Assembly (NCBI GenBank): GCA_030374765.1
Contig: JARGXX010000097.1
Span: 682,001 to 746,000, forward strand
DNA length: 64,000 nucleotides
Direction: 5' to 3'
DNA from: Agarophyton chilense
Taxonomy: Eukaryota; Rhodophyta; Florideophyceae; Gracilariales; Gracilariaceae
Shown: positions 1 through 64,000 of the stretch, in pieces
How the letters are laid out: every line of letters starts with the position of its first letter
Position numbering within the stretch: position 1 is the first letter of the stretch
Notes under the pieces: model-generated
Told to the model about the DNA's origin: nothing
The model's database searches: none
The model's input: only the letters and a program-made list of their open reading frames with translations
Translations under genes and position numbers: made by a program

Positions 1-329
1 AGGGTGGCGGGGAGCGGAGGTGCATAAGTAGTGTGCGCCCCCGAGCTGCAACCCGCATTACAGTCGGTGGTGGCGCCTGCACCCACGTGGCGGAAATATC
101 ACGGGGTGGGGGACGCCAACTACCTACAACTATGCTACGTGTTAATCTACTGTACATGTCCGTCCGGTGTGCCATCTTCGCACACGTGTGCGACCAGGCC
201 ACTTGCACTCAGTCCTGACCACGCCCTTTTTACCTGACAACCCGCTCGGATTCACTATACTACACGACTGATCTATCAGTATGCATCTTCACCGGATATA
301 GTTCTGGTTTCGAGCTTTTGTTCGCATCA
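1..329. other. No gene recognised
   Basis: This stretch is GC-rich at its left edge and has only short frames without family resemblance. I see no LTR boundary, RNA gene or promoter element that I can defend. It may be flanking DNA of the Copia remnant that follows, or the decayed end of it. Confidence 0.4.
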
Positions 330-2082
330 CAAACAAGCTTTTGGACCGCTATGAAATTCTATACAACATTCCGCGCACTCTGTAAAAGAGTGATATACTC
401 AGCCTCTCCGCACGAGAGTGCAATGATACTCTGCTTCTTTGAACTCCACATAATCGGATCGTTGTTCACCTGTACCAGATACCCTTTTGTTGGCCTTCTA
501 TTCCTTTTTCACCCAACCCAATTGGAGTCGCAAAAGTCTTTCAGGGGCCTCTCGCTCATCGACGGAAATGAAAGTCGATTATACTTCGTCCAAAATAAAT
601 ACTGAACCATTTGCTTCAAAAGCATCAAGTGACGTTTTTTGGGCTCTTGAATTTGCCTTAATAGATGTTATTCGGCGTAAGATATGTCAGGACGGGTGCA
701 TACCGCTGTGTATTTGATGTATCCGACGATAGAGTGATATAAGTTATGCTCCCTCCGATAAAGTACGGGTTCATCCTTGTACCTATTCTTCAAGTTACAA
801 GTTGTAGATAGTGGAGTACAGACCAAATTCGTGTGTCACAGTTCGATTTTTGTAACAATTCCTTCGATGCACATGGATTGATCCAGAAACATTTCATTCC
901 TTGAACGAGTAATACTGGAACCAATGAAGAGATTTTCAGATCTCAGGCACTTCACTTTGAACGTTGACATCATTCGTTCCTTGAATTCAGCCCTAAGAGA
1001 CTTTGGAGACGAACCAAACATGAGGTCGTCAACCACAACGACCAAGTTTAGGAATGAGCCATCTTCTGACTTGGAGAGGTAAAGTTTATGATCGCTCTTC
1101 GAATTTTTGAAATCTATCTGGAGAAGAACCTCATGAAAAAGAAATCCCCAGATTCTACTTGCTTGTACCGACCCGTACATTCACTTGAGAAGGAAGCAGA
1201 CCTTTCCGGGTTCATACGATATTTCATTGGAGTTAGTAGGTTGTGCGATAATCAATAGCTTGACCCTATCACCATAAAGTTATGTGTTGCTAATGTCCAA
1301 TATTTCCAGGTGAAAGTCCTTTGCAGCAGCCTTTGAAATTGGTAGGCGAATAGTTTTATGACGGGCTACTGGGGCGTAGATGTCACCGGAATTTTTGTCG
1401 AGGAAAGGGAGTTGCTTATCTCCTCGAACAGACAGCGATATTTGGGGAGCATCTGTGGCATATCAGTTGTATCCTTACGAATGAATTTCCACAAGTGTGG
1501 TATGGGCTTCATATCCGGGGTTCGGTCTACATATTTCGATGTGCCACGATCAATTAAGGCATCAAATTCTCGAGCGATGGCTTCTGCCCATTCCTTGACC
1601 TTGCCGGGTTCCTCAAACGATTTAGGGATGCTCGTACTGGTAGTATACCTTTCCATCGCGGCCATGCAATGTACGAGAGAATTTTCCATGTGATCTTCAC
1701 ACTAATCGCCTCCTTCGAGTTCAGCTTCTTAGCGGCTACGGGAAGTGAAATCCATTAAGTCAGGTTGGGAAGGTAATCGATCTGGTGTGGATGTCTGAAA
1801 ATCTGCCAAACGCGTATTGATGATTTTATCCCACTGTGGCACATAATGCGCAATAGGATTCTCGGACTCTCCATTCTTACGAAGTGTCCAGACACAGCGC
1901 GTGGTACAAACTTTTTGTGCGGAGCAGTGACGGACCGATATGTGTAGGCGCGACCTTGCTGTCCAAAAGGATAAGAGATGCTCCAAGTTCGGTTGGTTAC
2001 CAGACCAAAAAGAGTGTGCAGTGTACATGTTCACTCTTGCACAGGGGAGACGGTTCCATAACTAGTTTGCGTGGATAATCGC
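330..2082 (-). mobile_element. Copia remnant G (RT and RNase H region)
   Basis: This is a decayed Ty1/copia element on the minus strand. Seen in the sequence: the start of the reverse transcriptase domain around 1,366-1,689 (a frame ending in the typical 'W-K-F-I-R-K' style region), the late palm region with a V-V-D-D-L type motif at 836-1,180, and RNase H signatures around 400-650 that read like T-R-P-D-I-S-Y-A and W-S-S-K-K-Q-S. The part at 1,729-2,034 resembles the linker between integrase and reverse transcriptase. It is broken in many places and no LTR is visible, so it is a truncated fossil and clearly older than E and F. The 5' LTR of element A appears to start immediately to its right, so A probably inserted into or beside it. 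Confidence 0.7.
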
Positions 2083-2897
2083 TGTAGAGCAACTCGTACG
2101 CCTATAATCGGTCGGGAACCATTCATATGGCATCCGATCTATCGGGGACCATGTCAACGATTTTATGAGTGTTATTAGTTTTTAGTATTTTAGACACCTT
2201 AGAAGATATGTTAGCCAAGTCTCTACAGTAGTACCGTAGTGGACGGATGGACGTGCAAGGCTGGGTTTACACATATGACACGTGTATGGACCAGAATTGG
2301 TTTGCACTATTATAGTCTACACGTGTAGTTCACTGTCTAGAATAAACTTAAGCGATGGCTTCACCGCCATTGCTACCACCAAGTAAATGGCAACCAAGTG
2401 CTTGGCTCTAGATTATGTCGCCTACGCAAGTCTCCGTCTCTTAATGGGAGGAAACGCGACCGGTTTGGCTAATCTATCCCCTCGGCAAGCTCAGGTATCA
2501 ATGTACCCTTGTTTTTGGTGTGTTTCTTTCTTTTGTTGGTTTTCGTGTGTTTAGGACAGTACACCGCCCCTGTAAAGGATTGTTTTTACCCGTTTTCATT
2601 TCGCTTATCCAGTGTGGATACCTCTTTCATAGGTCTGTACGCTTTGTCGTGCGTCCTATTTCGCCCTACATTTTCGCCCTACACTTTGGCGTTGTCCACG
2701 TAATATCCTTGTCCTTGGATCCCCCTTAGATTCTTTCCCTTTTCCTGGGTTCATCACCTTCGTAGGTATTGCCTGACCCACCGTGGTCTTACACCCACAC
2801 ATCGGTGGCACGAAGGCACGTTCGCTGAGTTACCCCTCTTCGCGAGAGCGGGACTCGAACACCCGAGCGGTATTTCCCCATTTGGGAATGCTCTACA
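2083..2897 (+). repeat. 5' LTR of element A
   Basis: The right edge is firm: the sequence ends GCTCTACA, then two bases, then the primer-binding site. The left edge is chosen because TGTAGAGC at 2,083 is the exact inverted match of that end, giving an 8-bp terminal inverted repeat of the TG...CA kind. The LTR of B has the analogous pair TGTAGTAC/GTACTACA. No second copy is present in the window, so the left edge rests on the inverted repeat only. Confidence 0.6.
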
Positions 2898-2899
2898 TC

Positions 2900-2913
2900 T
2901 GGTCTCCCGACTT
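2900..2913 (+). promoter_or_regulatory. Primer-binding site of element A
   Basis: TGGTCTCCCGACTT lies two bases after the LTR end. It is complementary to a tRNA 3' end reading AAGUCGGGAGA plus CCA. The same 14 bases occur at the equivalent place in elements B, C and D, so all four use the same primer tRNA. Confidence 0.8.
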
Positions 2914-3058
2914 CGAACGGAAGAACCTGACAGGTATTTAAGGTTTGAAGATCGAATCCCGTTTGCTACGGATATTCATTGCTACTTTGCTATCTCTTTT
3001 CGAGGCTATCGATTTGGTTTAATTAGTATTCCGAAGTGGTCGGTTCACTTTTTACATT

Positions 3059-3757
3059 ATGTCACAGCCTGCCCCCACGTCGAGAAAGGGATCCGTACGA
3101 GCGGCAAGGGGTACAGCACGTGCTGAACCCCGCTTGCGAATGTCCGCCCCGGAGGAATTAATTGTTTATCAAACTGATATTAAAGCTCGTGGAGCGCCCT
3201 CAGCTGCTTCTAAACCTCAATTGGTCGCCCCTGCGGTACCACAACCAATTGTTGAAACACCGTCAGCGGTAAACCGAATCATTGAGTCGACTGAGTACCA
3301 AAACTTGGACTTGCGTTTGCACATTGCAAGTATCGCTCATATTTCTCTGTTACAAAAGGTTACCGAACTCCGTCTTATGGTGGATGACACCCATGATCGG
3401 GATGTTTCAGGAGAAATTCGAGTCCTTCGAAGAGATGTTGACTCCATTTTTGAATGTCTGCGTGTTCCAGGAACTTTCAAAAAGGAATACGCAGACCACG
3501 TTGATGACGTCTGCGCCAACACAGAACGACTCCAAGGTCATTTGGACACGCTTGAAGCGACAATCCGATTAGATCAAGAAGTTGCCGCCAAGGCGGATGA
3601 AATTGCCATGTCAGTTCATTCGATTGGATTCGAGAAAAAAGGAAGTCGTCGTCATTCCAAAAAAGAAGTACATTACAGTTCACGTTCATTTAGTTCAGGT
3701 TCTAACCGCCACTCTGTGGAATCATCCTCTGACTGTTCAGAAGAAAATGATCACCAC
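3059..3757 (+). pseudogene. Element A gag, first stretch
   Basis: The frame starts with ATG at 3,059, about 145 bp after the primer-binding site. It encodes a hydrophilic, basic N-terminus, then a helical stretch and a serine-rich tail (S-S-R-S-F-S-S-G-S style), as in the gag proteins of elements B, C and D. It runs into the LTR of B at 3,758. It is a fossil gag fragment, not a host gene. Confidence 0.7.
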
Positions 3758-4326
3758 TGTAGTACTATACAACCACCAATGGCTGAGTGGGGAAGTAGTA
3801 TGTACCGAGGGTAGCGGCGGTAGAGTCCAGCCACTGGGGGTGATAATCCACTGGGGTCTACTTGAGTCGTGGGCACCTTTTGACCAGCGGGCGCAATAGG
3901 CGGGCGTTACCCGAGGACCCTACAGGTCGGGTGGCACTCGTAACGATGGCTTGGAAGCCCGTGTCCTCTGGAACTTTGGGGTAGGTTGAAGACGGAGGTG
4001 GTGCTTGCCTTTACTTCCTCAGTGGCCGGCTGCACTCACGCCACTAATATAGTAGGCGAGGCGCTCAGGTCCACTGGTAAACAACCCTAAAAAATAAAAT
4101 AAAATATCCTACTCCCTCTGGGCGCACTGCCTTTCAATGCCAGGTCCACCGGAGGTCACTGGTCTGATCTCCTGCTCCCGTGTGCATATCTCCACGTGGC
4201 CACTGGGTGGGGTTGCCAACCGCTGCTCCTGCCGTGCGCGTACTTTAGTGCTCGACCGCCGCACCACTTTGGGACTACTCATCCGACACTCAACATCGCT
4301 ACCGTCCTTAGGCCCATTGTACTACA
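3758..4326 (-). repeat. 3' LTR of element B
   Basis: 569 bp, starting TGTAGTAC and ending GTACTACA on the plus strand, an 8-bp terminal inverted repeat. It matches 12,793-13,361 along its full length. It contains six CCANTGG-type palindromes or close variants, showing that the dispersed motif is not confined to coding DNA. Confidence 0.93.
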
Positions 4327-4485
4327 GACTCCCCTCCTTAGATTCGGCCGTCTCGGCCGACCAACGTCCATGCGGTTGATGCCAGTGGACTTACTTCCCC
4401 AAGGAACGCCCCTGGTAGGTCGTGTCAGCGACTTACGGCCGCGTATAGCGTCGCCCAGACTGTACCATGCTGCAGAGAGCGTCCC

Positions 4486-5419
4486 ATGGCATTCCCATTG
4501 GTCACCGGCCTTTTTAGCGCGCACGCGGAGGTTTCTCTGCCACGGGGCTACGTGCCGTGCGTGCGGATCCAATGGGCAGTTGCATCTATCCGTCCGATCG
4601 GGCGCGTGGTGCCCATGACCAATTGGTACCTTCTTCCTGGGGCCGCGTACCGCCTGATCCCGTCGGTCGCTTTCATTCGTCCAGCCGCGTTCCCTCACAA
4701 TTGGTCTTCCTTTCAGCGCGTCCTTTGGGCCGTGATGACGGCAAGACCTATGGCGCGAAGCCTCTGTTGGCTACTCCCGTGGACGTTCCCTGCCGCGACA
4801 TCGCGGATTGCTATCCTCCGGCCATCGGGTTCGACGTCGCTTGCCTCAGGCCTCAGATCTTCGGGGCCCCTGTGGTGCCTGAACCAGCGTCCTCATGGAC
4901 GCCCAACATGGAACCTCCGACGGTCGGGCTTCACGAGTCGTTCAACAGTCCACCGGCCGCTGGTACTGATCCCGGAACGTCCTTTGCGGTCACCGTTGCT
5001 GCTACTCCCTCGGTCGCTCCTGTGATTCCTCGCGCGCATGTTTTCCCTATGGCCGTAACGCAAGCATACGACGATCTCGTCGCCGCTTGCCGTGCCGTCG
5101 GGGCCACCGAGGCCATTGGAGTTGTCGAGGTCTTGAAGGCCGCGCAATCGTAGGTGCGTTGGGCGTCGCGGTAGATTCCCTCGTGGGTAAGAACCAGGAG
5201 GTCAAAAAGGCATTGGCGTCCATCCTGGAGGAGAACGCAAAGGTTCTCTCGAACTCCGTAGCGGCCCATATGGATAACCGTTTCGGACTGAGCCTTACGG
5301 ACACCGAGAACTTCTCGGACAACTCGACCGCCTCGGGTCACAGCCCCCTCCACAAACGCTCCCGCATGGGTCCTTCCAGTGGTCCGTCGTCCTTTTGGGC
5401 TAGCACGAATGTCCAATAA
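4486..5419 (+). CDS. Antisense accessory frame of element B
   Basis: Reading frames on the plus strand lie between the end of pol and the 3' LTR of B, that is, antisense to gag and pol. The main frame runs to 5,153 (ATG candidates near 4,572). It encodes a Pro/Ser/Ala-rich protein ending in a helical segment, and a neighbouring frame to 5,419 has a Lys/Glu-rich helical stretch followed by a Ser-rich tail. It matches no family I know. Elements C and D have an antisense frame in the same place, but the three products do not align by eye. About one break is likely. Function is unknown; a DNA-binding or regulatory role is only a hypothesis. Confidence 0.45.
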
Positions 5420-6354
5420 AGGGTTTCCAAGGGGTCTAGCTCCTTCTTTTCAATGTCCTGGTAGGTCAATTGCTGTTTGACGTGGCCATGTTCGACCTTC
5501 TGGCCTTGGCGCTGCGCTGCCGTCCGGCGGTTCTCCCTCTGCAGGGTCCATCCCGGAGGTCTGTGAGGTCACCTGCCCTATTGAGCGTGGTCAGGGCGCG
5601 TTTCCTTGGGCCATCGGTGGGGACTGGGTGAGTTCCCGCGGAGAAGTCCGTCCGTTGGGCCCTAGCACTACAATCGATTCCCGTGGTCCCTCCTTCGGGA
5701 GCTCTAACCGTAGGTCCAAGAGGTTGGTTTGCGCTCGTCAGACCCGTGGAGGCTTCGTCCTACCACCCTCATCCGTTGGTCGGGAACCGCCGTCTTCTTC
5801 GCGACGCACCACACCGGCCAAGCGGGGAAGGAACAGCGAGCGGTGCCCGTGGCGGCGGTTTGCTCGGTGCGCCGTGGCACGCGCAGATGCCTATTGGTGG
5901 GAGGCGGATCGCGTGTCGCGCGTCCAAAACCTGTGGTCCGGGACGCTCCCCTTCTTCGGACAGATGAACAGCGCTGCAGAATAAAGTCCGAAGGGCGTGT
6001 TCCAGAGGCAGAGGCATTGCCGCAATCGGGAACCAGCCGGCGGGTGATCAAATAAAGTAATTGACCAATTTTTTGAGAAAATCGAATGCCCGCTGGAGTC
6101 CAAATCCGGTGTCCGTGGTCTCTGCGCGGCTTGGTTTCGGGGATGCGGCCGTTTTTTGTTTTGGGCCGAAATCCGGGGTTGCACGGCATCTAAAAAAATT
6201 GACGCAATTCCGACGTCTGATGTTTTGAGTGCCGCGCGCCCCGGGAAGCCTCACGCGCGATCATCCTGAAGGTGTTGTCCAAAGGCGGCTACACCAATTC
6301 CATTGGTCTTACACATATGAGGGCGGCGGTTCGCTCGGCGGGCCGTGCAGCTCC
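5420..6354. other. GC-rich interval of element B without a clear gene
   Basis: This interval lies between the antisense frame and the end of pol. Both strands have overlapping open frames, as expected from GC-rich, stop-poor DNA, and none has a recognisable domain or convincing composition. It belongs to element B by position. Confidence 0.5.
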
Positions 6355-9300
6355 CTATTGGCGGGAGGCGGAACGCGGGGTGCGTGTGACGAACCTATGG
6401 CTAGGAATCCTCCCCTCCTTAAGGTCACGCTCCGTGTGGCCCATTTTTGACCAATAACGGGCAATAAAATTACGTGGGATATTTTCCGCGGGTAGCCATT
6501 GGTCGTCCTTGGGGCTGTAGCCATACCAGCGTACTTTGTAGAGCACCTCGCCATCCTCGTCCAGACCAGCGGAGACCACGCGGTCAACGACGTATTCCCG
6601 CGTTGTGTCGGGTTGGTGCGGGGCGGGAGGCGTACCGGGGGGCGTGATGCTGGGAGAGTGCGCGTGGGACGCGGGGCCATCTGGATCGGCGGAGACCACC
6701 GGCGTGGCGCGTGGAGTGCTGCCCGCAGGACGTGTTGGGCATGCGGGAGGCTCGGAGGACGATGAGGCAGCGGGGGCCACTGGAAAGCTAGGCGCCCGGG
6801 AGACGCGGTCAACGGAGACGGTATCCTGAAGGCCATCGTGGTCAATGGTGACCGTGTTCCCTGTGGTCTTGATAACCCGATACGGGCCAGTGGAGTGCGG
6901 AAGTAGCTTGCGCGCGATGTCCTCGGTTTCGTGTTTTTCCCTCGGCGGTCGGTCCAAGTGGACATAATTTCCAGGGGCGAACTTCGGCGTAAACCATATG
7001 GCCTTGTCAAAGTTAGCTTTGTAGCGATTTTGCGCTTTGTCCAGATTGGTCTGGGCGGCCTTGAGGATAGCGTCGATGCGCTTTCGCGAGTACCTTTTGA
7101 CCTGTGCCGGGGTCATGTCGCCCGTGATGTCCTGAGGGGTAGAGAGCTCTTGAAGCTCGACCATGTAGGGCGTCGGGGCGCGAACCAGAGTAAGGTCGAA
7201 TGGCGTGGTACCGGTGGACCGATGGACTTGGTTATTGTACGCGTAGACCAACGGTTGGACATAGTCGTCCCAGTCCAATTGGTGCTCCGCCACATAGTGG
7301 CTTAACCTTGCGGCCAAGGTGCGATTAAAGCGTTCCGCTTGTCCATTGGTCTGCGGGTGGTAGGCGGTGGTCAGGAGGTGTTTCAGACCTAAGGCCAAGC
7401 AGACATGCTCAAAGAACTTTGAGGTGAACTGCGGCCCATTGTCCGTCAGGAGAAAGAGGGGGAGACCGTAGGGATATATCCAATGGACCAGGAAAGCCAT
7501 TGCAACGTCAGTTGCAGTGGTCGACCGTAGGGGGATGGCTCTTGTCATCTTGGAGAACCTATCGGTTATGACCAAGATGAAGGGATTCCCATGAGTCGAT
7601 TTAGGAAACGGCCCCAGGATATCCATAGCGACGAATTCCGAAGGCCCGGCCGCAGGGAATAGTTTAAGTTTCCCCTGGTGGATGGCCCGTGTCCCGCGGA
7701 TTTTCGCGCAAGCGGCGCAATTCCGTGCGGTCTCCAGGAGGTCGTTGGCCATGAGGGGCCAGTAAAAGAATCTCCTTAAGGTCTGATACATTCTTGTCCC
7801 GCCAGGGTGGTTGGCCATACGGGGGTAGTGGGCGAGATATAAAAGTCTCGCCTGCAGAACCTTTGGTACGACGCGTTGCAATGCTCCGTCCAATGGTGAG
7901 CGTCGGCAGAGAATACCGTGTCGGTCATATTCAAACAATGACCCTGGGGTCCCCATGGCTTTAGCCCACTGGGCGCATTGCTCATCCTTACCTTGGGCCA
8001 CAAGGAATTCCTTGAAGGTAATCGGAGTGAGGTCTTCCACCTCCGAGTCGGCCACATGGACTTCCAATGGCGGGTCCTCCCAGTCTATCGTGCAGGTCAT
8101 GACCGTTGGGGCTTCAACACTAGTGGTTCTAGTGGACACTTCGCCTATGAGGTCTCCGGCGGACTCGTCCTCGTCCCGGTCCCGTGGTCCATCCCATATG
8201 GTGGAAATATCATCGTCCAGAGGAGTTTGATCAGACCCATCGGTCAAAATGCGTGACAGGGCGTCGGCGGCCTGATGCTTCAACCCAGGCCTATAGGTCA
8301 CCTCGTAGTCAAATTCGGCCAAGCGGAGTCTCCAACGGGCCAAACGGGACGACGCGTCGGTCATATTGAGAAGCCATCGGAGGGACGTATAGTCTGTCCT
8401 GATGGTAAAACGCACGCCTTCCAGGTAGGGCCTTAGGTGTAGAACTGACCAAACGATAGCAAGACATTCCCGTTCGGACGTACTGTAGTTCCATTCGGCC
8501 TTCGTGAGGGAGCGGCTCCAGTAGCCAATGGGTCGATAGTCCTTTGGAGAGTCCTGTTCTTGCAGGAGCGTACATCCCACTTGGGTCGCCGACGCATCCG
8601 TGTCAAGGATGTACGGTTTATTGGCCTTTGGTAACGCCAATATTGGTGGGTTCACCAAGTGGTCCTTGAAGCCTTGGTAGGCTTCAAATTGTTCGTCCGT
8701 AAGGTTATCGAACTCCGAAGGGGTCCCTTTTTTAAGCATCTCGTTGAGGGGGGATGCAATCTTGGCAAACCCAGGGACGAACCGACGGTAAACATTGCAG
8801 AGACCTAAAAAGGAACGCAATTCCGTATGGGTCCGCGGGGGTTTAGCACTCCGTATGGCCTTAGTTGTAGCTTTAGCCACCTGGAGTTTGCCCGGTAGGA
8901 CCACATGGCCAAGATAGTCCACCGAAGGCTGAAAGAAGTAACACTTCTTCAGCTTCAGTGTGACACCGGCCTGTTGGAGCAACCTAAGGACAGCCTTCAC
9001 ATGAGTGAAGTGTTCACCAATGGACCTCGAAAAGATGATAACATCATCTAAGTAGACCAGGGCAAATTTCCATTTGACCCTGGAAAGGACGATGTCCATT
9101 GCCCGTTGGAAAGTCACCGGCGCATTCATAAGACCAAAGGGCATTCGCGTGAACCGGAACAGTCCCTCGTGGGTCGTAAAGGTGGTCAACGCCTTGGCCT
9201 TGTCGTCCATTGGTACCTGCCAGTAGCCGCAGTTAGCGTCCAACGTGGTAAAAACTTGGGCCTCACCCAATGAATCCAGACAGTCGTCCATCCTGGGGAT

Positions 9301-10518
9301 AGGGTAACTGTCCCGTTTGGTCACTGCGTTTAGCTTACGGTAATCAATGCAAAACCGAACCGTCCCATCCTTCTTGGCCACGAGGACAAAAGGGCTTGCC
9401 CATTCGGCCTCGTTGGGTGGTGCTCGCTCGATAACTCCAGCGGTCTTCATCTTCGCGATTTCTTGCGCCACTGTTTCTCGTCCTTTAAGGCCTGTCCTAT
9501 AGGGGTGCTGGTACTGCGGGGCGGCGCCTTCCTTGAGGTCAACGCGATGTTTCGTCGCATCGATCTCGCCTAATTTTCCGCTCCACATGTCAGCAAAGTC
9601 CTTCAAGAGCTCGATAACTTTCGTCCTGTAGGGCTCAAATTCCTCCCCGAGGTTGACTTCGCGTTCCCAATTGGCCACTGGTTCTGCGCCCGACGGCAGG
9701 ATTCCCGGCTGGATTCCCGGCTGGATTTCCACTATGGCCACTGGGGCAGGTAGTGTGATTCCAACTACCGTACCTTTGGGCAGCCTCGTGGGTCTATCGT
9801 GGAAATTGCTTAGCGTCACCGCAAAGGGCCTACTGGGTACCTCGTTCATCACTCCATTGGCCATTAGAGCTAAATGCTTGGTGACCAGCTTGGGGTGGTT
9901 CTGCAATGACACAAGACCTGAGGATTCGCAAACCGCTGGGGCTACCACTTGGGTCATCGGCGGTATTACTATCGCCGTAGCCAAACGGACCTTGTTGGAC
10001 ACAGTCTGTTTGGGCAGATTCGGCCTCGTGGGGTTGGCTTCGGGTCCAGGGCGTGATCCAACAATGGCCAATGGGGATGCTCGGTGAAAAGACACCTTCC
10101 TTTGGCCAGGATAGATAGCTTTTACATATCTATCGATAAAACTCGCCCCTAGGATACCCTCTGCCCCCAGGTTCGGACATACAAGAAACCAAGTCCTGAC
10201 CTTCAGGTGATCCAATTGGATATAAAGCGGGATGATTCCGCGAATGTTCATAGGCCGCCTCGAAGCGTCTGTCACCTTCGGTGACTTCCTCTCCTGTACC
10301 ATCCGTTCCCAGCCCAATGGTAAGACCTTCGGATGTACGAGGTTTGGACCTGCGCCCGTGTCCAACACGGCCGTGAAAGTCCGCGTCGTGTTCGCAGGCA
10401 GTGCAAGGGTCCTGTGCACTTTATAATTGTCCTTCCTCAGGACGCATACAGCGTCCTCGAGGTCTTCCCACTGGTCAACGGCGTACACCTGACTCGGGTC
10501 CCGATACACTCCGTCCAT
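6355..10518 (-). CDS. Element B pol: PR-RT-RNase H-IN-chromodomain
   Basis: A single 1,387-residue frame encodes the full Ty3/gypsy enzyme set. Visible landmarks are an aspartic protease D-T-G-A-G near residue 52; reverse transcriptase with Y-L-D-D-V near 488 and M-P-F-G-L before it; RNase H with D-T-D-A-S; an integrase H-H-C-C zinc region near 895 followed by a D,D,E core with L-L-T-D-N-G-P; and a C-terminal chromodomain near 1,310-1,360 ending in V-R-W-Y-G-Y. Chromodomains in this lineage are known to steer integration to modified histones. The first codon shown is an ATG, but fusion to gag by frameshifting is common in the family, so the true start of the polyprotein is uncertain. It is antisense to the accessory frame at 4,486-5,419. 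Confidence 0.93.
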   Translation of the reverse strand: MDGVYRDPSQVYAVDQWEDLEDAVCVLRKDNYKVHRTLALPANTTRTFTAVLDTGAGPNLVHPKVLPLGWERMVQERKSPKVTDASRRPMNIRGIIPLYIQLDHLKVRTWFLVCPNLGAEGILGASFIDRYVKAIYPGQRKVSFHRASPLAIVGSRPGPEANPTRPNLPKQTVSNKVRLATAIVIPPMTQVVAPAVCESSGLVSLQNHPKLVTKHLALMANGVMNEVPSRPFAVTLSNFHDRPTRLPKGTVVGITLPAPVAIVEIQPGIQPGILPSGAEPVANWEREVNLGEEFEPYRTKVIELLKDFADMWSGKLGEIDATKHRVDLKEGAAPQYQHPYRTGLKGRETVAQEIAKMKTAGVIERAPPNEAEWASPFVLVAKKDGTVRFCIDYRKLNAVTKRDSYPIPRMDDCLDSLGEAQVFTTLDANCGYWQVPMDDKAKALTTFTTHEGLFRFTRMPFGLMNAPVTFQRAMDIVLSRVKWKFALVYLDDVIIFSRSIGEHFTHVKAVLRLLQQAGVTLKLKKCYFFQPSVDYLGHVVLPGKLQVAKATTKAIRSAKPPRTHTELRSFLGLCNVYRRFVPGFAKIASPLNEMLKKGTPSEFDNLTDEQFEAYQGFKDHLVNPPILALPKANKPYILDTDASATQVGCTLLQEQDSPKDYRPIGYWSRSLTKAEWNYSTSERECLAIVWSVLHLRPYLEGVRFTIRTDYTSLRWLLNMTDASSRLARWRLRLAEFDYEVTYRPGLKHQAADALSRILTDGSDQTPLDDDISTIWDGPRDRDEDESAGDLIGEVSTRTTSVEAPTVMTCTIDWEDPPLEVHVADSEVEDLTPITFKEFLVAQGKDEQCAQWAKAMGTPGSLFEYDRHGILCRRSPLDGALQRVVPKVLQARLLYLAHYPRMANHPGGTRMYQTLRRFFYWPLMANDLLETARNCAACAKIRGTRAIHQGKLKLFPAAGPSEFVAMDILGPFPKSTHGNPFILVITDRFSKMTRAIPLRSTTATDVAMAFLVHWIYPYGLPLFLLTDNGPQFTSKFFEHVCLALGLKHLLTTAYHPQTNGQAERFNRTLAARLSHYVAEHQLDWDDYVQPLVYAYNNQVHRSTGTTPFDLTLVRAPTPYMVELQELSTPQDITGDMTPAQVKRYSRKRIDAILKAAQTNLDKAQNRYKANFDKAIWFTPKFAPGNYVHLDRPPREKHETEDIARKLLPHSTGPYRVIKTTGNTVTIDHDGLQDTVSVDRVSRAPSFPVAPAASSSSEPPACPTRPAGSTPRATPVVSADPDGPASHAHSPSITPPGTPPAPHQPDTTREYVVDRVVSAGLDEDGEVLYKVRWYGYSPKDDQWLPAENIPRNFIARYWSKMGHTERDLKEGRIPSHRFVTRTPRSASRQ

Positions 10519-10598
10519 TGGTTTTGACTTTAACTTCTCCTCTCGGGTCTCCGTGTCTGGGGTACTGAGGCAGTTGGTGTTAGAGGGACGGCACGCCT

Positions 10599-12665
10599 CT
10601 ATGCGTCCCTCTGGTAGTTTTCCTGTGGCTCCTCAGCCACTCCATCGGCCTCTCGGGTAGGGTGATCGACTTCGTCCATAGGGTCCTCTACCAACTTGAC
10701 CTGACGTCGCTGCACGGGAGTAGCCAACGGAGTTACATAGTTCGAACTCTCTGCGGTCCCTGCGGTCCTCGGGGTGATGGGCCTACGGTAGTACCCCTCT
10801 GCGCGGCGCACCTGATAGTTTTCCTCCCTACGGGCCACTGGGGAATACTTTGGGGTAGCCGGCGCCGATGGAGTTGTCGTCCCTAGGGTCAGAACCGATG
10901 GTGCACCAGATGGGGCCGAATGGAAGCTAACCGCGAACGCATCGGCGGCTTCTGAGTGACCGATGGTAGAGTCCGTATCGGTGTGCGACTCGACCAAATG
11001 GGCACTGCTGTCTTTCGGCAGGGGTCTGGCGCGTCCCCTGGTGTCTACATCTCCCATGCGGCGGGAGGTCCTATAGGTCTTCCCGTATCCTTCGGCATAC
11101 GTCACGAGCTGACGTAGTGATAAGTCCGAATGGGCAGTGTAGTGGTTACGGACGTGAGTCCGTATAGCGGGCAACAGACCAGCGATAAAGTATCGCTTGA
11201 GTCGACCTTCGGAAAAAACGTTCCCGCAGCGGCGGGCACGTGTCTACAATTGGTCGGCATAGTCCGTCTCGGACACATTGGAACCTTGACGGTATCCAAT
11301 AACGTCCTGATAGGCGTCCATTATGTAGTCGTCGGAGGCGTACGTCTCCAACAAATAATGGACAACCTCCGGATAGGTCCTCAGGAGTTCCCGATCTCAT
11401 GCGTCCACTTGATTAGCGGAGCCTGAAATCTTCGCAACAACATGGTCCTTCGCCTGACCCGTGAGGAAAAACTGGAATAAGTACATAGCAGCTCCCTCAT
11501 GGATTCCATTCTGGTCACAGGCCACTTGGAAAGAACTCAAGAACCTAAGGACTGTAATGGGGTCCTTCCCCGAAAACTTGTCCTGGATGGTCACTTGCAC
11601 CCTCTTGGCCCACCTGGCAATGTTCTTGGCGACCGAAGAGGTGTACCGCTCGGACCGATCCAACAGGCGGTACGTGCTCACGTCTAAGACCTTCTGGAAC
11701 AGCTCATTAGTCGTGACCAATGGTCTGAGGCGCCGAACGTCTGCCTCGTCTCCACTGGGGTCAGAGGTGCTGGAGGAGTCCGAATGGTCAACATCGCTTG
11801 AGTCCGAGTGGTCTCTCTTCCGACGGCTCGACCTCTTGGCCTTACGGTTTCTCCTCTTCCTCCTCTGGTCGTCGACACTTCCTTGGGACCTCGCGAAAGG
11901 CTCTTCACTAACCCGATGGTCCTCGACGGCGTACCGACTGCCGTATTGTCCAATGGTCTCATCACCCGCGCGGCCTCTCTGCCTCTGAGGTCTGCTTGCC
12001 TCAGGCGGTTGATAGTCCAATGGGTCTTCCTGTGGGCGCACCAGGCGAGGGGCTATTACAGAGCCTGCTCCCGGGTGTCCGGCTGGATGCGACCGATGGT
12101 TAACCAATGGTATACTTTGAGAGACAGCCCGATGGCTGTCCGTTGGGCCTACCTGGCGGGTGATTTCCCCCTGGATGGTCGTAGCTATCGACTCCACGAG
12201 GACGTCTGATTGTACCACCTGAGGAATGAGATCGCTGGCCAACGAGGAGAGGCGTTTGCGTAGTGCCCGGTCCAAACGGTCCTCTAGGAATGACTCCACC
12301 TGGGTCTCGCACCAGGTGCGGAGTTGCGGCCACAGGAGAGCGGCGACGTCGTCCACCATATGGGCAGGGGGGGCGACTGCAGCTAAGTCCTGGGGATTCA
12401 GTGCGGTGTTCCTAGGGGGGTTCCGTTGGTCTAACTGATGAATCCTCTCACGGAGGCGAGCGACCAATGGCGATTCTCCAGTGATCCTTTCAGGGTCGTC
12501 CACAGGGTCAAGTGTGCGTCCACCAGTGCGGCTGCGCGTGCTCCTCCGGTCACTTACACTGTCCCCTGGTACAGGGAGTGATGCGGGTGTGGCCGAGGGG
12601 GCCGCGGCGGCTGCCGGGGATCCTTGTGGGTCTTCGTTTCGGGGGTTTGTGGGTTGGTTATCCAT
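10599..12665 (-). pseudogene. Element B gag region
   Basis: The gag frame starts at 12,665, about 110 bp inside the primer-binding site, and shows a Pro/Ala-rich N-terminus. A Ser/Asp-rich, highly charged centre follows, then the conserved segment with T-Y-R-L-L-D and E-G-A-A-M-Y-L-F-Q-F-F seen also in D gag. The C-terminal part (10,599-11,174) lies in another frame. The region has about two breaks. I see no convincing CCHC zinc knuckle, unlike the gag of C and D. Confidence 0.75.
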
Positions 12666-12776
12666 AAGGTCGGGGTTGTTTTGCGGTCAAAAACGGCGAC
12701 AAGTAGTCCAATGATAGAAGTCCTATTCCAATTCCTTCGGTCTCGAGATTCCAAAACGGCTGTCCTGTAGACTTCT

Positions 12777-12790
12777 AAGTCGGGAGACCA
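12777..12790 (-). promoter_or_regulatory. Primer-binding site of element B
   Basis: On the minus strand this reads TGGTCTCCCGACTT and is separated from the 5' LTR by two bases. It is identical to the site in A, C and D. Confidence 0.85.
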
Positions 12791-12792
12791 GA

Positions 12793-13361
12793 TGTAGTAC
12801 TATACTACCACCAATGGCTGAGTGGGGAAGTAGTATGTACCGAGGGTAGCGGCGGTAGAGTCCAGCCACTGGGGGTGATAATCCACTGGGGTCTGCTTGA
12901 GTCGTGGGCACCTTTTGACCAGCGGGCGCAATGGGCGGGCGTTACCTGAGGACCCTACAGGTCGGGTGACACTCGTAACGATGGCTTAAAAGCCCGTGTC
13001 CTCTGGAACTTTGGGGTAAGTTGAAGACGGAGGTGGTGCTTGCCATTACTTCCTCAGTGGCCGGCTGCACTCAAGCCACTAATATAGTAGGCGAGGCGCT
13101 CAGGTCCACTGGTAAACTACCCTAAAAAATTAAATAAAATATCCCACTCCCTCTGGGCGCACTGCCTTACAATGCCAGGTCCACCGGAGGTCACTGGTCT
13201 GATCTCCTGCTCCCGTGTGCATATCTCCACGTGGCCACTGGGTGGGGTTGCCAACTGCTGCTCCTGCCGTGCGCGTACTTTGGTGCTCGACCGCCGCACC
13301 ACTTTGGGACTCCTCGTCCGACACTCCACATCGCTACCGTTCTTAGGCCCATTGTACTACA
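12793..13361 (-). repeat. 5' LTR of element B
   Basis: 569 bp, TGTAGTAC...GTACTACA on the plus strand, matching the copy at 3,758-4,326 with about 20 differences by eye. ACCAC follows directly and repeats the five bases before the other LTR. Confidence 0.93.
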
Positions 13362-13881
13362 ACCACCGAAGTTGTCGGATGACAAGTTCGAAGTCTACTC
13401 GCACTACTCAAGGAGTTATTCGCTCCGGCGAGAAGGATCGCCGTCGCCTTGGATTGGAGGAGCTGAACTCAACGAATCCGTTATACCGGAAGCTACTTTC
13501 GTACCGTTACTACCAGCTGGACGATTCCTCGTCGAGTCGCACACCCAAGGGCACTGGAAAAGTCAAGGACTGTATCAAAAGAATGGGTCATACACTGCGT
13601 TCGCAGGAATTCAATGGTGAAGATTCTATTCTAATATTTGACTTTCTTGGAAGATTCGTTGAGGAAGCCGACATCCTCCAAATGAATTAGGCGCAAGCTC
13701 AAACTAGAGCCTTGGAAGGAGGAGTTACCTGTTGGTCCAAAGCCGTTCAATACTTTTTGAGGTCATACGCCACTGGTACTGCGATTCAGGATGCAATCCT
13801 TGCTCTCCGCGATACGAAACAGAAGCCTGGTGAAACTGCAACGGTCTATTCAACTCGTTTAGATAAGGAGTTTCACCGATG
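13362..13881 (+). pseudogene. Element A gag, second stretch
   Basis: Gag-like sequence lies between B and C on the plus strand. It contains N-P-L-Y-R-K-L-L-S-Y-R-Y-Y followed by K-V-K-D and a helical region, closely similar to the gag of element C (N-P-L-Y-G-K-V-L-N-Y-R-Y-Y). This shows A and C are related families and that the sequence around B and C belongs to one older element. It is a fossil. Confidence 0.75.
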
Positions 13882-14597
13882 GGTAGTATCCGCTCTAACG
13901 GAGAGAGCAGACACCTGCGACAGCGTTCGGACTGCCGATGGGTCGCTTGCAGCGAAGGAAAAGGGGTGGTGGAGCTAAAATACCAGCGAGCTGGAAGTGG
14001 GGTGTGAGGCCATTACTCGCCAGCGAGGGTGAACAGTGCAACTGTAAAACGTTGATGGAACGTAGATACGAGACGGCTCGTGAAGTGGTTGGGGGCTGAC
14101 TATCTATTATAGCTCGTGCAGATCTCCGGTTAAGGAATCCTAAGCGAGGAACAGAATAGTCATGATTCCCATGTTGTCTCCTTCACTTGGAGTCGGCGCT
14201 CACCTCTGGTACACTATATACTGTGTACCAGGGTGAGTGCTCAAATAAATATATAAATAATACCCAGTGGTCAGCCACTTAGCCAAACCACTGTATGGGT
14301 ATGGTCTCTAATGGACATCTAGCTACAAAGGGTAGTAAAGCCCTCCACGTGGATCGCCACTACATGCGCCGTTGGCAATATGGCATTCCCGTAGGAAGCG
14401 TCGCAACTATGCGCGCGCCGTGGTAAGCCACTCGACCCATGACGCCACGTGTTTCACTAAGACATTCTGCCTCTAGGCATCCTATGCGGGATGCCGCTTC
14501 ATATCACAATGCTAATGATAACACTCACTCATGAGTTCCAACCGCGACTTCGCGAAAAACCAACCTATCGGATTCCCCGACATAGTAGAATACTATA
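13882..14597 (-). repeat. 3' LTR of element C
   Basis: 716 bp matching 23,938-24,653 with scattered differences. The frame of the antisense gene is open leftward into this LTR, with an ATG at 14,531 inside it. Confidence 0.9.
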
Positions 14598-14764
14598 TAT
14601 CCCCCTCGTCAAGCGCGAACTATGGGGGACGCAAGAAGCGTTTATACGCAGTTGGATCGGTGTTCCGGGTACTCATCGTCATCACGAATTCCTCGCCGCC
14701 CGACCAATTTTACAGTTCTCAACAGTATTCTGTTCCTCACCGCTCTTCAGCTCGATCTCTCGCG

Positions 14765-16450
14765 ATGGATCCGAACGCCGGGTTTAACCCGTTCCAGCCC
14801 TCCTCTGACGATGTGCCTTCTAGGGCTCCATCAAAAACTGCTGGTTATGCATCGCAGCCTACTGCTCAACTCGGTCCATACCGTTCGTTCCCCACACCGT
14901 ACACCGGATTCCAGTCGGTACCGTTACCTCAGCCAACCGTGCCTCCGATGCCGAACGCGGCTTACGTCGCCTCTGCGGGTGTGATTCGAGCTCCTTCTCG
15001 TCGTGCTCAGCGGAGCTACCCGCACCCTGCGGATCTCTATGGACGAGATCCTCTCGACAACGTTGAACTTTTTGCGCAAGTGCCCTGGTTTGATCCAGTT
15101 GCTATCCGCGATGACGCGTTGATACAGCAGTATGTACACGGTGGGTACTTCCTTGACGGTATTCCGGAACACGCGATTTGTAGCGACGACTGGGCGAGCC
15201 ATATTGCTTTGCCAGACAACGCGATTGCGCGACATTCAACGAAAACCTTGTCCGAAGCCCGTACGCGGTTCACCAAGCTGATTTACCAGCGTCTTCACCG
15301 ATTTATCAGTACGGTTCTCCTCCCGCAGGACTGGGAACTAGATACCTGGAAAGCCCGTACCGACGGTGAAGGTTACTCGTATGTCGAGACAGTCGTTGAA
15401 GCCGATGTTAGTGGTTGGCGCGGTCTGCGCGGTGTGCGTGTTGCAGCTTTCTGCTTTCAGCAACCTCTTCTCTGTGCGGAGTTCCGCTTCCTTCGAAAGC
15501 GTGACATTCCCTATTGGGATCACTCCCGTTGGGAACGTCGTACTCGATCACGTTTGGGCTATTTGGAGCCGTATCAAATGATCGAGATTGACCGCATCCG
15601 GCGGAATGCGCGCTTCGGGCGCTACATCGGTGTTCCGGAGCATTGGGCGGCGATCGAGAGTCCTCGTGGGTGCCCTGTGGAGCTCCCACTGCCGATCTCT
15701 CACATCGGGGCCGCGTTGGTTAACGACCCGTTTTCGGGATATTGGACAATGGTTTATACCGATTTTATCGCCAAGATGGCCGTCTTCCTCCTGGGGGATG
15801 CTAATGATACCTTTAGAGCTTGGTACATGTCGCCTAGAGTGCGAAAGTATGCGAGAGAACTCGATCTTTCCCTTGTCCTGGGATCCCGTGCGAACCATGC
15901 CGACTTCCTTCATCTTGTGGATTTGATCTACAGTGTCGACTGGTGTGGAGTTCCAGCTGATCAATCCGCTCGCGGAACCAGTGCAAGACACCACGACCAT
16001 TCTCCTCGACGAACATCAAGTGCTGGAGATTTCGTTTGGTACGACCCCTGGACGCGCCAGTTGATCACCTCCGAGCAGGCTCGCTTTCTTCCGGAGAATC
16101 CGCGTGACATGCCACCGAACCAGCTTACTGGATACGTGTACGATGCTACTCCATCCGAGAGTGGAGAGGAACCGTATGAGGAAGCGCCGGGAGCTGAGAC
16201 TGAACTCGGTTACGAGGACAAGCCAGAGCTGCCAGGCATAGCGACTTCCGTCGATCATTCCGCAGCGGCGGAAGTTGCTCAAGAGTACTTTCATGGGTTT
16301 ACCCAACAACTGAGTGCAGTGCAGGTCGAAGATCCAGGCTTGGATCCGCTGAGGCAGTTCTTCTTAGATGCGGGCTTTCCGATGGACCAAGTTGAGGATG
16401 ATCGCGCACAGCTTCTGGCGAACCTGCGTACTCGCACGTCTCTTTTATGA
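14765..16450 (+). CDS. Antisense accessory frame of element C
   Basis: A long intact frame lies on the plus strand between pol and the 3' LTR of C, antisense to the element's own genes. I prefer the ATG at 14,765 (M-D-P-N-A-G-F), giving about 561 residues; the frame is open back to an ATG at 14,531 inside the LTR. The product has a Pro/Ser-rich N-terminus, then a dense folded-looking middle with many Trp and Tyr residues, and an acidic C-terminus with repeated Glu and Asp. It has no transmembrane span, zinc finger or enzyme motif that I recognise. It is strikingly intact compared with the decayed gag and pol beside it, which hints at later decay of those genes or at use of this one. Function is unknown. 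Confidence 0.6.
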   Translation: MDPNAGFNPFQPSSDDVPSRAPSKTAGYASQPTAQLGPYRSFPTPYTGFQSVPLPQPTVPPMPNAAYVASAGVIRAPSRRAQRSYPHPADLYGRDPLDNVELFAQVPWFDPVAIRDDALIQQYVHGGYFLDGIPEHAICSDDWASHIALPDNAIARHSTKTLSEARTRFTKLIYQRLHRFISTVLLPQDWELDTWKARTDGEGYSYVETVVEADVSGWRGLRGVRVAAFCFQQPLLCAEFRFLRKRDIPYWDHSRWERRTRSRLGYLEPYQMIEIDRIRRNARFGRYIGVPEHWAAIESPRGCPVELPLPISHIGAALVNDPFSGYWTMVYTDFIAKMAVFLLGDANDTFRAWYMSPRVRKYARELDLSLVLGSRANHADFLHLVDLIYSVDWCGVPADQSARGTSARHHDHSPRRTSSAGDFVWYDPWTRQLITSEQARFLPENPRDMPPNQLTGYVYDATPSESGEEPYEEAPGAETELGYEDKPELPGIATSVDHSAAAEVAQEYFHGFTQQLSAVQVEDPGLDPLRQFFLDAGFPMDQVEDDRAQLLANLRTRTSLL

Positions 16451-16547
16451 TCCTAGAAAACACTCCTAGTCAACACCCTTGCGGTGGTATCTTGATACCA
16501 ATAAAACTCCGGGGACTTCGTGTCTTCACGTTCCCTTCTTATCTTCT

Positions 16548-16642
16548 AGTCTTCATCTCTTCTCGCTTCTCGAGTTCTTAAATCCTTCTTCTCGCTTCTC
16601 GATTTCTTCAATCCTTCCTCTAGATTCTCGAGTTCTTCATAA
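16548..16642. repeat. CTTCTCG-rich tandem repeat in element C
   Basis: About two and a half imperfect copies of a roughly 37-bp unit containing CTTCTCGCTTCTCGA and TTCTTAAATCC lie just after the antisense frame of C. The pyrimidine-rich strand continues to about 16,735. It could be part of an untranslated region of the antisense transcript or near the end of pol. No other role is visible. Confidence 0.5.
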
Positions 16643-16733
16643 AGGATAATCAGTAAATGTCCTGTGCTTGCATGTTTTCACGTTTCTTCTTCATGTCTTC
16701 TTGTTTTCTTCTCGTTTTTCGAGTTTTTACTAC

Positions 16734-18800
16734 CTATGTAGCCCATACTTGGAAATGGGATGTGCCCATGAGCCCGACTATCGAGCAGTCGATCTCCCTG
16801 GGGAGTGGTATTCGCATGCGTCGATGATATCGCACGAGTTGCGAACGGGGGATATGAGCTATAGATTCCCACGTATCCGCTTCCGGACGAAAACCGTACC
16901 AACGGACTCGAAACAGTAATTCTCTAGTATCTTCATGCTCGCCATGTTCACATATGCGATCCATAACATATTCCTGGGCGTTTCCCAATGCTTTCGCTGT
17001 TGGCGCGAGACTCCTGTTAACAGGTTTGAAATGCCTTAGGGTTGACCCAAGCGTCTCTGTGTTAGCAGTCTCAGCGTCGCTAAGCGTTCGCTCGTCAACT
17101 AACTGTCGTTTTGCCCGCAGGGGCAGTGTACTCATTCCTTGAAAACCTTTCCCAGATAAAGAGCTATCCTGTTTTTCAGGTTCCATAGAAGCGTACTTCT
17201 TGCTACTTCTCAATTCCATTCGTGGATGATATTCCTTCGGTTTGTCCGATTCTGACCGCTGTTGGGTGGACGATGGTGCTTTCACCACGACAGGAGGCGA
17301 TAACTCTTCTTCTTCCTGCCAACGAGGAATGGGACCCGATATCGGCGGAACAGCGAGTGGCGCTTCACCTGACGGTTCAGCCTGAAGCGGCAGCGGCGCG
17401 TCTTCGCGTGCACTCGTTTCCAAGTCTTTGAGGCCAAAGTCCAAAACATCTTTCCTGCTTTCAGGTTCCATTTCTGTGCTTACGGGTGAGTGCGTGCCAC
17501 GGGGCATATCCCGATACTTCGGAAGCTGTCCGTGATTGGCGTACGCAACCGCCGGCGGTGGGAGATCAGGAGCTTTCTCCTCCGCTCGAGCCATTGGTGG
17601 CGGTTCAATCTCCCCAGAGTAACTTGGGCTTTTGCCCTGACGTTCCGTCGCACTTCCCTCGTTAGTTCTACCAGATATCTGGACTTCCACTTGCGGGTCA
17701 GGCGCGACTTCAACGCGATCGCGCGATACACGTTCAACGACCTCACCTGTCTTGATGACCACTGTGTCTTCATTAAGTTCCACCACTTTGAAGGGTCCAG
17801 CCGCTATCGGCAACAACTTATGACGAGATTCTTCCTGTTTGTCAGGTCTTTCAACTCGCACGAAGACGTGACGTCCTACTCGGATTGCCGGATTTCCTCT
17901 TCGCCTTCTGGCATCATAGTTTCGCTTATAGCGAGCTTGCGTCTTTGATAACTCCTTAGCGGCTTCTTCCACTCTGGCTTTCAGGTCATTCCTCCATTTC
18001 AGATGGTACGTAGCCGGGGTCGGCGCGTCCAATTCCGTCTCGTCGTCGAGCGCAACCGGTAAGGCCGGAGGGTTAAGTGAGAGCACGAGGTTGAACGGTG
18101 CCGTCTTTGTAGAGGTATGCACTTTCGTATTGTACGCGTAGCACAGAGTATCTGTAAACATATCCCATTCTTTCCGTTGGTACGCGATGTAGTGTCGTAA
18201 TGCTGCTATCAGCGTGCGGTTGAAACGCTCCACCTGACCGTTGCATTGCGGATGATAGGTCGTGGTAAACACGTTTCGAATGCCCATAATGCGGCAAACA
18301 TTCTGAAAGAACTTTGCAACGATTTGCTTCCCATTATCTGATAACAGAACTTCTGGTGGTCCGTATATAAATACCCAGTGTTTGATAAACGCCTGTGCGA
18401 TTAAGGCTGCGGTTATCCGCTTCAGCGACACAGTCCGCACTAGCTTCGAGAAGCGATCGGTGATTACCAATAGTTAGCGATAACCTCGCCTTGAGCGAAC
18501 CAATTCCCCTAGGATGTCGATACTGACGTATTGTAAAGGCGCTTTCGCCTGGAATAACCTCATCGGTTTCCGCTTCCTGTAAAGCTTCACGCGATTCTTT
18601 GCACATGTTGTACACAACCTCACTGTAGCATGGCAGTCCATTGCCAAAGTAGGCCAGTAAAAATCTCTTCTTAGAGTCATGAACAACTTCGTTTCTCCTG
18701 GATGACCAGACAGCCCGCTGTAGTGTGACAGATGGAGTACTCGACTCTTCAAAACGTGTGGAATCACGATTTGATCATACTTTCTGACATGTCTTAACAT
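16734..18800 (-). pseudogene. Element C integrase and chromodomain
   Basis: The N-terminal H-H-C-C integrase zinc region is seen at 18,474-18,800 (H-Y-S-G-L-S-G-H-P-G, then C-T-T-C-A-K). The integrase core with L-L-S-D-N-G-K and the C-terminal half follow at 16,734-18,470. The end of the frame carries a chromodomain, V-R-W-Y-G-F type, about 55 residues long. Between core and chromodomain is an unusually long, low-complexity linker of some 200 residues. The region is broken. Confidence 0.8.
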
Positions 18801-19016
18801 TATTCCTCGTGAATCGAGTGAAAAGGGGAGCTACTCCCCCCCGTTAAGACGAGAGCGTATCGACGCACAAAACGTATCGGCGTGTTGCTCATTGAGAAGC
18901 TCAGTGCACGAAATTCGCTCGAGTTGAATTGACGGGTCAGTGTCTGCTAATGCAAGGAACGGGTCTGCATCCGAATAATCATCAAGGGTCTCTTGTTCCT
19001 CTTCTTCAAAAGATGG

Positions 19017-21345
19017 TTAATGGGGCTCCATGTAGAAGCAAGGTATCTCTTCATCGATTTCGCCTTGAGTTTCGCCTAGTGTTTTGAGTCGCGATAGCGC
19101 GTCAGCTTGGACATTGACCAGTCCCTTCTTATACTTCACTTCGAAATCGAATTCAGAAAGGCGTAAGCTCCATCGTGTGAGACGACCAGACGGGTCTGTA
19201 ATGGACAGTAACCATCGTAGAGACGAATGATCCCTGTTGACGGTAAAACGTTCTCCTTGGAGATACGGTCGCAATGTGGTTAGAGCCGAAACGACTGCAA
19301 GACATTCCTTTTCTGAAACTGAATACTTCTTCTCAGCTGCGTTCAGAGATCTTGACCAGTAACCAATGGGTTTGCGTTCACCATCAGGGTGTGTTTGAAA
19401 AGGGGCACACCCTACTTGGTACTCGTTAGAGTTGATATGCACTGAGTATGGCAGATTGGGGATGGACAGCGCCAAGACTGGGGCTGTAATAATCTTTGTC
19501 TTCAGCGTGTCGAACGCTTCCGCTTCAGCTTGACTGAATTGTTCAATCTGTACTGGTTGTCCTTTACGCAGCTTTGCATTGAGCGGTGCCGCTATATGCG
19601 AGTATCGCGGCACGAATCGTCGGTAGACGTTGCAGAAGCCGAGGAAAGAACGCAATTGCTTCTGTGTCGACGGAGGTTGTACTTCGCGGAGAGCCGCTGT
19701 TTGTGCATCTTGAATGGCAAGCTATCCCGATTTGATCACATGTCCTACGCACCGGACGGTGCCGGCGAACCATTCGCATTTCTTGAACTACAAGGTGATA
19801 CCTGCGCTCTGTAGTGCTTTGAGGATCTCCTCGATATGTCGTAAATGGCTTTCCACATCCTGGGAAAAGATAATCACATTGTCCAAATAGACTAAACAAG
19901 TCTTCCACTTGTATCTGGAGAGCAAGATGTCCAGAGTACGCTGGACAGTAGCCGGTGCATTCGTTAAGCCAAAGGGCATCCTTTTGAAGCGGTAGAGAAC
20001 GGCGTGACACGCAAATGCGGTTTTATCTTGGTCTTCTTCCGCTACAGGTACCTGTGAATAGCCAGAGTTGGCGTCCAACGTGGTGAACACGTTCTCTTCT
20101 CCTAAGCTGTCAATGAATTCGTCCATTCGAGGCAACGGGTATGTATCTCGAACTGTAACTGCGTTCAGTTTTCGATAATCGATACAGAATCGTAAAGAAC
20201 CATCAGGTTTTGGAACCAGCACCACTGGTGAGGCCCAAGCAGATTGAGCTGCTTCGATTACTCCTTCTTCCAGCATTTTGCTGATATTCTCCTCCTCGAT
20301 TTGGCGAGTTCGCGGTCTCGCTCTGTTGGGTGGTTGGGAGATGGGTCGTGACCCTGGGATTAAATCAATGTGGTGTTCCCTAGCAGAGATCTCTCCTAGT
20401 TTTCCACCCCACATGGATGTATACTTCTTAAGCATAGACCTGATCTGCGTTCTGTAGTGTTCCGACAAATGTGCTATGTCTAGCTCATCGACCAGGCTCT
20501 CTGGATCCTTTGCCCTTTGCAACTGATCTCCAGACGGAGTTTGCAGTTCTTCGTCTGTGTCACCGAAACGGGCTAATCCCAATACTTCTGCAGTAGAAAT
20601 ATGAGTAGGGAACACCACTGTGAGATGAGGCAAAGCTGTTGCAACAACCTGATTCTTCGGTATCTGATAATCGTTATCGGTGAAGTTACTCACTAGTATC
20701 CAAAAAGGGGCTACCAGGGTCAACCTGAACAATGCCGTTAGCGACTAGCAATCCACGGGATTCGTACATCCGAGTATTCGGTTGAATTACTACGAGTCCG
20801 TGTCGTTCTGTTCTTACTTGAACCCAAGTCTGGGTTTGCGCCTTCAGCATGGCACTCTTCGCTACTCGAATCCTCGGCGAGACACGTCCTCGGGATTTCC
20901 CGTATTCCATAGATGGTGGCAGTGGAGGTGCTTCAGAGCAACGACGCATTGGCTTGCGAACAATTGGTACCATTGATCTATCATCTAGTTCCACTAGTTT
21001 TCTTCGCGGGCGAATGGCTTCGACAAACTTATCGCAATAATCACATCCCAGTACCACTGGTGCTGCTAACTTCTTACAGACGATGAAGTCGATTAAGACT
21101 ACAAAGCGTCCCAAACGCACCACGAGTCGAACTGTTCCCAGTGTCTTCACAGCATTTTTGTTGGCATCCCGGATGTCCGGTACAGGACCATATCGAATAC
21201 GTTCTAAGTCAGCAGGAGCGAGCTCCGACTCCCGTATAAAGTTCGGACCAGCACCTGTGTCCAGGATAGTCAATCGACGATATAACAGATTCCTGTCAGA
21301 GCCGATGTCGGCATAGAGCTTATAGTTTCTTTTAGACACTACCAT
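19017..21345 (-). pseudogene. Element C protease, RT and RNase H
   Basis: Protease with D-T-G-A-G-P-N-F lies at 20,686-21,345. Reverse transcriptase with the Y-R-K-L-N-A-V and M-P-F-G-L motifs and an active-site loop lies at 19,788-20,732. RNase H lies at 19,017-19,655. All are Ty3/gypsy type and close to element B in order. The region is broken in several places. Confidence 0.82.
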
Positions 21346-21710
21346 GAGGTAACTTTCCCGTTTTTACGGACAAGTATAACGTCTCCAAGGACGATGTAAC
21401 TCACAGACAAAATGTGCTCGCATTCCGTCCGGCGGATTGATTCCGTACGGCAGAAATGTGGGAGGCCTCAAGAGAATCTTGGGCTTCCAAGCGCGGGAGC
21501 CGGGAGGCGACCTCTCCCTGGTCATCACTATGGGATCGACTAGTGACGACCCCCTAGGGGCTCCCTCACTTAGTTTTCCGGTTGCACCGGCTTATTCGCC
21601 TCAAAGGTGCCTCTTTCTACCGGGGTTCCGGGTTGTAACACTTCAGCATTCTGAGCAACCGGCTTGTCCGTCCGGCGCATTGGTGTCTGAGAAAACCAAC
21701 TTTTGGCTTT

Positions 21711-23936
21711 TCAATACATGCCCGCCGGTACGCGGCTCCTTTCCTCTTCTGAGAGTGCTTCATAATTCGTCATGATACGGCTCAGATCCTTTGCAGGAAG
21801 CGTGCATTCTGCACTAGAATGGTGTTTTCCATAACATGAATAACATATCAAACCGTCACAACGGTTGGTCAACATAGGTTGTGAACGGTATGCCGTGCGA
21901 GTATCCACCCATCCGGGTTTCCCGTTCTTAAAACCTCCTTGTGGAGGCACCGTGTAGGGACTGTACATAGGGCGACGGCCCCTCATAGCCATTAGGGCTT
22001 TCTCGTCCTGAGACTCCGAGTGTGGGAGATCCACTGTAGGTACAGAAGAGTCCGTATATTTCATTAAATGGACCGCCTCCTCACGCGAGTCACTCCCTTT
22101 GGGTGCCAACGACGAATCTCGTGAGTGCACTGGAGATTCCAGATGTAGCAATTTGCTGCGCTGATTAACTCTGGCGGAGATATTCTCCTTACCCATTGAG
22201 GTTCCAAAAGCCACTGAACGACGGGGGCTACTACGCGCTCTGGCCGCGTCTCCTTCAGCTTTCGCAAACTAAACTAACTCCAAAAAGGAGACTCTTCCAT
22301 GCTTCTGTCGATATCGAGCTACCAACGACTTGATGCTCGGTTCCAGCCCGTCGATGTACAAGGTAATCTTGTCCTCCGTCGAGTGAGCGTTTCCACAGTG
22401 GACTGAAGCTTTGTAAAGCCTTGAGCTGTACTCAGCTTCGCCCTCCTCAGGCTTTTGGGTCACATCCCTTAGGTACAGGATCGCCTGACGTATCGCGTTT
22501 GATGTCGCGTAACTGCGCAGCAATTACTGCACCGCCTCTGGCCATGAGGTAACGCCGCCTTCATTGGCTGTCAATGATCCGCATACGGAACGATATTGCT
22601 CTGAAGCAAACCCCTTCAGGAAGTGTGGTAAAGACACAAATGCCTGTGGTTCACTCATCTCTAGAATGTCTGCTTCGGCAACGAATCGAGTGAGAAACTC
22701 GATAACGAGAATGGGGGTTTTCCCATCAAATGCTCAATCATTTAGGCCGATCTTCAATCGTTTGATGTGATCCTTCACCTTCGCGGTTTCGCGTCCTGAG
22801 CGCTTCTTGCTCTTCACCTTCAGACGGTAGTACCTGTAATTCAGGACCTTCCCATAAAGCGGATTCGTGCACGGGAGCACCTTCAATCCTCTGATAGGTG
22901 AGCCTTTTTTTCTCACTAACCACGAAGACGTGTTCTTCTTCCGAGATCGGGACCTTCGATGACCATCATCACTATCGTCGTCATCTGACGTATATGAATC
23001 ATCAGAATCATCAGTACTGGAACTAAAACCCTCCGTACTTGACGATTCATCACTCGAATCACGTGCGGGCTTCCGCTTTTTACGTCGTGACTTCGACTTC
23101 TTCGAACGAGCTTCCTTCAAAGGAGCTCCTTTCTCTTCCAGCAGGACTGGTTTAGCAGCAGTCTGCGCATAAACCGCTGCCTCCAGGTTTTCTAAACGAG
23201 GGTTCACTCGAGTGAGGGCTTCCTCTACATCCACGGTTAAGCCGGGTAGCGCATCGGGCGTATTCCCGTACCTCTCCAGAAGATGGTTCAAATCCCCACG
23301 TAGTGTTTTCACTGATGCAGAGACCTGCTTCCCATCGTCTTGAAGAACGAGTGCTTGATGGGCACTGCGTAATTGTTCGACATTAGCGATAAGAGCAGCA
23401 ATCTGCGATTCCAACGCCACCATGCGCACACGCGAAGCGCTTGACTCAGACTTGATACGACGCACTTCCCTGCGCAAATCATCCTCTTCTTGAGGTCCGA
23501 CGACCTGAGGGTCAACTACGGCTTCTGTGGTGGGCGTGACTGCCGCTGCCACAGGGGCCGGTACATCCGAGAGATCTCGTTCATCATTCACCGAGCGTGA
23601 GCGCGACATCGCTTGACGATACAGCCGCTCTCCGGCTTCAACAGATGGGGCGAGCCTCGGTTTCGGGGGTGGTTCCGCAGGACGGGGGCGACCAGTACTC
23701 GACTGGCTTTGGGTCTTCGGCATCCTAGACCAGACCTGAGTCCAGGTGGGAACCAAATGGTGTCTTCGACTTCTCGACCACGTGTTCAACCACGATGTAT
23801 TCCGCAATTGCGGAGGTGGTTCGATAAACAATAACTGTAGTGATTCCACTTCTTCCAAGTATCGATATCGATTCCGCGTTCCAGGAACGAATTGTTCAGT
23901 GCAGCTGGCCACAGTGGTTCTAAGTCGGGAGACCAC
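21711..23936 (-). pseudogene. Element C gag
   Basis: The gag region begins just inside the primer-binding site. The first part (22,734-23,936) has a predicted coiled coil (alternating Leu, Val and Arg/Glu) followed by Lys/Arg-rich and Ser/Asp-rich tracts and the N-P-L-Y-G-K motif. The C-terminal part (21,711-22,523) carries a zinc knuckle of the C-X2-C-X4-H-X4-C type (C-Y-S-C...H...C). It is broken. Confidence 0.78.
23922..23935 (-). promoter_or_regulatory. Primer-binding site of element C
   Basis: Minus strand TGGTCTCCCGACTT, two bases inside the 5' LTR, the same as in A, B and D. Confidence 0.85.
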
Positions 23937-23937
23937 T

Positions 23938-24653
23938 TGTAGTATCCGCTCTAACGGAGAGAGCAGACACCTGCGACAGCGTTCGGACTGCCGATGGGTC
24001 GCTTGCAGCGAAGGAAAAGGGGTGGTAGAGCTAAAACACCAGCGAGCTGGAAGTGGGGTGTAAGGCCACTACTCGCCAGCGAGGGTGAACAGTGCAACTG
24101 TAAAACGTTGATGGAACGTAGATACGAGACGGCTCGTGAAGTGGTTGGGGGCTGACTATCTATTATAGCTCGTGCAGATCTCCGGGTAAGTAATCCTAAG
24201 CAAGGAACAGAATAGTCATGATGCCCATGTTGTCTCCTTTACTTGGAGTCGGCGCTCACCTCTGGTACACTATATACTGTGAACCAGGGTGAGTGCTCAA
24301 ATAAATATATAAATAATACCCATTGGTCAGCCACTTAGCCAAACCACTGTATGGGTATGGTCCCTAATGGACGTCTAGCTACAAAGGATAGTAAAGCCCT
24401 CCACGTGGATCGGCACTACATGCGCCGTTGCCAATATGACATTCCCCTAGGAAGCGTCGCAACTATGCTCGCGCCGTGGTAAGCTACTTGACCCATGACG
24501 CCACGTGTTCCACTAAGACATTCTGCCTCTAGGCATCCTATGCGGGATGCCGCTTCATATCACAATGCTAATGATAAGACTCACTCATGATTTCCAACCG
24601 CAACTTCTCGAAAAAACAACCTATTGGATTCCCCGACATAATAGAATAATACC
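23938..24653 (-). repeat. 5' LTR of element C
   Basis: 716 bp starting TGTAGTATCC on the plus strand. It matches 13,882-14,597 without length difference, with about 5% substitutions by eye. Confidence 0.9.
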
Positions 24654-25720
24654 GGATGTGGTAACTTGTATTACACCTCCTAGCGGTGTACAATGTTTGT
24701 TGATGGACTTGATTTTGCCATAAGAGCGCTTGTTGCGCGACGCCGTGAAGAAAAAGGAAGGTTTTCTTACTTGGAACTCGTACAGAATGCCCGAGTTGAG
24801 GGAGATTCACTCCGTGCCCGACAACCCCCTGGACGTCTTCTGTCAAAGTTATTTCACGCCGAAGTGTCTTCACCGTCTTTTTCAATATTAAACAGAGGAC
24901 CCGTTGGATCGGACAACGACAACTTCGACTTCATTGCGAATGATAATTATTCATTTGCAACTACAAACTTGCCGTTTACTTCTGTTGAAACCTCTGTGAA
25001 GGCAAACCAGCTTTCACTGGTGGCACAATTGTCACCGCCGCTCAACTCGCTCATGCAACAAACGCAATGCGTACAACCCGTCTCGGATGTAGGGACACAC
25101 TACCACACCCACGGGTGGGCATGAATTTTCGCCCGCCGGTTAATGCGTTGAGTGCACCTATTTGTCATCTCTGTTACCGACTCGGTCATATCGCGCCAAG
25201 TTCCACGTTGGTCTTGAAGGAGATGCCGTCTGTCGTCACTCAGTACGAGTCTCTATCGCCTGCCGATAAATCCGGGTTTCCGAACTGGTCGTATCTTCGG
25301 GCTGAAGCTAATTGTGGTCCGTCGACAACGGTCATACCGCATCCGGTAATCTAAATGTCGAACGCTGGTCAGCAGATCCAGAAAATCGTACTCAACAATG
25401 GGAATCTGTCAGGTTCACCGGATGGAGGTCGACCGCTTGTTGCGGAAGCTTCGAACCCGAAAAAATAGACATTGGAGTCTCTCCTGATGGAGGGGCGTCT
25501 TCCAAGTTGAGGTTAAAGACGCCCGAGGTGTCATCGTCTCACTCCCCAGTCACAATCCTTACAAGGAATATGGCTAAAACCAACGTTGACTCGGAACACC
25601 TAGCTGTTTTACGTCGTCCGTGGTCCTTCTCCAACCTCTCTCGATTCTCTCTTTTGCGGTCTTTTTACATGGCTTTGCACATCAGCGTGGAGTACAACCT
25701 GGCGAAGTCAAGTTAATGCG
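24654..25720 (+). pseudogene. Element A gag, third stretch and fading 3' part
   Basis: Plus-strand gag-like sequence resumes after C with L-D-F-A-I-R-A-L-V-A-R, matching L-E-P-S-I-K-S-L-V-A-R in C gag. A zinc-knuckle-like C-H-L-C-Y-R-L-G-H occurs near 25,170. After about 25,350 the coding likeness weakens, and by about 25,720 it is lost. No protease or reverse transcriptase of A follows. Confidence 0.65.
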
Positions 25721-25742
25721 CCCTCGCGTTCGTCACGCGTGT

Positions 25743-27144
25743 CTACTTGTACGAGCACACAGCATTTTTCAGCCATCGTCGTTGATCTTGGTCTGTTTGC
25801 CTTTCCCTTGGCACCAGGATAACGTGCTTATCGATAGCGTCGCGGACTCCCTTTAGCTCTTCCACTAGAGAACCGTTCTCCTTGACGAATGCGTACATCG
25901 ACAATGAGTTAAGGTATTCAAGCGTAGCCTCCTGTGCCTCCAGGCCGTGAAAAGTGCTCATCATGAAAATAATAACCTCCTCACAGGTCCGGAAGAACTG
26001 CGGATTGGACTGAACCTTGCGCTTGAAGTATGTCCAAGCTTGACCAGCGAGGATGTTTTCGATATTCCTCAAAGCGGCATACTCTGGCATTCCCCACTGC
26101 AGCACACAGCTCATGTAAGTTCCGTAGATGTCCTCTCAGTTCTCTCCATCATCACCGACGAACTTGTCGCTACGATCTTTGAATCTTGTCGCGAGTTTGC
26201 TCAGCACTGTAATCGCATGCGACGACCCCCCTTGCTGTCGAGGGATCTGACTTCGGTGTGATCCAGGGATCTGATTTTGATGAATTGGCTGGTGCATCTA
26301 CGCATTCTTGCGGTAAAGTGGGGCGAATGGTCGGTTTCGTCCGCCTTGGTTACTCGTTCCGGCTTGTTCTTGAATATATGGTGCAAATCTTTGAGGTCTT
26401 TGGCACCGGATGGGTGCGGTATCGCCAACGGATTGGTCGCCCTGAGGTGTTCCGGATGAGTTACCATCCCCAAAGATTCGGCGCTGATGCTGCAGTTCGT
26501 GAGTTAGGCTATGGCTGACATTGCCATGTTATACACTATCTGCCATTTCCCTTCCCCGCTCGCTCACCAGTGGACTGTTTCTCGAGAAGACCAGTCTACG
26601 AGATGAAAGTGTCTTGATACCTTGTTCGACTACTTCACGAGCAAAGTCTGCTGCGTCCTGTACTGATTGCTCGTCCCAGTAGAAAGAGGCAAATGCCTTT
26701 TTGATCTGAAGGCCTCGGCGCTTTTCGATGCCCCCCCCCCACGTGCATGGTTCAAGTCTCTGAGTTTCTTGTACATGCGGGGTGCTGCACTGCCGTAAAT
26801 TACGTCTTGCGAGAAGAGGGTTTCAGGCGGCAGTAAGTCTGTGAACGACTCCCGTACTTCGGTCCCGGTGTGTCCTTTCTCGATGACCATTTTCATCCAT
26901 CCGAAAATGTACGTCTGCTTGGTGCTGTCGTCGTCCGCATGCCGTTTTAGATGCTCAATACGATCATAAACCATACGAGAAGGATTCCCAGAGTCGGGGG
27001 CGTTGTGTCCCGCCGTATCTGGTTCTGGTTTGGGGGGGTTCGGTATTGGCACCCGCAGTATATTCTGGCCATTGCCAGGCCCTTGCAGAGGCTAGCTTTG
27101 ACTTCCAGACATCGCTCTGCTTGACGTACTCCAAAAAGAGTCAC
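25743..27144 (-). mobile_element. Gag-like minus-strand remnant
   Basis: A run of minus-strand frames (25,743-26,114, 26,201-26,473 and 26,630-27,144) has the charged, helical, Met- and Lys-rich character of a retrotransposon gag. One segment (Y-L-N-S-L-S-M...F-V-K-E-N-G-S-L-V-E-E-L) is typical of gag capsid helices. No enzyme domain or LTR is visible, so family and limits are uncertain. It could also be a decayed host gene. A 10-13 base C run sits near 26,730. Confidence 0.35.
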
Positions 27145-27249
27145 CTCACAATTCCGGAATGTTGTCGGACTAAAGCTGATTGACTAGCAGAAACCGTAGA
27201 GCGCAGAAGTTGAGACTACTGAATGGGTTGAAGGGAAATGTAGGGGTAG

Positions 27250-29290
27250 AATGATTAGAGTAAGATGGAGTTAAATGGTTAAGAAGCGCATCTCAAGAAC
27301 CAGGAAATCAGGACGACAAAAATATTTAGAAAAAACTGAAAACGTCCCAAAAAGATCCACAAGAGTCCAAAAGACTACAGCGTGGCTGATGTACGAGCAT
27401 GCTGAAGAAGATGAAAACACTACTACATAACCAGTTATAATGTTAGCAAATGAAATGGAACCTAAATCTTTTAAAAAAGCAGTCACAGTATCTGATAGAA
27501 ATTATTGAGCCACGGCAATGGAAAAATAAATGAATTCTCTCATGAAAAACAATACATTGACTGTGTACCAACGGAAGCTGGAAAGCAGATTCTTACGCCA
27601 GAATGAGTTTATAAAACTAAACCAAAAACAGGAAAACAAGATAAAAAATTTTAATGTCCGACTGGTGTCCAGGAGATTTCAACACAATTATGGAATTGAT
27701 TGTTCTGAAACATATGCACCAGTTGTAAGAATGGCTTGTTAACGAATGGTGCTTGCACTTTCCATGCAGCTTAAAACGCATATTCGTCAAATGGATGGCA
27801 AAACCGCATTTCTAAATAGTGTCCTAGAAGATGAACTATACATGAAGCAACCAGAATGATTTAAAAGCAAAAAGTATCTGATGCATATTTGCAAATTGCG
27901 GAATTCTATTTATGGTTTAAAACAGCCACCAAGAGCTTCGTGCGAAATAGTTTTCTCGGTACTTGGAGAGATGGAATTCGCAAATTGAAACGCAGATAAT
28001 GTAATCTTTGTTGGATATATAAAGAGACATCTAATATTTACTGCTTTGTAGGTAAAGGACCTCATCATCTCTACTGTAGACATTGAAATAATGTTATTCG
28101 ACAAATCAAACTACGCTCACATTTTTGTATGAAAGACCTGAAAAAAAGCCATTTTCTTGGATTCGAAGTGAAGTACAACATGAAAGAAGGAAAAATTAAA
28201 TCATCACAGAGACAGTATTTGGAAACTGGTTAAAAAAATTTGTATGAAAAGCAGCGAACCCATTCATACCCGTCTAGAACCTAACAACGTATTGTTTTAA
28301 ACCCGAAAGAAATGGTGACAGGAATGGAATCAATTCCGTATCGAGAACTAATTGGATCTATCATGTAATTTATGCTTGGAACGAGACCAGACTTGGCTGA
28401 AGCCATTACTACTCTAAGCCAATATTCTGATAATTTTTCTAATGAACATTGGTCTGATTGCATAAGAGTATTACGCTACATACAGAAAACAAAAGATCTG
28501 TGATTTTTTAATATGTGGACAGAAAGAAACACTGTAGAAATATTTAATGATGCAAGTTGGGGAAACACAGAAGAGCGAAAATCAATTTCAGGATATGCCA
28601 GCTACTATGGAAATTGTTTAAGATCGTCGAGCAGCCGTTAGCAAACTGTGTTTCTTTATCAACTGCAGAAGCCGCATTGATTGCATTATGTGAACCAGTT
28701 AAAGAAGAAAAATGGCTCTCCAAATTAGTTGATGAAATTAAAAATGCCACATTAACACTAGTATCTATGTGCGTGGACAATCAGTCAGCAATATCTATTT
28801 CTAAAAATGTAGGAAGTCATTGAAAATCGAAACAAGTTGCTATCAAGCACTATTATGTTCAAGAATGTGGGCAAATTTTTTTATTAAAATCAAATACTGT
28901 CCTACGGAAAACATGGTAGCCGATATTTTTGCTAAGCCTCTTCAGAAAACCAAGCACGGACGATTTTCGCAAATAATTGGATTGAAGCAGTTTAAAAGTT
29001 GAGAGGAGGTGTTGTAGTAAGCTCTAAAGCGGTCCAAAATGCAACTAGAAGCCGATATATGTAATAGAATGATATAGAAGATTCTAGAAGCTTCTATAGA
29101 ACTTTATGTAGAAAAAACAAGAATTATCTTAAAACAAAACGATATGCGTCTAGAGGAATTTAGAAAGTGCTTTAAAGCAATTTAAAAAGACAGAAGAACA
29201 GAGGCTGAGTCGAGAAAAACGAAGTCAAGTCAACACTCCACAGAATTTTCCGCGTTCGAGTGTATTTTATTTCATCAGTATTCACAGGAG
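27250..29290 (+). mobile_element. AT-rich Copia relic H
   Basis: Strongly decayed Ty1/copia element on the plus strand, much more AT-rich than its surroundings. Landmarks are the reverse transcriptase start with Y-G-I-D-C-S-E-T-Y-A-P-V-V-R near 27,690, Q-M-D-G-K-T-A-F-L-N near 27,790, S-I-Y-G-L-K-Q-P near 27,910, the T-R-P-D-L-A-E-A region near 28,385 and RNase H to about 28,950. Then comes a purine-rich tract (GAGAGGAGG, about 29,000) directly before TGTTGTAG, which looks like a polypurine tract and the start of a 3' LTR; that LTR may end near 29,287. The 5' half is missing, many breaks are present, and it is among the oldest elements here. Confidence 0.72.
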
Positions 29291-32200
29291 TTTACATTTG
29301 ATCATATCGTGAAGCATTACGTATCCTCCCAAAGGGAAGTTAATGTTTCTCGTCCGATGTTTTGGATACATCCCCGAAAAAGACAGACGAGATCCAATGG
29401 AACACCGTCCAAAGGTATCTTCTATCACCGAAGGACACGGTCAGTCTTTCCTTCGACGCTGGACGACGCCCAGAGGGGATAAACCAAAGCCGCTATAGAA
29501 CATAGTGCGCGTGACCATGTCTCGATCGACTTTCGGAGACTCAGAAAAGTGAAAGTACGGAGGATGACTCTGCATAAAAAAGAGAGATACTGGCAAACTG
29601 TATGGTCAGTTTTTGAGACAATACTGTGGAATGAAATCAGAAATATGAACGACATCCACATGCGAATATCCATGAACGTAAAAATGATGAGCCAAAGCTC
29701 GAAGTCGAAAAAAACCATAGGAAAAGAACGAAAGACAAGTGGAGCAAAAAGAAAGAAGTACCTCAAATCGGTTTAGAGAGAAAGCTTAACCTATATACTA
29801 CAAGAAAAGGTGAAAAACAGAAGACATCGGTTCGAATACTTATCACGTTGAGATGGAGGCAGCCCCGAAGGTGGGGTTCTAATTGAAGTATTGGTTTTAT
29901 AACGACAGGAGTTCACCAATCTCTGTTAAACCCGATGGAATCGAAACGCCCAATCCATCGACGTTGTCCCGCCGCGCCGCAGCATTGCCAAAAACGTTGC
30001 CGGTGTTCTGTGTCCCAAGCATACAACCCTTCGGGGCTTGTGAAACTACATTCGGGACCCACGCCGTGGCACCCTTCTTGTTTGGAAGGCCAAACAAAGC
30101 TTGCTGTTGATCTTTCTCCACCACAGCTTCGTGTGTGATGGTTGGATTATCCCAATAAATCGATAGAGCGTATAATTCAGCAGAAACGAACCTCTCAAAG
30201 TGATCATGCCGAGCTAAGCGCTGTTGTCAGGACAAAACCCATTCATCTGCACCTGATATCAAGGTCCATTCGCAAAGGTCGTAGTACACCAAGAATCCAG
30301 CGTGAGCGGAAGCGCATCCCGGAGATTTGTCAATCGGACCCGTGCCCCCGTCGGATTAATTCGCCGCTAGAACTCAATCGCCATGCACTGTATCGATCCT
30401 ATCGATGAGAAATGGAGATCTTTTCAATTTTCTAAAGAAATTAATGAGTTGTACAAATCTAACCGACGGATGACAGACCAAAAAAAGGTGGGATGTACGA
30501 CATGTAATGATAGTCGTACACTTCCCAAAGAAGATGATCCGCAACACGGGCTCTTCATTCCACCACAACTACTGACCAGAAATCGAATTGAGGGTCGTTC
30601 AGTAGTCGTGATCCGATTTAATAGAGACTGAGTGAAAGCTCCGCAAAACAACCACAAGGGCTTTGACATGACTCCAACAGATAAGAAATCCGACATGTCG
30701 GAGACAAATCAAGTCGTGGAAATCGTTCTATATCCACGTGAGAGCATGGAACAAGATATGCACTACGAGAGCGGGTTTCCCTTTTGAACTAAATTCGGCG
30801 ATCGAATCGGTGCTGTGTCCTAAAGTTTAGAAGGTATCGAAACTCAACCTTTTCCAAGGTTTGGCTCTCGAGAAGCATGTAGCCGTTGATCTGCAGATGA
30901 CCTTGCGGAAAAAAGCTTCCGGAAACTCGGCTAGAGCGTCTGCATATACCATTTCTCCGTAATTTGGGTGGAGTGAGATTTTGAAATGATCACTCGGTTA
31001 GACGTCATATTCATGGCGATTCCGTTAAACTTATTCATACGCGAGAAGTGCCAGTTTGCTACGAGCCCTGTCTGGGGACTCACAGCCTCTCCGGTATAAC
31101 AAATAAGGTTCAACCGCAATGCAGAACACCAATAACGTGAGCCAACCATCTCGCGAAGAACACTTGTGGGGTGCACACCCTCAAGTAAATAAGAGTCAAT
31201 GATGGACTCAACTGTAACCACAGTCGAATGGAACCATGGAGCGCGTAAGTTTATTAACTAGCCAATCTTAGGATTTCCCAAAGCAAATGAAAATCGAGAG
31301 ATCCGTCTTTTAGAATGATCTGTCCGCGGTAGTGCTTTTCCGGAATCACAGGAATCAACGTTAATATCAAGAAAAATTGAGGGTGCAACCAGTTTGAAAC
31401 TCTGGATCAACAGACCATTGGAGTTGTGACTATGAAAGCGGAAGTTGATATAATAGGATACCCTACAAAGCTGATTCTAGTTAAGAAGAAGGTTGGAAGA
31501 AATTCCTCCGATGTACCTGGAGTCACCATGTGAAGGTTCGTCAAAGAAACCATTCCACGGAGCTGTAGGAGAAGAAAAAAGAGAGTTAGCTAGTTTGGGA
31601 ATGATTAATTGCCGCAGCGAGAACCTAATTAGAATACCAAGCTAGAAATTGGACGAGAATTCTATCGATGATGCCGGAATATTCGAGCGTTTCTTTGGTG
31701 CAGGAACCAGAAAGTAGAAGGACGCCATGTTAAGATCATGCCTTAAGGCACCAATCTCCTGCGCCTCCTCGCTTTGAAAAACGCCTTAATTCTGACCTAA
31801 GGAGGAAGGGATATAGATCAACTCCACCCGATAAAAGAGGCGTAAGCTTAAATCGCATTGCGTTAAGCCCTGTGAAGATGACGTGGTAAATTTTATAATT
31901 CCAATTCTAATTTTGAGTTACTTTTTGAAAAGTATTTTTGGAAATCTGTATAAGCGGCGTTTAAACTTGTCCTGTCCTCAGGTGGTACGCGATGAATTCC
32001 TGGACATTTTTAGTGAAATTTGGATGGTTGCACCTGTTGGATCCTTTTCTGGCACCATACCATTACCTGCCGTGCGAACCCTCGCTTTTGGGTATTGCCA
32101 CCCCCGTAAAATATAGTAAAATTACTGGCGTGACTGAAAGTTCGTCTGAGAACCCGCCGTGACAACCACCAAAATGCGCCCCTTACCTTACAATATTAGC

Positions 32201-32326
32201 GCAAGTAACCTCATGGAGACAGTACACGTCTCCAAAATTTTGAGAGACATCCAACTCAGTAAACTGTTCTTCTTTGTGCACTTAAGTATCTTGTACGTTG
32301 TTTGTTCGTTTTGGGCCATTTCTATT
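29291..32326. other. AT-rich interval without a recognised gene
   Basis: Only short frames occur, including 30,383-30,631 (plus; contains C-T-T-C-N-D) and 30,931-31,221 (minus; contains R-Y-W-C-S-A-L-R-L-N-L-I-C-Y). Neither has a family resemblance that I can name. The minus-strand frame at 29,897-30,124 has a compositional look of real protein but no domain. I see no LTR pair, RNA gene or terminal inverted repeat here. Confidence 0.4.
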
Positions 32327-32425
32327 ATGTCTTCTTCTGCACCCGTTTCGCGCATCAACCATCCAAAAGAATGTCCGATCTGCGTCGAAATTCTTGAAGG
32401 AAATGTAGAAAAACATTTCTGTCAA

Positions 32426-32683
32426 AATGAATAATTGAGAAAACGGTTGACAGTGGTAGCGGTATCAGATAACGATCAGAGGTAGTTTATCAAAAATGGG
32501 GAGAACCTCTGTGAAGGTCCACTTCTCAAGAACAAGTGCAGTGTTCTGTCTTATATATCAGATGGTCTATTGCATGTCAGTACTCACACAGATTCATTGT
32601 TGCATGGACAGTTTCTCACAGCCGGTTACTTGACCAGTACTTCACGTCCATTGAAAGTGAGTCTCTGTAACTCAACATTCACA
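32426..32683 (-). repeat. 3' LTR of element E
   Basis: 258 bp, nearly identical to 37,163-37,420. In the element's sense it starts TGTGAATG and ends TTATTCATT, so it lacks the usual CA end. Confidence 0.92.
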
Positions 32684-32707
32684 TTGATTCTCTTTTCTTT
32701 TTGAACC

Positions 32708-34495
32708 TCAACCTGTAGAGTATTTGCTTTCTTTTGTCTCTGACTCAGTAAATCCGAGTGCTAGCTTTCCAGAGTGCAATGTCAGGTTCAGCGTCTCGCA
32801 AAGAGGGCTGTTTGGTTTTGTCAGCGGATCAGCAATGTTCAGCTTTCCTGGTATCCACGATATTTTGTTGACGTTGTGTGTTTCAAATTCATACCTGATA
32901 ACACTCACATCTCCTCTTATAGATTTGTCAATCGAGTTTCGGCATGTGGACAATGATGTAAATAGATCTTTGGAATCAAGCACCAATATCACTTCTATTT
33001 CCATTGTTAGCAGCTGTCTGTAGGCATCAGCGATTCGTTTGGCGTCATCAATTGCTTCTCCAGCAGCCAATATTTCTGCAGCGCCGATTGATTTCACTGG
33101 TCGCTTAGATTTGTGACTACACCAAGAGATGGTGTGAAAAATAGCCCCTTCTTGACATTGCCCAAATAGCAGGCCAATACAAAAACCAAGCTGGCCATGA
33201 TCAACCAGTCGACTAGCATCAGAAAACGCGAGGACTGACATTTGGTATGAGCTCTTGTCTCGGGGTCTTGTGTATTGTATAGTTGTCCCCAGTTTTTTCA
33301 GTAGTCGTAAAATGTTAATCTGTGAGATTAGCGTATGGACTGTTCCTTGCGGTATCTTTTGCTGTAAATAGCTCGCATAAAAGGCACACAGCGGCGAAGC
33401 TGCTATACCAAGCCATCCAAGTGATCTGCTGACAGATCGGAAGCTTTTTTCTTCAACGGCAGTCATTTTCTCATTGATTTCTCTTCGTCTCTGTCTGCTT
33501 ATAGGGAATGACTCCAACAACTGCAGTTTAGCATCTGCATTGACATGAATAGTGAAATCATCTTCCTGAGAAATTTGTAGTCCATAAAACAGAAATGTGC
33601 CAGGACCATAACATATCGTACCGAGTTCATACGAGGCTTGAATTTTCTGGATTGTTTCCTCAACTAAATCCCTCGGACCTCCAAGAAGGACATCGTCAAC
33701 GATTTTGACAGCGACTAAAATTAGTTTTCCAGTCATATCAGTCTTAAGGAACATTTGCGGGATAAAAAGTATTTGAACGAATCCGAAAGACTTCAAAAGA
33801 TTGTCACTGAGCTCTTGCCACTTGGCGTTGGCATTTACCAAGCCATAGGCCGCAGTTAGCAATAGCCATAGGTGATTCTTGTCCAAACTTTCTCTGGAAG
33901 GAATAACATAAACATCTCTTTCAGCTTTTCCAGTCTGGAGGAACGCGCTCTTAAAATCGATTTTAGCTATACACCACTTGAAGATAGTTGCCAGTGACAA
34001 AAGTATTCGTATCCCAGCAGGTGAACACGTCGCTGAATCTGTTTTCAGGTCATTTTTCTCGCGATCCATGTTTCCGTGTGGGGCTATGCGTGCTTTCATC
34101 TGAAGGGTGTTGTCATCATTATTCTTAATCTTGTATATGACATGGCTAGAGATTATGTTGGCATTCCGTGGGATATCTGATTTGTGTACCACGTTAACTG
34201 TCTCTTTGAACTTCTTCTCTTCTTTCTCATAAGCATTAATCAGTGGGAATGACGTGAAACCTTGAGCTTGAAAAAATTGAAAATCTTTCAATCCGAAATG
34301 ATTCTTGTAGTGTTGGAGAACTTCTTGCTCAGAGCTTGTAATCTTCAGTGGAATCACAGAGTTTGCTTCTAGGATGTCGGTGTTATTGTATCTCCAGGTC
34401 TCTTGTTCAAGATCTAGTGTCTCAGTCTCACCGTCATCATAATTAACAGTGACCTTGTTATCATCTGCAGCTCCAATTGTTCCAGGGTAATACAC
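32708..34495 (-). CDS. Element E reverse transcriptase and RNase H
   Basis: A 595-residue frame holds the Copia-type polymerase. It shows K-A-R-I-A-P-H-G, the K-I-D-F-K-S-A-F-L-Q-T region, A-Y-G-L-V-N-A-N (where most Copia have Y-G-L-K-Q), an active-site K-I-V-D-D-V-L-L-G, and an RNase H with the closing D-P-L-T-K near the C-terminus. It ends about 25 bp before the LTR. Confidence 0.82.
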   Translation of the reverse strand: MYYPGTIGAADDNKVTVNYDDGETETLDLEQETWRYNNTDILEANSVIPLKITSSEQEVLQHYKNHFGLKDFQFFQAQGFTSFPLINAYEKEEKKFKETVNVVHKSDIPRNANIISSHVIYKIKNNDDNTLQMKARIAPHGNMDREKNDLKTDSATCSPAGIRILLSLATIFKWCIAKIDFKSAFLQTGKAERDVYVIPSRESLDKNHLWLLLTAAYGLVNANAKWQELSDNLLKSFGFVQILFIPQMFLKTDMTGKLILVAVKIVDDVLLGGPRDLVEETIQKIQASYELGTICYGPGTFLFYGLQISQEDDFTIHVNADAKLQLLESFPISRQRRREINEKMTAVEEKSFRSVSRSLGWLGIAASPLCAFYASYLQQKIPQGTVHTLISQINILRLLKKLGTTIQYTRPRDKSSYQMSVLAFSDASRLVDHGQLGFCIGLLFGQCQEGAIFHTISWCSHKSKRPVKSIGAAEILAAGEAIDDAKRIADAYRQLLTMEIEVILVLDSKDLFTSLSTCRNSIDKSIRGDVSVIRYEFETHNVNKISWIPGKLNIADPLTKPNSPLCETLNLTLHSGKLALGFTESETKESKYSTG

Positions 34496-34672
34496 ATTGT
34501 TTAGAGGCCAAAATACCTCGATGTTGTCCCCACTCGAGGGAAGGGCATTATAACTATCACCTGTTCCATTCTGAAACGTTTGATCAACATAGGGTTCAAT
34601 ATTTTCTTCTTTGCATGCCTTGGAGTGACCATATTTTGGAGAAGTAACTGCAGGGGGGGTGGATAAAACCGT

Positions 34673-37159
34673 TTAAATACACTCATCAACGTTCCATTCC
34701 AATATGTCAATTGCTTCTTGTATCATTGATGCAATGCTGTCTTCTTTGAGGGCAGGGCAAACATCTTCGATAGCAGCTGTTAAATTTTTTCCGCGCTTCC
34801 CGGGTACTGATATTATTCCGGTAGCTTTGTCAAACGAAAGAATCACTTTCGGAGCAGACCATTTACCTCGTTTGGCATTTTGCTCTTTGATAAATATCTG
34901 CACCTGATCACCAACTGCCAAGGGAATGTCAGTGATTGTTTTGGACCTTAAAATCAATGTAAGCTTCCTTTTTGCAATGAGATCTTCATGAGCTTCTAGT
35001 ATCTCGTCCGGGATGGGAAGAGGGAATGCCCCATTCAGGACTGGTCTTGTGTATCCTTTTGCCATCTCTTGTGCAGAGCATATATCATTCACGTATAAAT
35101 CATTGGAAATCCTTAGAGCTTGTTGAACAATTTGTTTTTCTGTGTCTGACGAACAATCAGTAGCTGAGTGCTTAAGACGAAGGTATATATCTCGTATTAT
35201 TCTATGCTTTGATTTGATTACATTCTTGTTGTGCCGTCTCGGAGGAATTGGTCTCGCTTCAATACCGTAGTTGTGTAGGTAAGAGGTAAATTCTGTCGCT
35301 TTGAAAGCCGGGTCAAACAAAACACTTTGAGGGACCCAAAACGGTGTTACCCATAGTAGCTCAAAAATACGAATGGCCTCAGCCATAGACGTGTTAGGAA
35401 CTACGTCACCAGTGGAGTATCTAGATTTGGAGTCCATGATATGAAAGACGCAGTTCGCTTCCAAAAAGAAGTGATCAATACACACAAAGTCATTGAACTC
35501 TCTGTTCACGGTGCTCAAGGACACCTTACGTGTGGCTCTTGGCTCAGAGGTACATAAACAGTGCTCGCATTTTTCCAGTATCAGTGACAAATACTTCTGC
35601 ACATCGGGGCTCCATAGTTTGTTTCTTTCCAATAATATCTTGATATCCGAATAAGAAGAATGACCACAAACATGCTGATGCACTTTGTCAACCAATTTCT
35701 TGAGCTCTTTCCAAGGCCTGCTGGAGTTCTCTCCATCAAACTGAGCAGCCGCACAGAATAGCTCTGTTGAATTATTTTGTTTCGGAGTATAAAATTTTGG
35801 TACAAATACATTGAACGGTATGTAGCTGTGGTACGAGCTATCCTCAAGAGCAATCGAATCTTGCAAACCAGGAAGAACTAACCTGTTTGCATCAACGTGT
35901 AAGATGTTACATTTCCGTGTAACATTTCTTCCTATGACCCACTGCGAGGATCCCTGAATCACAAGGTGCGTAACAGATGCAGTGTTTCCCATATCCGTCC
36001 TTACATTAAATTTGACAGATCCAAGTATGCGTCGCTGTTCACTGGCATGCTGGCCGGAGCCATACTGCCACACGCTTCCTTGTTGTATGCCCTCGGGTAG
36101 TGGTTCGAATGTCCCGTTCCACCCAGGCAAAACGGTAGGCTGTAGCATTTTGAATTCAGTGATACCAATTCCGCTATACGGTGCACCATCATCTAACAAC
36201 GGGCCAATAATAGGTTCTGGAGCTTCATAGGCTGGAGCGAGATAATGCAGGTTTGCCATGTTGAACGTTATCGTTTTCTTTTGGTTCTCAGACGGAGTTG
36301 ACTGCTTCTCTTGCGTCTCACTAGACATGGTCCCAGGTTTCAAGGACCCATCGGCATTGTGATCAACAGCCCAATGTCCGTACTTGTGACATTTCCGACA
36401 CTTACTTTTGCTTTTCAGATCCAGAAGCGCATCAGGGGACAGTTTTCGGCGTGGATGCCTATTGAATCCATTGATTGAATTGGTTGATAAGGTTTCCATC
36501 GGCTCTGTAGTTGTGTGATCACACTGACGAAGCACAGATGCAACTTTTTCGTAGGATACGGCTTGTAGAAATGCTTCCGTGTCAGCATTAGTAGCAATCG
36601 AATCATTGGTAGCAACAGCAGCAAGCACCGATACTCTTTGCCCATTTTCAACACCAGAGTTTGCAAGTAACATGAATGCATTCATTGCCTCCGGCAATTT
36701 GCAACTACCAGATGTAGCAGTCAGTTTGGATACTTGAGCTGCAAAGCGTGCCTCGAAGTTTAGATAGCTCTCATTACCGCGGCGACGAGTGTTTAGCATT
36801 GTCATGAACGCTTGATAAACCTCACTAACCACAGAGAGAGAATCACGTTTGTAAATTGCATTCACGATAACCTTATGTCCATCAACGGCTCGAATATCTT
36901 CAGCGGATATCGCTTTGCAAAGATCCTTGGCTCTACCGTAGAGCTGTGACTGTAGCATAATTCCCCTTAGCGCACTTGGAATCTTATTAGAATTTGAATC
37001 TGGTAGCATATCATGGAACGAATTCCATAAATCAACGGAAGAGGCATATTCTTCCTGGTTTCCAAGACCATCAGTCCAAGGGACACTTTTGAGGTCCCAA
37101 GAAAATCTTGGCCGCGTTGGTAGCCCCTTCGGTAACGTAGAATCTGGGTCTGGGCCCAT
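34673..37159 (-). CDS. Element E gag, protease and integrase
   Basis: An 828-residue frame starts at the primer-binding site. It has gag helices, a zinc knuckle C-R-K-C-H-K-Y-G-H-W near residue 240, a protease with D-D-G-A-P-Y-S-G-I-G near 310, and an integrase with the H-H-C-C zinc region (H-Q-H-V-C-G-H...C-E-H-C) near 500. A catalytic-core-like region with F-V-C-I-D-H-F-F follows. Confidence 0.8.
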   Translation of the reverse strand: MGPDPDSTLPKGLPTRPRFSWDLKSVPWTDGLGNQEEYASSVDLWNSFHDMLPDSNSNKIPSALRGIMLQSQLYGRAKDLCKAISAEDIRAVDGHKVIVNAIYKRDSLSVVSEVYQAFMTMLNTRRRGNESYLNFEARFAAQVSKLTATSGSCKLPEAMNAFMLLANSGVENGQRVSVLAAVATNDSIATNADTEAFLQAVSYEKVASVLRQCDHTTTEPMETLSTNSINGFNRHPRRKLSPDALLDLKSKSKCRKCHKYGHWAVDHNADGSLKPGTMSSETQEKQSTPSENQKKTITFNMANLHYLAPAYEAPEPIIGPLLDDGAPYSGIGITEFKMLQPTVLPGWNGTFEPLPEGIQQGSVWQYGSGQHASEQRRILGSVKFNVRTDMGNTASVTHLVIQGSSQWVIGRNVTRKCNILHVDANRLVLPGLQDSIALEDSSYHSYIPFNVFVPKFYTPKQNNSTELFCAAAQFDGENSSRPWKELKKLVDKVHQHVCGHSSYSDIKILLERNKLWSPDVQKYLSLILEKCEHCLCTSEPRATRKVSLSTVNREFNDFVCIDHFFLEANCVFHIMDSKSRYSTGDVVPNTSMAEAIRIFELLWVTPFWVPQSVLFDPAFKATEFTSYLHNYGIEARPIPPRRHNKNVIKSKHRIIRDIYLRLKHSATDCSSDTEKQIVQQALRISNDLYVNDICSAQEMAKGYTRPVLNGAFPLPIPDEILEAHEDLIAKRKLTLILRSKTITDIPLAVGDQVQIFIKEQNAKRGKWSAPKVILSFDKATGIISVPGKRGKNLTAAIEDVCPALKEDSIASMIQEAIDILEWNVDECI

Positions 37160-37162
37160 AAC
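37149..37162 (-). promoter_or_regulatory. Half-tRNA primer-binding site of element E
   Basis: The plus strand reads TCTGGGCCCATAAC directly beside the LTR. CTGGGCCCATAAC is the anticodon-stem sequence of initiator tRNA-Met. Drosophila copia and yeast Ty5 are known to prime from such an internal half-tRNA, and element F has the same site. Confidence 0.75.
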
Positions 37163-37420
37163 AATGAATAATTGAGAATACGGTTGACAGTGGTAGCGGT
37201 ATCAGATAACGATCAGAGGTAGTTTATCAAAAATGGGGAGAACCTCTGTGAAGGTCCACTTCTCAAGAACAAGTGCAGTGTTCTGTCTTATATATCAGAT
37301 GGTCTATTGCATGTCAGTACTCACACAGATTCATTGTTGCATGGACAGTTTCTCACAGCCGGTTACTTGACCAGTACTTCACGTCCATTGAAAGTGAGTC
37401 TCTGTAACTCAACATTCACA
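37163..37420 (-). repeat. 5' LTR of element E
   Basis: 258 bp matching 32,426-32,683 with about one difference. GTCAA follows directly. Confidence 0.92.
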
Positions 37421-37997
37421 GTCAACATGTGTTTTGTAACGATTGCCTTTCGAGGCATATTAACACAAATGATGGATGGAAATGCCAAATTTGCCGTCGC
37501 TTTATTCACAGCGGACATGTTCTCACTTATATTGAATACACCCCTCAGGTTTCGATTCAGGAAAAACTATAATGTAACCCACTCACGGACAATGAGCTTC
37601 AACGTTTAAAAAAAGATTGGTGGCAAACCGTAAGCGCCGCGAGCGCAGTGAGAAGAAGAAAGGGCTACGTTCATCTTCTTCTCATAATCAAAATGGGGAT
37701 AATGGGAATAATGGAGCACCATTGCAGTCACCCAAAATGTGTATCTGAAGTTTGAACAAAATACCCAGGAGATAAAGAAGAGAACTGAGAGTCTTGTGAG
37801 GTTGCTCTGCTGTACCTCCTCTGAATTGTCTACTGCACGGATCTTTGTAGCCTCTTCAAAGTCTACTACACTGTCTCGTTAATCATCGTAAAGCTCTTCT
37901 TAAAGATATCGGTATTCATTGGAACCAAGATATTCATTGACATTTGAGCCTCGATTCAATCCTATCCTCGAAGCTCCTCGCCCTCCATTCCCCTTTG

Positions 37998-38065
37998 TTC
38001 ATCTCGTCCACCTCGTCCACCTCTTCCACCGAGTCCGCCGCATCCACCTCTGCCACCTCGTCCGC
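37998..38065. repeat. CACCTCGTC 9-bp minisatellite
   Basis: About seven imperfect 9-bp units of the CACCTCGTC/CACCTCTTC type. In the minus strand they would encode Gly-Gly-Arg repeats within a short frame (37,962-38,144), resembling an RGG tract, but no larger gene is visible around it. Confidence 0.5.
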
Positions 38066-38642
38066 GGTTCTCTCGGCGATGACTTGCGCTGTCGCGGGTT
38101 AGAGCCGACCGCCAACACGGACCAGAGAGCAAAACATTCCCCATCCGATTCCAGAAATGTCCCGATCGATCGTTAAGATGTTTAATATGTTTTCCCGCTA
38201 GCTGGGCTCTTCCAACGGTGGCTGAACTACCAGCACGAGCTCGAACCAGCTGGCAAACAACAATTCCACGCGAAGAGGTTGTACCAAAGACATGGGCGAC
38301 TTAACTGTATCCTCCTTCTACCGATTTTGACAGACCTCTCGTGGCGCCAGACCTTCGCAAACAGCGGCACCTTCGAGAAGCCGCGCCAGAGGTGCAAGGT
38401 ACCGCTGTGATTCGTCCAGAGAACGGCCTATGGCGCTGAATTGAATTTCGAAAGCCCAGTCATTATTCCATCGCGTCTTCGGCGCACGGCCTCTTTTCCA
38501 TTCGCAGCATATGTCCAGTTGCCTCCGCCATGCTGCGTTTCAATCAGTGCCAGCACCTAACAAGTGAATAATTTAAAGCGTCTTCCGTTCCGTGTTTGGG
38601 AGTTCAGAAGCAGCTTGCGAAGCATGCGCAAACCACCACAAA

Positions 38643-40280
38643 TTACTTCTTTCTCATTAAGCGCTTTAGAGCATCCGGCAAAGGAGAAGTCGCCCAAAGC
38701 CGCCCAGCATTAATTCCAGCTTTTACATCGGCCAAGTCCTTCTTCCGAATCTTATCAATCAAGTCTTTTGTCTTCTGTCGTTTCTCGCGCATGTGCCCCT
38801 CCTCAAGCTTTCTAGCTTGCACAACAGTTTCTTGCACTTTCTTTAGACGCTTCGAATTCTTGTTTCGTCCTTTCTGTTTCTTCTTCGCACCGCGCTTGTC
38901 GATTTTCTCCAGGTTCGCGCGGCGCTGCTGGTACCGAATTTCGCGCACACGCTCGTGAGGGTTACGGTCAACGGAGCCCACGGGCGATGGATCCAACACA
39001 ATGGACGCTGGTGGCAATTTGTCGATGAGAGATCGCACTTCGTTTTGAGAACGTTGTTTTCTGGTTTCGTACGGATTGGGCGCGTTGGTATCGAACGTAG
39101 GCTCCCCGGCGCCGGGAACAATCATGTTGCGAACACCTGTCTCATGACATACAGCAAGAACGTCTTCGAATGGACAAAAATCTAGACCAGTAATGACTGA
39201 ACCGGAATAGGTCTGTCTCATGTACGGTTCGGCGCGCTTCTCTAAAAGCAGCAGGCCAGGGCGAGTGAGGAAGGGGGCCCAGACATGAACGGATGCACAA
39301 AACGATAGTGCAACCATTTGACGTTGTGACACACAAAGCGAAGTGGTATGAGGTGGAACGGACCACTGGAAGACCTTTCGGTACGTGCTCATGTCCCAGC
39401 AGGCAACGACTGAATCTGCTCCTGTAGAGTACATGTAGCGGCCTTTAAGGTCGACTGCAACGTGATGCACAGCGGAGCGATGGGTGAGCATGCGCACTAG
39501 AGGGCGTCTTATTACAGGGGACCAAAGGAAAACAACTCCGGAGGTGTGCGCGAGGTGAATGATACCATTTGACAAATTGGCGCAAGTGTCTGTGGCGGCA
39601 TTGAGTCGCAGGTGACGAGCTGCGTAATCATGTTCGTTGATGACCTTACCCGTGGAGGTATCGGTGTATACGAGACGGCCATGAGGTGCAGCTTGAGCAG
39701 AAGTAGACGCCAACAACATATGATGGGGCAAAAAGACAAGATTATCTGGATCTCTGTGATTCCTCAACACATGCAGCTGAAATCCGCGGGAATCGTACAG
39801 GTAGACAAATTGCTTTTGGGCAGTAGCTAAAAAGGAATCATTGTGCAAAAACGAAGCAGATCGGACAGTTTCATCAAGCGTGAGCTCGGTTCGTAGCTTG
39901 AAAGAACGTCAATCGAGCATTGAAACAGGACCAAGTCTACTGGCAATCCACAAAGAGCGAGAATAGCGCGAAAAACATGCGGTGTGATAGGGGGCCAAAC
40001 CGGAGTCGTCCAGTCTGAGTTGGAAGTCGGCGTTGGCCGCAGTAGCAATGTTAACGTGTGGTCGCAGCGCTTGCTGCATGAAATGGTAGGTGTGCTCGAG
40101 GTCGTTTTGCGGCTGAAGCACACCGGGTGCGTCGGTTTGCAAGATGGTGGCATCAATGACTTCCCTGAGCACGACGTACGACAAATGGGCGGCCTGGTTG
40201 GCGCGGGAGACGCGCTTGCGCGCGGTTGGCTTCACATCGGCGAGGGGGATCTGTTGGCGCGGGCGCGGGCGACGGCCCAT
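38643..40280 (-). CDS. UTP7: UTP7/WDR46 WD40 ribosome-biogenesis protein
   Basis: Host gene for the nucleolar protein of the small-subunit processome (yeast Utp7, human WDR46/BING4), needed for 18S rRNA maturation. From ATG at 40,280 the frame gives about 545 residues, the usual family size, with no intron. Seen: a basic N-terminus, a central WD40 propeller with [16 protein letters not shown] and [11 protein letters not shown], and the diagnostic BING4 C-terminal block [12 protein letters not shown] followed by [10 protein letters not shown] and [10 protein letters not shown] Lys/Arg-rich tail ends the protein. One in-frame TGA at 39,909-39,911 interrupts the frame at a place where the family reads Leu/Phe-Asp-Trp, so TGG to TGA by mutation or read error is the simplest explanation. 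The downstream frame has no other stop and is well conserved. A hexanucleotide array lies 90 bp upstream of the start. Confidence 0.9.
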
Positions 40281-40344
40281 TTGCGCGAAGCTCACGGGGG
40301 CGCGGGGCACTGATCTCACCAGAATTGGGCGGATATGGGGAGGC

Positions 40345-40462
40345 GATGGCGACGGCGACGGCGACGGCGACGGCAAAGGCGAAGGCGAAGGCGAAGGCGA
40401 AGGCGAAGGCGAAGGCGAAGGCGAAGGCGAAGGCGAAGGCGAAGGCGAAGGCGAAGGCGACG
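40345..40462. repeat. (GGCGAC)n-(GGCGAA)n microsatellite
   Basis: About four GGCGAC units followed by about 14 perfect GGCGAA units, then degenerate GGTGAC units to about 40,490. It lies just 5' of the UTP7 start codon on the opposite strand, in the probable promoter or leader. It produces long dipeptide frames (Lys-Ala, Phe-Ala, Arg-Leu, Ser-Pro) on both strands, which I regard as artefacts. Confidence 0.95.
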
Positions 40463-41072
40463 GTGATGGCGCCGGTGACGGTGACTGCGACGGCGGGCAA
40501 GTGGGACGAGGCTCGTCGAAATGGTGTGCTTTTCGTTGAAAGAAGCGCCCATTTCGCCGTCGCTAGCGGACGGGCGTGATATCGGGAAGACGTGGACAAA
40601 CCCTACGCACGCGCACGTGCGCCCGCCATTTGGCGCTGTGATTGGCCGCAGTGCGTCGCAGTGCGTCGCCGTGCGACTGCCTGAGCTCCATCGTTGCATT
40701 GCATTACATCGCAACCAAACTTCACCTCGCCCGCTGCCCCGCGCCCTCGCCCATCACCATGGCCGCCTTCGTCACATTGCTCCCGCCGCGCTACGCTGCG
40801 CTGCGCCACGCCGCGCGCCCCGTCTCGCCGATACGCAGCACTCCGCCAATACGGCACGTCCCGCGCCGCGCGCCTAGGAGTATTCACGCCGTGCTCTAGT
40901 CCCTGCTGTCTTCAACCGCCACACCTGCCGCGATGGGGAGACGACGAAGACGGCGGGCGATATGTGGGCGGGAGGAGGAGAAGGATGCACAGACGAAGAC
41001 GCGCGACGTGAGCGAGAAGAGCGGTGGAAGAGGGGGGGGTGCGGGGGGTAAATAGGGGGCGACGCAGGAAGG

Positions 41073-41603
41073 TTGCAGCGTTTCTTGGAAAAGTGCGGGG
41101 TGCCCAGAGAGCTGGCAGCCGCACAAGCCAAAAAATCCGCGGCGCATGCGCGTCGTCACTGCGGCGGCGTAGTGGCTGCTCCCCACGCCACCGGCGCCCC
41201 GCCGCTGCCGCTGTTCGGCAGCACGCTCAGCGCTGTGCCCATCATGGTGGCGGCGGTGGCGCCATCGTACGCCCCCGCGGGAGCCATCACACTGCCTGGC
41301 GCGCTGCCGCTGCCGTCAACGCCCGTAGGCGCCATCGCGTTCACCGCTGCGCCGCCGCCTCCGTCGCCAACCACACTTACCGACGCGCCGCCTCCGCCGT
41401 CCGCGCCCACAAGCGCCATCGTGCTCACCGCCGCGCCGCCGCCGCCGTCAGCGCCCACAGGCGCCACCGCGCTCACCGTCGCGCCGCCGCCGCCGCCGTC
41501 GGCGCCCGCAGGCGCCATTATACTGTCCATCTTCAAACGGCGCTGTTCCGGAGGTAGTCGCTCTTCTGGAAGCCACCCAGCCAGAATACGGAAAATAACT
41601 TGA
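41073..41603 (+). CDS. Ala/Pro-rich repeat frame, doubtful gene
   Basis: A frame of about 176 residues has a repeat of 16-17 residues, A-P-P-P-P-S-A-P-T-x-A-I/T, encoded by 48-51 bp units at about 41,320-41,520. All frames here are open because the DNA is extremely GC-rich. The unit is a genuine tandem repeat in DNA. Whether it is translated, and in which frame, cannot be decided; the minus-strand reading is Gly/Ala-rich and equally open. No signal peptide or domain is visible. Confidence 0.2.
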   Translation: MQRFLEKCGVPRELAAAQAKKSAAHARRHCGGVVAAPHATGAPPLPLFGSTLSAVPIMVAAVAPSYAPAGAITLPGALPLPSTPVGAIAFTAAPPPPSPTTLTDAPPPPSAPTSAIVLTAAPPPPSAPTGATALTVAPPPPPSAPAGAIILSIFKRRCSGGSRSSGSHPARIRKIT

Positions 41604-41688
41604 GCGGCGAATGGTAGGCATATAAGCTAAATGTAACGCGGATTATAATGGTAGGCCATAGGCCCTGCTATGAGTGACCCGAAGAAAT

Positions 41689-41843
41689 TGTTGGCAGTAG
41701 TGACTTCCATGGAGGAAGCCGTTCACTTGGTCTTGTTCTTTACTTATAGTGGTGCTCCTGTGCACGGTTTGTCTACTGATATCGGAGGGAAACTAATCGA
41801 TAACGCCCGAGGGTGACGATGCTTACTTGGCCTACCGATAACA
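41689..41843 (-). repeat. 3' LTR of element F
   Basis: 155 bp, TGTTGGCAG...CGATAACA on the plus strand, matching the copy at 45,931 apart from about two substitutions and the 18-bp duplication there. Confidence 0.92.
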
Positions 41844-42026
41844 TTCTCCCTTAGGTCAAGGCGTGCAAGAAATGGATGAAATTGAATGGAGCCCCATCAT
41901 AGCTCTCAGCGTTGCGAGTTTAGATCCATAAACCGGCTTTGTCAGTGGGTCTGACACGTTGTGCTCGCTAGGGACGAAGTGAAATTCCACCAGTCCTTTC
42001 TTCGTGTAATCGCGTACGGCCATTGT

Positions 42027-43379
42027 CTAAACGTCGATGTGCTTATTCTTGTCTGTCAGCTGGTCTTCTCTAGTCATGGTTAATGCGCGTGTGTTGTCCC
42101 CAAGGATCTCTATGGTGTCTTGGGGTGCGCCCATGTCGTTCATGGCTTTCTTCAACCACAGAGCTTCACGTGCTGCGTTGCATTCCGCAATGACTTCAGC
42201 TTCGGCGGTGCTCAAAGCTACGACGCTCTGTTTCTGTGAGCGCCAAGACACCGCTCCACTCCCGAGCAAGAAGAGGTAGGCACCAGTTGACTTTCGGTCC
42301 GAATGCTTCGGAGTCCAATCGCTGTCACAGTATCCCATCGCACTGTGTGTACCACACGTTCCACTTGAGCAATACTGAATACCGTAGTCCGTGGTTCCCT
42401 TCAGGTATCTCAGCACACACGTTGCCAACTCCCAGTGTGCCTCGGAGTAGGCGTGCATGAAACGCGACAAGAAAGAAACCGAGAACTGGATGTCGGGGCG
42501 TGTGCCATTGGCCAAGTATGACAGAGCTCCCACGAGCTCACGGAAGGAAACTTTCGGATTGTTCTCTGGTGGAAGGGTTAGATTGGCGCATGATAAAATG
42601 GGAGCACCGGATGATTTGCATTCGTTCATCGAGAACTTTTTCAGAATGTCCTTGACGTACTGTCGCTGAGTACTTGTGGCCATGCGGTTCCGGGTGTCCA
42701 AAAGCACTTCAATGCCGAGAAAATGTCTAACTTGGCCGAGATCCCGAACTTCAAACCTCGGAGAAAGTTTGGAGACCAACCACGAGTGTCCTTCGTTTCC
42801 CTTGCAGGCGGTTAGTAGATCATCCACATATACAAGAACGTAGAGTTTTCCAAACTCGGCTTTCTCGGTCACAAAAAGGCTGGGGTCCGATTCCCCCTTC
42901 GTAAAGCCGATGTCTTCAAGAACCTTCGAGAATACCATATAGAATGCTCTTGCCGCCTGTTTTAAACCATACAGGGATTTGAGCAGCTTCCAGACTGTTC
43001 CCGGGGCATTATCAAATTCTTTCTTGAGTTCATCAGGTAGCTGCGGCGGTTTCACGTAAATCTCCTCTTCTAGGTCTCCGTAGAGAAACGCAGTCTTAAT
43101 ATCGATGTGCCTTAACTCGAGATTGGCATTGACAGCGTGTGCGACAAGAATCCGGAAGGTTGATAGTCGGGAAACTGGTGCGAAGACCTCCGAGAAGTTT
43201 ATGCCGTACTTCTGTTTGAATCCTTTAGCTACGAACCTTGCCTTATATCTCATGATCTCGCCCTTTTCGTTGCGCTTTATATCGAATGTCCATTTAGACG
43301 GAATGGATTCAGCATGTTCTGGTAACCGTTCCTCGGTAAATACGTTTCGCTCCGTTAGGGACTGCAGTTCTGATTTCAT
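42027..43379 (-). CDS. Element F reverse transcriptase and RNase H
   Basis: A 450-residue frame with classic Copia motifs: Y-G-I-N-F-S-E-V-F-A-P-V-S-R, I-D-I-K-T-A-F-L-Y-G, S-L-Y-G-L-K-Q-A, the active site L-V-Y-V-D-D-L-L, then T-R-P-D-I-Q-F-S-V and the RNase H region with D-W-T-P-K-H-S-D-R-K-S-T and S-T-A-E-A-E-V-I. It ends near D-K-N-K-H-I-D-V, so the last RNase H residues lie in another frame or are lost. Confidence 0.88.
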   Translation of the reverse strand: MKSELQSLTERNVFTEERLPEHAESIPSKWTFDIKRNEKGEIMRYKARFVAKGFKQKYGINFSEVFAPVSRLSTFRILVAHAVNANLELRHIDIKTAFLYGDLEEEIYVKPPQLPDELKKEFDNAPGTVWKLLKSLYGLKQAARAFYMVFSKVLEDIGFTKGESDPSLFVTEKAEFGKLYVLVYVDDLLTACKGNEGHSWLVSKLSPRFEVRDLGQVRHFLGIEVLLDTRNRMATSTQRQYVKDILKKFSMNECKSSGAPILSCANLTLPPENNPKVSFRELVGALSYLANGTRPDIQFSVSFLSRFMHAYSEAHWELATCVLRYLKGTTDYGIQYCSSGTCGTHSAMGYCDSDWTPKHSDRKSTGAYLFLLGSGAVSWRSQKQSVVALSTAEAEVIAECNAAREALWLKKAMNDMGAPQDTIEILGDNTRALTMTREDQLTDKNKHIDV

Positions 43380-43388
43380 TGCGTCAAT

Positions 43389-45095
43389 TTACTTGGCCCG
43401 GTCTTTGCCTTCCATGGCCTCGTGAGCGGTGGCTGGTGCAGCACGTGATGTTTTTGCGATGTGATCTATAGTCAGGAATGAAAGAGCGCTATAACTCGAC
43501 ATCCAAGGCAGCGCGTTTCGTGCCTTCTCTGTTGGCTTTCTTTTACGTCCACTCCGTCGTGTTGTCTCTGCCGGGGTTTCGATTTCACTGACTGTGTGAG
43601 GTGCTGACTCCGGTAACTCTTCAGCGATTTCACCGTTTCCTATGTCACTGGCGGTGTTAAAGTCGGCTTCAATAATGTCTACCAACTCATTGCTGTGCAC
43701 CTCCTCTTCTGCCTCTCTTGGGTGTTGTTTCTCGCTTTCGTCGAAGCGTACGTCATGGGATGTGTATATTCTGTTTCTTTCCGGCACATACACACGGTAG
43801 CCTGAGGGTCCGTATCCGACTAGTACCCCATTCCAAACCTTCCCGTCGAATTTCGTTCGGCGTTGATTCGGTGGGCGCATGATGTACGCCTTACAGCCGA
43901 AGACTTTCAAGTTGGAAAGATTTGGTCGAGTTCCCGTGAGAGCCTCGTGTGGTGTTCGGTTCTTGTACTTGGGGTGAGTGGACTTTGTGAGACACCGGTT
44001 TCGAACGTAATTGGCGGTGCGCAATGCTTCTTCCCAGAGTTTTTTCGAGTTCTTTAAGTTGGGGTTCCTCTTTTCTAGATCATGCACGGCTGCTCTTGCC
44101 ATTTGAACGATTGTTCGGTTTAGCCGCTCGGCCCTTCCATTAGACTCTGGTGAATATGGGGCAGTGACCTCATGCTTTATTTGGCGTCTGGCCAGCTTTG
44201 CTTCCACTTCTTTGCTGATGAACGCTCCACCTCTATCCGTGCGGATTTTTTGTATCTTTTGCACCTTTTTACCTGTGGTGGCTTCAATGTCAGTGAGGAA
44301 TTCATCGATGCGGGTTGCGACATGGTTCTTTTTCTTTAACGGAAGAATCCAAGATGCCCCGGTGGCGTCGTCGAGCGCAGCCAGGTTTTATATGTTTCCT
44401 TTCAGCGATGGGGGCGATATTTCCCCGATGAGGTCCATATGCACAAGTTCGAGTGGTGAGTTATGTCGGAATTCGACATGTTTATGGCTCTTCTTTGTGG
44501 CCTTTCCGTGCTCGCACGACTCACAGGCCTGTTCCTCTGGTTTCTTATTTAGGTCTTCAAGGCCAAGTGCGGCCTCTTCGCGGATCATCTTCTCGATGAT
44601 TGGTGAGCTGATGTGGCACATTCGAAAGTGCATTAGGTTCATATTCATTGTCATCAATGCGTTCGGAGCGTCTCTGTGTCGCAAGCTCTCAATAAATGCA
44701 ACATTCACTCCCACAGATGATCGGCGCATCACATTGGTGTTGTCCTTAGCAACAATTATCTCGTTTGTGTATGGGGGTAGAGAGATAAAGTATCCCTTTC
44801 TGGTCAGCACGGTTTTTGACATAAGATTTGTACGTAGGTTTGGGACAAAGGACACGTTCTGTAACACGATGTCGTGTTGGGCATTGTCTATGATAAATGT
44901 TAGCCTGACGTCTCCTTTGCCCTTCACAGCCAAAGATGTCTTTTTGTCTGCCGTTCCTACTGACGTTTCACAAGTTGCCGGTTTGAAGTTCTCTAGGATG
45001 CTCTTCATCGGCGTCATGTGCTCGCTAGCGCAGCTGTCTAAAAACCATGTACTTCCGTTCGTGGGACCGCCGAGAAAGTCACTTTTCGTCAACAT
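43389..45095 (-). pseudogene. Element F protease and integrase
   Basis: The protease region has W-F-L-D-S-C-A-S-E-H-M-T-P near the start. The integrase H-H-C-C zinc region (H-F-R-M-C-H...C-E-S-C) and P-L-E-L-V-H-M-D-L-I-G follow. Then comes the integrase core with R-T-D-R-G-G-A-F and H-E-V-T-A-P-Y-S-P-E-S-N-G-R-A-E. It is split between two frames. Confidence 0.85.
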
Positions 45096-45874
45096 TGCGA
45101 ATGTTCCAGTGTTGTTTCCACCCTGCCCTTCGTGTTCGCCGCCTTTTTGTTGCGTGGGTTATGCCAACAGTCTCTTCTCATGTGCCCACGTTTACCACAT
45201 TGGTGACATATGATTTCCTGTAATCTTCTCTTTCTTCCGGTGCCTGTGCCGTCGTTGTTCCGGCGTGTGAAAAAGGATGTCTTTGTGCTGCTGCTGTCCT
45301 CAGACTTTCTTGCCTTGAGTTCTTGTTCCTTCTGCTGGAGTCTTGCGACAACCTCTAGAAAATCTGGCATTTCATCTCTGGTTATATAAGAGTCTCTCAT
45401 CGCCGAATACTCTTCTGGTAGTCCAGCCATTAGTGCCTCACATTTTTCGTCGTTTGTTAACACCTTCCCAGCCCGCGCCATATTGGTTTCAATTAGCGCG
45501 ATACGATCAGCATACGCCTGGATTGATTCGTCTTCTTCCAGTCGCATTTGGTTCATTTTGATTCGCATCGTGTACAGCGCTGCTCTATTTCGCGCCTCGT
45601 ACTTCTGTTTCAAGGTGTTCCACATTTCTTGAGCAGTGTTCATTCCCATGATGACCGGCTTTGCCTTAGATTCAATCGTGCACAGGATCCTGGCCATTGC
45701 TTGGTTGTTCTTTTTGTTCCACACTTTGAAAGCCTTTTCGCTCTCCGGTGGTACCTCTTCACCGCTGACATACTGCCACAGATCTTCCCCGATAAGAAGA
45801 GGCTTCATCTGACTTTCCCACTCCACATAGTTGCTATCTTTCAGGAGGATGAGTGGGTACTTGTAGCTACTCAT
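45089..45874 (-). CDS. Element F gag
   Basis: 261 residues, starting about 40 bp from the primer site. It has a Copia-type gag core (W-E-S-Q-M-K-P-L-L near the N-terminus, L-K-Q-K-Y in the middle) and a zinc knuckle C-H-Q-C-G-K-R-G-H-M-R-R-D-C near residue 225. It looks whole. Confidence 0.87.
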   Translation of the reverse strand: MSSYKYPLILLKDSNYVEWESQMKPLLIGEDLWQYVSGEEVPPESEKAFKVWNKKNNQAMARILCTIESKAKPVIMGMNTAQEMWNTLKQKYEARNRAALYTMRIKMNQMRLEEDESIQAYADRIALIETNMARAGKVLTNDEKCEALMAGLPEEYSAMRDSYITRDEMPDFLEVVARLQQKEQELKARKSEDSSSTKTSFFTRRNNDGTGTGRKRRLQEIICHQCGKRGHMRRDCWHNPRNKKAANTKGRVETTLEHSQC

Positions 45875-45914
45875 TTTCTTTTGTCGTTACTGGGATATGT
45901 TGGCGTTCTCAAGG

Positions 45915-45927
45915 CTGGGCCCATAAC
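45915..45927 (-). promoter_or_regulatory. Half-tRNA primer-binding site of element F
   Basis: The plus strand reads CTGGGCCCATAAC, the anticodon arm of initiator tRNA-Met, three bases from the LTR. It is the same primer class as element E. Confidence 0.78.
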
Positions 45928-45930
45928 CAA

Positions 45931-46103
45931 TGTTGGCAGTAGTGACTTCCATGGAGGAAGCCGTTCACTCGGTCTTGTCCTTTACTTATAGTGGTGCTCC
46001 TGTGCACGGTTTGTCTACTGATATCGGAGGGAAACTAATCGATAACGCCCGAGGGTGACGATGCTTACTTGGCCTACCGATCTTACTTGGCCTACCGATA
46101 ACA
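45931..46103 (-). repeat. 5' LTR of element F with 18-bp duplication
   Basis: 173 bp. Compared with the other LTR it has one extra copy of CTTACTTGGCCTACCGAT near its right end. GAAAT follows directly. Confidence 0.92.
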
Positions 46104-47290
46104 GAAATTACCCGCCATGTACAGTCCCCATACAAATGATACCAGGTCACTTCCACTTTCAGGCTTTGCGACCATCATCTCCGCATATTTGCCTTCGCAT
46201 AACAAATCTACGGGTGCAAGCTGTAGATTTCCCAGCATATGAAGGAAAGCAGCAATGGGTGCGAGAGCATGACTTAACTGCAGGCTGCCCAACACAGCCA
46301 ACTCAATTGTGCCAGCAATGGAAACCAGTACAATATAGGAACGCTTATGGAAGCCCAAAAGGGGAACTGTATCAGACAAGAGTCCGAAAGCGGCCTTAAG
46401 CGCCCAAGGGGTCTGCGCTACGGTGCCGCACGACTGGTACTTATCATCAGTGACTACAGGCGACTTGAGGAACGGCAGCTGGGTGTTGCGTGCAAGCTGA
46501 CTGCATGGCAGGACTCAAAGAGGGACAGGTAGCGCACTCGTTTTGGAGACGTGTGAGATTAGAAAGTTGGTGCATTGCTACTCACAATATAAACCCTTCA
46601 AGCCAATATACATGGATGTGAGCATCAAGGCAAAATTCCATCCAAAGTTGTGGACGATGGAGTGGACCCGCACGCCCGCACGCGTGCTGCCTCTGACGAT
46701 TACGACTACGATGATGACTTTATCGATGGTGGTGATGTCAACCAACTCGATGATGATAAAAGACTATGTCGGCTTCGGCAGCGTCTGGGTGGGTGCAGAC
46801 GACGCTGCAAACAGGCATCCAGTGGTAGATCGCAATTGGCCGAGAAACATGGTGCTTGAAGGATTTCCTGCGCAACACATCAGTGGTGCTTCTCAGCCAG
46901 GTACCCATTCTCTACCGGGTGCCCCCACTGCCAACGGCCGCACAGCTGCTCTAGAACAAGCCCCCGTTAGCCCCAACTCTACAAACGCTAAAAGCGCTCA
47001 GCCGCACCCTTTACCCTCTGGAGCCACAGCAGCACCATCGGCTGTGGCTCCCAGTATATCACCGAATGCGCACAACACACATAATTTAGCTGCTGGCTCC
47101 ACTGCGGGCACCCTCGAAAAAACCGCGTCACATGCAGTTCACCCCACTCCAGTTGCGCCCCAAACGGCGCCAAAGCCGAGCAAGGAGCGGGAAATAGAGC
47201 ATAATGCCGACCAAAAGCAGGGCATTGCATTGAGGGTGGTGGAATGAAGTAGGACGCCCAACTCATGGTTTGCAAAGCCCAATATTCTCC
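46104..47290 (+). other. Host-like frames, one with an acidic HPC2-like motif
   Basis: Several plus-strand frames look like parts of real protein but do not form one reading frame. At 46,650-46,859 a frame has the acidic motif D-D-Y-D-Y-D-D-D-F-I-D-G-G. This resembles the Y-D-x-D-D-x-F-I-D-D signature of HPC2/ubinuclein, a subunit of the HIRA histone chaperone complex. It has the right style but lacks any other part of that family. The 3' part of the frame at 46,543-47,247 is Ala/Pro/Ser-rich and hydrophilic, plausible as a disordered tail. The segment could be a gene with introns or a decaying one. Identification is weak. Confidence 0.25.
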
Positions 47291-47291
47291 T

Positions 47292-47546
47292 CTAAACTTG
47301 CACTTCTCCTTCCACCAGGTCCATTTCTTTCAACCACTCCCTAAAGAAAATATCATTTTCAACTCTGTTTCCCTCCTTCACAAGTGTCCTCGCATGTGAT
47401 AAGTACCCTTCCCACGCCGCAAACCGAAACAGCTCCTTTGGAGTGCAGTCATTGTAAGCCTCGCAGTAGTTTGCATACGCGTTATATCCACTCATTTGAG
47501 TCAATTCCATTGCCATCTCATCCTCCAATCCAAGTGATCTGTACAA
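47292..47546 (-). CDS. Short frame of unknown function
   Basis: An 84-residue minus-strand frame, Glu-rich and helical, with M-S-G-Y-N-A-Y-A-N-Y-C-E-A-Y-N-D-C and a closing W-L-K-E-M-D-L-V-E-G-E. It does not look like random translation. No family is recognised. The minus frame at 47,603-47,809 could belong to the same unit. The LTR remnant of element D begins just to its right. Confidence 0.25.
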   Translation of the reverse strand: MYRSLGLEDEMAMELTQMSGYNAYANYCEAYNDCTPKELFRFAAWEGYLSHARTLVKEGNRVENDIFFREWLKEMDLVEGEVQV

Positions 47547-47724
47547 TTGTACGCTACCATGCTTTAATTAATGGCCCGTAAACATCTCAAGATCACCTCT
47601 ACCTACTCCAATTTGCGAAAGACGCTTCTGAAAAACACATCTGAAGCTCTTGCACGTCCAATTCCTTGATACATGTAACGCTTCTCCTCCTTTTGTGCAC
47701 TTGATTTCACAGAATAGACCCAAG

Positions 47725-48085
47725 TGATGCCTGCCTTTATCAGATAAGGATGGGGGAGGTGCAGTTCCCTATATGCAATGAACTGCACTCTCCAGATCAT
47801 TGCCAGCAAGGCAAGGTCTCTGACCTAGTGTCAGAGACCTGGCCACCACTGGCTACAGTGCCAGGTGGCCACTCAACCACTGTACTAAAATACACATAAT
47901 TACAATTACAATCACTAACAATTACTCAAATAGAAGGTACATGTCAACACTACACGTGGCTGACAACACCTAGATGGTAGCTCGCCCGCAGCTGCATGAC
48001 CGATGGTTCCTCGCATCCATCACCTACAAGGTCAGTGTAGGATATTGACAACCTCAAGGGTCAAGCCTTCTGCCACTATACGACA
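47725..48085 (-). repeat. Partial 3' LTR of element D
   Basis: 361 bp matching 58,125-58,493, ending TATACGACA, followed by the pyrimidine run CATCCCCTTCCTACCC, a polypurine tract on the element's strand. The outer part of the LTR is missing and the DNA to its left is unrelated. Confidence 0.75.
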
Positions 48086-48926
48086 CATCCCCTTCCTACC
48101 CGTGAGGCACACCCCGTGTCTTCTTCCATCACACCATACAGTGGTAGCAAGCGACAGCGGCGCAGGCATCAGAGTGGTGTCTGTGCACGACATGCGATCC
48201 CTTGAGGTTCAGAACTCGGCGGCAGTATCGGTTGGGGAGGGCGCGCGACGACGTCTGCGCCAGATTTGAGCGACAACCATTCAGGTAGGTACTGTTATGA
48301 GGGCGATGCAGGGCAACAAACGCGCTCGCAGACACCTTTTCGGTAGTGGCCGTGCTTGCTTGCGATTCTGCTTCCGCATCGCCCACTGTCTAACCAAGTT
48401 GCTATCGCATCCTTCCCGGTTACTCCAACTTCATTCCCCTCCTAGGTCCCTGCGTAGCGCCGTCCCGCCTGGTCGTTCCCACGGCTCGACAACCCTTCAG
48501 GTAGTACTGCCCTTTATTGGCGGCGTCCCGACCGTAACCGAACTGTCCGGCTTTTCCCTGAAGGTTTCCTGGCTTCTCAACCTTTCAGGTTTCGTCTACC
48601 TTGTAAGGATTGACTCCTGGCGCCGGTAGGGCCTGAGCCTGCGTCGATACAACCATTTAGGTGTTGGCCTGGGTCCGTGGTGGAAGTTTCCAGTTGTGAG
48701 ACCTTATTGGTGTTGAGCAGCCCCGTCGGTAATTACGCGACCTTTTCCCAGTTTTGCATTCTGGTTTACCCTCAAGGTACTGACAGGATCGCGCCACCTC
48801 CGCACAATCGTTCGAACCCATTCCGTACCACGTCGGTGCACCTCGCGCCGCATCGTGGTTTCGTCACCAATACCTCGAAGGGGTGGGTCGTCCCCATAAG
48901 CAGCACCAGCGCTTGAGAGACGTGAG

Positions 48927-50441
48927 ATGCCGGTTACCATTGAGTGTGAAGAAGTTGGCGATTCTGAGGGGATTGATACCTCTGTCGTTATGCCTTTAAG
49001 GTCGGATTGGTCCCGTTCCACGATACCTCAAAGGTCTGGACCCGCTCGCAACCGAACGCCGGCTACTGTTGTACCCGAAAGGTTGGATCCGTTGGCCGTC
49101 TTCTCAGAACGGACCGAGGAGGCTCCACTTCAGAAGGATGAATACCCGCTGGTGTTCACCGCGGCGGTGGAGGTCGAGTCATCATCTCGTTCCTCGGGTC
49201 GAGCTACTGCCTTCCCAACCATGTCAGGGAGCGGCCCATTTCATGGCCGTGGACGCGGTGGTATTACCGAGAGGGTAACTCGCTCGACTTGGCGAACGCC
49301 TACCAACATTGGGTTTCGCAGTATGCCTGTCCCTGCGACTGAGTTCTCCCCTGGGACTCCGACTGACCCGTTCCAACGCAGTGGTGGACTTCCTTCGACG
49401 ATCCAAAACAATTGGGCTCACAATCTCGCGTTCGGTGCGGCGAACCGGACGACGAGTCAGTATAGACCTTTTGGTATTACTTTCGACCAGGTGACGAACA
49501 ATGACCTGTTGAAGCACGATTGGCCTGTGGCCGTAGGGAGTTCGTCGTTGCCGGCAGCTCTTACCAGACCACAATTGGATACCTACTTGGGTTCGTGCCG
49601 TTGCGACTGCGAGCGCTTTCGCTTCGTTCCCTTGCTCTTGAAGAAAAAAGACCAAGAGTCTCAACCTCGTCAGCGTCGACTGGATTTTTTCCAGAGTCGG
49701 CAGCGTCATATACCTTTGAGGTATTACATCCAGCCGATATATCCGAGCGACTTGCAGTATGTGCGCAACGAGCCGGAGCTGGATTATTACAGTCGATTGG
49801 TGGCGCAAGTGTGCCAGTACCCATCTATTCCGGAGACTTACCTTCCGGTTTCACCTGACTTGGTTTCCCTGAATCGGCCTTTCACCACTATCAATTGGGC
49901 TGACCGTAGTAGTTGGGGCGAGGATGCAGCGACGGAGAGTTGTGTTCGCACTCGCAACTCCTACTCTCGCGTTACGCATATGTTTCATAACGTCGAGTAC
50001 TTCTCACAACCTACGAAGGATAGACTCGATTGGTACGTGCTTCGACCAGAGTGGTGGGAGTCCTATGAGGTTCGGTTATCACTGAGCGTGCCCACTCCGC
50101 CAGTCTTGGCGTACTTCAGGAGTCAAATTTCCCAGAACCTAGAGCGGTATTTCCTCATTTGGTCGATTGCCCTCTCGGAGTGGACCGTATTGGTTGCCAT
50201 CCTGGCTCTGGAGGCCGCCCGTTACGGTATCGATTGGGATTGTCGCAATCCCGACTCTGACATATACCGAGATGGTCTTCAACCAGTAGGTCGCATCTTC
50301 TTCATACCTCCGAGGGTTGCCCAGGATATTTCCCGATTTGGTTACGAGAACATCGTGGAGGGGACCGATTATACCGTGAAGGATTTGGACTTGTATCTTG
50401 AGCAGAACAAGAATTACCATTGGGATTCCCATCAAGGTTGA
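48927..50441 (+). CDS. Antisense accessory frame of element D
   Basis: A 504-residue frame on the plus strand, ATG at 48,927, lies between pol and the 3' LTR of D and runs antisense to it. The N-terminal third is Ser/Thr/Pro/Arg-rich with a Gly-Arg patch (G-R-G-R-G-G). The rest looks folded, rich in Trp, Tyr and Arg. One hydrophobic helix (L-I-W-S-I-A-L-S-E-W-T-V-L-V-A-I) sits near residue 410. A Pro/Ser-rich open frame at 50,472-50,954 may be its tail, so about one break is likely. The Tyr- and Trp-rich middle is similar in style to the element C frame, but I cannot align them by eye. No known family. The frame itself contains several CCT-NNN-AGG motifs. Confidence 0.6.
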   Translation: MPVTIECEEVGDSEGIDTSVVMPLRSDWSRSTIPQRSGPARNRTPATVVPERLDPLAVFSERTEEAPLQKDEYPLVFTAAVEVESSSRSSGRATAFPTMSGSGPFHGRGRGGITERVTRSTWRTPTNIGFRSMPVPATEFSPGTPTDPFQRSGGLPSTIQNNWAHNLAFGAANRTTSQYRPFGITFDQVTNNDLLKHDWPVAVGSSSLPAALTRPQLDTYLGSCRCDCERFRFVPLLLKKKDQESQPRQRRLDFFQSRQRHIPLRYYIQPIYPSDLQYVRNEPELDYYSRLVAQVCQYPSIPETYLPVSPDLVSLNRPFTTINWADRSSWGEDAATESCVRTRNSYSRVTHMFHNVEYFSQPTKDRLDWYVLRPEWWESYEVRLSLSVPTPPVLAYFRSQISQNLERYFLIWSIALSEWTVLVAILALEAARYGIDWDCRNPDSDIYRDGLQPVGRIFFIPPRVAQDISRFGYENIVEGTDYTVKDLDLYLEQNKNYHWDSHQG

Positions 50442-51212
50442 GAGGCTTTCGATCCCGCAACTTGGGAGATTGTGCCTCGCCACGCCCAATATTATCCCAG
50501 GAGCCTCCTTTTTGTGGAGCTCCCGCCAGCCCCAAGCCTTAACCACGGTACTGTGGAGACACCAGTTGGTCGTTATGCTGGTCCCTTCCCGTCCGAGCCG
50601 TTACCTCAAGTACGTAAGTCGCCTATCCCTACGGGTGTGACTCCTACTGAACCGAGCTCCTCGCGGATTGCTGGTACGGTTCGACCTCTGTTGGCGGGTA
50701 TTGATCGTCCTCCGCCTCAACCTATGATGGATTCTCCGGCCGTGGTCGGTTTGCTGGCTCCAATTCGCCAGTCTTGCGTCACCAACTTTCAGAGGGCTCA
50801 GCCTACCTCCGGGAATGCTGCATTAACGCTCCTCGAAGGTTTGCTGACGCACCATGCGCATGCAACCTGCTCCGGCGGTTCCTTTCGTTCATCTTCTTTT
50901 GGTTTCGACTTCTCTCCCCAGCGGCAGGGCTACCGCTCCTTTGCTACCTCTTAGGTCGATGGTTCCTAGCATTTCTGCAGGTTTTCCTCCGTGAGTAGTC
51001 AATAACACGGGTCCTCCTGATTCCATTGTTCTTAAACCGACATGTTCATCTTAAAGTAAACTGTTGTCTCTTCTTATCTCCTCTATTGTTCCATTCGGTT
51101 GTTCTTTCGTGTCCTCCCTTGTAGGTAATCTGACGTATATGCGTCCACCTTCTGCGAAAATCGACGTATCTTCTCCCCCTTCCTTAGGCCTGATTACCAC
51201 GAAGGTCTAAGG

Positions 51213-52838
51213 TTAGCCGTCTGCAGGCATCGGCTCCTTGCGACGGCGCCAGTAACTGATACGGAAGTGTGGGGGTATTGCGGCTGGGGGTTCGAGGGTG
51301 TCCCATTCTGGGCCCGAGCCGTACCACCTGACGGTGTACTTCAGACCATTATAAGTTCGCGTGTGGTTCACAAGACGGTCAACGGGAAATTCTTCTGAGG
51401 TTTGGTACTGATCTTTCCGGGGAACGCCACCTCGAGGGTTCATATGCTCCGAGTGTGGAGCTTCGTGTGTGGGAGCCGGGTCGGGAGCTCCCGCTGTTAC
51501 AGTGTGAGGTTCCATTTCCGTCCCTGATAGAGGGTGGTAATCCGGATCATCCCGTTGTAGGTCATCGTTCACTTCAACTGGGGTGGGGTCCTCCGAGGGT
51601 CGAGTACGCAGGGCTACAGCTCTGGGCTCTCGGGCTGGAGTCCCTGCTTCAATGCGATGTTGAACCGTTTCAGGTGCTACTGTAATACGGTCAATTGATA
51701 TCGTATTCGGTATTCCATCTTGGTCAACCGTGACGGTGTGGTCTGATGCGTTCAATACCTTAGAAGGTCCCACTGATTTGGGTAGATGCTTCGAATTGAT
51801 ATCTCTATCAATCGCTTCATCGTCCGCTTCATCACCCGGTCGTGGTCTTTTCCCTGAAGGTGGGTTGTCTATGTAGACATATTGTCCCGAATAAACGGAG
51901 ACCACTTTGGTTACCCTACGGTCGTAGTCGCCCTTATACCACTTCTGGGCTACAGTGAGGCGGTTCTCTGCATGTTTGAGACCCCTCCTCAAACTCACAA
52001 GGATATTCCGCTTGACCTGGGCAGGGGCCAGTGCGCCCGCTGCAGTGCTGGTGGTATGATCTCCCTGCACTACAATACCTGGGGGGTGTCGTGAAAGAAC
52101 CAAATCAAAGGGAGTGTTTTGCGTTGACCGGTGTACCTGAAGGTTATAGGAGTAGGTGAGCGGTTGCACCAGCTCATCCCACCCAGTTTGGTGCTCTTCC
52201 GTATAGTGTCGTAGCCTTGATACCAATGTGTGGTTAAAGCGCTCGACCTGTCCGTTCGTCTGCGGGTGGTAGGGAGTAGTGAAATAGGGCTTGATACCCA
52301 AGAGGTTACAGACTGCTTCGAAGAACTTCGATGCCAAGTTTGAACCATTATCGGTAAGTAGGTACAGTGGTGTGCCATACTGGTAGACCTAATTGTTGAG
52401 GAACGCGATCGCCAGCGTGGTTGACTTCGTCTCCTTTAAAGGTATCGCTCTCGTGAGCTTCGAGAACCTGTCGGTGATCACTAGAATGTGCTGATACACA
52501 TTCTTGGTTTTGGGAAGTGGTCCTAGAACGTCTATCGCAACAAATTCCAGTGGAACCGCTGCTGGAAACAGCTTGAGGTACTTTCGATGCTTTCGAATAC
52601 CACCGCGGGTACGAACCCAAGATTCGCATTGACCTACAAAGGTACAGACATCATGGGCCATATGAGGCCAATAGAACTGTTGCCTCAAGGTGTAATACAT
52701 CCTGGTGGCACCGGGGTGTCCCGATAGTTGCGGGTAGTGCGCAAGATACAAGACTCTCGGGTGCAGTGCTTTCGGAACCACCTTTTGAAGGCTACCATCC
52801 AAGGTTGACCGTCTCACGGTGTGCTCATTGTGGTCCAC
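51213..52838 (-). pseudogene. Element D integrase and chromodomain
   Basis: Integrase zinc region near 52,700 (H-Y-P-Q-L-S-G-H-P-G...), core with H-P-Q-T-N-G-Q-V-E-R-F-N at 52,250, and a chromodomain at the end (F-P-V-D-R-L-V, then V-R-W-Y-G-S-G-P-E-W-D-T). It has the same order as elements B and C. It is broken. Confidence 0.82.
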
Positions 52839-53420
52839 ATCGAACGGTGATCCTTTGAAACCAATTTGGTCAGCCAGGGTTCTGCAGTACGCATCCTGGG
52901 CCTATTCTCGTAGAAATTCCTCTCCGGTTACGCACATGACGTTCGTTTCCTCTAGGGTCAGTATCTGCGTTGCCATGTCGGTGTTCCGCAAAGCACCTTC
53001 TTCAGGTAAGTCCCAACATCCTTCTAGGTGTTCGCCGGTATCATTTTGGTTTGATGACACCAAAAAGCAAGGGATATGATCGTCCACAGGTTATGTCTCT
53101 ATCCCTGAGGTGTTTAAGCGTGACATAGCATCAGCTATGTTGTGCTTGATACCTGGACGGTACTGTACGTTGTATTCAAACTCCGAAAGTCTCAAACTCC
53201 AACGGGCAAGTCTACCAGGCGCATCTGCGAGTCCGAGGATCTACTTTAAGGCGTCGTGGTCCGTGCGCAACGTAAAGCGCTCACCATAAAGGTATGGACG
53301 GAGCATCAACATGCTCCACACTATTGCTAGACATTCCTTTTCGGATACCGTGTAGTTCTGCTCCGCCTCATTCATAGCGCGGCTCCAGTACCATATAGAT
53401 AATTTGTCTCCGGTGTGCTG

Positions 53421-55502
53421 CTACTGCATGAGACAACAACCAATTCCGGCATGGGATGCATCTGTATCCAACGTGTACGGTAGACCTGTTTTCGGTAACG
53501 CTAAGATTGGCGGCGAGTACAGCGCTCGTTTCAATTCCTCAAAGGTATCCATTTCTTCGTTCGATAGATTATCAAACCGTTCAGGTTCACCTTCCTGGAG
53601 CTTCTTGTGGAGGGGAGCCGCTATTTTCGCGAATCCCTTCACGAATCGACGATAGACGTTACATAAACCTATAAAGGATCGTACGTCTGTCTGGGATCGT
53701 GGCAACTTGACCTCCTGTACGGCTCTAATGTTGCTCGGCGCAACCTCTAGGGTACCAGGGCCTATGATGTGGCCCAGGTATTCAACCGTTCTGGTAAAGA
53801 AGGCGCATTTGCGTAGCTTCAGCGTCACCCCCGCCTCAGCTAGGAGGGTAAGTACGGTGCGTACTTGAGCAAAATGCTCTTCTACCGATCTGGAATAGAT
53901 GATTACATCATCGATGTATACCAAGGCGATTGTCCATTTAACCTTCGAAAGGATGATGTCCAGCGCCCTTTTAAAGGTGGCTGGAGCATTGCACAACCCG
54001 AAAGGCATCCTCGTGAAGCGAAACAAACCTGCATGGCACGTGAAGGTCGTTTTGTCTCGATCTTCCCCATCTACAGGTACCTGCCAATAACCACAATTGG
54101 CATCCAACGTGGTAAATATCTGCGCATCTCCCAAGGAGTCGATGCACTCATCCATTCTAGGTATCGGGTACGAATCCCTGATGGTCACGCTGTTGAGCCT
54201 CCTGTATTCCACACAAAACCCCATACGGCCATCTCCTTTCTTCTGAACCAGAACTACGGGACTAGCCCATTCTGAGTTGACTGCTTCAATTGCACCTTCT
54301 TGGAGCATTCGCTCCACTTCTTTGAGTTCTACTTCTCTCGCCTTCGGACCGGCACGGTATCGTTGCTGATAAATCGGCTTCAAGTCAGGGAGGAGCTCGA
54401 TGCGATTCTGTGTGGCATTAATTTGGCCCAGACGGCCTGACCCCATGGTTTTAAACTCCTCTAGAAGGTCGAAAATACGGCCTCACAGTTCGCCGTTATC
54501 TTCGCCGATCTGGACTGTATCTTGACATTGTCTCTCAGCGTCCGGTTTCTTTTCTTTGTCTACCGATGCCTTATCGGTTAGCTTTGCTTCCAACTTGGTA
54601 TTTATCGATACCTTTGTGGTTGTGGACGCATTTGCGTAGCCCCCTTCCTTATCGAAGGCGACCTCGCCGAGATCAGTGTGAGCTACGGTGAAGACTCCTT
54701 AGGGTGCCGGTAGTGCGATGCTAACATTGGTATTTTTCGGCAACTTCACGTCGTGCCTGCCGAAGTTACTGAGACACACCTTAAAGGGTTGATTTGGGAT
54801 GTTTTCGACAATCCCGTTGGCCATCAAGGTGACGTGTCAATGTGCTAACCTCGGATGGTTTTGTCGTTTGACCAGCCCGGGGGTCGCACACGACACCGGT
54901 ACCAATATTTGGTGCATTGGCGGGATAACAACCTGTTTGGTAATGCGCACTTTGTTGGAAACCGTTTCGGTGGATATCGGTTTTTTCGGTTTGACGAACC
55001 ATCCCCGTTTGTTTTACGTATTACCTAAAATGGCAATTCGTCCCCCCTGACGTAGGGCGACGGTACGGGAACCAGGAAGGATTGCTTTGACATGTCTGTC
55101 AATGAATTTCGTACCTAGTAGGAAGTCTGTCGGTAAACGGTCGACAACAAAGAATTGAAGTCTTACCTTGAGGTGTCCGAGCTGCACCACAGTAGTGAGC
55201 ATAAATCGATGGTTTAGTGGGCGCTCATTTGCATCCACAAGCGGGTTGTTGTCGGGAGGTCGGCTCAAGTTCCGAAGTACCGCCTCAGGTATGACGCGGG
55301 AGTTCAGGACGTTTTAGTCGGCCCCCGTATCCAACACGCAGGTGACCGGAACCGCAAGGCGATCGGATAAACACATTGAAGCACATACTTCATAGTTTTT
55401 GTACTCCATATGACAAACCAGAACTGGTTGTGACGTGTTCTCTTCCACCTTCAAGGTTCTGGGTATCGATTGGCCTTCCGATTGCACGTTGGGTTCGGCC
55501 AT
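53421..55502 (-). pseudogene. Element D protease and reverse transcriptase
   Basis: Reverse transcriptase at 53,421-54,446 shows P-I-P-R-M-D-E, L-D-A-N-C-G-Y-W-Q-V-P, M-P-F-G-L-C-N-A-P and the active site Y-I-D-D-V-I-I-Y. The protease region is at 55,014-55,502 with C-V-L-D-T-G-A-D. It is broken in several places. Confidence 0.82.
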
Positions 55503-57712
55503 TACGCCAACCGCTCGGTGTTTTCCTCCTGTACGGGAGGGGTTGAGTCCAAGTTTGGTGTTTCCTCGATTGTACTGACCTGTACCGGTGTACGGGGTTG
55601 GAACCTATTTGGTGCTTGCGTTGAAGACCCATAGAGGCGTTGGTGATTCTGCATGCGAGCCTGAATCAACTGGTCTCTCATCCCTGGAGGTAAGTTAGCG
55701 CAATTGTTTGCCAAATGGTCTGTCGCGAGACAGAACCAGCAAACGAGGCCTCCAGTTTGGGTGTCTCGCGTTACCATTGATGGGGGCTTCGAAACCTGGT
55801 TGGTAGGAGCAGTGGCGTGGGATGTGGGTGGCGAGTTATGGGAGCTCGCTCCCTGCATCCTATGCGAGCTCACCGAACTTGGCGGCGATTGTACCGAGTT
55901 TGGTGTAGGCGTTGGCGACCAATTTCCTACCGTCGAAGGTTTCGAGAACCGCCCCTGGGTCGCTACCGAGTGGATAGCGGTCCCTGTAGGTACTTCGAAG
56001 TGCGAGCTACCCTCTGAGGTTGTGGTATCTTCAATTTCCAAGACCGACCTTTTCGTTTTATCCTTCGAGTTTGGAGGCATAGCTGGTCTCTTTCCCAGCC
56101 GAAGGGTATCTCCAAGGCCCTGGGAGTATCGAGCCTGCCCATTGTAGTCTACCTTTCGGTTAGTGGCCAGGTAGTTGCGTACCTGGGAACGGATCGCTTC
56201 GTCGACATTGTCGGCGAATAGCGACTTTAACCGAGAGGTAGTGAACACATTACCACAGCGGGTTGCCAGATTCCACAGCGCGAGCGAAAACTTCGATTCG
56301 GTTTGCCCAGACCTTTGATGGTAGGCGAGGACTTCCGAATAAGCCTCTTGGATAACCTCATCGGTGGCGTATGTTTCCAAAAAGAAATTGACCACTTCTG
56401 GGTATGACTCCAACATCTCTGTGCCATCCTCATCCATCGCTAAGGTGTTGCCGCGAAGCCTACCCTGCAGCAAGTAGTATGCTTGTCCTTTAAGGTAAAA
56501 CTCAAATAGCCACATAGCAGCGCCCTCGGAAAACCCATTTCGGTCACATGCAATCTTGAACTTCTGTAGAAACTCAATCACCGCAATAGGATCCGTACCT
56601 GTGACGGTTGTGTCACCCATTTGGAAGCTGAGCTTCTTGTGGTGTTTAGTAATCTTCTGAGCAACCTCTTGGGTGTATTCAGACGATTTGTTGATCAACC
56701 GATAAGTCCTGTAATCAAATGCTTTGGTGAACATATCGTTCAACGATTGGTGCACCTCCAGGTCCATTTCGGTGTCCGTCTCAGAGTCGGGCGACTCATT
56801 GTATCGCTTTCTACCCTTTCGGTTCTTTTTCGACGACTTCTTCGTTGACCTGTTCGGTTTCTTCTTCTTCTTACCTTTACAGTCATCATCCGACGATGAA
56901 CTCGTATCGGAACTGGAGTCTGACGAGTCGGGGTCTGTATCATCCTCTCGATTCTTTCCCCTCTTAGTCCTCCGCTTCTTCCCTAATCGGTTTCTTCGTC
57001 GCTCATCCAACGAGTCAGACGAATCGTCCTTGGGACCACCTCCATGGGTATCCTTTTGAACGAAACCAGTAATTGGTGGCAGATAAATGTCTTGAGGATC
57101 TACCTTCCCCGGGACCTCTTGACTCTGCCTTGGACCTTGTAGGTACTCACTATCAGTAGGTAAGTGTTTGAAATGCGTGGGATGACCCATTTGGAACCCT
57201 TGTGGTATGCGCTTTGCGATGTTCACCTGTGTAGGTCGGGATTCTGCGAATCTCTCGGAAACCCAAAGGTCCTGCACAGCACGGTAAACATGCTCCCTAG
57301 CATCTGTGAAGATATACTGTTTCACCATTTCAGGTATCATGTCCGATAGCTCTTGAGCTGCTCGGTCAAACACAATACGGGTAAATGCATCGACGTCCAT
57401 TGAGGGCGGAACCATCCGGGTATCCGACTTCTCCTTTAAGGTTAATGCATCCTCGACCGCGAGGGTGACGAGCGCTTTCCCTCGCTCTTCGAGCTGAGGC
57501 CATAGCTCCTCCGCTGCAACCTCAATTGGTAATTCCCTTTGAGGTTCCGTTGCCATAGGCAGCGGACCATGTATCTTTCCAGTTTTGTCTCGAGGGTGCC
57601 GGAGCAGTTCCTCGGGGGTTTCCAGAATCGGTTGAGCCGATGGGGCTCCTTTAAGACCTTTATGGCTTGGCGGGGCGCTCGCACCACGCGTATTCCTTTT
57701 AGGTTGTTCCAT
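55502..57712 (-). CDS. Element D gag
   Basis: A whole 736-residue frame. The N-terminal region has a Pro/Gln-rich leader, then a helical segment. A long Lys/Arg and Asp/Ser-rich charged centre follows (D-D-T-D-P-D-S-S-D-S-S-S-D-T-S). Next is the conserved D-Y-R-T-Y-R-L-I-N-K-S and G-A-A-M-W-L-F-E-F-Y-L-K-G segment shared with B gag, and a zinc knuckle C-W-F-C-L-A-T-D-H-L-A-N-N-C near residue 660. It is the only uninterrupted chromodomain-element gag in the window. Confidence 0.85.
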   Translation of the reverse strand: MEQPKRNTRGASAPPSHKGLKGAPSAQPILETPEELLRHPRDKTGKIHGPLPMATEPQRELPIEVAAEELWPQLEERGKALVTLAVEDALTLKEKSDTRMVPPSMDVDAFTRIVFDRAAQELSDMIPEMVKQYIFTDAREHVYRAVQDLWVSERFAESRPTQVNIAKRIPQGFQMGHPTHFKHLPTDSEYLQGPRQSQEVPGKVDPQDIYLPPITGFVQKDTHGGGPKDDSSDSLDERRRNRLGKKRRTKRGKNREDDTDPDSSDSSSDTSSSSDDDCKGKKKKKPNRSTKKSSKKNRKGRKRYNESPDSETDTEMDLEVHQSLNDMFTKAFDYRTYRLINKSSEYTQEVAQKITKHHKKLSFQMGDTTVTGTDPIAVIEFLQKFKIACDRNGFSEGAAMWLFEFYLKGQAYYLLQGRLRGNTLAMDEDGTEMLESYPEVVNFFLETYATDEVIQEAYSEVLAYHQRSGQTESKFSLALWNLATRCGNVFTTSRLKSLFADNVDEAIRSQVRNYLATNRKVDYNGQARYSQGLGDTLRLGKRPAMPPNSKDKTKRSVLEIEDTTTSEGSSHFEVPTGTAIHSVATQGRFSKPSTVGNWSPTPTPNSVQSPPSSVSSHRMQGASSHNSPPTSHATAPTNQVSKPPSMVTRDTQTGGLVCWFCLATDHLANNCANLPPGMRDQLIQARMQNHQRLYGSSTQAPNRFQPRTPVQVSTIEETPNLDSTPPVQEENTERLA

Positions 57713-57842
57713 TTGTGACCAATAGTGGTATCCTGTATTGCTTTGCGGGATCTACTGAAACCAAATAGGTGTACGAGCGTCCAATCCTTCTCGGAATCTC
57801 GTGTGAACCGTGATGGTACGACAAAATCTAAAAATACTTTCT

Positions 57843-57856
57843 AAGTCGGGAGACCA
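57843..57856 (-). promoter_or_regulatory. Primer-binding site of element D
   Basis: Minus strand TGGTCTCCCGACTT, three bases from the 5' LTR, identical to A, B and C. Confidence 0.85.
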
Positions 57857-57859
57857 AAA

Positions 57860-58611
57860 TGTCATACAATCACCTCTGGGATATGCTACTGTCTTGTCTC
57901 GGGAGCGTAGTGACGCTCAACCGTAGGTAGCGTGTTGACGCTCAACCTTAAAAGGTAGACGTAGTAAACTTCGATGGTAACAGGGCACCTTGAAAACCCG
58001 CAAGGGCAAACGGCGGGGCGACTAGCCTATACCGTGTAGGTGAACGATGGTAGGCGTCGACGCGCGGGAAAGCCTGTGTGGTAGTTTAGAAAAAATAAAC
58101 CAAAAGGTATGGTCGTGACCTAAATGATGCCTGTCTTTATCAGATTAGGATGGGGGAGGTGCAGTTCCCTATATGCAGTGGACTGCACTCTCCGGATCAC
58201 CCGCAAGGTGCCAGAAAGGTACGGTTTCTGACCTTGTGTCAGAGACCTGGCCAACACTGGCTACAGTGCCAGGTGGCCACTCAATCACTGTACTAAAATA
58301 CACATAATTACAATTACAATCACTAACAATTACTCAAACAGTAGGTACATGTCAACACTACACGTGGCTGACAACAACTAGATGGTAGCTCGCCCGGAGC
58401 TGCATGGCCGATGATCACTCGCACCCATCACCTACAGGGTCAGTGCAGTATATTGATAACCTCAAAGGTCAGACCTTCTGCCACTATACGACACCATCGA
58501 GATTTACTACGTCTCCCTTCTAACGTTGAGCATCAACACGCTTTCTACGGTTGAGCGTCACTACGCTCCCGAGACAAGACAATAGCATACACCAGAGGTG
58601 ATTGTACGACA
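57860..58611 (-). repeat. 5' LTR of element D with inverted 118-bp arms
   Basis: The LTR starts TGTCATACAATC beside the primer site and plausibly ends TATACGACA at 58,493. The first 118 bp (57,860-57,977) recur in inverted orientation at 58,494-58,611, ending TTGTACGACA, so the whole 752 bp can fold as a long hairpin. The inner 369 bp match the partial LTR at 47,725. Confidence 0.7.
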
Positions 58612-58875
58612 TCTACATCATGAAATATGATTTTATTAATGACATCAATTCAGAACGTGACCATGAGCTCGAAAATGATTTAAGAGAAGCACCCACCATT
58701 TGGACACTCTAAAAACATTACTACGGATCATTTTAAAAACGGACAGTGTAACGAGACAATCCTGAAGTACTGCAGAGAACCTTATAGAAGAAGAACTGTA
58801 CTTGTTCAATATTAAAATCCAGCAGCCATCCTCATCATCTTTCTCCATATCTATCTCGACGCCGACCAGCATACA

Positions 58876-59769
58876 AAAATGAGGCTTTCAATCCGTAAGA
58901 CCAGAATTGCAACCTTTTGAGGGGCTAGCATATATTGTTTGCGAAACTGCCGCCGCAAATATACTTCTGTTCACACAAGACGTTTCCGCTCGTTGTTTGG
59001 AGTCAGCTACTCCACATGCGCAGTTTTTTGGAACAAACTGCGGTTTAATTTATGGTATGACACAAAGCCGAAGTATTTGCTTTGAGCATTACTATTTCTT
59101 CACGTCTACTCCACAGAAAATGTCCACTTCGCTATGGTTGGTGCAGACGAGAAGACATTCAGGAAATGGTCTTGGCCATTTATTTGATTATTTTCAGATA
59201 TGCAAGTGGTAATTGATTACAAGATCCTTGTTTATTTACAATTATGCGAACTATTGAACAGATTTTGTGGAATGATCGTGTCAACGGAAATCTATTTGAA
59301 GATTTTTACGTGTCCGTGGATGGTATGGACTCCCCTATTAATGAGCCAATCAAGCATCTGGTACTCTCATAAATTTAAGAGTGCTGGTTTACGATATGAA
59401 ATCGGGGTTAGTATATCTGAAGGAAATATTTTGTGGGTTAACGGAGGATATCCTTGTGGCTCCTATCCCGAGCTTCTGATTTTCCGATATCAAATGAAGG
59501 GTATGCTCCAAGCAAATGAGGAAGTACGTACTGACGACGTCTACAGAGACGAAGAATGTTTAACAAAAAGTACGGTCTCTGATGTTGGAAAGTCGACGCA
59601 TGCAATAATTAGAGAAAGACATGAAAATGATAACAGGAGGTTGAAGCAATTTCTTACACTCAGTAGTCGCTTCAGACACAACATTTCTCTGCATAGATTT
59701 TGTTTCAATGCTGTTGCTAACATTGTTCAAGTATTTATTGAGAACGGTGAACCTTTGTACGATTTGTAG
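58876..59769 (+). pseudogene. Broken PIF/Harbinger-type DDE transposase
   Basis: A DNA-transposon transposase in more than one frame. The N-terminal half near 58,980-59,190 contains V-G-A-D-E-K-T-F-R-K-W, and an in-frame stop follows it near 59,183. The catalytic part has V-S-V-D-G-M-D-S-P-I-N-E-P near 59,310 (first Asp). A frame change near 59,345 leads into I-W-Y-S-H-K-F-K-S-A-G-L-R-Y-E-I-G. Then come V-N-G-G-Y-P-C-G-S-Y-P-E-L, a D-D-V-Y-R-D-E-E region (second Asp) and R-E-R-H-E-N-D-N-R-R-L-K-Q-F (Glu), ending E-P-L-Y-D-L at 59,769. The order and the H-K-F-K-G-x-G-x-R-Y-E-I-G signature are those of a transposase family common in algae, fungi and oomycetes. No terminal inverted repeats were found. 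The plus-strand 189-residue frame at 59,200-59,769 carries most of it. Confidence 0.72.
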
Positions 59770-62700
59770 TAGCAGAAAGTTATGATCATTTATTCACAAT
59801 ACATCTAAATGTGGGAAATTACTGTGTAACTGATATTCGGACCAAGAGTCTTTGCTTCGGTTCGTTTCAAATAGAATGGACAGGTTTAAATGTTTCCCTT
59901 GGCAGATTTAAAGTCCATGTCGTTCTTAGAATTCTTGATGAGGAAAAAGCAAAGTGAACTTCTCTAAATCCGTTCAAAACGAGGATTTTCCCGCAATACC
60001 TTGCGGGGGTGTGCCAGAATACGGTGCGTTTGTGAAGTAGTACAGATCACGGGCGTGAAAAGTCGCGATCAAATACTCACAAGCTTGCCGGTAACAGTTG
60101 TTGCATAAGTGCACATTCTGTCTGATCTCGTGCCGAGAATGGCACTTTCGCTGTAATTGGATCTCGGCAATGCCATTAAACCGACAAGCGAAATGTGAAG
60201 CAGAAAAGCTCGTGGCTTAAAACGCTTAATGTAACAATTCAGGTTTAGTTTGGGAGCTCTAGTAGAACCTATTTGGGTGAGGCCAACTTCGTCCTGCACA
60301 CCACTAAAAACAGCTGAATTGCAGTTTTTTACTAGCGCTCTAGGCCATGTTCGTCATAACCTAGGCTGGTGTACAACCCCAATACGAGGGTAACGACGAC
60401 TAGTAGCGGTGGACTCAGCCCCAAACGTTATGTAGGAAGCTTTCCGTTTGAATGTTTCTTTTTTATAAAGAGTTCTGGATAGCCACAGAGTTACTTCAAA
60501 TTTTTGTCTCTGTACGGTGATATATCACCGACGGTATATCTTCTCATCGCTTCACCTACGGATTCTTTCCCGCTTCTCGCACAGCCCCGTGGCCCCCTCC
60601 GGGTTTCGTTATCTTGGACTTTTTTTGCCTCACGCGTCTCTTCAGTGCCTTCTATTTCTCTATTTTCTCACATTTCTCTTGGATTTTTAATCCTCATTTT
60701 ACCTCCAACCCTTTTCTAGCCACACATCGGCGGATATAGCCAGTCACCGTTTTTAGTCTCACACTCTGCTAGAGTCTGCGCTTGCGCAAGGGCAGAGGGC
60801 AACGCCACTTAGCGAACCTTTTCATAGAGCGGGACTCGGAAAATCCGTAGATTTTTACCATGGCGGATTTTACTCTTCACTGAGCTCAATGAAGACACGT
60901 CAAAGGCTTGTCATTCATACGTGCTGTCATCATGGCTCGGGTCTGCTGCAATTTTATAAAAACACACCGCGGAGTTGAATGAAATTTTTTGGTGGGCATG
61001 TCTTTGTGGAACTTTAGAGAAACATTCAGTTTGGGTTCTCATGCAACACGTTAAGGGAATTAATTATCATGTGTACACTTTTCTAAAACGATTAGGTGTC
61101 GCATTAGGCGGTGTTCATGCCATTCGCAATTTGGTGTTGTCCCTGGAGCGCAATCATGAGGGTTGGTTCAATTTCACATGTGCAAATCCATGGTACGGTA
61201 GTTAAACTACGCTGAGCTGCAGGAACCACATTCTGTTGTCATGACTTATTGCCACAACGAACGCATATATTGGCTCAGACGAAAGGTCTGAGTAACAGCC
61301 ATTACAGTTCCCTCGTTTATCTCTACAATTGTAGAGAAAGACGAAGATTTCATTCAACAAGCTATCAAAGAACTTAATAGAATGTTGGAAGCGTTTTGGC
61401 CAATTATATGCATCGCTTATTTCTAAAGTTGTAAAGACATGCTTCTAGGTTCAAAAAGATTAGATAGTGTTTAAGCACACATTGTACCATAATTGTATTA
61501 ACAGCAGCTGTACCTCACACTCTATTTCGTAATGTATTGTGATAGAACGAAAAATGCATCCCTAACCTAATAGTATATTTTTATTGGTTACTATTTGAAT
61601 AGAATTGAAAAAAAGGTTGGGTAATGGAGACTACGATAGCCACAGATCGCCTGATATTATATTCAGTAGAATTGTTAAGCCGAGAGTTACGAATGACTAA
61701 TTATTGGCTTTAAGAACCAGAAAAAGTTGTCTACTCGACCGAGCATTTGTATGTAGTCGTAGATACTTAACTTGAAGCACACTTTATTATTGTGAGTTCT
61801 ACTCTTGTACAGAATTGTTGCTTGTCCTTTACCAAACTTGCGTGCTGTTTTGTCAAGTGTTTCAGGCTTTTTTAGTGCTCCTGATACACGAATTCCAATG
61901 GTCAAAACACTCAACTGTGACACACAATGAGTCTCTTCGCTGTAGTGAATTATAAAAGCAGACAAGCAGGCATTGGCCTTATTGCACTAGCTGACTGCAT
62001 TTGAGTTATGCATCATTAATGAAAATATCCACTATTGGGCTTGACTTCTACAGTTGCATTAGCGTTATGGATTACGTTCAAGTATTAACATTCCATAGAG
62101 CAACACTCAGCACCATATGTTAGACTTTCACTTCTCAATAATTGTAGGAAAGATCGTTGGTCTATCTAGAATTTTCGTCATGGGTTGTGGCAAAAGCTGA
62201 GAAATAGATGAAAAAGAAGAACTTATCAAAACCTGGATATCTAAATCTGAATATCCCATTTAAGACTTCCAAGATGAGCAATAATTACTAGACACTCCAA
62301 GAAACGCGTGATAGAGTATGTATGAAAGGCTACCGTAACGAAACGCTTAAAAACATAACAGTGATCCAATGATAGACATACATGTGTGCAATCAAATAGT
62401 AGTAGAGGAAAAACCGGTAGAGATTGCCGTAACATCTACACTAATACTGTAAACTACGTAGTGCTTGTTTAGGCGTTTTTATGGCGGGTGGTCGGACAAA
62501 CTTTCAGTCTCGCCGGTAGTTTTACTTTTTTTACTGCGATTACCGAACAATTAAATTCAGTTACAGTTTATTTTTACATCTCGTTTGTCATCTCGATATG
62601 ATTCCGGGTACTGACGTTTGCTAAATCAATAAAAAAGCATTCGTAATGCACAGTTATTTATTGAAATCTCATCGACCACCTCAAAACTTGAAGGTTTTTA

Positions 62701-63477
62701 TAACGCTTTAAAGTTATATCGCCAAAGAGCAACAGACAGTTTATTCAACTGCACGAATTATATCCTTCCAGTTACCTTGCAGACACGACTCTTGGATACA
62801 ACAAAAACAGGGTGGCTTCGTGATGAAACGGAGGCAGTATGTGTTGAATTGGAGTAATTGATAGTTGATGAGTATTCGAAGGTCAAGAAGAAAGAAAAAC
62901 TTATAGTGGTTTAAACTTTGTATCCTGAACAGAACTCTAGTTGTTTTCAGTTTTATCTAATCTGTATTGCATGCGAAAAAATACTAAAGTTTAATTATCA
63001 AGTATCTTTTTTGGTTCGATGTTTTGTGTCAATACTCAACCTTTAAATTTTGTTTTTGATACTTCATTTTTAAGAACACTTGCTGTTGGGTATTTTCTGT
63101 ACGTTTTATATCTAAATATTTTAGATAAGCTCTGCTAAATTGTATTTGTGATGGATTTGATATATGCAGGAGAATGATGTGTATCCAAACTGTTCTTTTT
63201 GTGTGGTTCTTGGTGATGGTACTTAAATCTTATGAGTTTTGGTTCTGATAAATGGCAATATATTGGATTCTGTTCTGTCTGGTATTATTCTAGGCCATGG
63301 AGTTCTAAGAAAATTTGAATTGTGAGTTTCATTTATTATTTCACGGAGGAATTATTTCTATAGTTTTGGTTTAGAAACGCTATTTCCCGCAGCTCCCCGG
63401 TCCAAACAACGATTTTATGAAAACTGACAACACTTAATCTCACACGATCATATCCATCGTCTCGTCACACCGAACGC
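59770..63477. other. AT-rich interval without a recognised gene
   Basis: Only short frames are present: 60,069-60,299 (minus), 60,504-60,719 (plus), 60,975-61,205 (plus) and 61,687-61,965 (minus). None has a recognisable domain. The segment 60,720-60,850 shares short words with the LTR of A (CACACATCGGYGG, GAGCGGGACTCG), too little to call a copy. The DNA from 61,400 to 63,400 is notably AT-rich and stop-dense and looks non-coding. Confidence 0.4.
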
Positions 63478-64000
63478 TCAGGCCGGAATCTTGCATGCCT
63501 CTTGCTCAAATGCATAACCATTCAGACAAGAGCAAATACAGGGGTTTTTCGTAAGCACCAACCCCCAGTGCATAGCTTCGCAACACGATGTTTGTAATTT
63601 CTCATCACATTTACAATATGGGTTCGGCTCATCACAGACGTGCACATTCGTTATTATACCATCGCAAAGGCACGCGTTTCCAGCGAGATATTTACCCCCC
63701 CCCGCATGTCGGCAACATACGGGAAAGTAGTCCCGTGTGCACGCTTTCTGTCTGTAGATAGAAGAGAAACCTGCGAATGGATCACGGGGCGAAACGGGAC
63801 GTACTTCATTCTCCCAAGCGACAGGATTGATGGACTTGGGAGCTCGCCATATGACCGGAAACTTGCTCGAGAAAGGCCTCGAATGAGCAGAAAACGCGAG
63901 AGCGCCCACGACGAACGCTGCCACTAAAGCCCAAACAATATTGCGCCCGCCCACATCGTTCCAGAGCGAACCAAGCGAGCTACGGTGAACTTCATTTGTA
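63478..64000 (-). CDS. Secreted cysteine-rich protein, start outside window
   Basis: The minus-strand frame is open from the stop at 63,478 to the window edge. No in-frame ATG is visible, so the 5' end lies beyond the edge or in an upstream exon. A hydrophobic stretch of about 18 residues (V-W-A-L-V-A-A-F-V-V-G-A-L-A-F) looks like a signal peptide or membrane anchor. The rest holds at least 14 Cys in two similar blocks: C-C, about 12 residues, then N-x-C-x-C, followed in the first by C-K-C and in the second by C-S-C. The paired pattern suggests a duplicated disulphide-rich domain, as in small extracellular or wall proteins. No named family is certain; a distant Kazal-like fold is conceivable. 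The frame has no stop. Confidence 0.6.
   Translation of the reverse strand, partial: TNEVHRSSLGSLWNDVGGRNIVWALVAAFVVGALAFSAHSRPFSSKFPVIWRAPKSINPVAWENEVRPVSPRDPFAGFSSIYRQKACTRDYFPVCCRHAGGGKYLAGNACLCDGIITNVHVCDEPNPYCKCDEKLQTSCCEAMHWGLVLTKNPCICSCLNGYAFEQEACKIPA

Follow-up and report, generated by a model that had tools for sequence, protein, structure and literature searches.

Three neighbouring Ty3 elements carry private dyad codes, putatively for recognition of their own DNA

In the 64,000-nucleotide stretch of DNA analysed here (the window), three mutually related Ty3 elements, E1, E2 and E5, all on the minus strand, are each marked by short dyads of their own kind, which are dispersed across LTRs, genes and non-coding parts. 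These codes are dense, private to the element and independent of the encoded protein, and very probably they are selected self-tags at the DNA level. Our best explanation, to which as a whole we give about even chances, is that each element would be marked over its full length, in LTRs as in coding regions, by a short dyad code of its own. Selection acting on the lineage that replicates would keep these codes, which would serve to recognise the element's own DNA. A DNA-binding protein with two-fold symmetry and sequence specificity would read the codes of E1 and E5, and those of E2 and of L002, a Ty3 contig from elsewhere, would be read via self-pairing at the DNA level, putatively as hairpins in single-stranded cDNA or in a dyad-dependent complex. 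More tentatively, the reader might be made by the element, cover its own DNA or cDNA to protect or condense it, as a defence against silencing or self-integration, and ignore neighbouring elements. Whether the putative reader is encoded by the element could go either way, and an anti-silencing purpose of the codes is doubtful.

E1 and E2 are nested inside an older Ty3 element, element A, which resumes at 13362-13882 and from 24649, and whose pieces (13391-13861; from 24651) resemble the gag-like ORFs of E2, E5 and L002. The copia elements of the window are E3 and E4. The features used below are as follows.

1..3757, plus strand: element A, an older Ty3 element, here its left part with a gag-like frame that runs from 3023; assigned by similarity of its later pieces
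3758..13361, minus strand: E1 (B in the original prediction), Ty3 chromodomain element, LTRs 96.5% identical
3758..4326, minus strand: 3' LTR of E1, direct repeat
6355..10518, minus strand: E1 pol, 1387-aa open frame with RT, RNase H, integrase and chromodomain (Pfam RVT_1 3.5e-34, rve 1.9e-12, Chromo 6.7e-09)
11397..12665, minus strand: 422-aa gag-like ORF of E1, identified from its position and its similarity to the gag-like ORF of E5 (34% over 155 aa, 1.7e-26)
12793..13361, minus strand: 5' LTR of E1, direct repeat
13883..24648, minus strand: E2 (C in the original prediction), Ty3 chromodomain element, LTRs 95.9% identical, LTR ends approximate
14531..16450, plus strand: E2 antisense ORF, 639 aa, in the interval from pol to the 3' LTR, start inside the LTR; longest stop-free run beyond shuffles
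16734..18473, minus strand: E2 integrase and chromodomain ORF (Pfam rve 1.3e-08, Chromo 3.7e-06)
19788..20732, minus strand: E2 RT ORF (Pfam RVT_1 3.2e-27)
22734..23936, minus strand: E2 gag-like ORF, 400 aa, by short similarity (30% over 53 aa to E1, 0.001; 32% over 50 aa to E5, 1.8e-4)
30486..30863, minus strand: decayed remnant related to the E2 antisense protein, with stops (tblastn 8e-07, 31% over 131 aa)
47717..58498, minus strand: E5 (D in the original prediction), Ty3 element, LTRs 89.5% identical, LTR ends approximate
48927..50441, plus strand: E5 antisense ORF, 504 aa, in the interval from pol to the 3' LTR; stop-free run beyond shuffles
51213..52388, minus strand: integrase end of E5 pol (40% identity to E1 pol residues 1014-1358, 385 aligned positions)
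53421..54446, minus strand: E5 RT ORF (59% identity to E1 RT over 344 positions)
55502..57712, minus strand: E5 gag-like ORF, 736 aa, by similarity to the E1 gag-like ORF

These elements show the structure of chromoviruses, with paired LTRs in E1, E2 and E5, primer-binding and polypurine sites, and RT, RNase H and integrase in that order with a chromodomain at the end of pol. E1 has TGT..ACA ends and, with flanks read by eye, ACCAC as a 5-bp target duplication, the only one seen among the three Ty3 elements. Its 5' LTR is followed on the minus strand by a primer-binding-like site in the flanking sequence; TGGTCTCCCGACTTAGAA stands directly after the 5' LTR of both E1 and E2 and was not seen at the LTR end of E5, which is approximate, and stretches judged by eye to be purine-rich precede the 3' LTRs. 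All pol domains of E1 lie in one ORF, pol of E2 is split into several broken frames, and E5 was assigned via similarity to E1, chromodomain region included; the chromodomain thus rests on Pfam for E1 and E2 and on similarity to E1 for E5, since Pfam found no chromodomain in the scanned E5 ORF. Pfam gave no match for the gag-like ORF of E1. A UTP7-like gene was also found, indicating a eukaryotic host, and a tRNA scan found none.

Counts were compared with 200 dinucleotide shuffles. In E1, CCA-N1/2-TGG occurs 58 times, where shuffled sequence has 6.4 (z +20.6, shuffle maximum 15), seated on a CC-N3/4-GG core (359 vs 145.9), and E5 carries ACC-N5/6-GGT 79 times against 6.5 (z +28.5, shuffle maximum 15), which bears out the claim of the original prediction that B and D each have a dispersed palindrome of their own. 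Cross-counts are near background, with 8 vs 5.9 for CCAN1-2TGG in E5 and 8 vs 6.9 for ACCN5-6GGT in E1, and the two codes tolerate longer spacers with the same shape (41/23/12 at N1-3 in E1, 53/29/13 at N5-7 in E5). A motif had also been expected for C; a private code is indeed present in E2, but it consists of complementarity and not of a sequence motif, as any 4-base arm may be inverted across a 4-base spacer (k4N4; 171 vs 38.9, z +21.1, shuffle maximum 58). With spacers of 4-5 nt, such dyads of complementary 4-bp arms occur about once per 35 bp. The codes are at background in the copia elements, E2 has a mild excess of the codes of the others (CCAN1-2TGG 9 vs 4.3; ACCN5-6GGT 9 vs 3.8), and the remainder of the window has some excess (ACCN5-6GGT 18 vs 7.2; k4N4 133 vs 95.6), perhaps from older Ty3 remnants.

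Codon shuffles that preserve every protein (200 per ORF, scored for the main code of the element, with N5 spacing for E5) never reached the count of the main code in any of 12 ORFs. In E1, pol has 30 sites against 7.5 in codon-shuffled sequence and gag 10 against 2.9. The corresponding counts of dyads in E2 are 48 vs 17.9 (antisense ORF), 46 vs 15.9 (int), 17 vs 6.4 (RNase H), 25 vs 9.5 (RT), 21 vs 6.1 (protease part) and 36 vs 12.0 (gag), and those of ACCN5GGT in E5 are 8 vs 1.2 (antisense ORF), 5 vs 1.2 (int), 4 vs 0.5 (RT) and 10 vs 2.3 (gag). The best z over 26 geometries was 7.7-8.9 in three E2 ORFs and 3.8 in a fourth. Compared with E5, codons of E1 RT inside CCAN1-2TGG arms are less alike (0.38 vs 0.61; 13 codons), so some protein cost is possible. 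Differences between paired LTRs fall inside arms about as expected (E2 10 vs 7.8; E1 1 vs 2.2; E5 2 vs 1.7), and arms in the LTR pairs of these elements were not clearly spared since insertion; selection is therefore inferred from enrichment alone.

The codes are of two kinds. E1 and E5 have fixed half-sites that vary independently of each other (in E5, 59 flanking Watson-Crick pairs against 55.1 expected from the margins), which fits a symmetric, sequence-reading DNA-binding protein; E5 also shows strand asymmetry, TCC-N5-GGT occurring 23 times and its mirror ACC-N5-GGA 8 times. In E2, Watson-Crick partnership of the arms is required, G.U hardly counts and the letters are free. Among the 16 combinations of CXG-N4-CYG, only the four with complementary arms reach high counts (13-17), the other 12 staying at 0-5; enrichment climbs with arm GC, from 1.1 with one G or C to 10.5 with four. 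The 171 sites use 100 distinct arms, against 105.5 +- 3.6 for independent columns (sum of squares 429 vs 393 +- 23); a finite set of protein specificities was rejected for E2, its arms being hardly more concentrated than independent columns. We know of no protein reader that matches a sequence-free code. Hairpins of 4 bp are weak.

L002, whose RT aligns at 63% to E5 over 142 aa and at 50% to E2 over 269 aa, shows the sequence-free kind too, in a different geometry, 5-N3-5 (27 vs 4.3 shuffled). Among ten contigs profiled by codon shuffles L002 was strong, its two ORFs reaching a best z over the 26 geometries of 7.1 and 6.0. L027 (4/1500) and L021 (21/1500 and 51/1500) are merely suggestive, because frames of the control contig L026, which holds oxidoreductase genes, reached 10/600 and 0/120; profiling was negative in L001, L020, L022, L023, L024 and L025. 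In L001, a relative without a code, CTT-N4-AAG was counted 7 times against 1.0 (8e-05, a value not corrected for the hundreds of patterns). Nothing convincing was thus found in L001 or most other retroelement contigs, and the trait is therefore not general. Scans of viral contigs gave no relatives, a scan of genome contigs matched two, which we take to be eukaryotic contamination, and searches of 137 and 386 genomes, the centre genome being in both, gave one further match only (G413, weak, 8.7e-4). We tentatively propose that some Ty3 elements may write an element-specific self-identity code throughout their own genome by synonymous choice, either as a fixed half-site pair or as a sequence-free dyad that is fixed in its geometry and would be recognised through DNA self-pairing, with arm length and spacer, and not the letters, as the identifier.

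The original prediction has each element's antisense protein bind that element's motif and lift silencing, as VANC does for VANDAL. VANDALs are Mutator-like DNA transposons. We consider this prediction improbable, and a role of the antisense protein as the putative reader, taken by itself, is rather unlikely. The antisense ORFs of E2 and E5 are real and far beyond chance, with 618 stop-free codons in the region tested of E2 (maximum 255 in 200 shuffles) and 513 in E5 (shuffled maximum 280), and they speak for such a reader by their length and common place, as does the presence of one private code per element. L001, which lacks a code, also lacks an antisense ORF above 133 aa downstream of pol, where the contig may end early, and the decayed stretch with the relative of the E2 antisense protein has a weak k4N4 excess (28 vs 14.7); however, the adjoining stretch 26400-29000, in which no antisense relative was detected, has a similar one (23 vs 11.6). 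An extra antisense protein had been claimed for B and D at the same place, which stands for E5 but not for E1, where the longest run, 227 codons, is nothing unusual among shuffles (mean 202, maximum 344) and codon usage is clearly E1-like in no frame. E1 has a strong motif and no demonstrable antisense gene, an outcome that the original prediction itself had named as refuting it, unless the gene was lost; it may be spliced or decayed. Neither antisense protein shows similarity to a known family, Pfam included, or to a DNA-binding family; both are orphans without BLASTP similarity to each other, and structure prediction gave no usable model (mean pLDDT 29.5 for E2 and 35.1 for E5). A VANC-like sequence reader cannot explain E2, because its code is base complementarity and not a motif. 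As putative readers of the codes, the antisense proteins of E2 and E5 rank as candidates and no higher.

The likeness to VANC and VANDAL lies in dense, family-specific short motifs that differ between related families, according to the accessible parts of PMC5735166 and PMC10398659, and it holds for E1 and E5, whose motifs are private and dense. The VANC21 motif YAGTATTAY is asymmetric and arrayed in the same orientation, mainly in non-coding regions, as far as the available text of PMC5735166 goes, whereas the codes here, known from sequence alone, have two-fold symmetry, lie scattered and continue through the genes, and in one kind the sequence is not fixed. Neither such asymmetric, mainly non-coding arrays nor, in each element, a gene for a related protein whose DNA-reading part varies were found here. 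Of the predicted element-specific recognition system, private dyads independent of coding stand, as such a system would need; E1 speaks against the putative link between antisense protein and motif. Position and orientation of the antisense ORFs match the antisense gene of Retand-type elements, whose product TRP28 is predicted to bind DNA according to the accessible literature; unlike it, the E2 and E5 ORFs have no Pfam match to TRP28 (PF04195) or other domain, and that literature does not describe dispersed dyads for Retand-type elements.

A symmetric DNA-bridging protein might also coat new cDNA at its own sites, block self-integration and mark the cDNA for nuclear entry, which we regard as having a small chance only. 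Sites lie across LTRs and genes, and symmetric sites at short steps would suit bridging or filament formation. Spacing is more even than random in E2 (CV 0.73 vs 0.98 +- 0.06), where centres closer than 15 bp are avoided and distances of 15-21 and 33-39 bp favoured, but this evenness is weak in E5 (CV 0.84 vs 0.98 +- 0.09) and absent for CCAN1-2TGG in E1 (CV 1.02 vs 0.96); regular phasing as clear as in E2 was seen in neither. The analysis found no protein with an activity of this kind.

A mutational origin, by snap-back copying of reverse transcriptase that yields short, later tolerated inverted repeats, is quite improbable. Templated copying would give perfect complementarity of free sequence, and a hairpin turn could set a fixed spacer, but the fixed half-sites of E1 and E5 are left unexplained. 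In addition, the fifth pair outward in E2 is complementary below chance (16%; z -4.7, N4 and N5 together), arm bases are spread about evenly over all codon positions, and protein identity of E2 RT to E1 is not lowered inside arms (0.62 vs 0.49).

Very improbable in our view is a role as RNA-level signals, hairpins dispersed in genomic RNA for packaging. RNA viruses have multiple dispersed packaging signals, with many dyads in one genome, and the accessible part of PMC6281560 describes these as RNA stem-loops that bear a recognition motif for the coat protein. E2 and L002 share stem-loop geometry, but the spacers of CCA-N1-TGG in E1 are too short for a hairpin loop. A first count in E2 gave a sense-RNA wobble excess (one A.C, plus strand; 106 vs 73.2), which nearly disappeared in N5 and once sites were split by arm strength. 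When three of the pairs are G-C, enrichment is 6.2 with A-U as the fourth, 1.29 with G.U, 1.62 with A.C and 1.28 with others, so that G.U has no advantage over other mismatches; at two G-C pairs G.U is slightly better (1.46 vs 0.97), and N5 sites give 1.0. Near-misses in L002 are similar for G.T (22) and A.C (28), each against 10.4. Loop composition is mixed: the middle two positions in E2 are A-rich on the sense strand (A 57 and 61, T 41 and 26, of 159), which like the asymmetry in E5 shows that the strands are not wholly equivalent, but overall loop A/(A+T) does not depart from background (p 0.11; p 0.50). The RNA folding energy of E2 exceeds that of shuffles only slightly in stability (z -0.97 for the minus strand and -0.74 for the plus); neither wobble tolerance nor clearly lowered folding energy, as expected of ordered RNA structure, was thus seen.

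That the codes are sites for host silencing factors is less probable still: coverage of the whole element would suit silencing, but by argument sites that harm the element should vanish and not persist through synonymous choice, and three codes in three related neighbours would need three host factors. Coding constraint, named in the original prediction as a possible refuter, is excluded because protein-preserving codon shuffles lose the codes in all 12 ORFs, base composition was ruled out via shuffles, and the presence of motifs in LTRs contradicts both.

With selected, element-specific codes as the preferred reading, the nearest likeness in LTR retrotransposons is a high-copy dyad-symmetric motif with variable spacer in Sireviruses (Ty1/copia), where, in the accessible part of PMC2829016, repeated palindromic motifs with one shared CGG-CCG core lie within LTRs and close to the 5' side of env. 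The codes here differ in belonging to Ty3 elements, covering the whole element, being private to each and including a sequence-free class, and a CGG-CCG core confined to such places of a Ty1/copia element is not what was found.

Discrimination of self from host or rival DNA by mobile elements is, to our knowledge, largely open outside the VANC case. We likewise know of no counterpart to the sequence-free dyad class, and none was found in the accessible part of the open PMC literature; newness rests on this class (E2 and L002) and not on that of E1 and E5 alone. Three strong codes at one locus are readable from sequence, and the co-evolution of code and reader is therefore testable by counting. 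If the sequence-free code is selected, some machinery would sense complementarity of 4-5 base arms in DNA, whatever the letters, and the codes point to a so far unknown way for elements to mark their own DNA.

Three related Ty3 chromodomain LTR retrotransposons in the window, E1, E2 and E5 (elements B, C and D of the original prediction), each carry a code, that is, a short dyad pattern dispersed along the element. The features concerned are:

3758-13361, minus strand, E1, Ty3 element, LTRs 96.5% identical
13883-24648, minus strand, E2, Ty3 element, LTRs 95.9% identical
47717-58498, minus strand, E5, Ty3 element, LTRs 89.5% identical
from 3023, resuming at 13362-13882 and beyond 24649, plus strand, gag-like frame of element A
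32426-37420, E3, copia-type element
41689-46081, E4, copia-type element
38643-39848, UTP7/WDR46-like ORF (BING4CT, 2.3e-30)

The pol of E1 is open (1387 aa) and has a chromodomain, the pol frames of E2 are broken with RT, integrase and chromodomain recognisable, and E5 was assigned by its similarity to E1 (RT 59%). E1 and E2 are nested in A, an older Ty3 element on the plus strand. E3, whose LTRs are 99.6% identical and which contains two long ORFs, is probably the youngest insertion. The UTP7-like gene, the sole host gene identified within the window, together with the two copia-type elements indicates a eukaryotic host. The sequence TGGTCTCCCGACTTAGAA immediately follows the 5' LTR in both E1 (12793) and E2 (23939) on the minus strand, probably as the same tRNA primer site; it was not seen at the LTR end of E5, which is approximate. 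A 120-nt inverted repeat (57859-57978 and 58493-58612, 90% complementary) flanks the 5' LTR end of E5, and an AGGCGA hexamer array of ~22 copies lies at 40341-40471.

A gapped-palindrome scan with both LTRs included counted 41 CCA-N1-TGG in E1 versus 3.6 and 53 ACC-N5-GGT in E5 versus 3.5. Against 200 dinucleotide shuffles, with one LTR per element, the predicted private palindromes of B and D were borne out, with CCAN1-2TGG found 58 times in E1 (vs 6.4) and ACCN5-6GGT 79 times in E5 (vs 6.5). Element C was expected to have a motif of its own, and E2 does, but it is sequence-free: any 4-base arm repeated inverted across a 4-base spacer (k4N4) occurs 171 times versus 38.9. Within E1 and E5 the codes of the other elements stay at or near background (highest z +2.0, k4N4 in E1), E2 shows a mild excess of the E1 code (9 vs 4.3), its core CCN3-4GG (103 vs 67.1) and the E5 code (9 vs 3.8), and the copia elements E3 and E4 are at background for the codes. 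The remainder of the window has 18 ACCN5-6GGT versus 7.2 and 133 k4N4 versus 95.6. LTRs, genes and non-coding DNA all contain the codes; a denser CC-N3/4-GG core underlies that of E1 (359 vs 145.9), and N4 and N5 dyads in E2 number 285, or one per 35 bp, a total that includes chance dyads.

The alternative that coding constraint explains the motifs fails, since shuffling synonymous codons within each ORF (200 shuffles) loses the code while the protein stays: the main code (N5 for E5) exceeded all 200 shuffles in 12 of 12 ORFs, including E1 pol (30 vs 7.5), E2 gag (36 vs 12.0) and the antisense ORFs of E2 (48 vs 17.9) and E5 (8 vs 1.2). At the other E5 spacing, N6, gag shows a clear excess (12 vs 2.7), the antisense ORF (4 vs 1.0) and int (4 vs 1.3) show weak ones, and RT shows none (0 vs 0.1). 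Among 26 geometries scanned with 120 codon shuffles in the four E2 ORFs of at least 300 aa, k4N4 ranked top in three (z 7.7-8.9) and tied with k4N5 in the fourth (z 3.8). None of the 120 shuffles matched these maxima; because one frame of a control contig likewise gave 0/120 (z 3.9), the magnitude of z weighs more than the count. The motifs are genuine, private to their elements and maintained at the level of nucleic acid, most likely as DNA.

E1 and E5 use fixed half-sites. Flanks of CC-N5-GG in E5 prefer A on the left (72/135) and T on the right (91/135), each independently of the other (59 complementary pairs vs 55.1 expected from the margins), with a residual asymmetry of 23 TCC-N5-GGT versus 8 of the mirror ACC-N5-GGA. 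The inner pair of E1 is near independence at three spacings (60 vs 50.6, 45 vs 46.7, 35 vs 31.1), and complementarity of its outer pair is rarer than expected (33 vs 46.0, 29 vs 42.5). This is the behaviour of a symmetric protein with additive half-sites.

The reading mode of E2 is the opposite. Of the 16 possible CXG-N4-CYG combinations, each of the four with complementary arms is present in 13-17 copies, against 0-5 for each of the remaining twelve. Across the 171 sites 100 arm sequences occur, a concentration barely above that of independent columns; C at base 2 and G at base 4 are mildly preferred, and enrichment climbs with arm GC from 1.1 (one G or C) to 10.5 (four). Beside three G-C pairs, a fourth A-U pair is enriched 6.2, versus 1.29 for G.U, 1.62 for A.C and 1.28 for other mismatches; when the other pairs are two G-C and one A-U, the values are 1.46 for G.U and 0.97 for A.C, and G.U in N5 sites is 1.0. 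Pairs immediately inside the arms are about at chance (22-23%), and the pair immediately outside is below it (16%). Loop A/(A+T) shows no difference from background (p 0.11 and 0.50), although on the sense strand both middle positions of the loop are rich in A. These pairing, mismatch, flank and loop tests point to a unit of four Watson-Crick pairs, for which reading on DNA is the simplest account. Between adjacent dyad centres, distances below 15 bp and of 27-33 bp (26 vs 48) are avoided and those of 15-21 bp (69 vs 48) and 33-39 bp (64 vs 48) are favoured, and each third of the element shows these trends in the same direction.

Comparison of the two E2 LTRs placed 10 of 29 differences inside arms versus 7.8 expected, with 23 dyad sites in one, 16 in the other and 15 common. 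The arms were not spared after insertion, which makes the codes a reflection of the replicating lineage; the corresponding numbers for E1 (1 vs 2.2) and E5 (2 vs 1.7) say little. Against E1, codons within E2 arms are not less conserved than elsewhere in RT (0.62 vs 0.49) and RNase H (0.60 vs 0.47); integrase gives a split result (0.51 vs 0.40 against E1, 0.36 vs 0.42 against E5), and protease (0.27 vs 0.35) and gag (0.26 vs 0.27) have no conservation surplus. In E1 RT the CCAN1-2TGG codons (n=13) look costlier (0.38 vs 0.61), a cost not seen for CC-N-GG core codons (0.65 vs 0.61).

An extra antisense protein had been proposed for B and D; this stands for E5 (504 aa) but not for E1, where no antisense ORF of beyond-chance length was found. 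E2 has one of 639 aa, and both ORFs, far longer than chance, lie antisense to the element in the interval from pol to the 3' LTR. The two proteins show no mutual similarity, no Pfam match and no convincing match among solved structures, and their single-sequence structure models were unusable. The E2 protein has a decayed relative at 30486-30863 (31% over 131 aa, 8e-07), which indicates that the gene for this protein predates E2. Around that relative, 4-N4-4 dyads are weakly in excess over 29000-32425 (28 vs 14.7), comparably to 26400-29000 (23 vs 11.6); over 26400-32425 combined, AT-only arms contribute much of the excess (16 vs 4.9), and arms with three G or C count 9 versus 2.5. An antisense protein is a possible but unproven candidate for the code reader.

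Relatives are encoded on two GTDB contigs, L001 and L002, which look like eukaryotic contamination. The dyads of L002 (4100 bp; RT 63% to E5 over 142 aa) are likewise sequence-free but differ in geometry, with five-base arms across a three-base spacer (27 vs 4.3); they exceed codon shuffles in gag (18 vs 4.0) and pol (10 vs 1.8). Its near-misses are about equally G.T (22) and A.C (28), each versus 10.4, the pattern expected of decay by transitions. Its genome, a Robiginitomaculum MAG, has several contigs with retroelement polyproteins, probably also eukaryotic contamination. L001, with a pol frame of 1704 aa, has no code (best geometry reached by 412/1500 shuffles) and no minus-strand ORF above 133 aa after pol, where the contig may end early. 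Five further retroelement contigs (L020, L022, L023, L024 and L025) were negative for a code in the shuffle test. Excesses in L027 (4/1500 shuffles) and L021 (21/1500 and 51/1500) are no more than suggestive, given that 10/600 was reached by a control gene; that of L027, in a distant Ty3-like pol (468-4859), is a weak one of long odd-spaced dyads (k5N7, k5N9), possibly a further geometry.

Among known systems, the closest in effect is VANC, the anti-silencing proteins of Arabidopsis VANDAL elements that bind motifs in their own copies, the closest in form the palindromic repeats of Sireviruses, and the closest in anatomy the antisense genes of Retand. Unlike the codes here, none of these, in the descriptions drawn on, has the whole-element distribution through the genes, and those descriptions hold no counterpart of the sequence-free code of E2 and L002. 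The codes most likely mean self-recognition of the element's own DNA; in E1 and E5 this would work through a symmetric reader, and in E2 and L002 through pairing.
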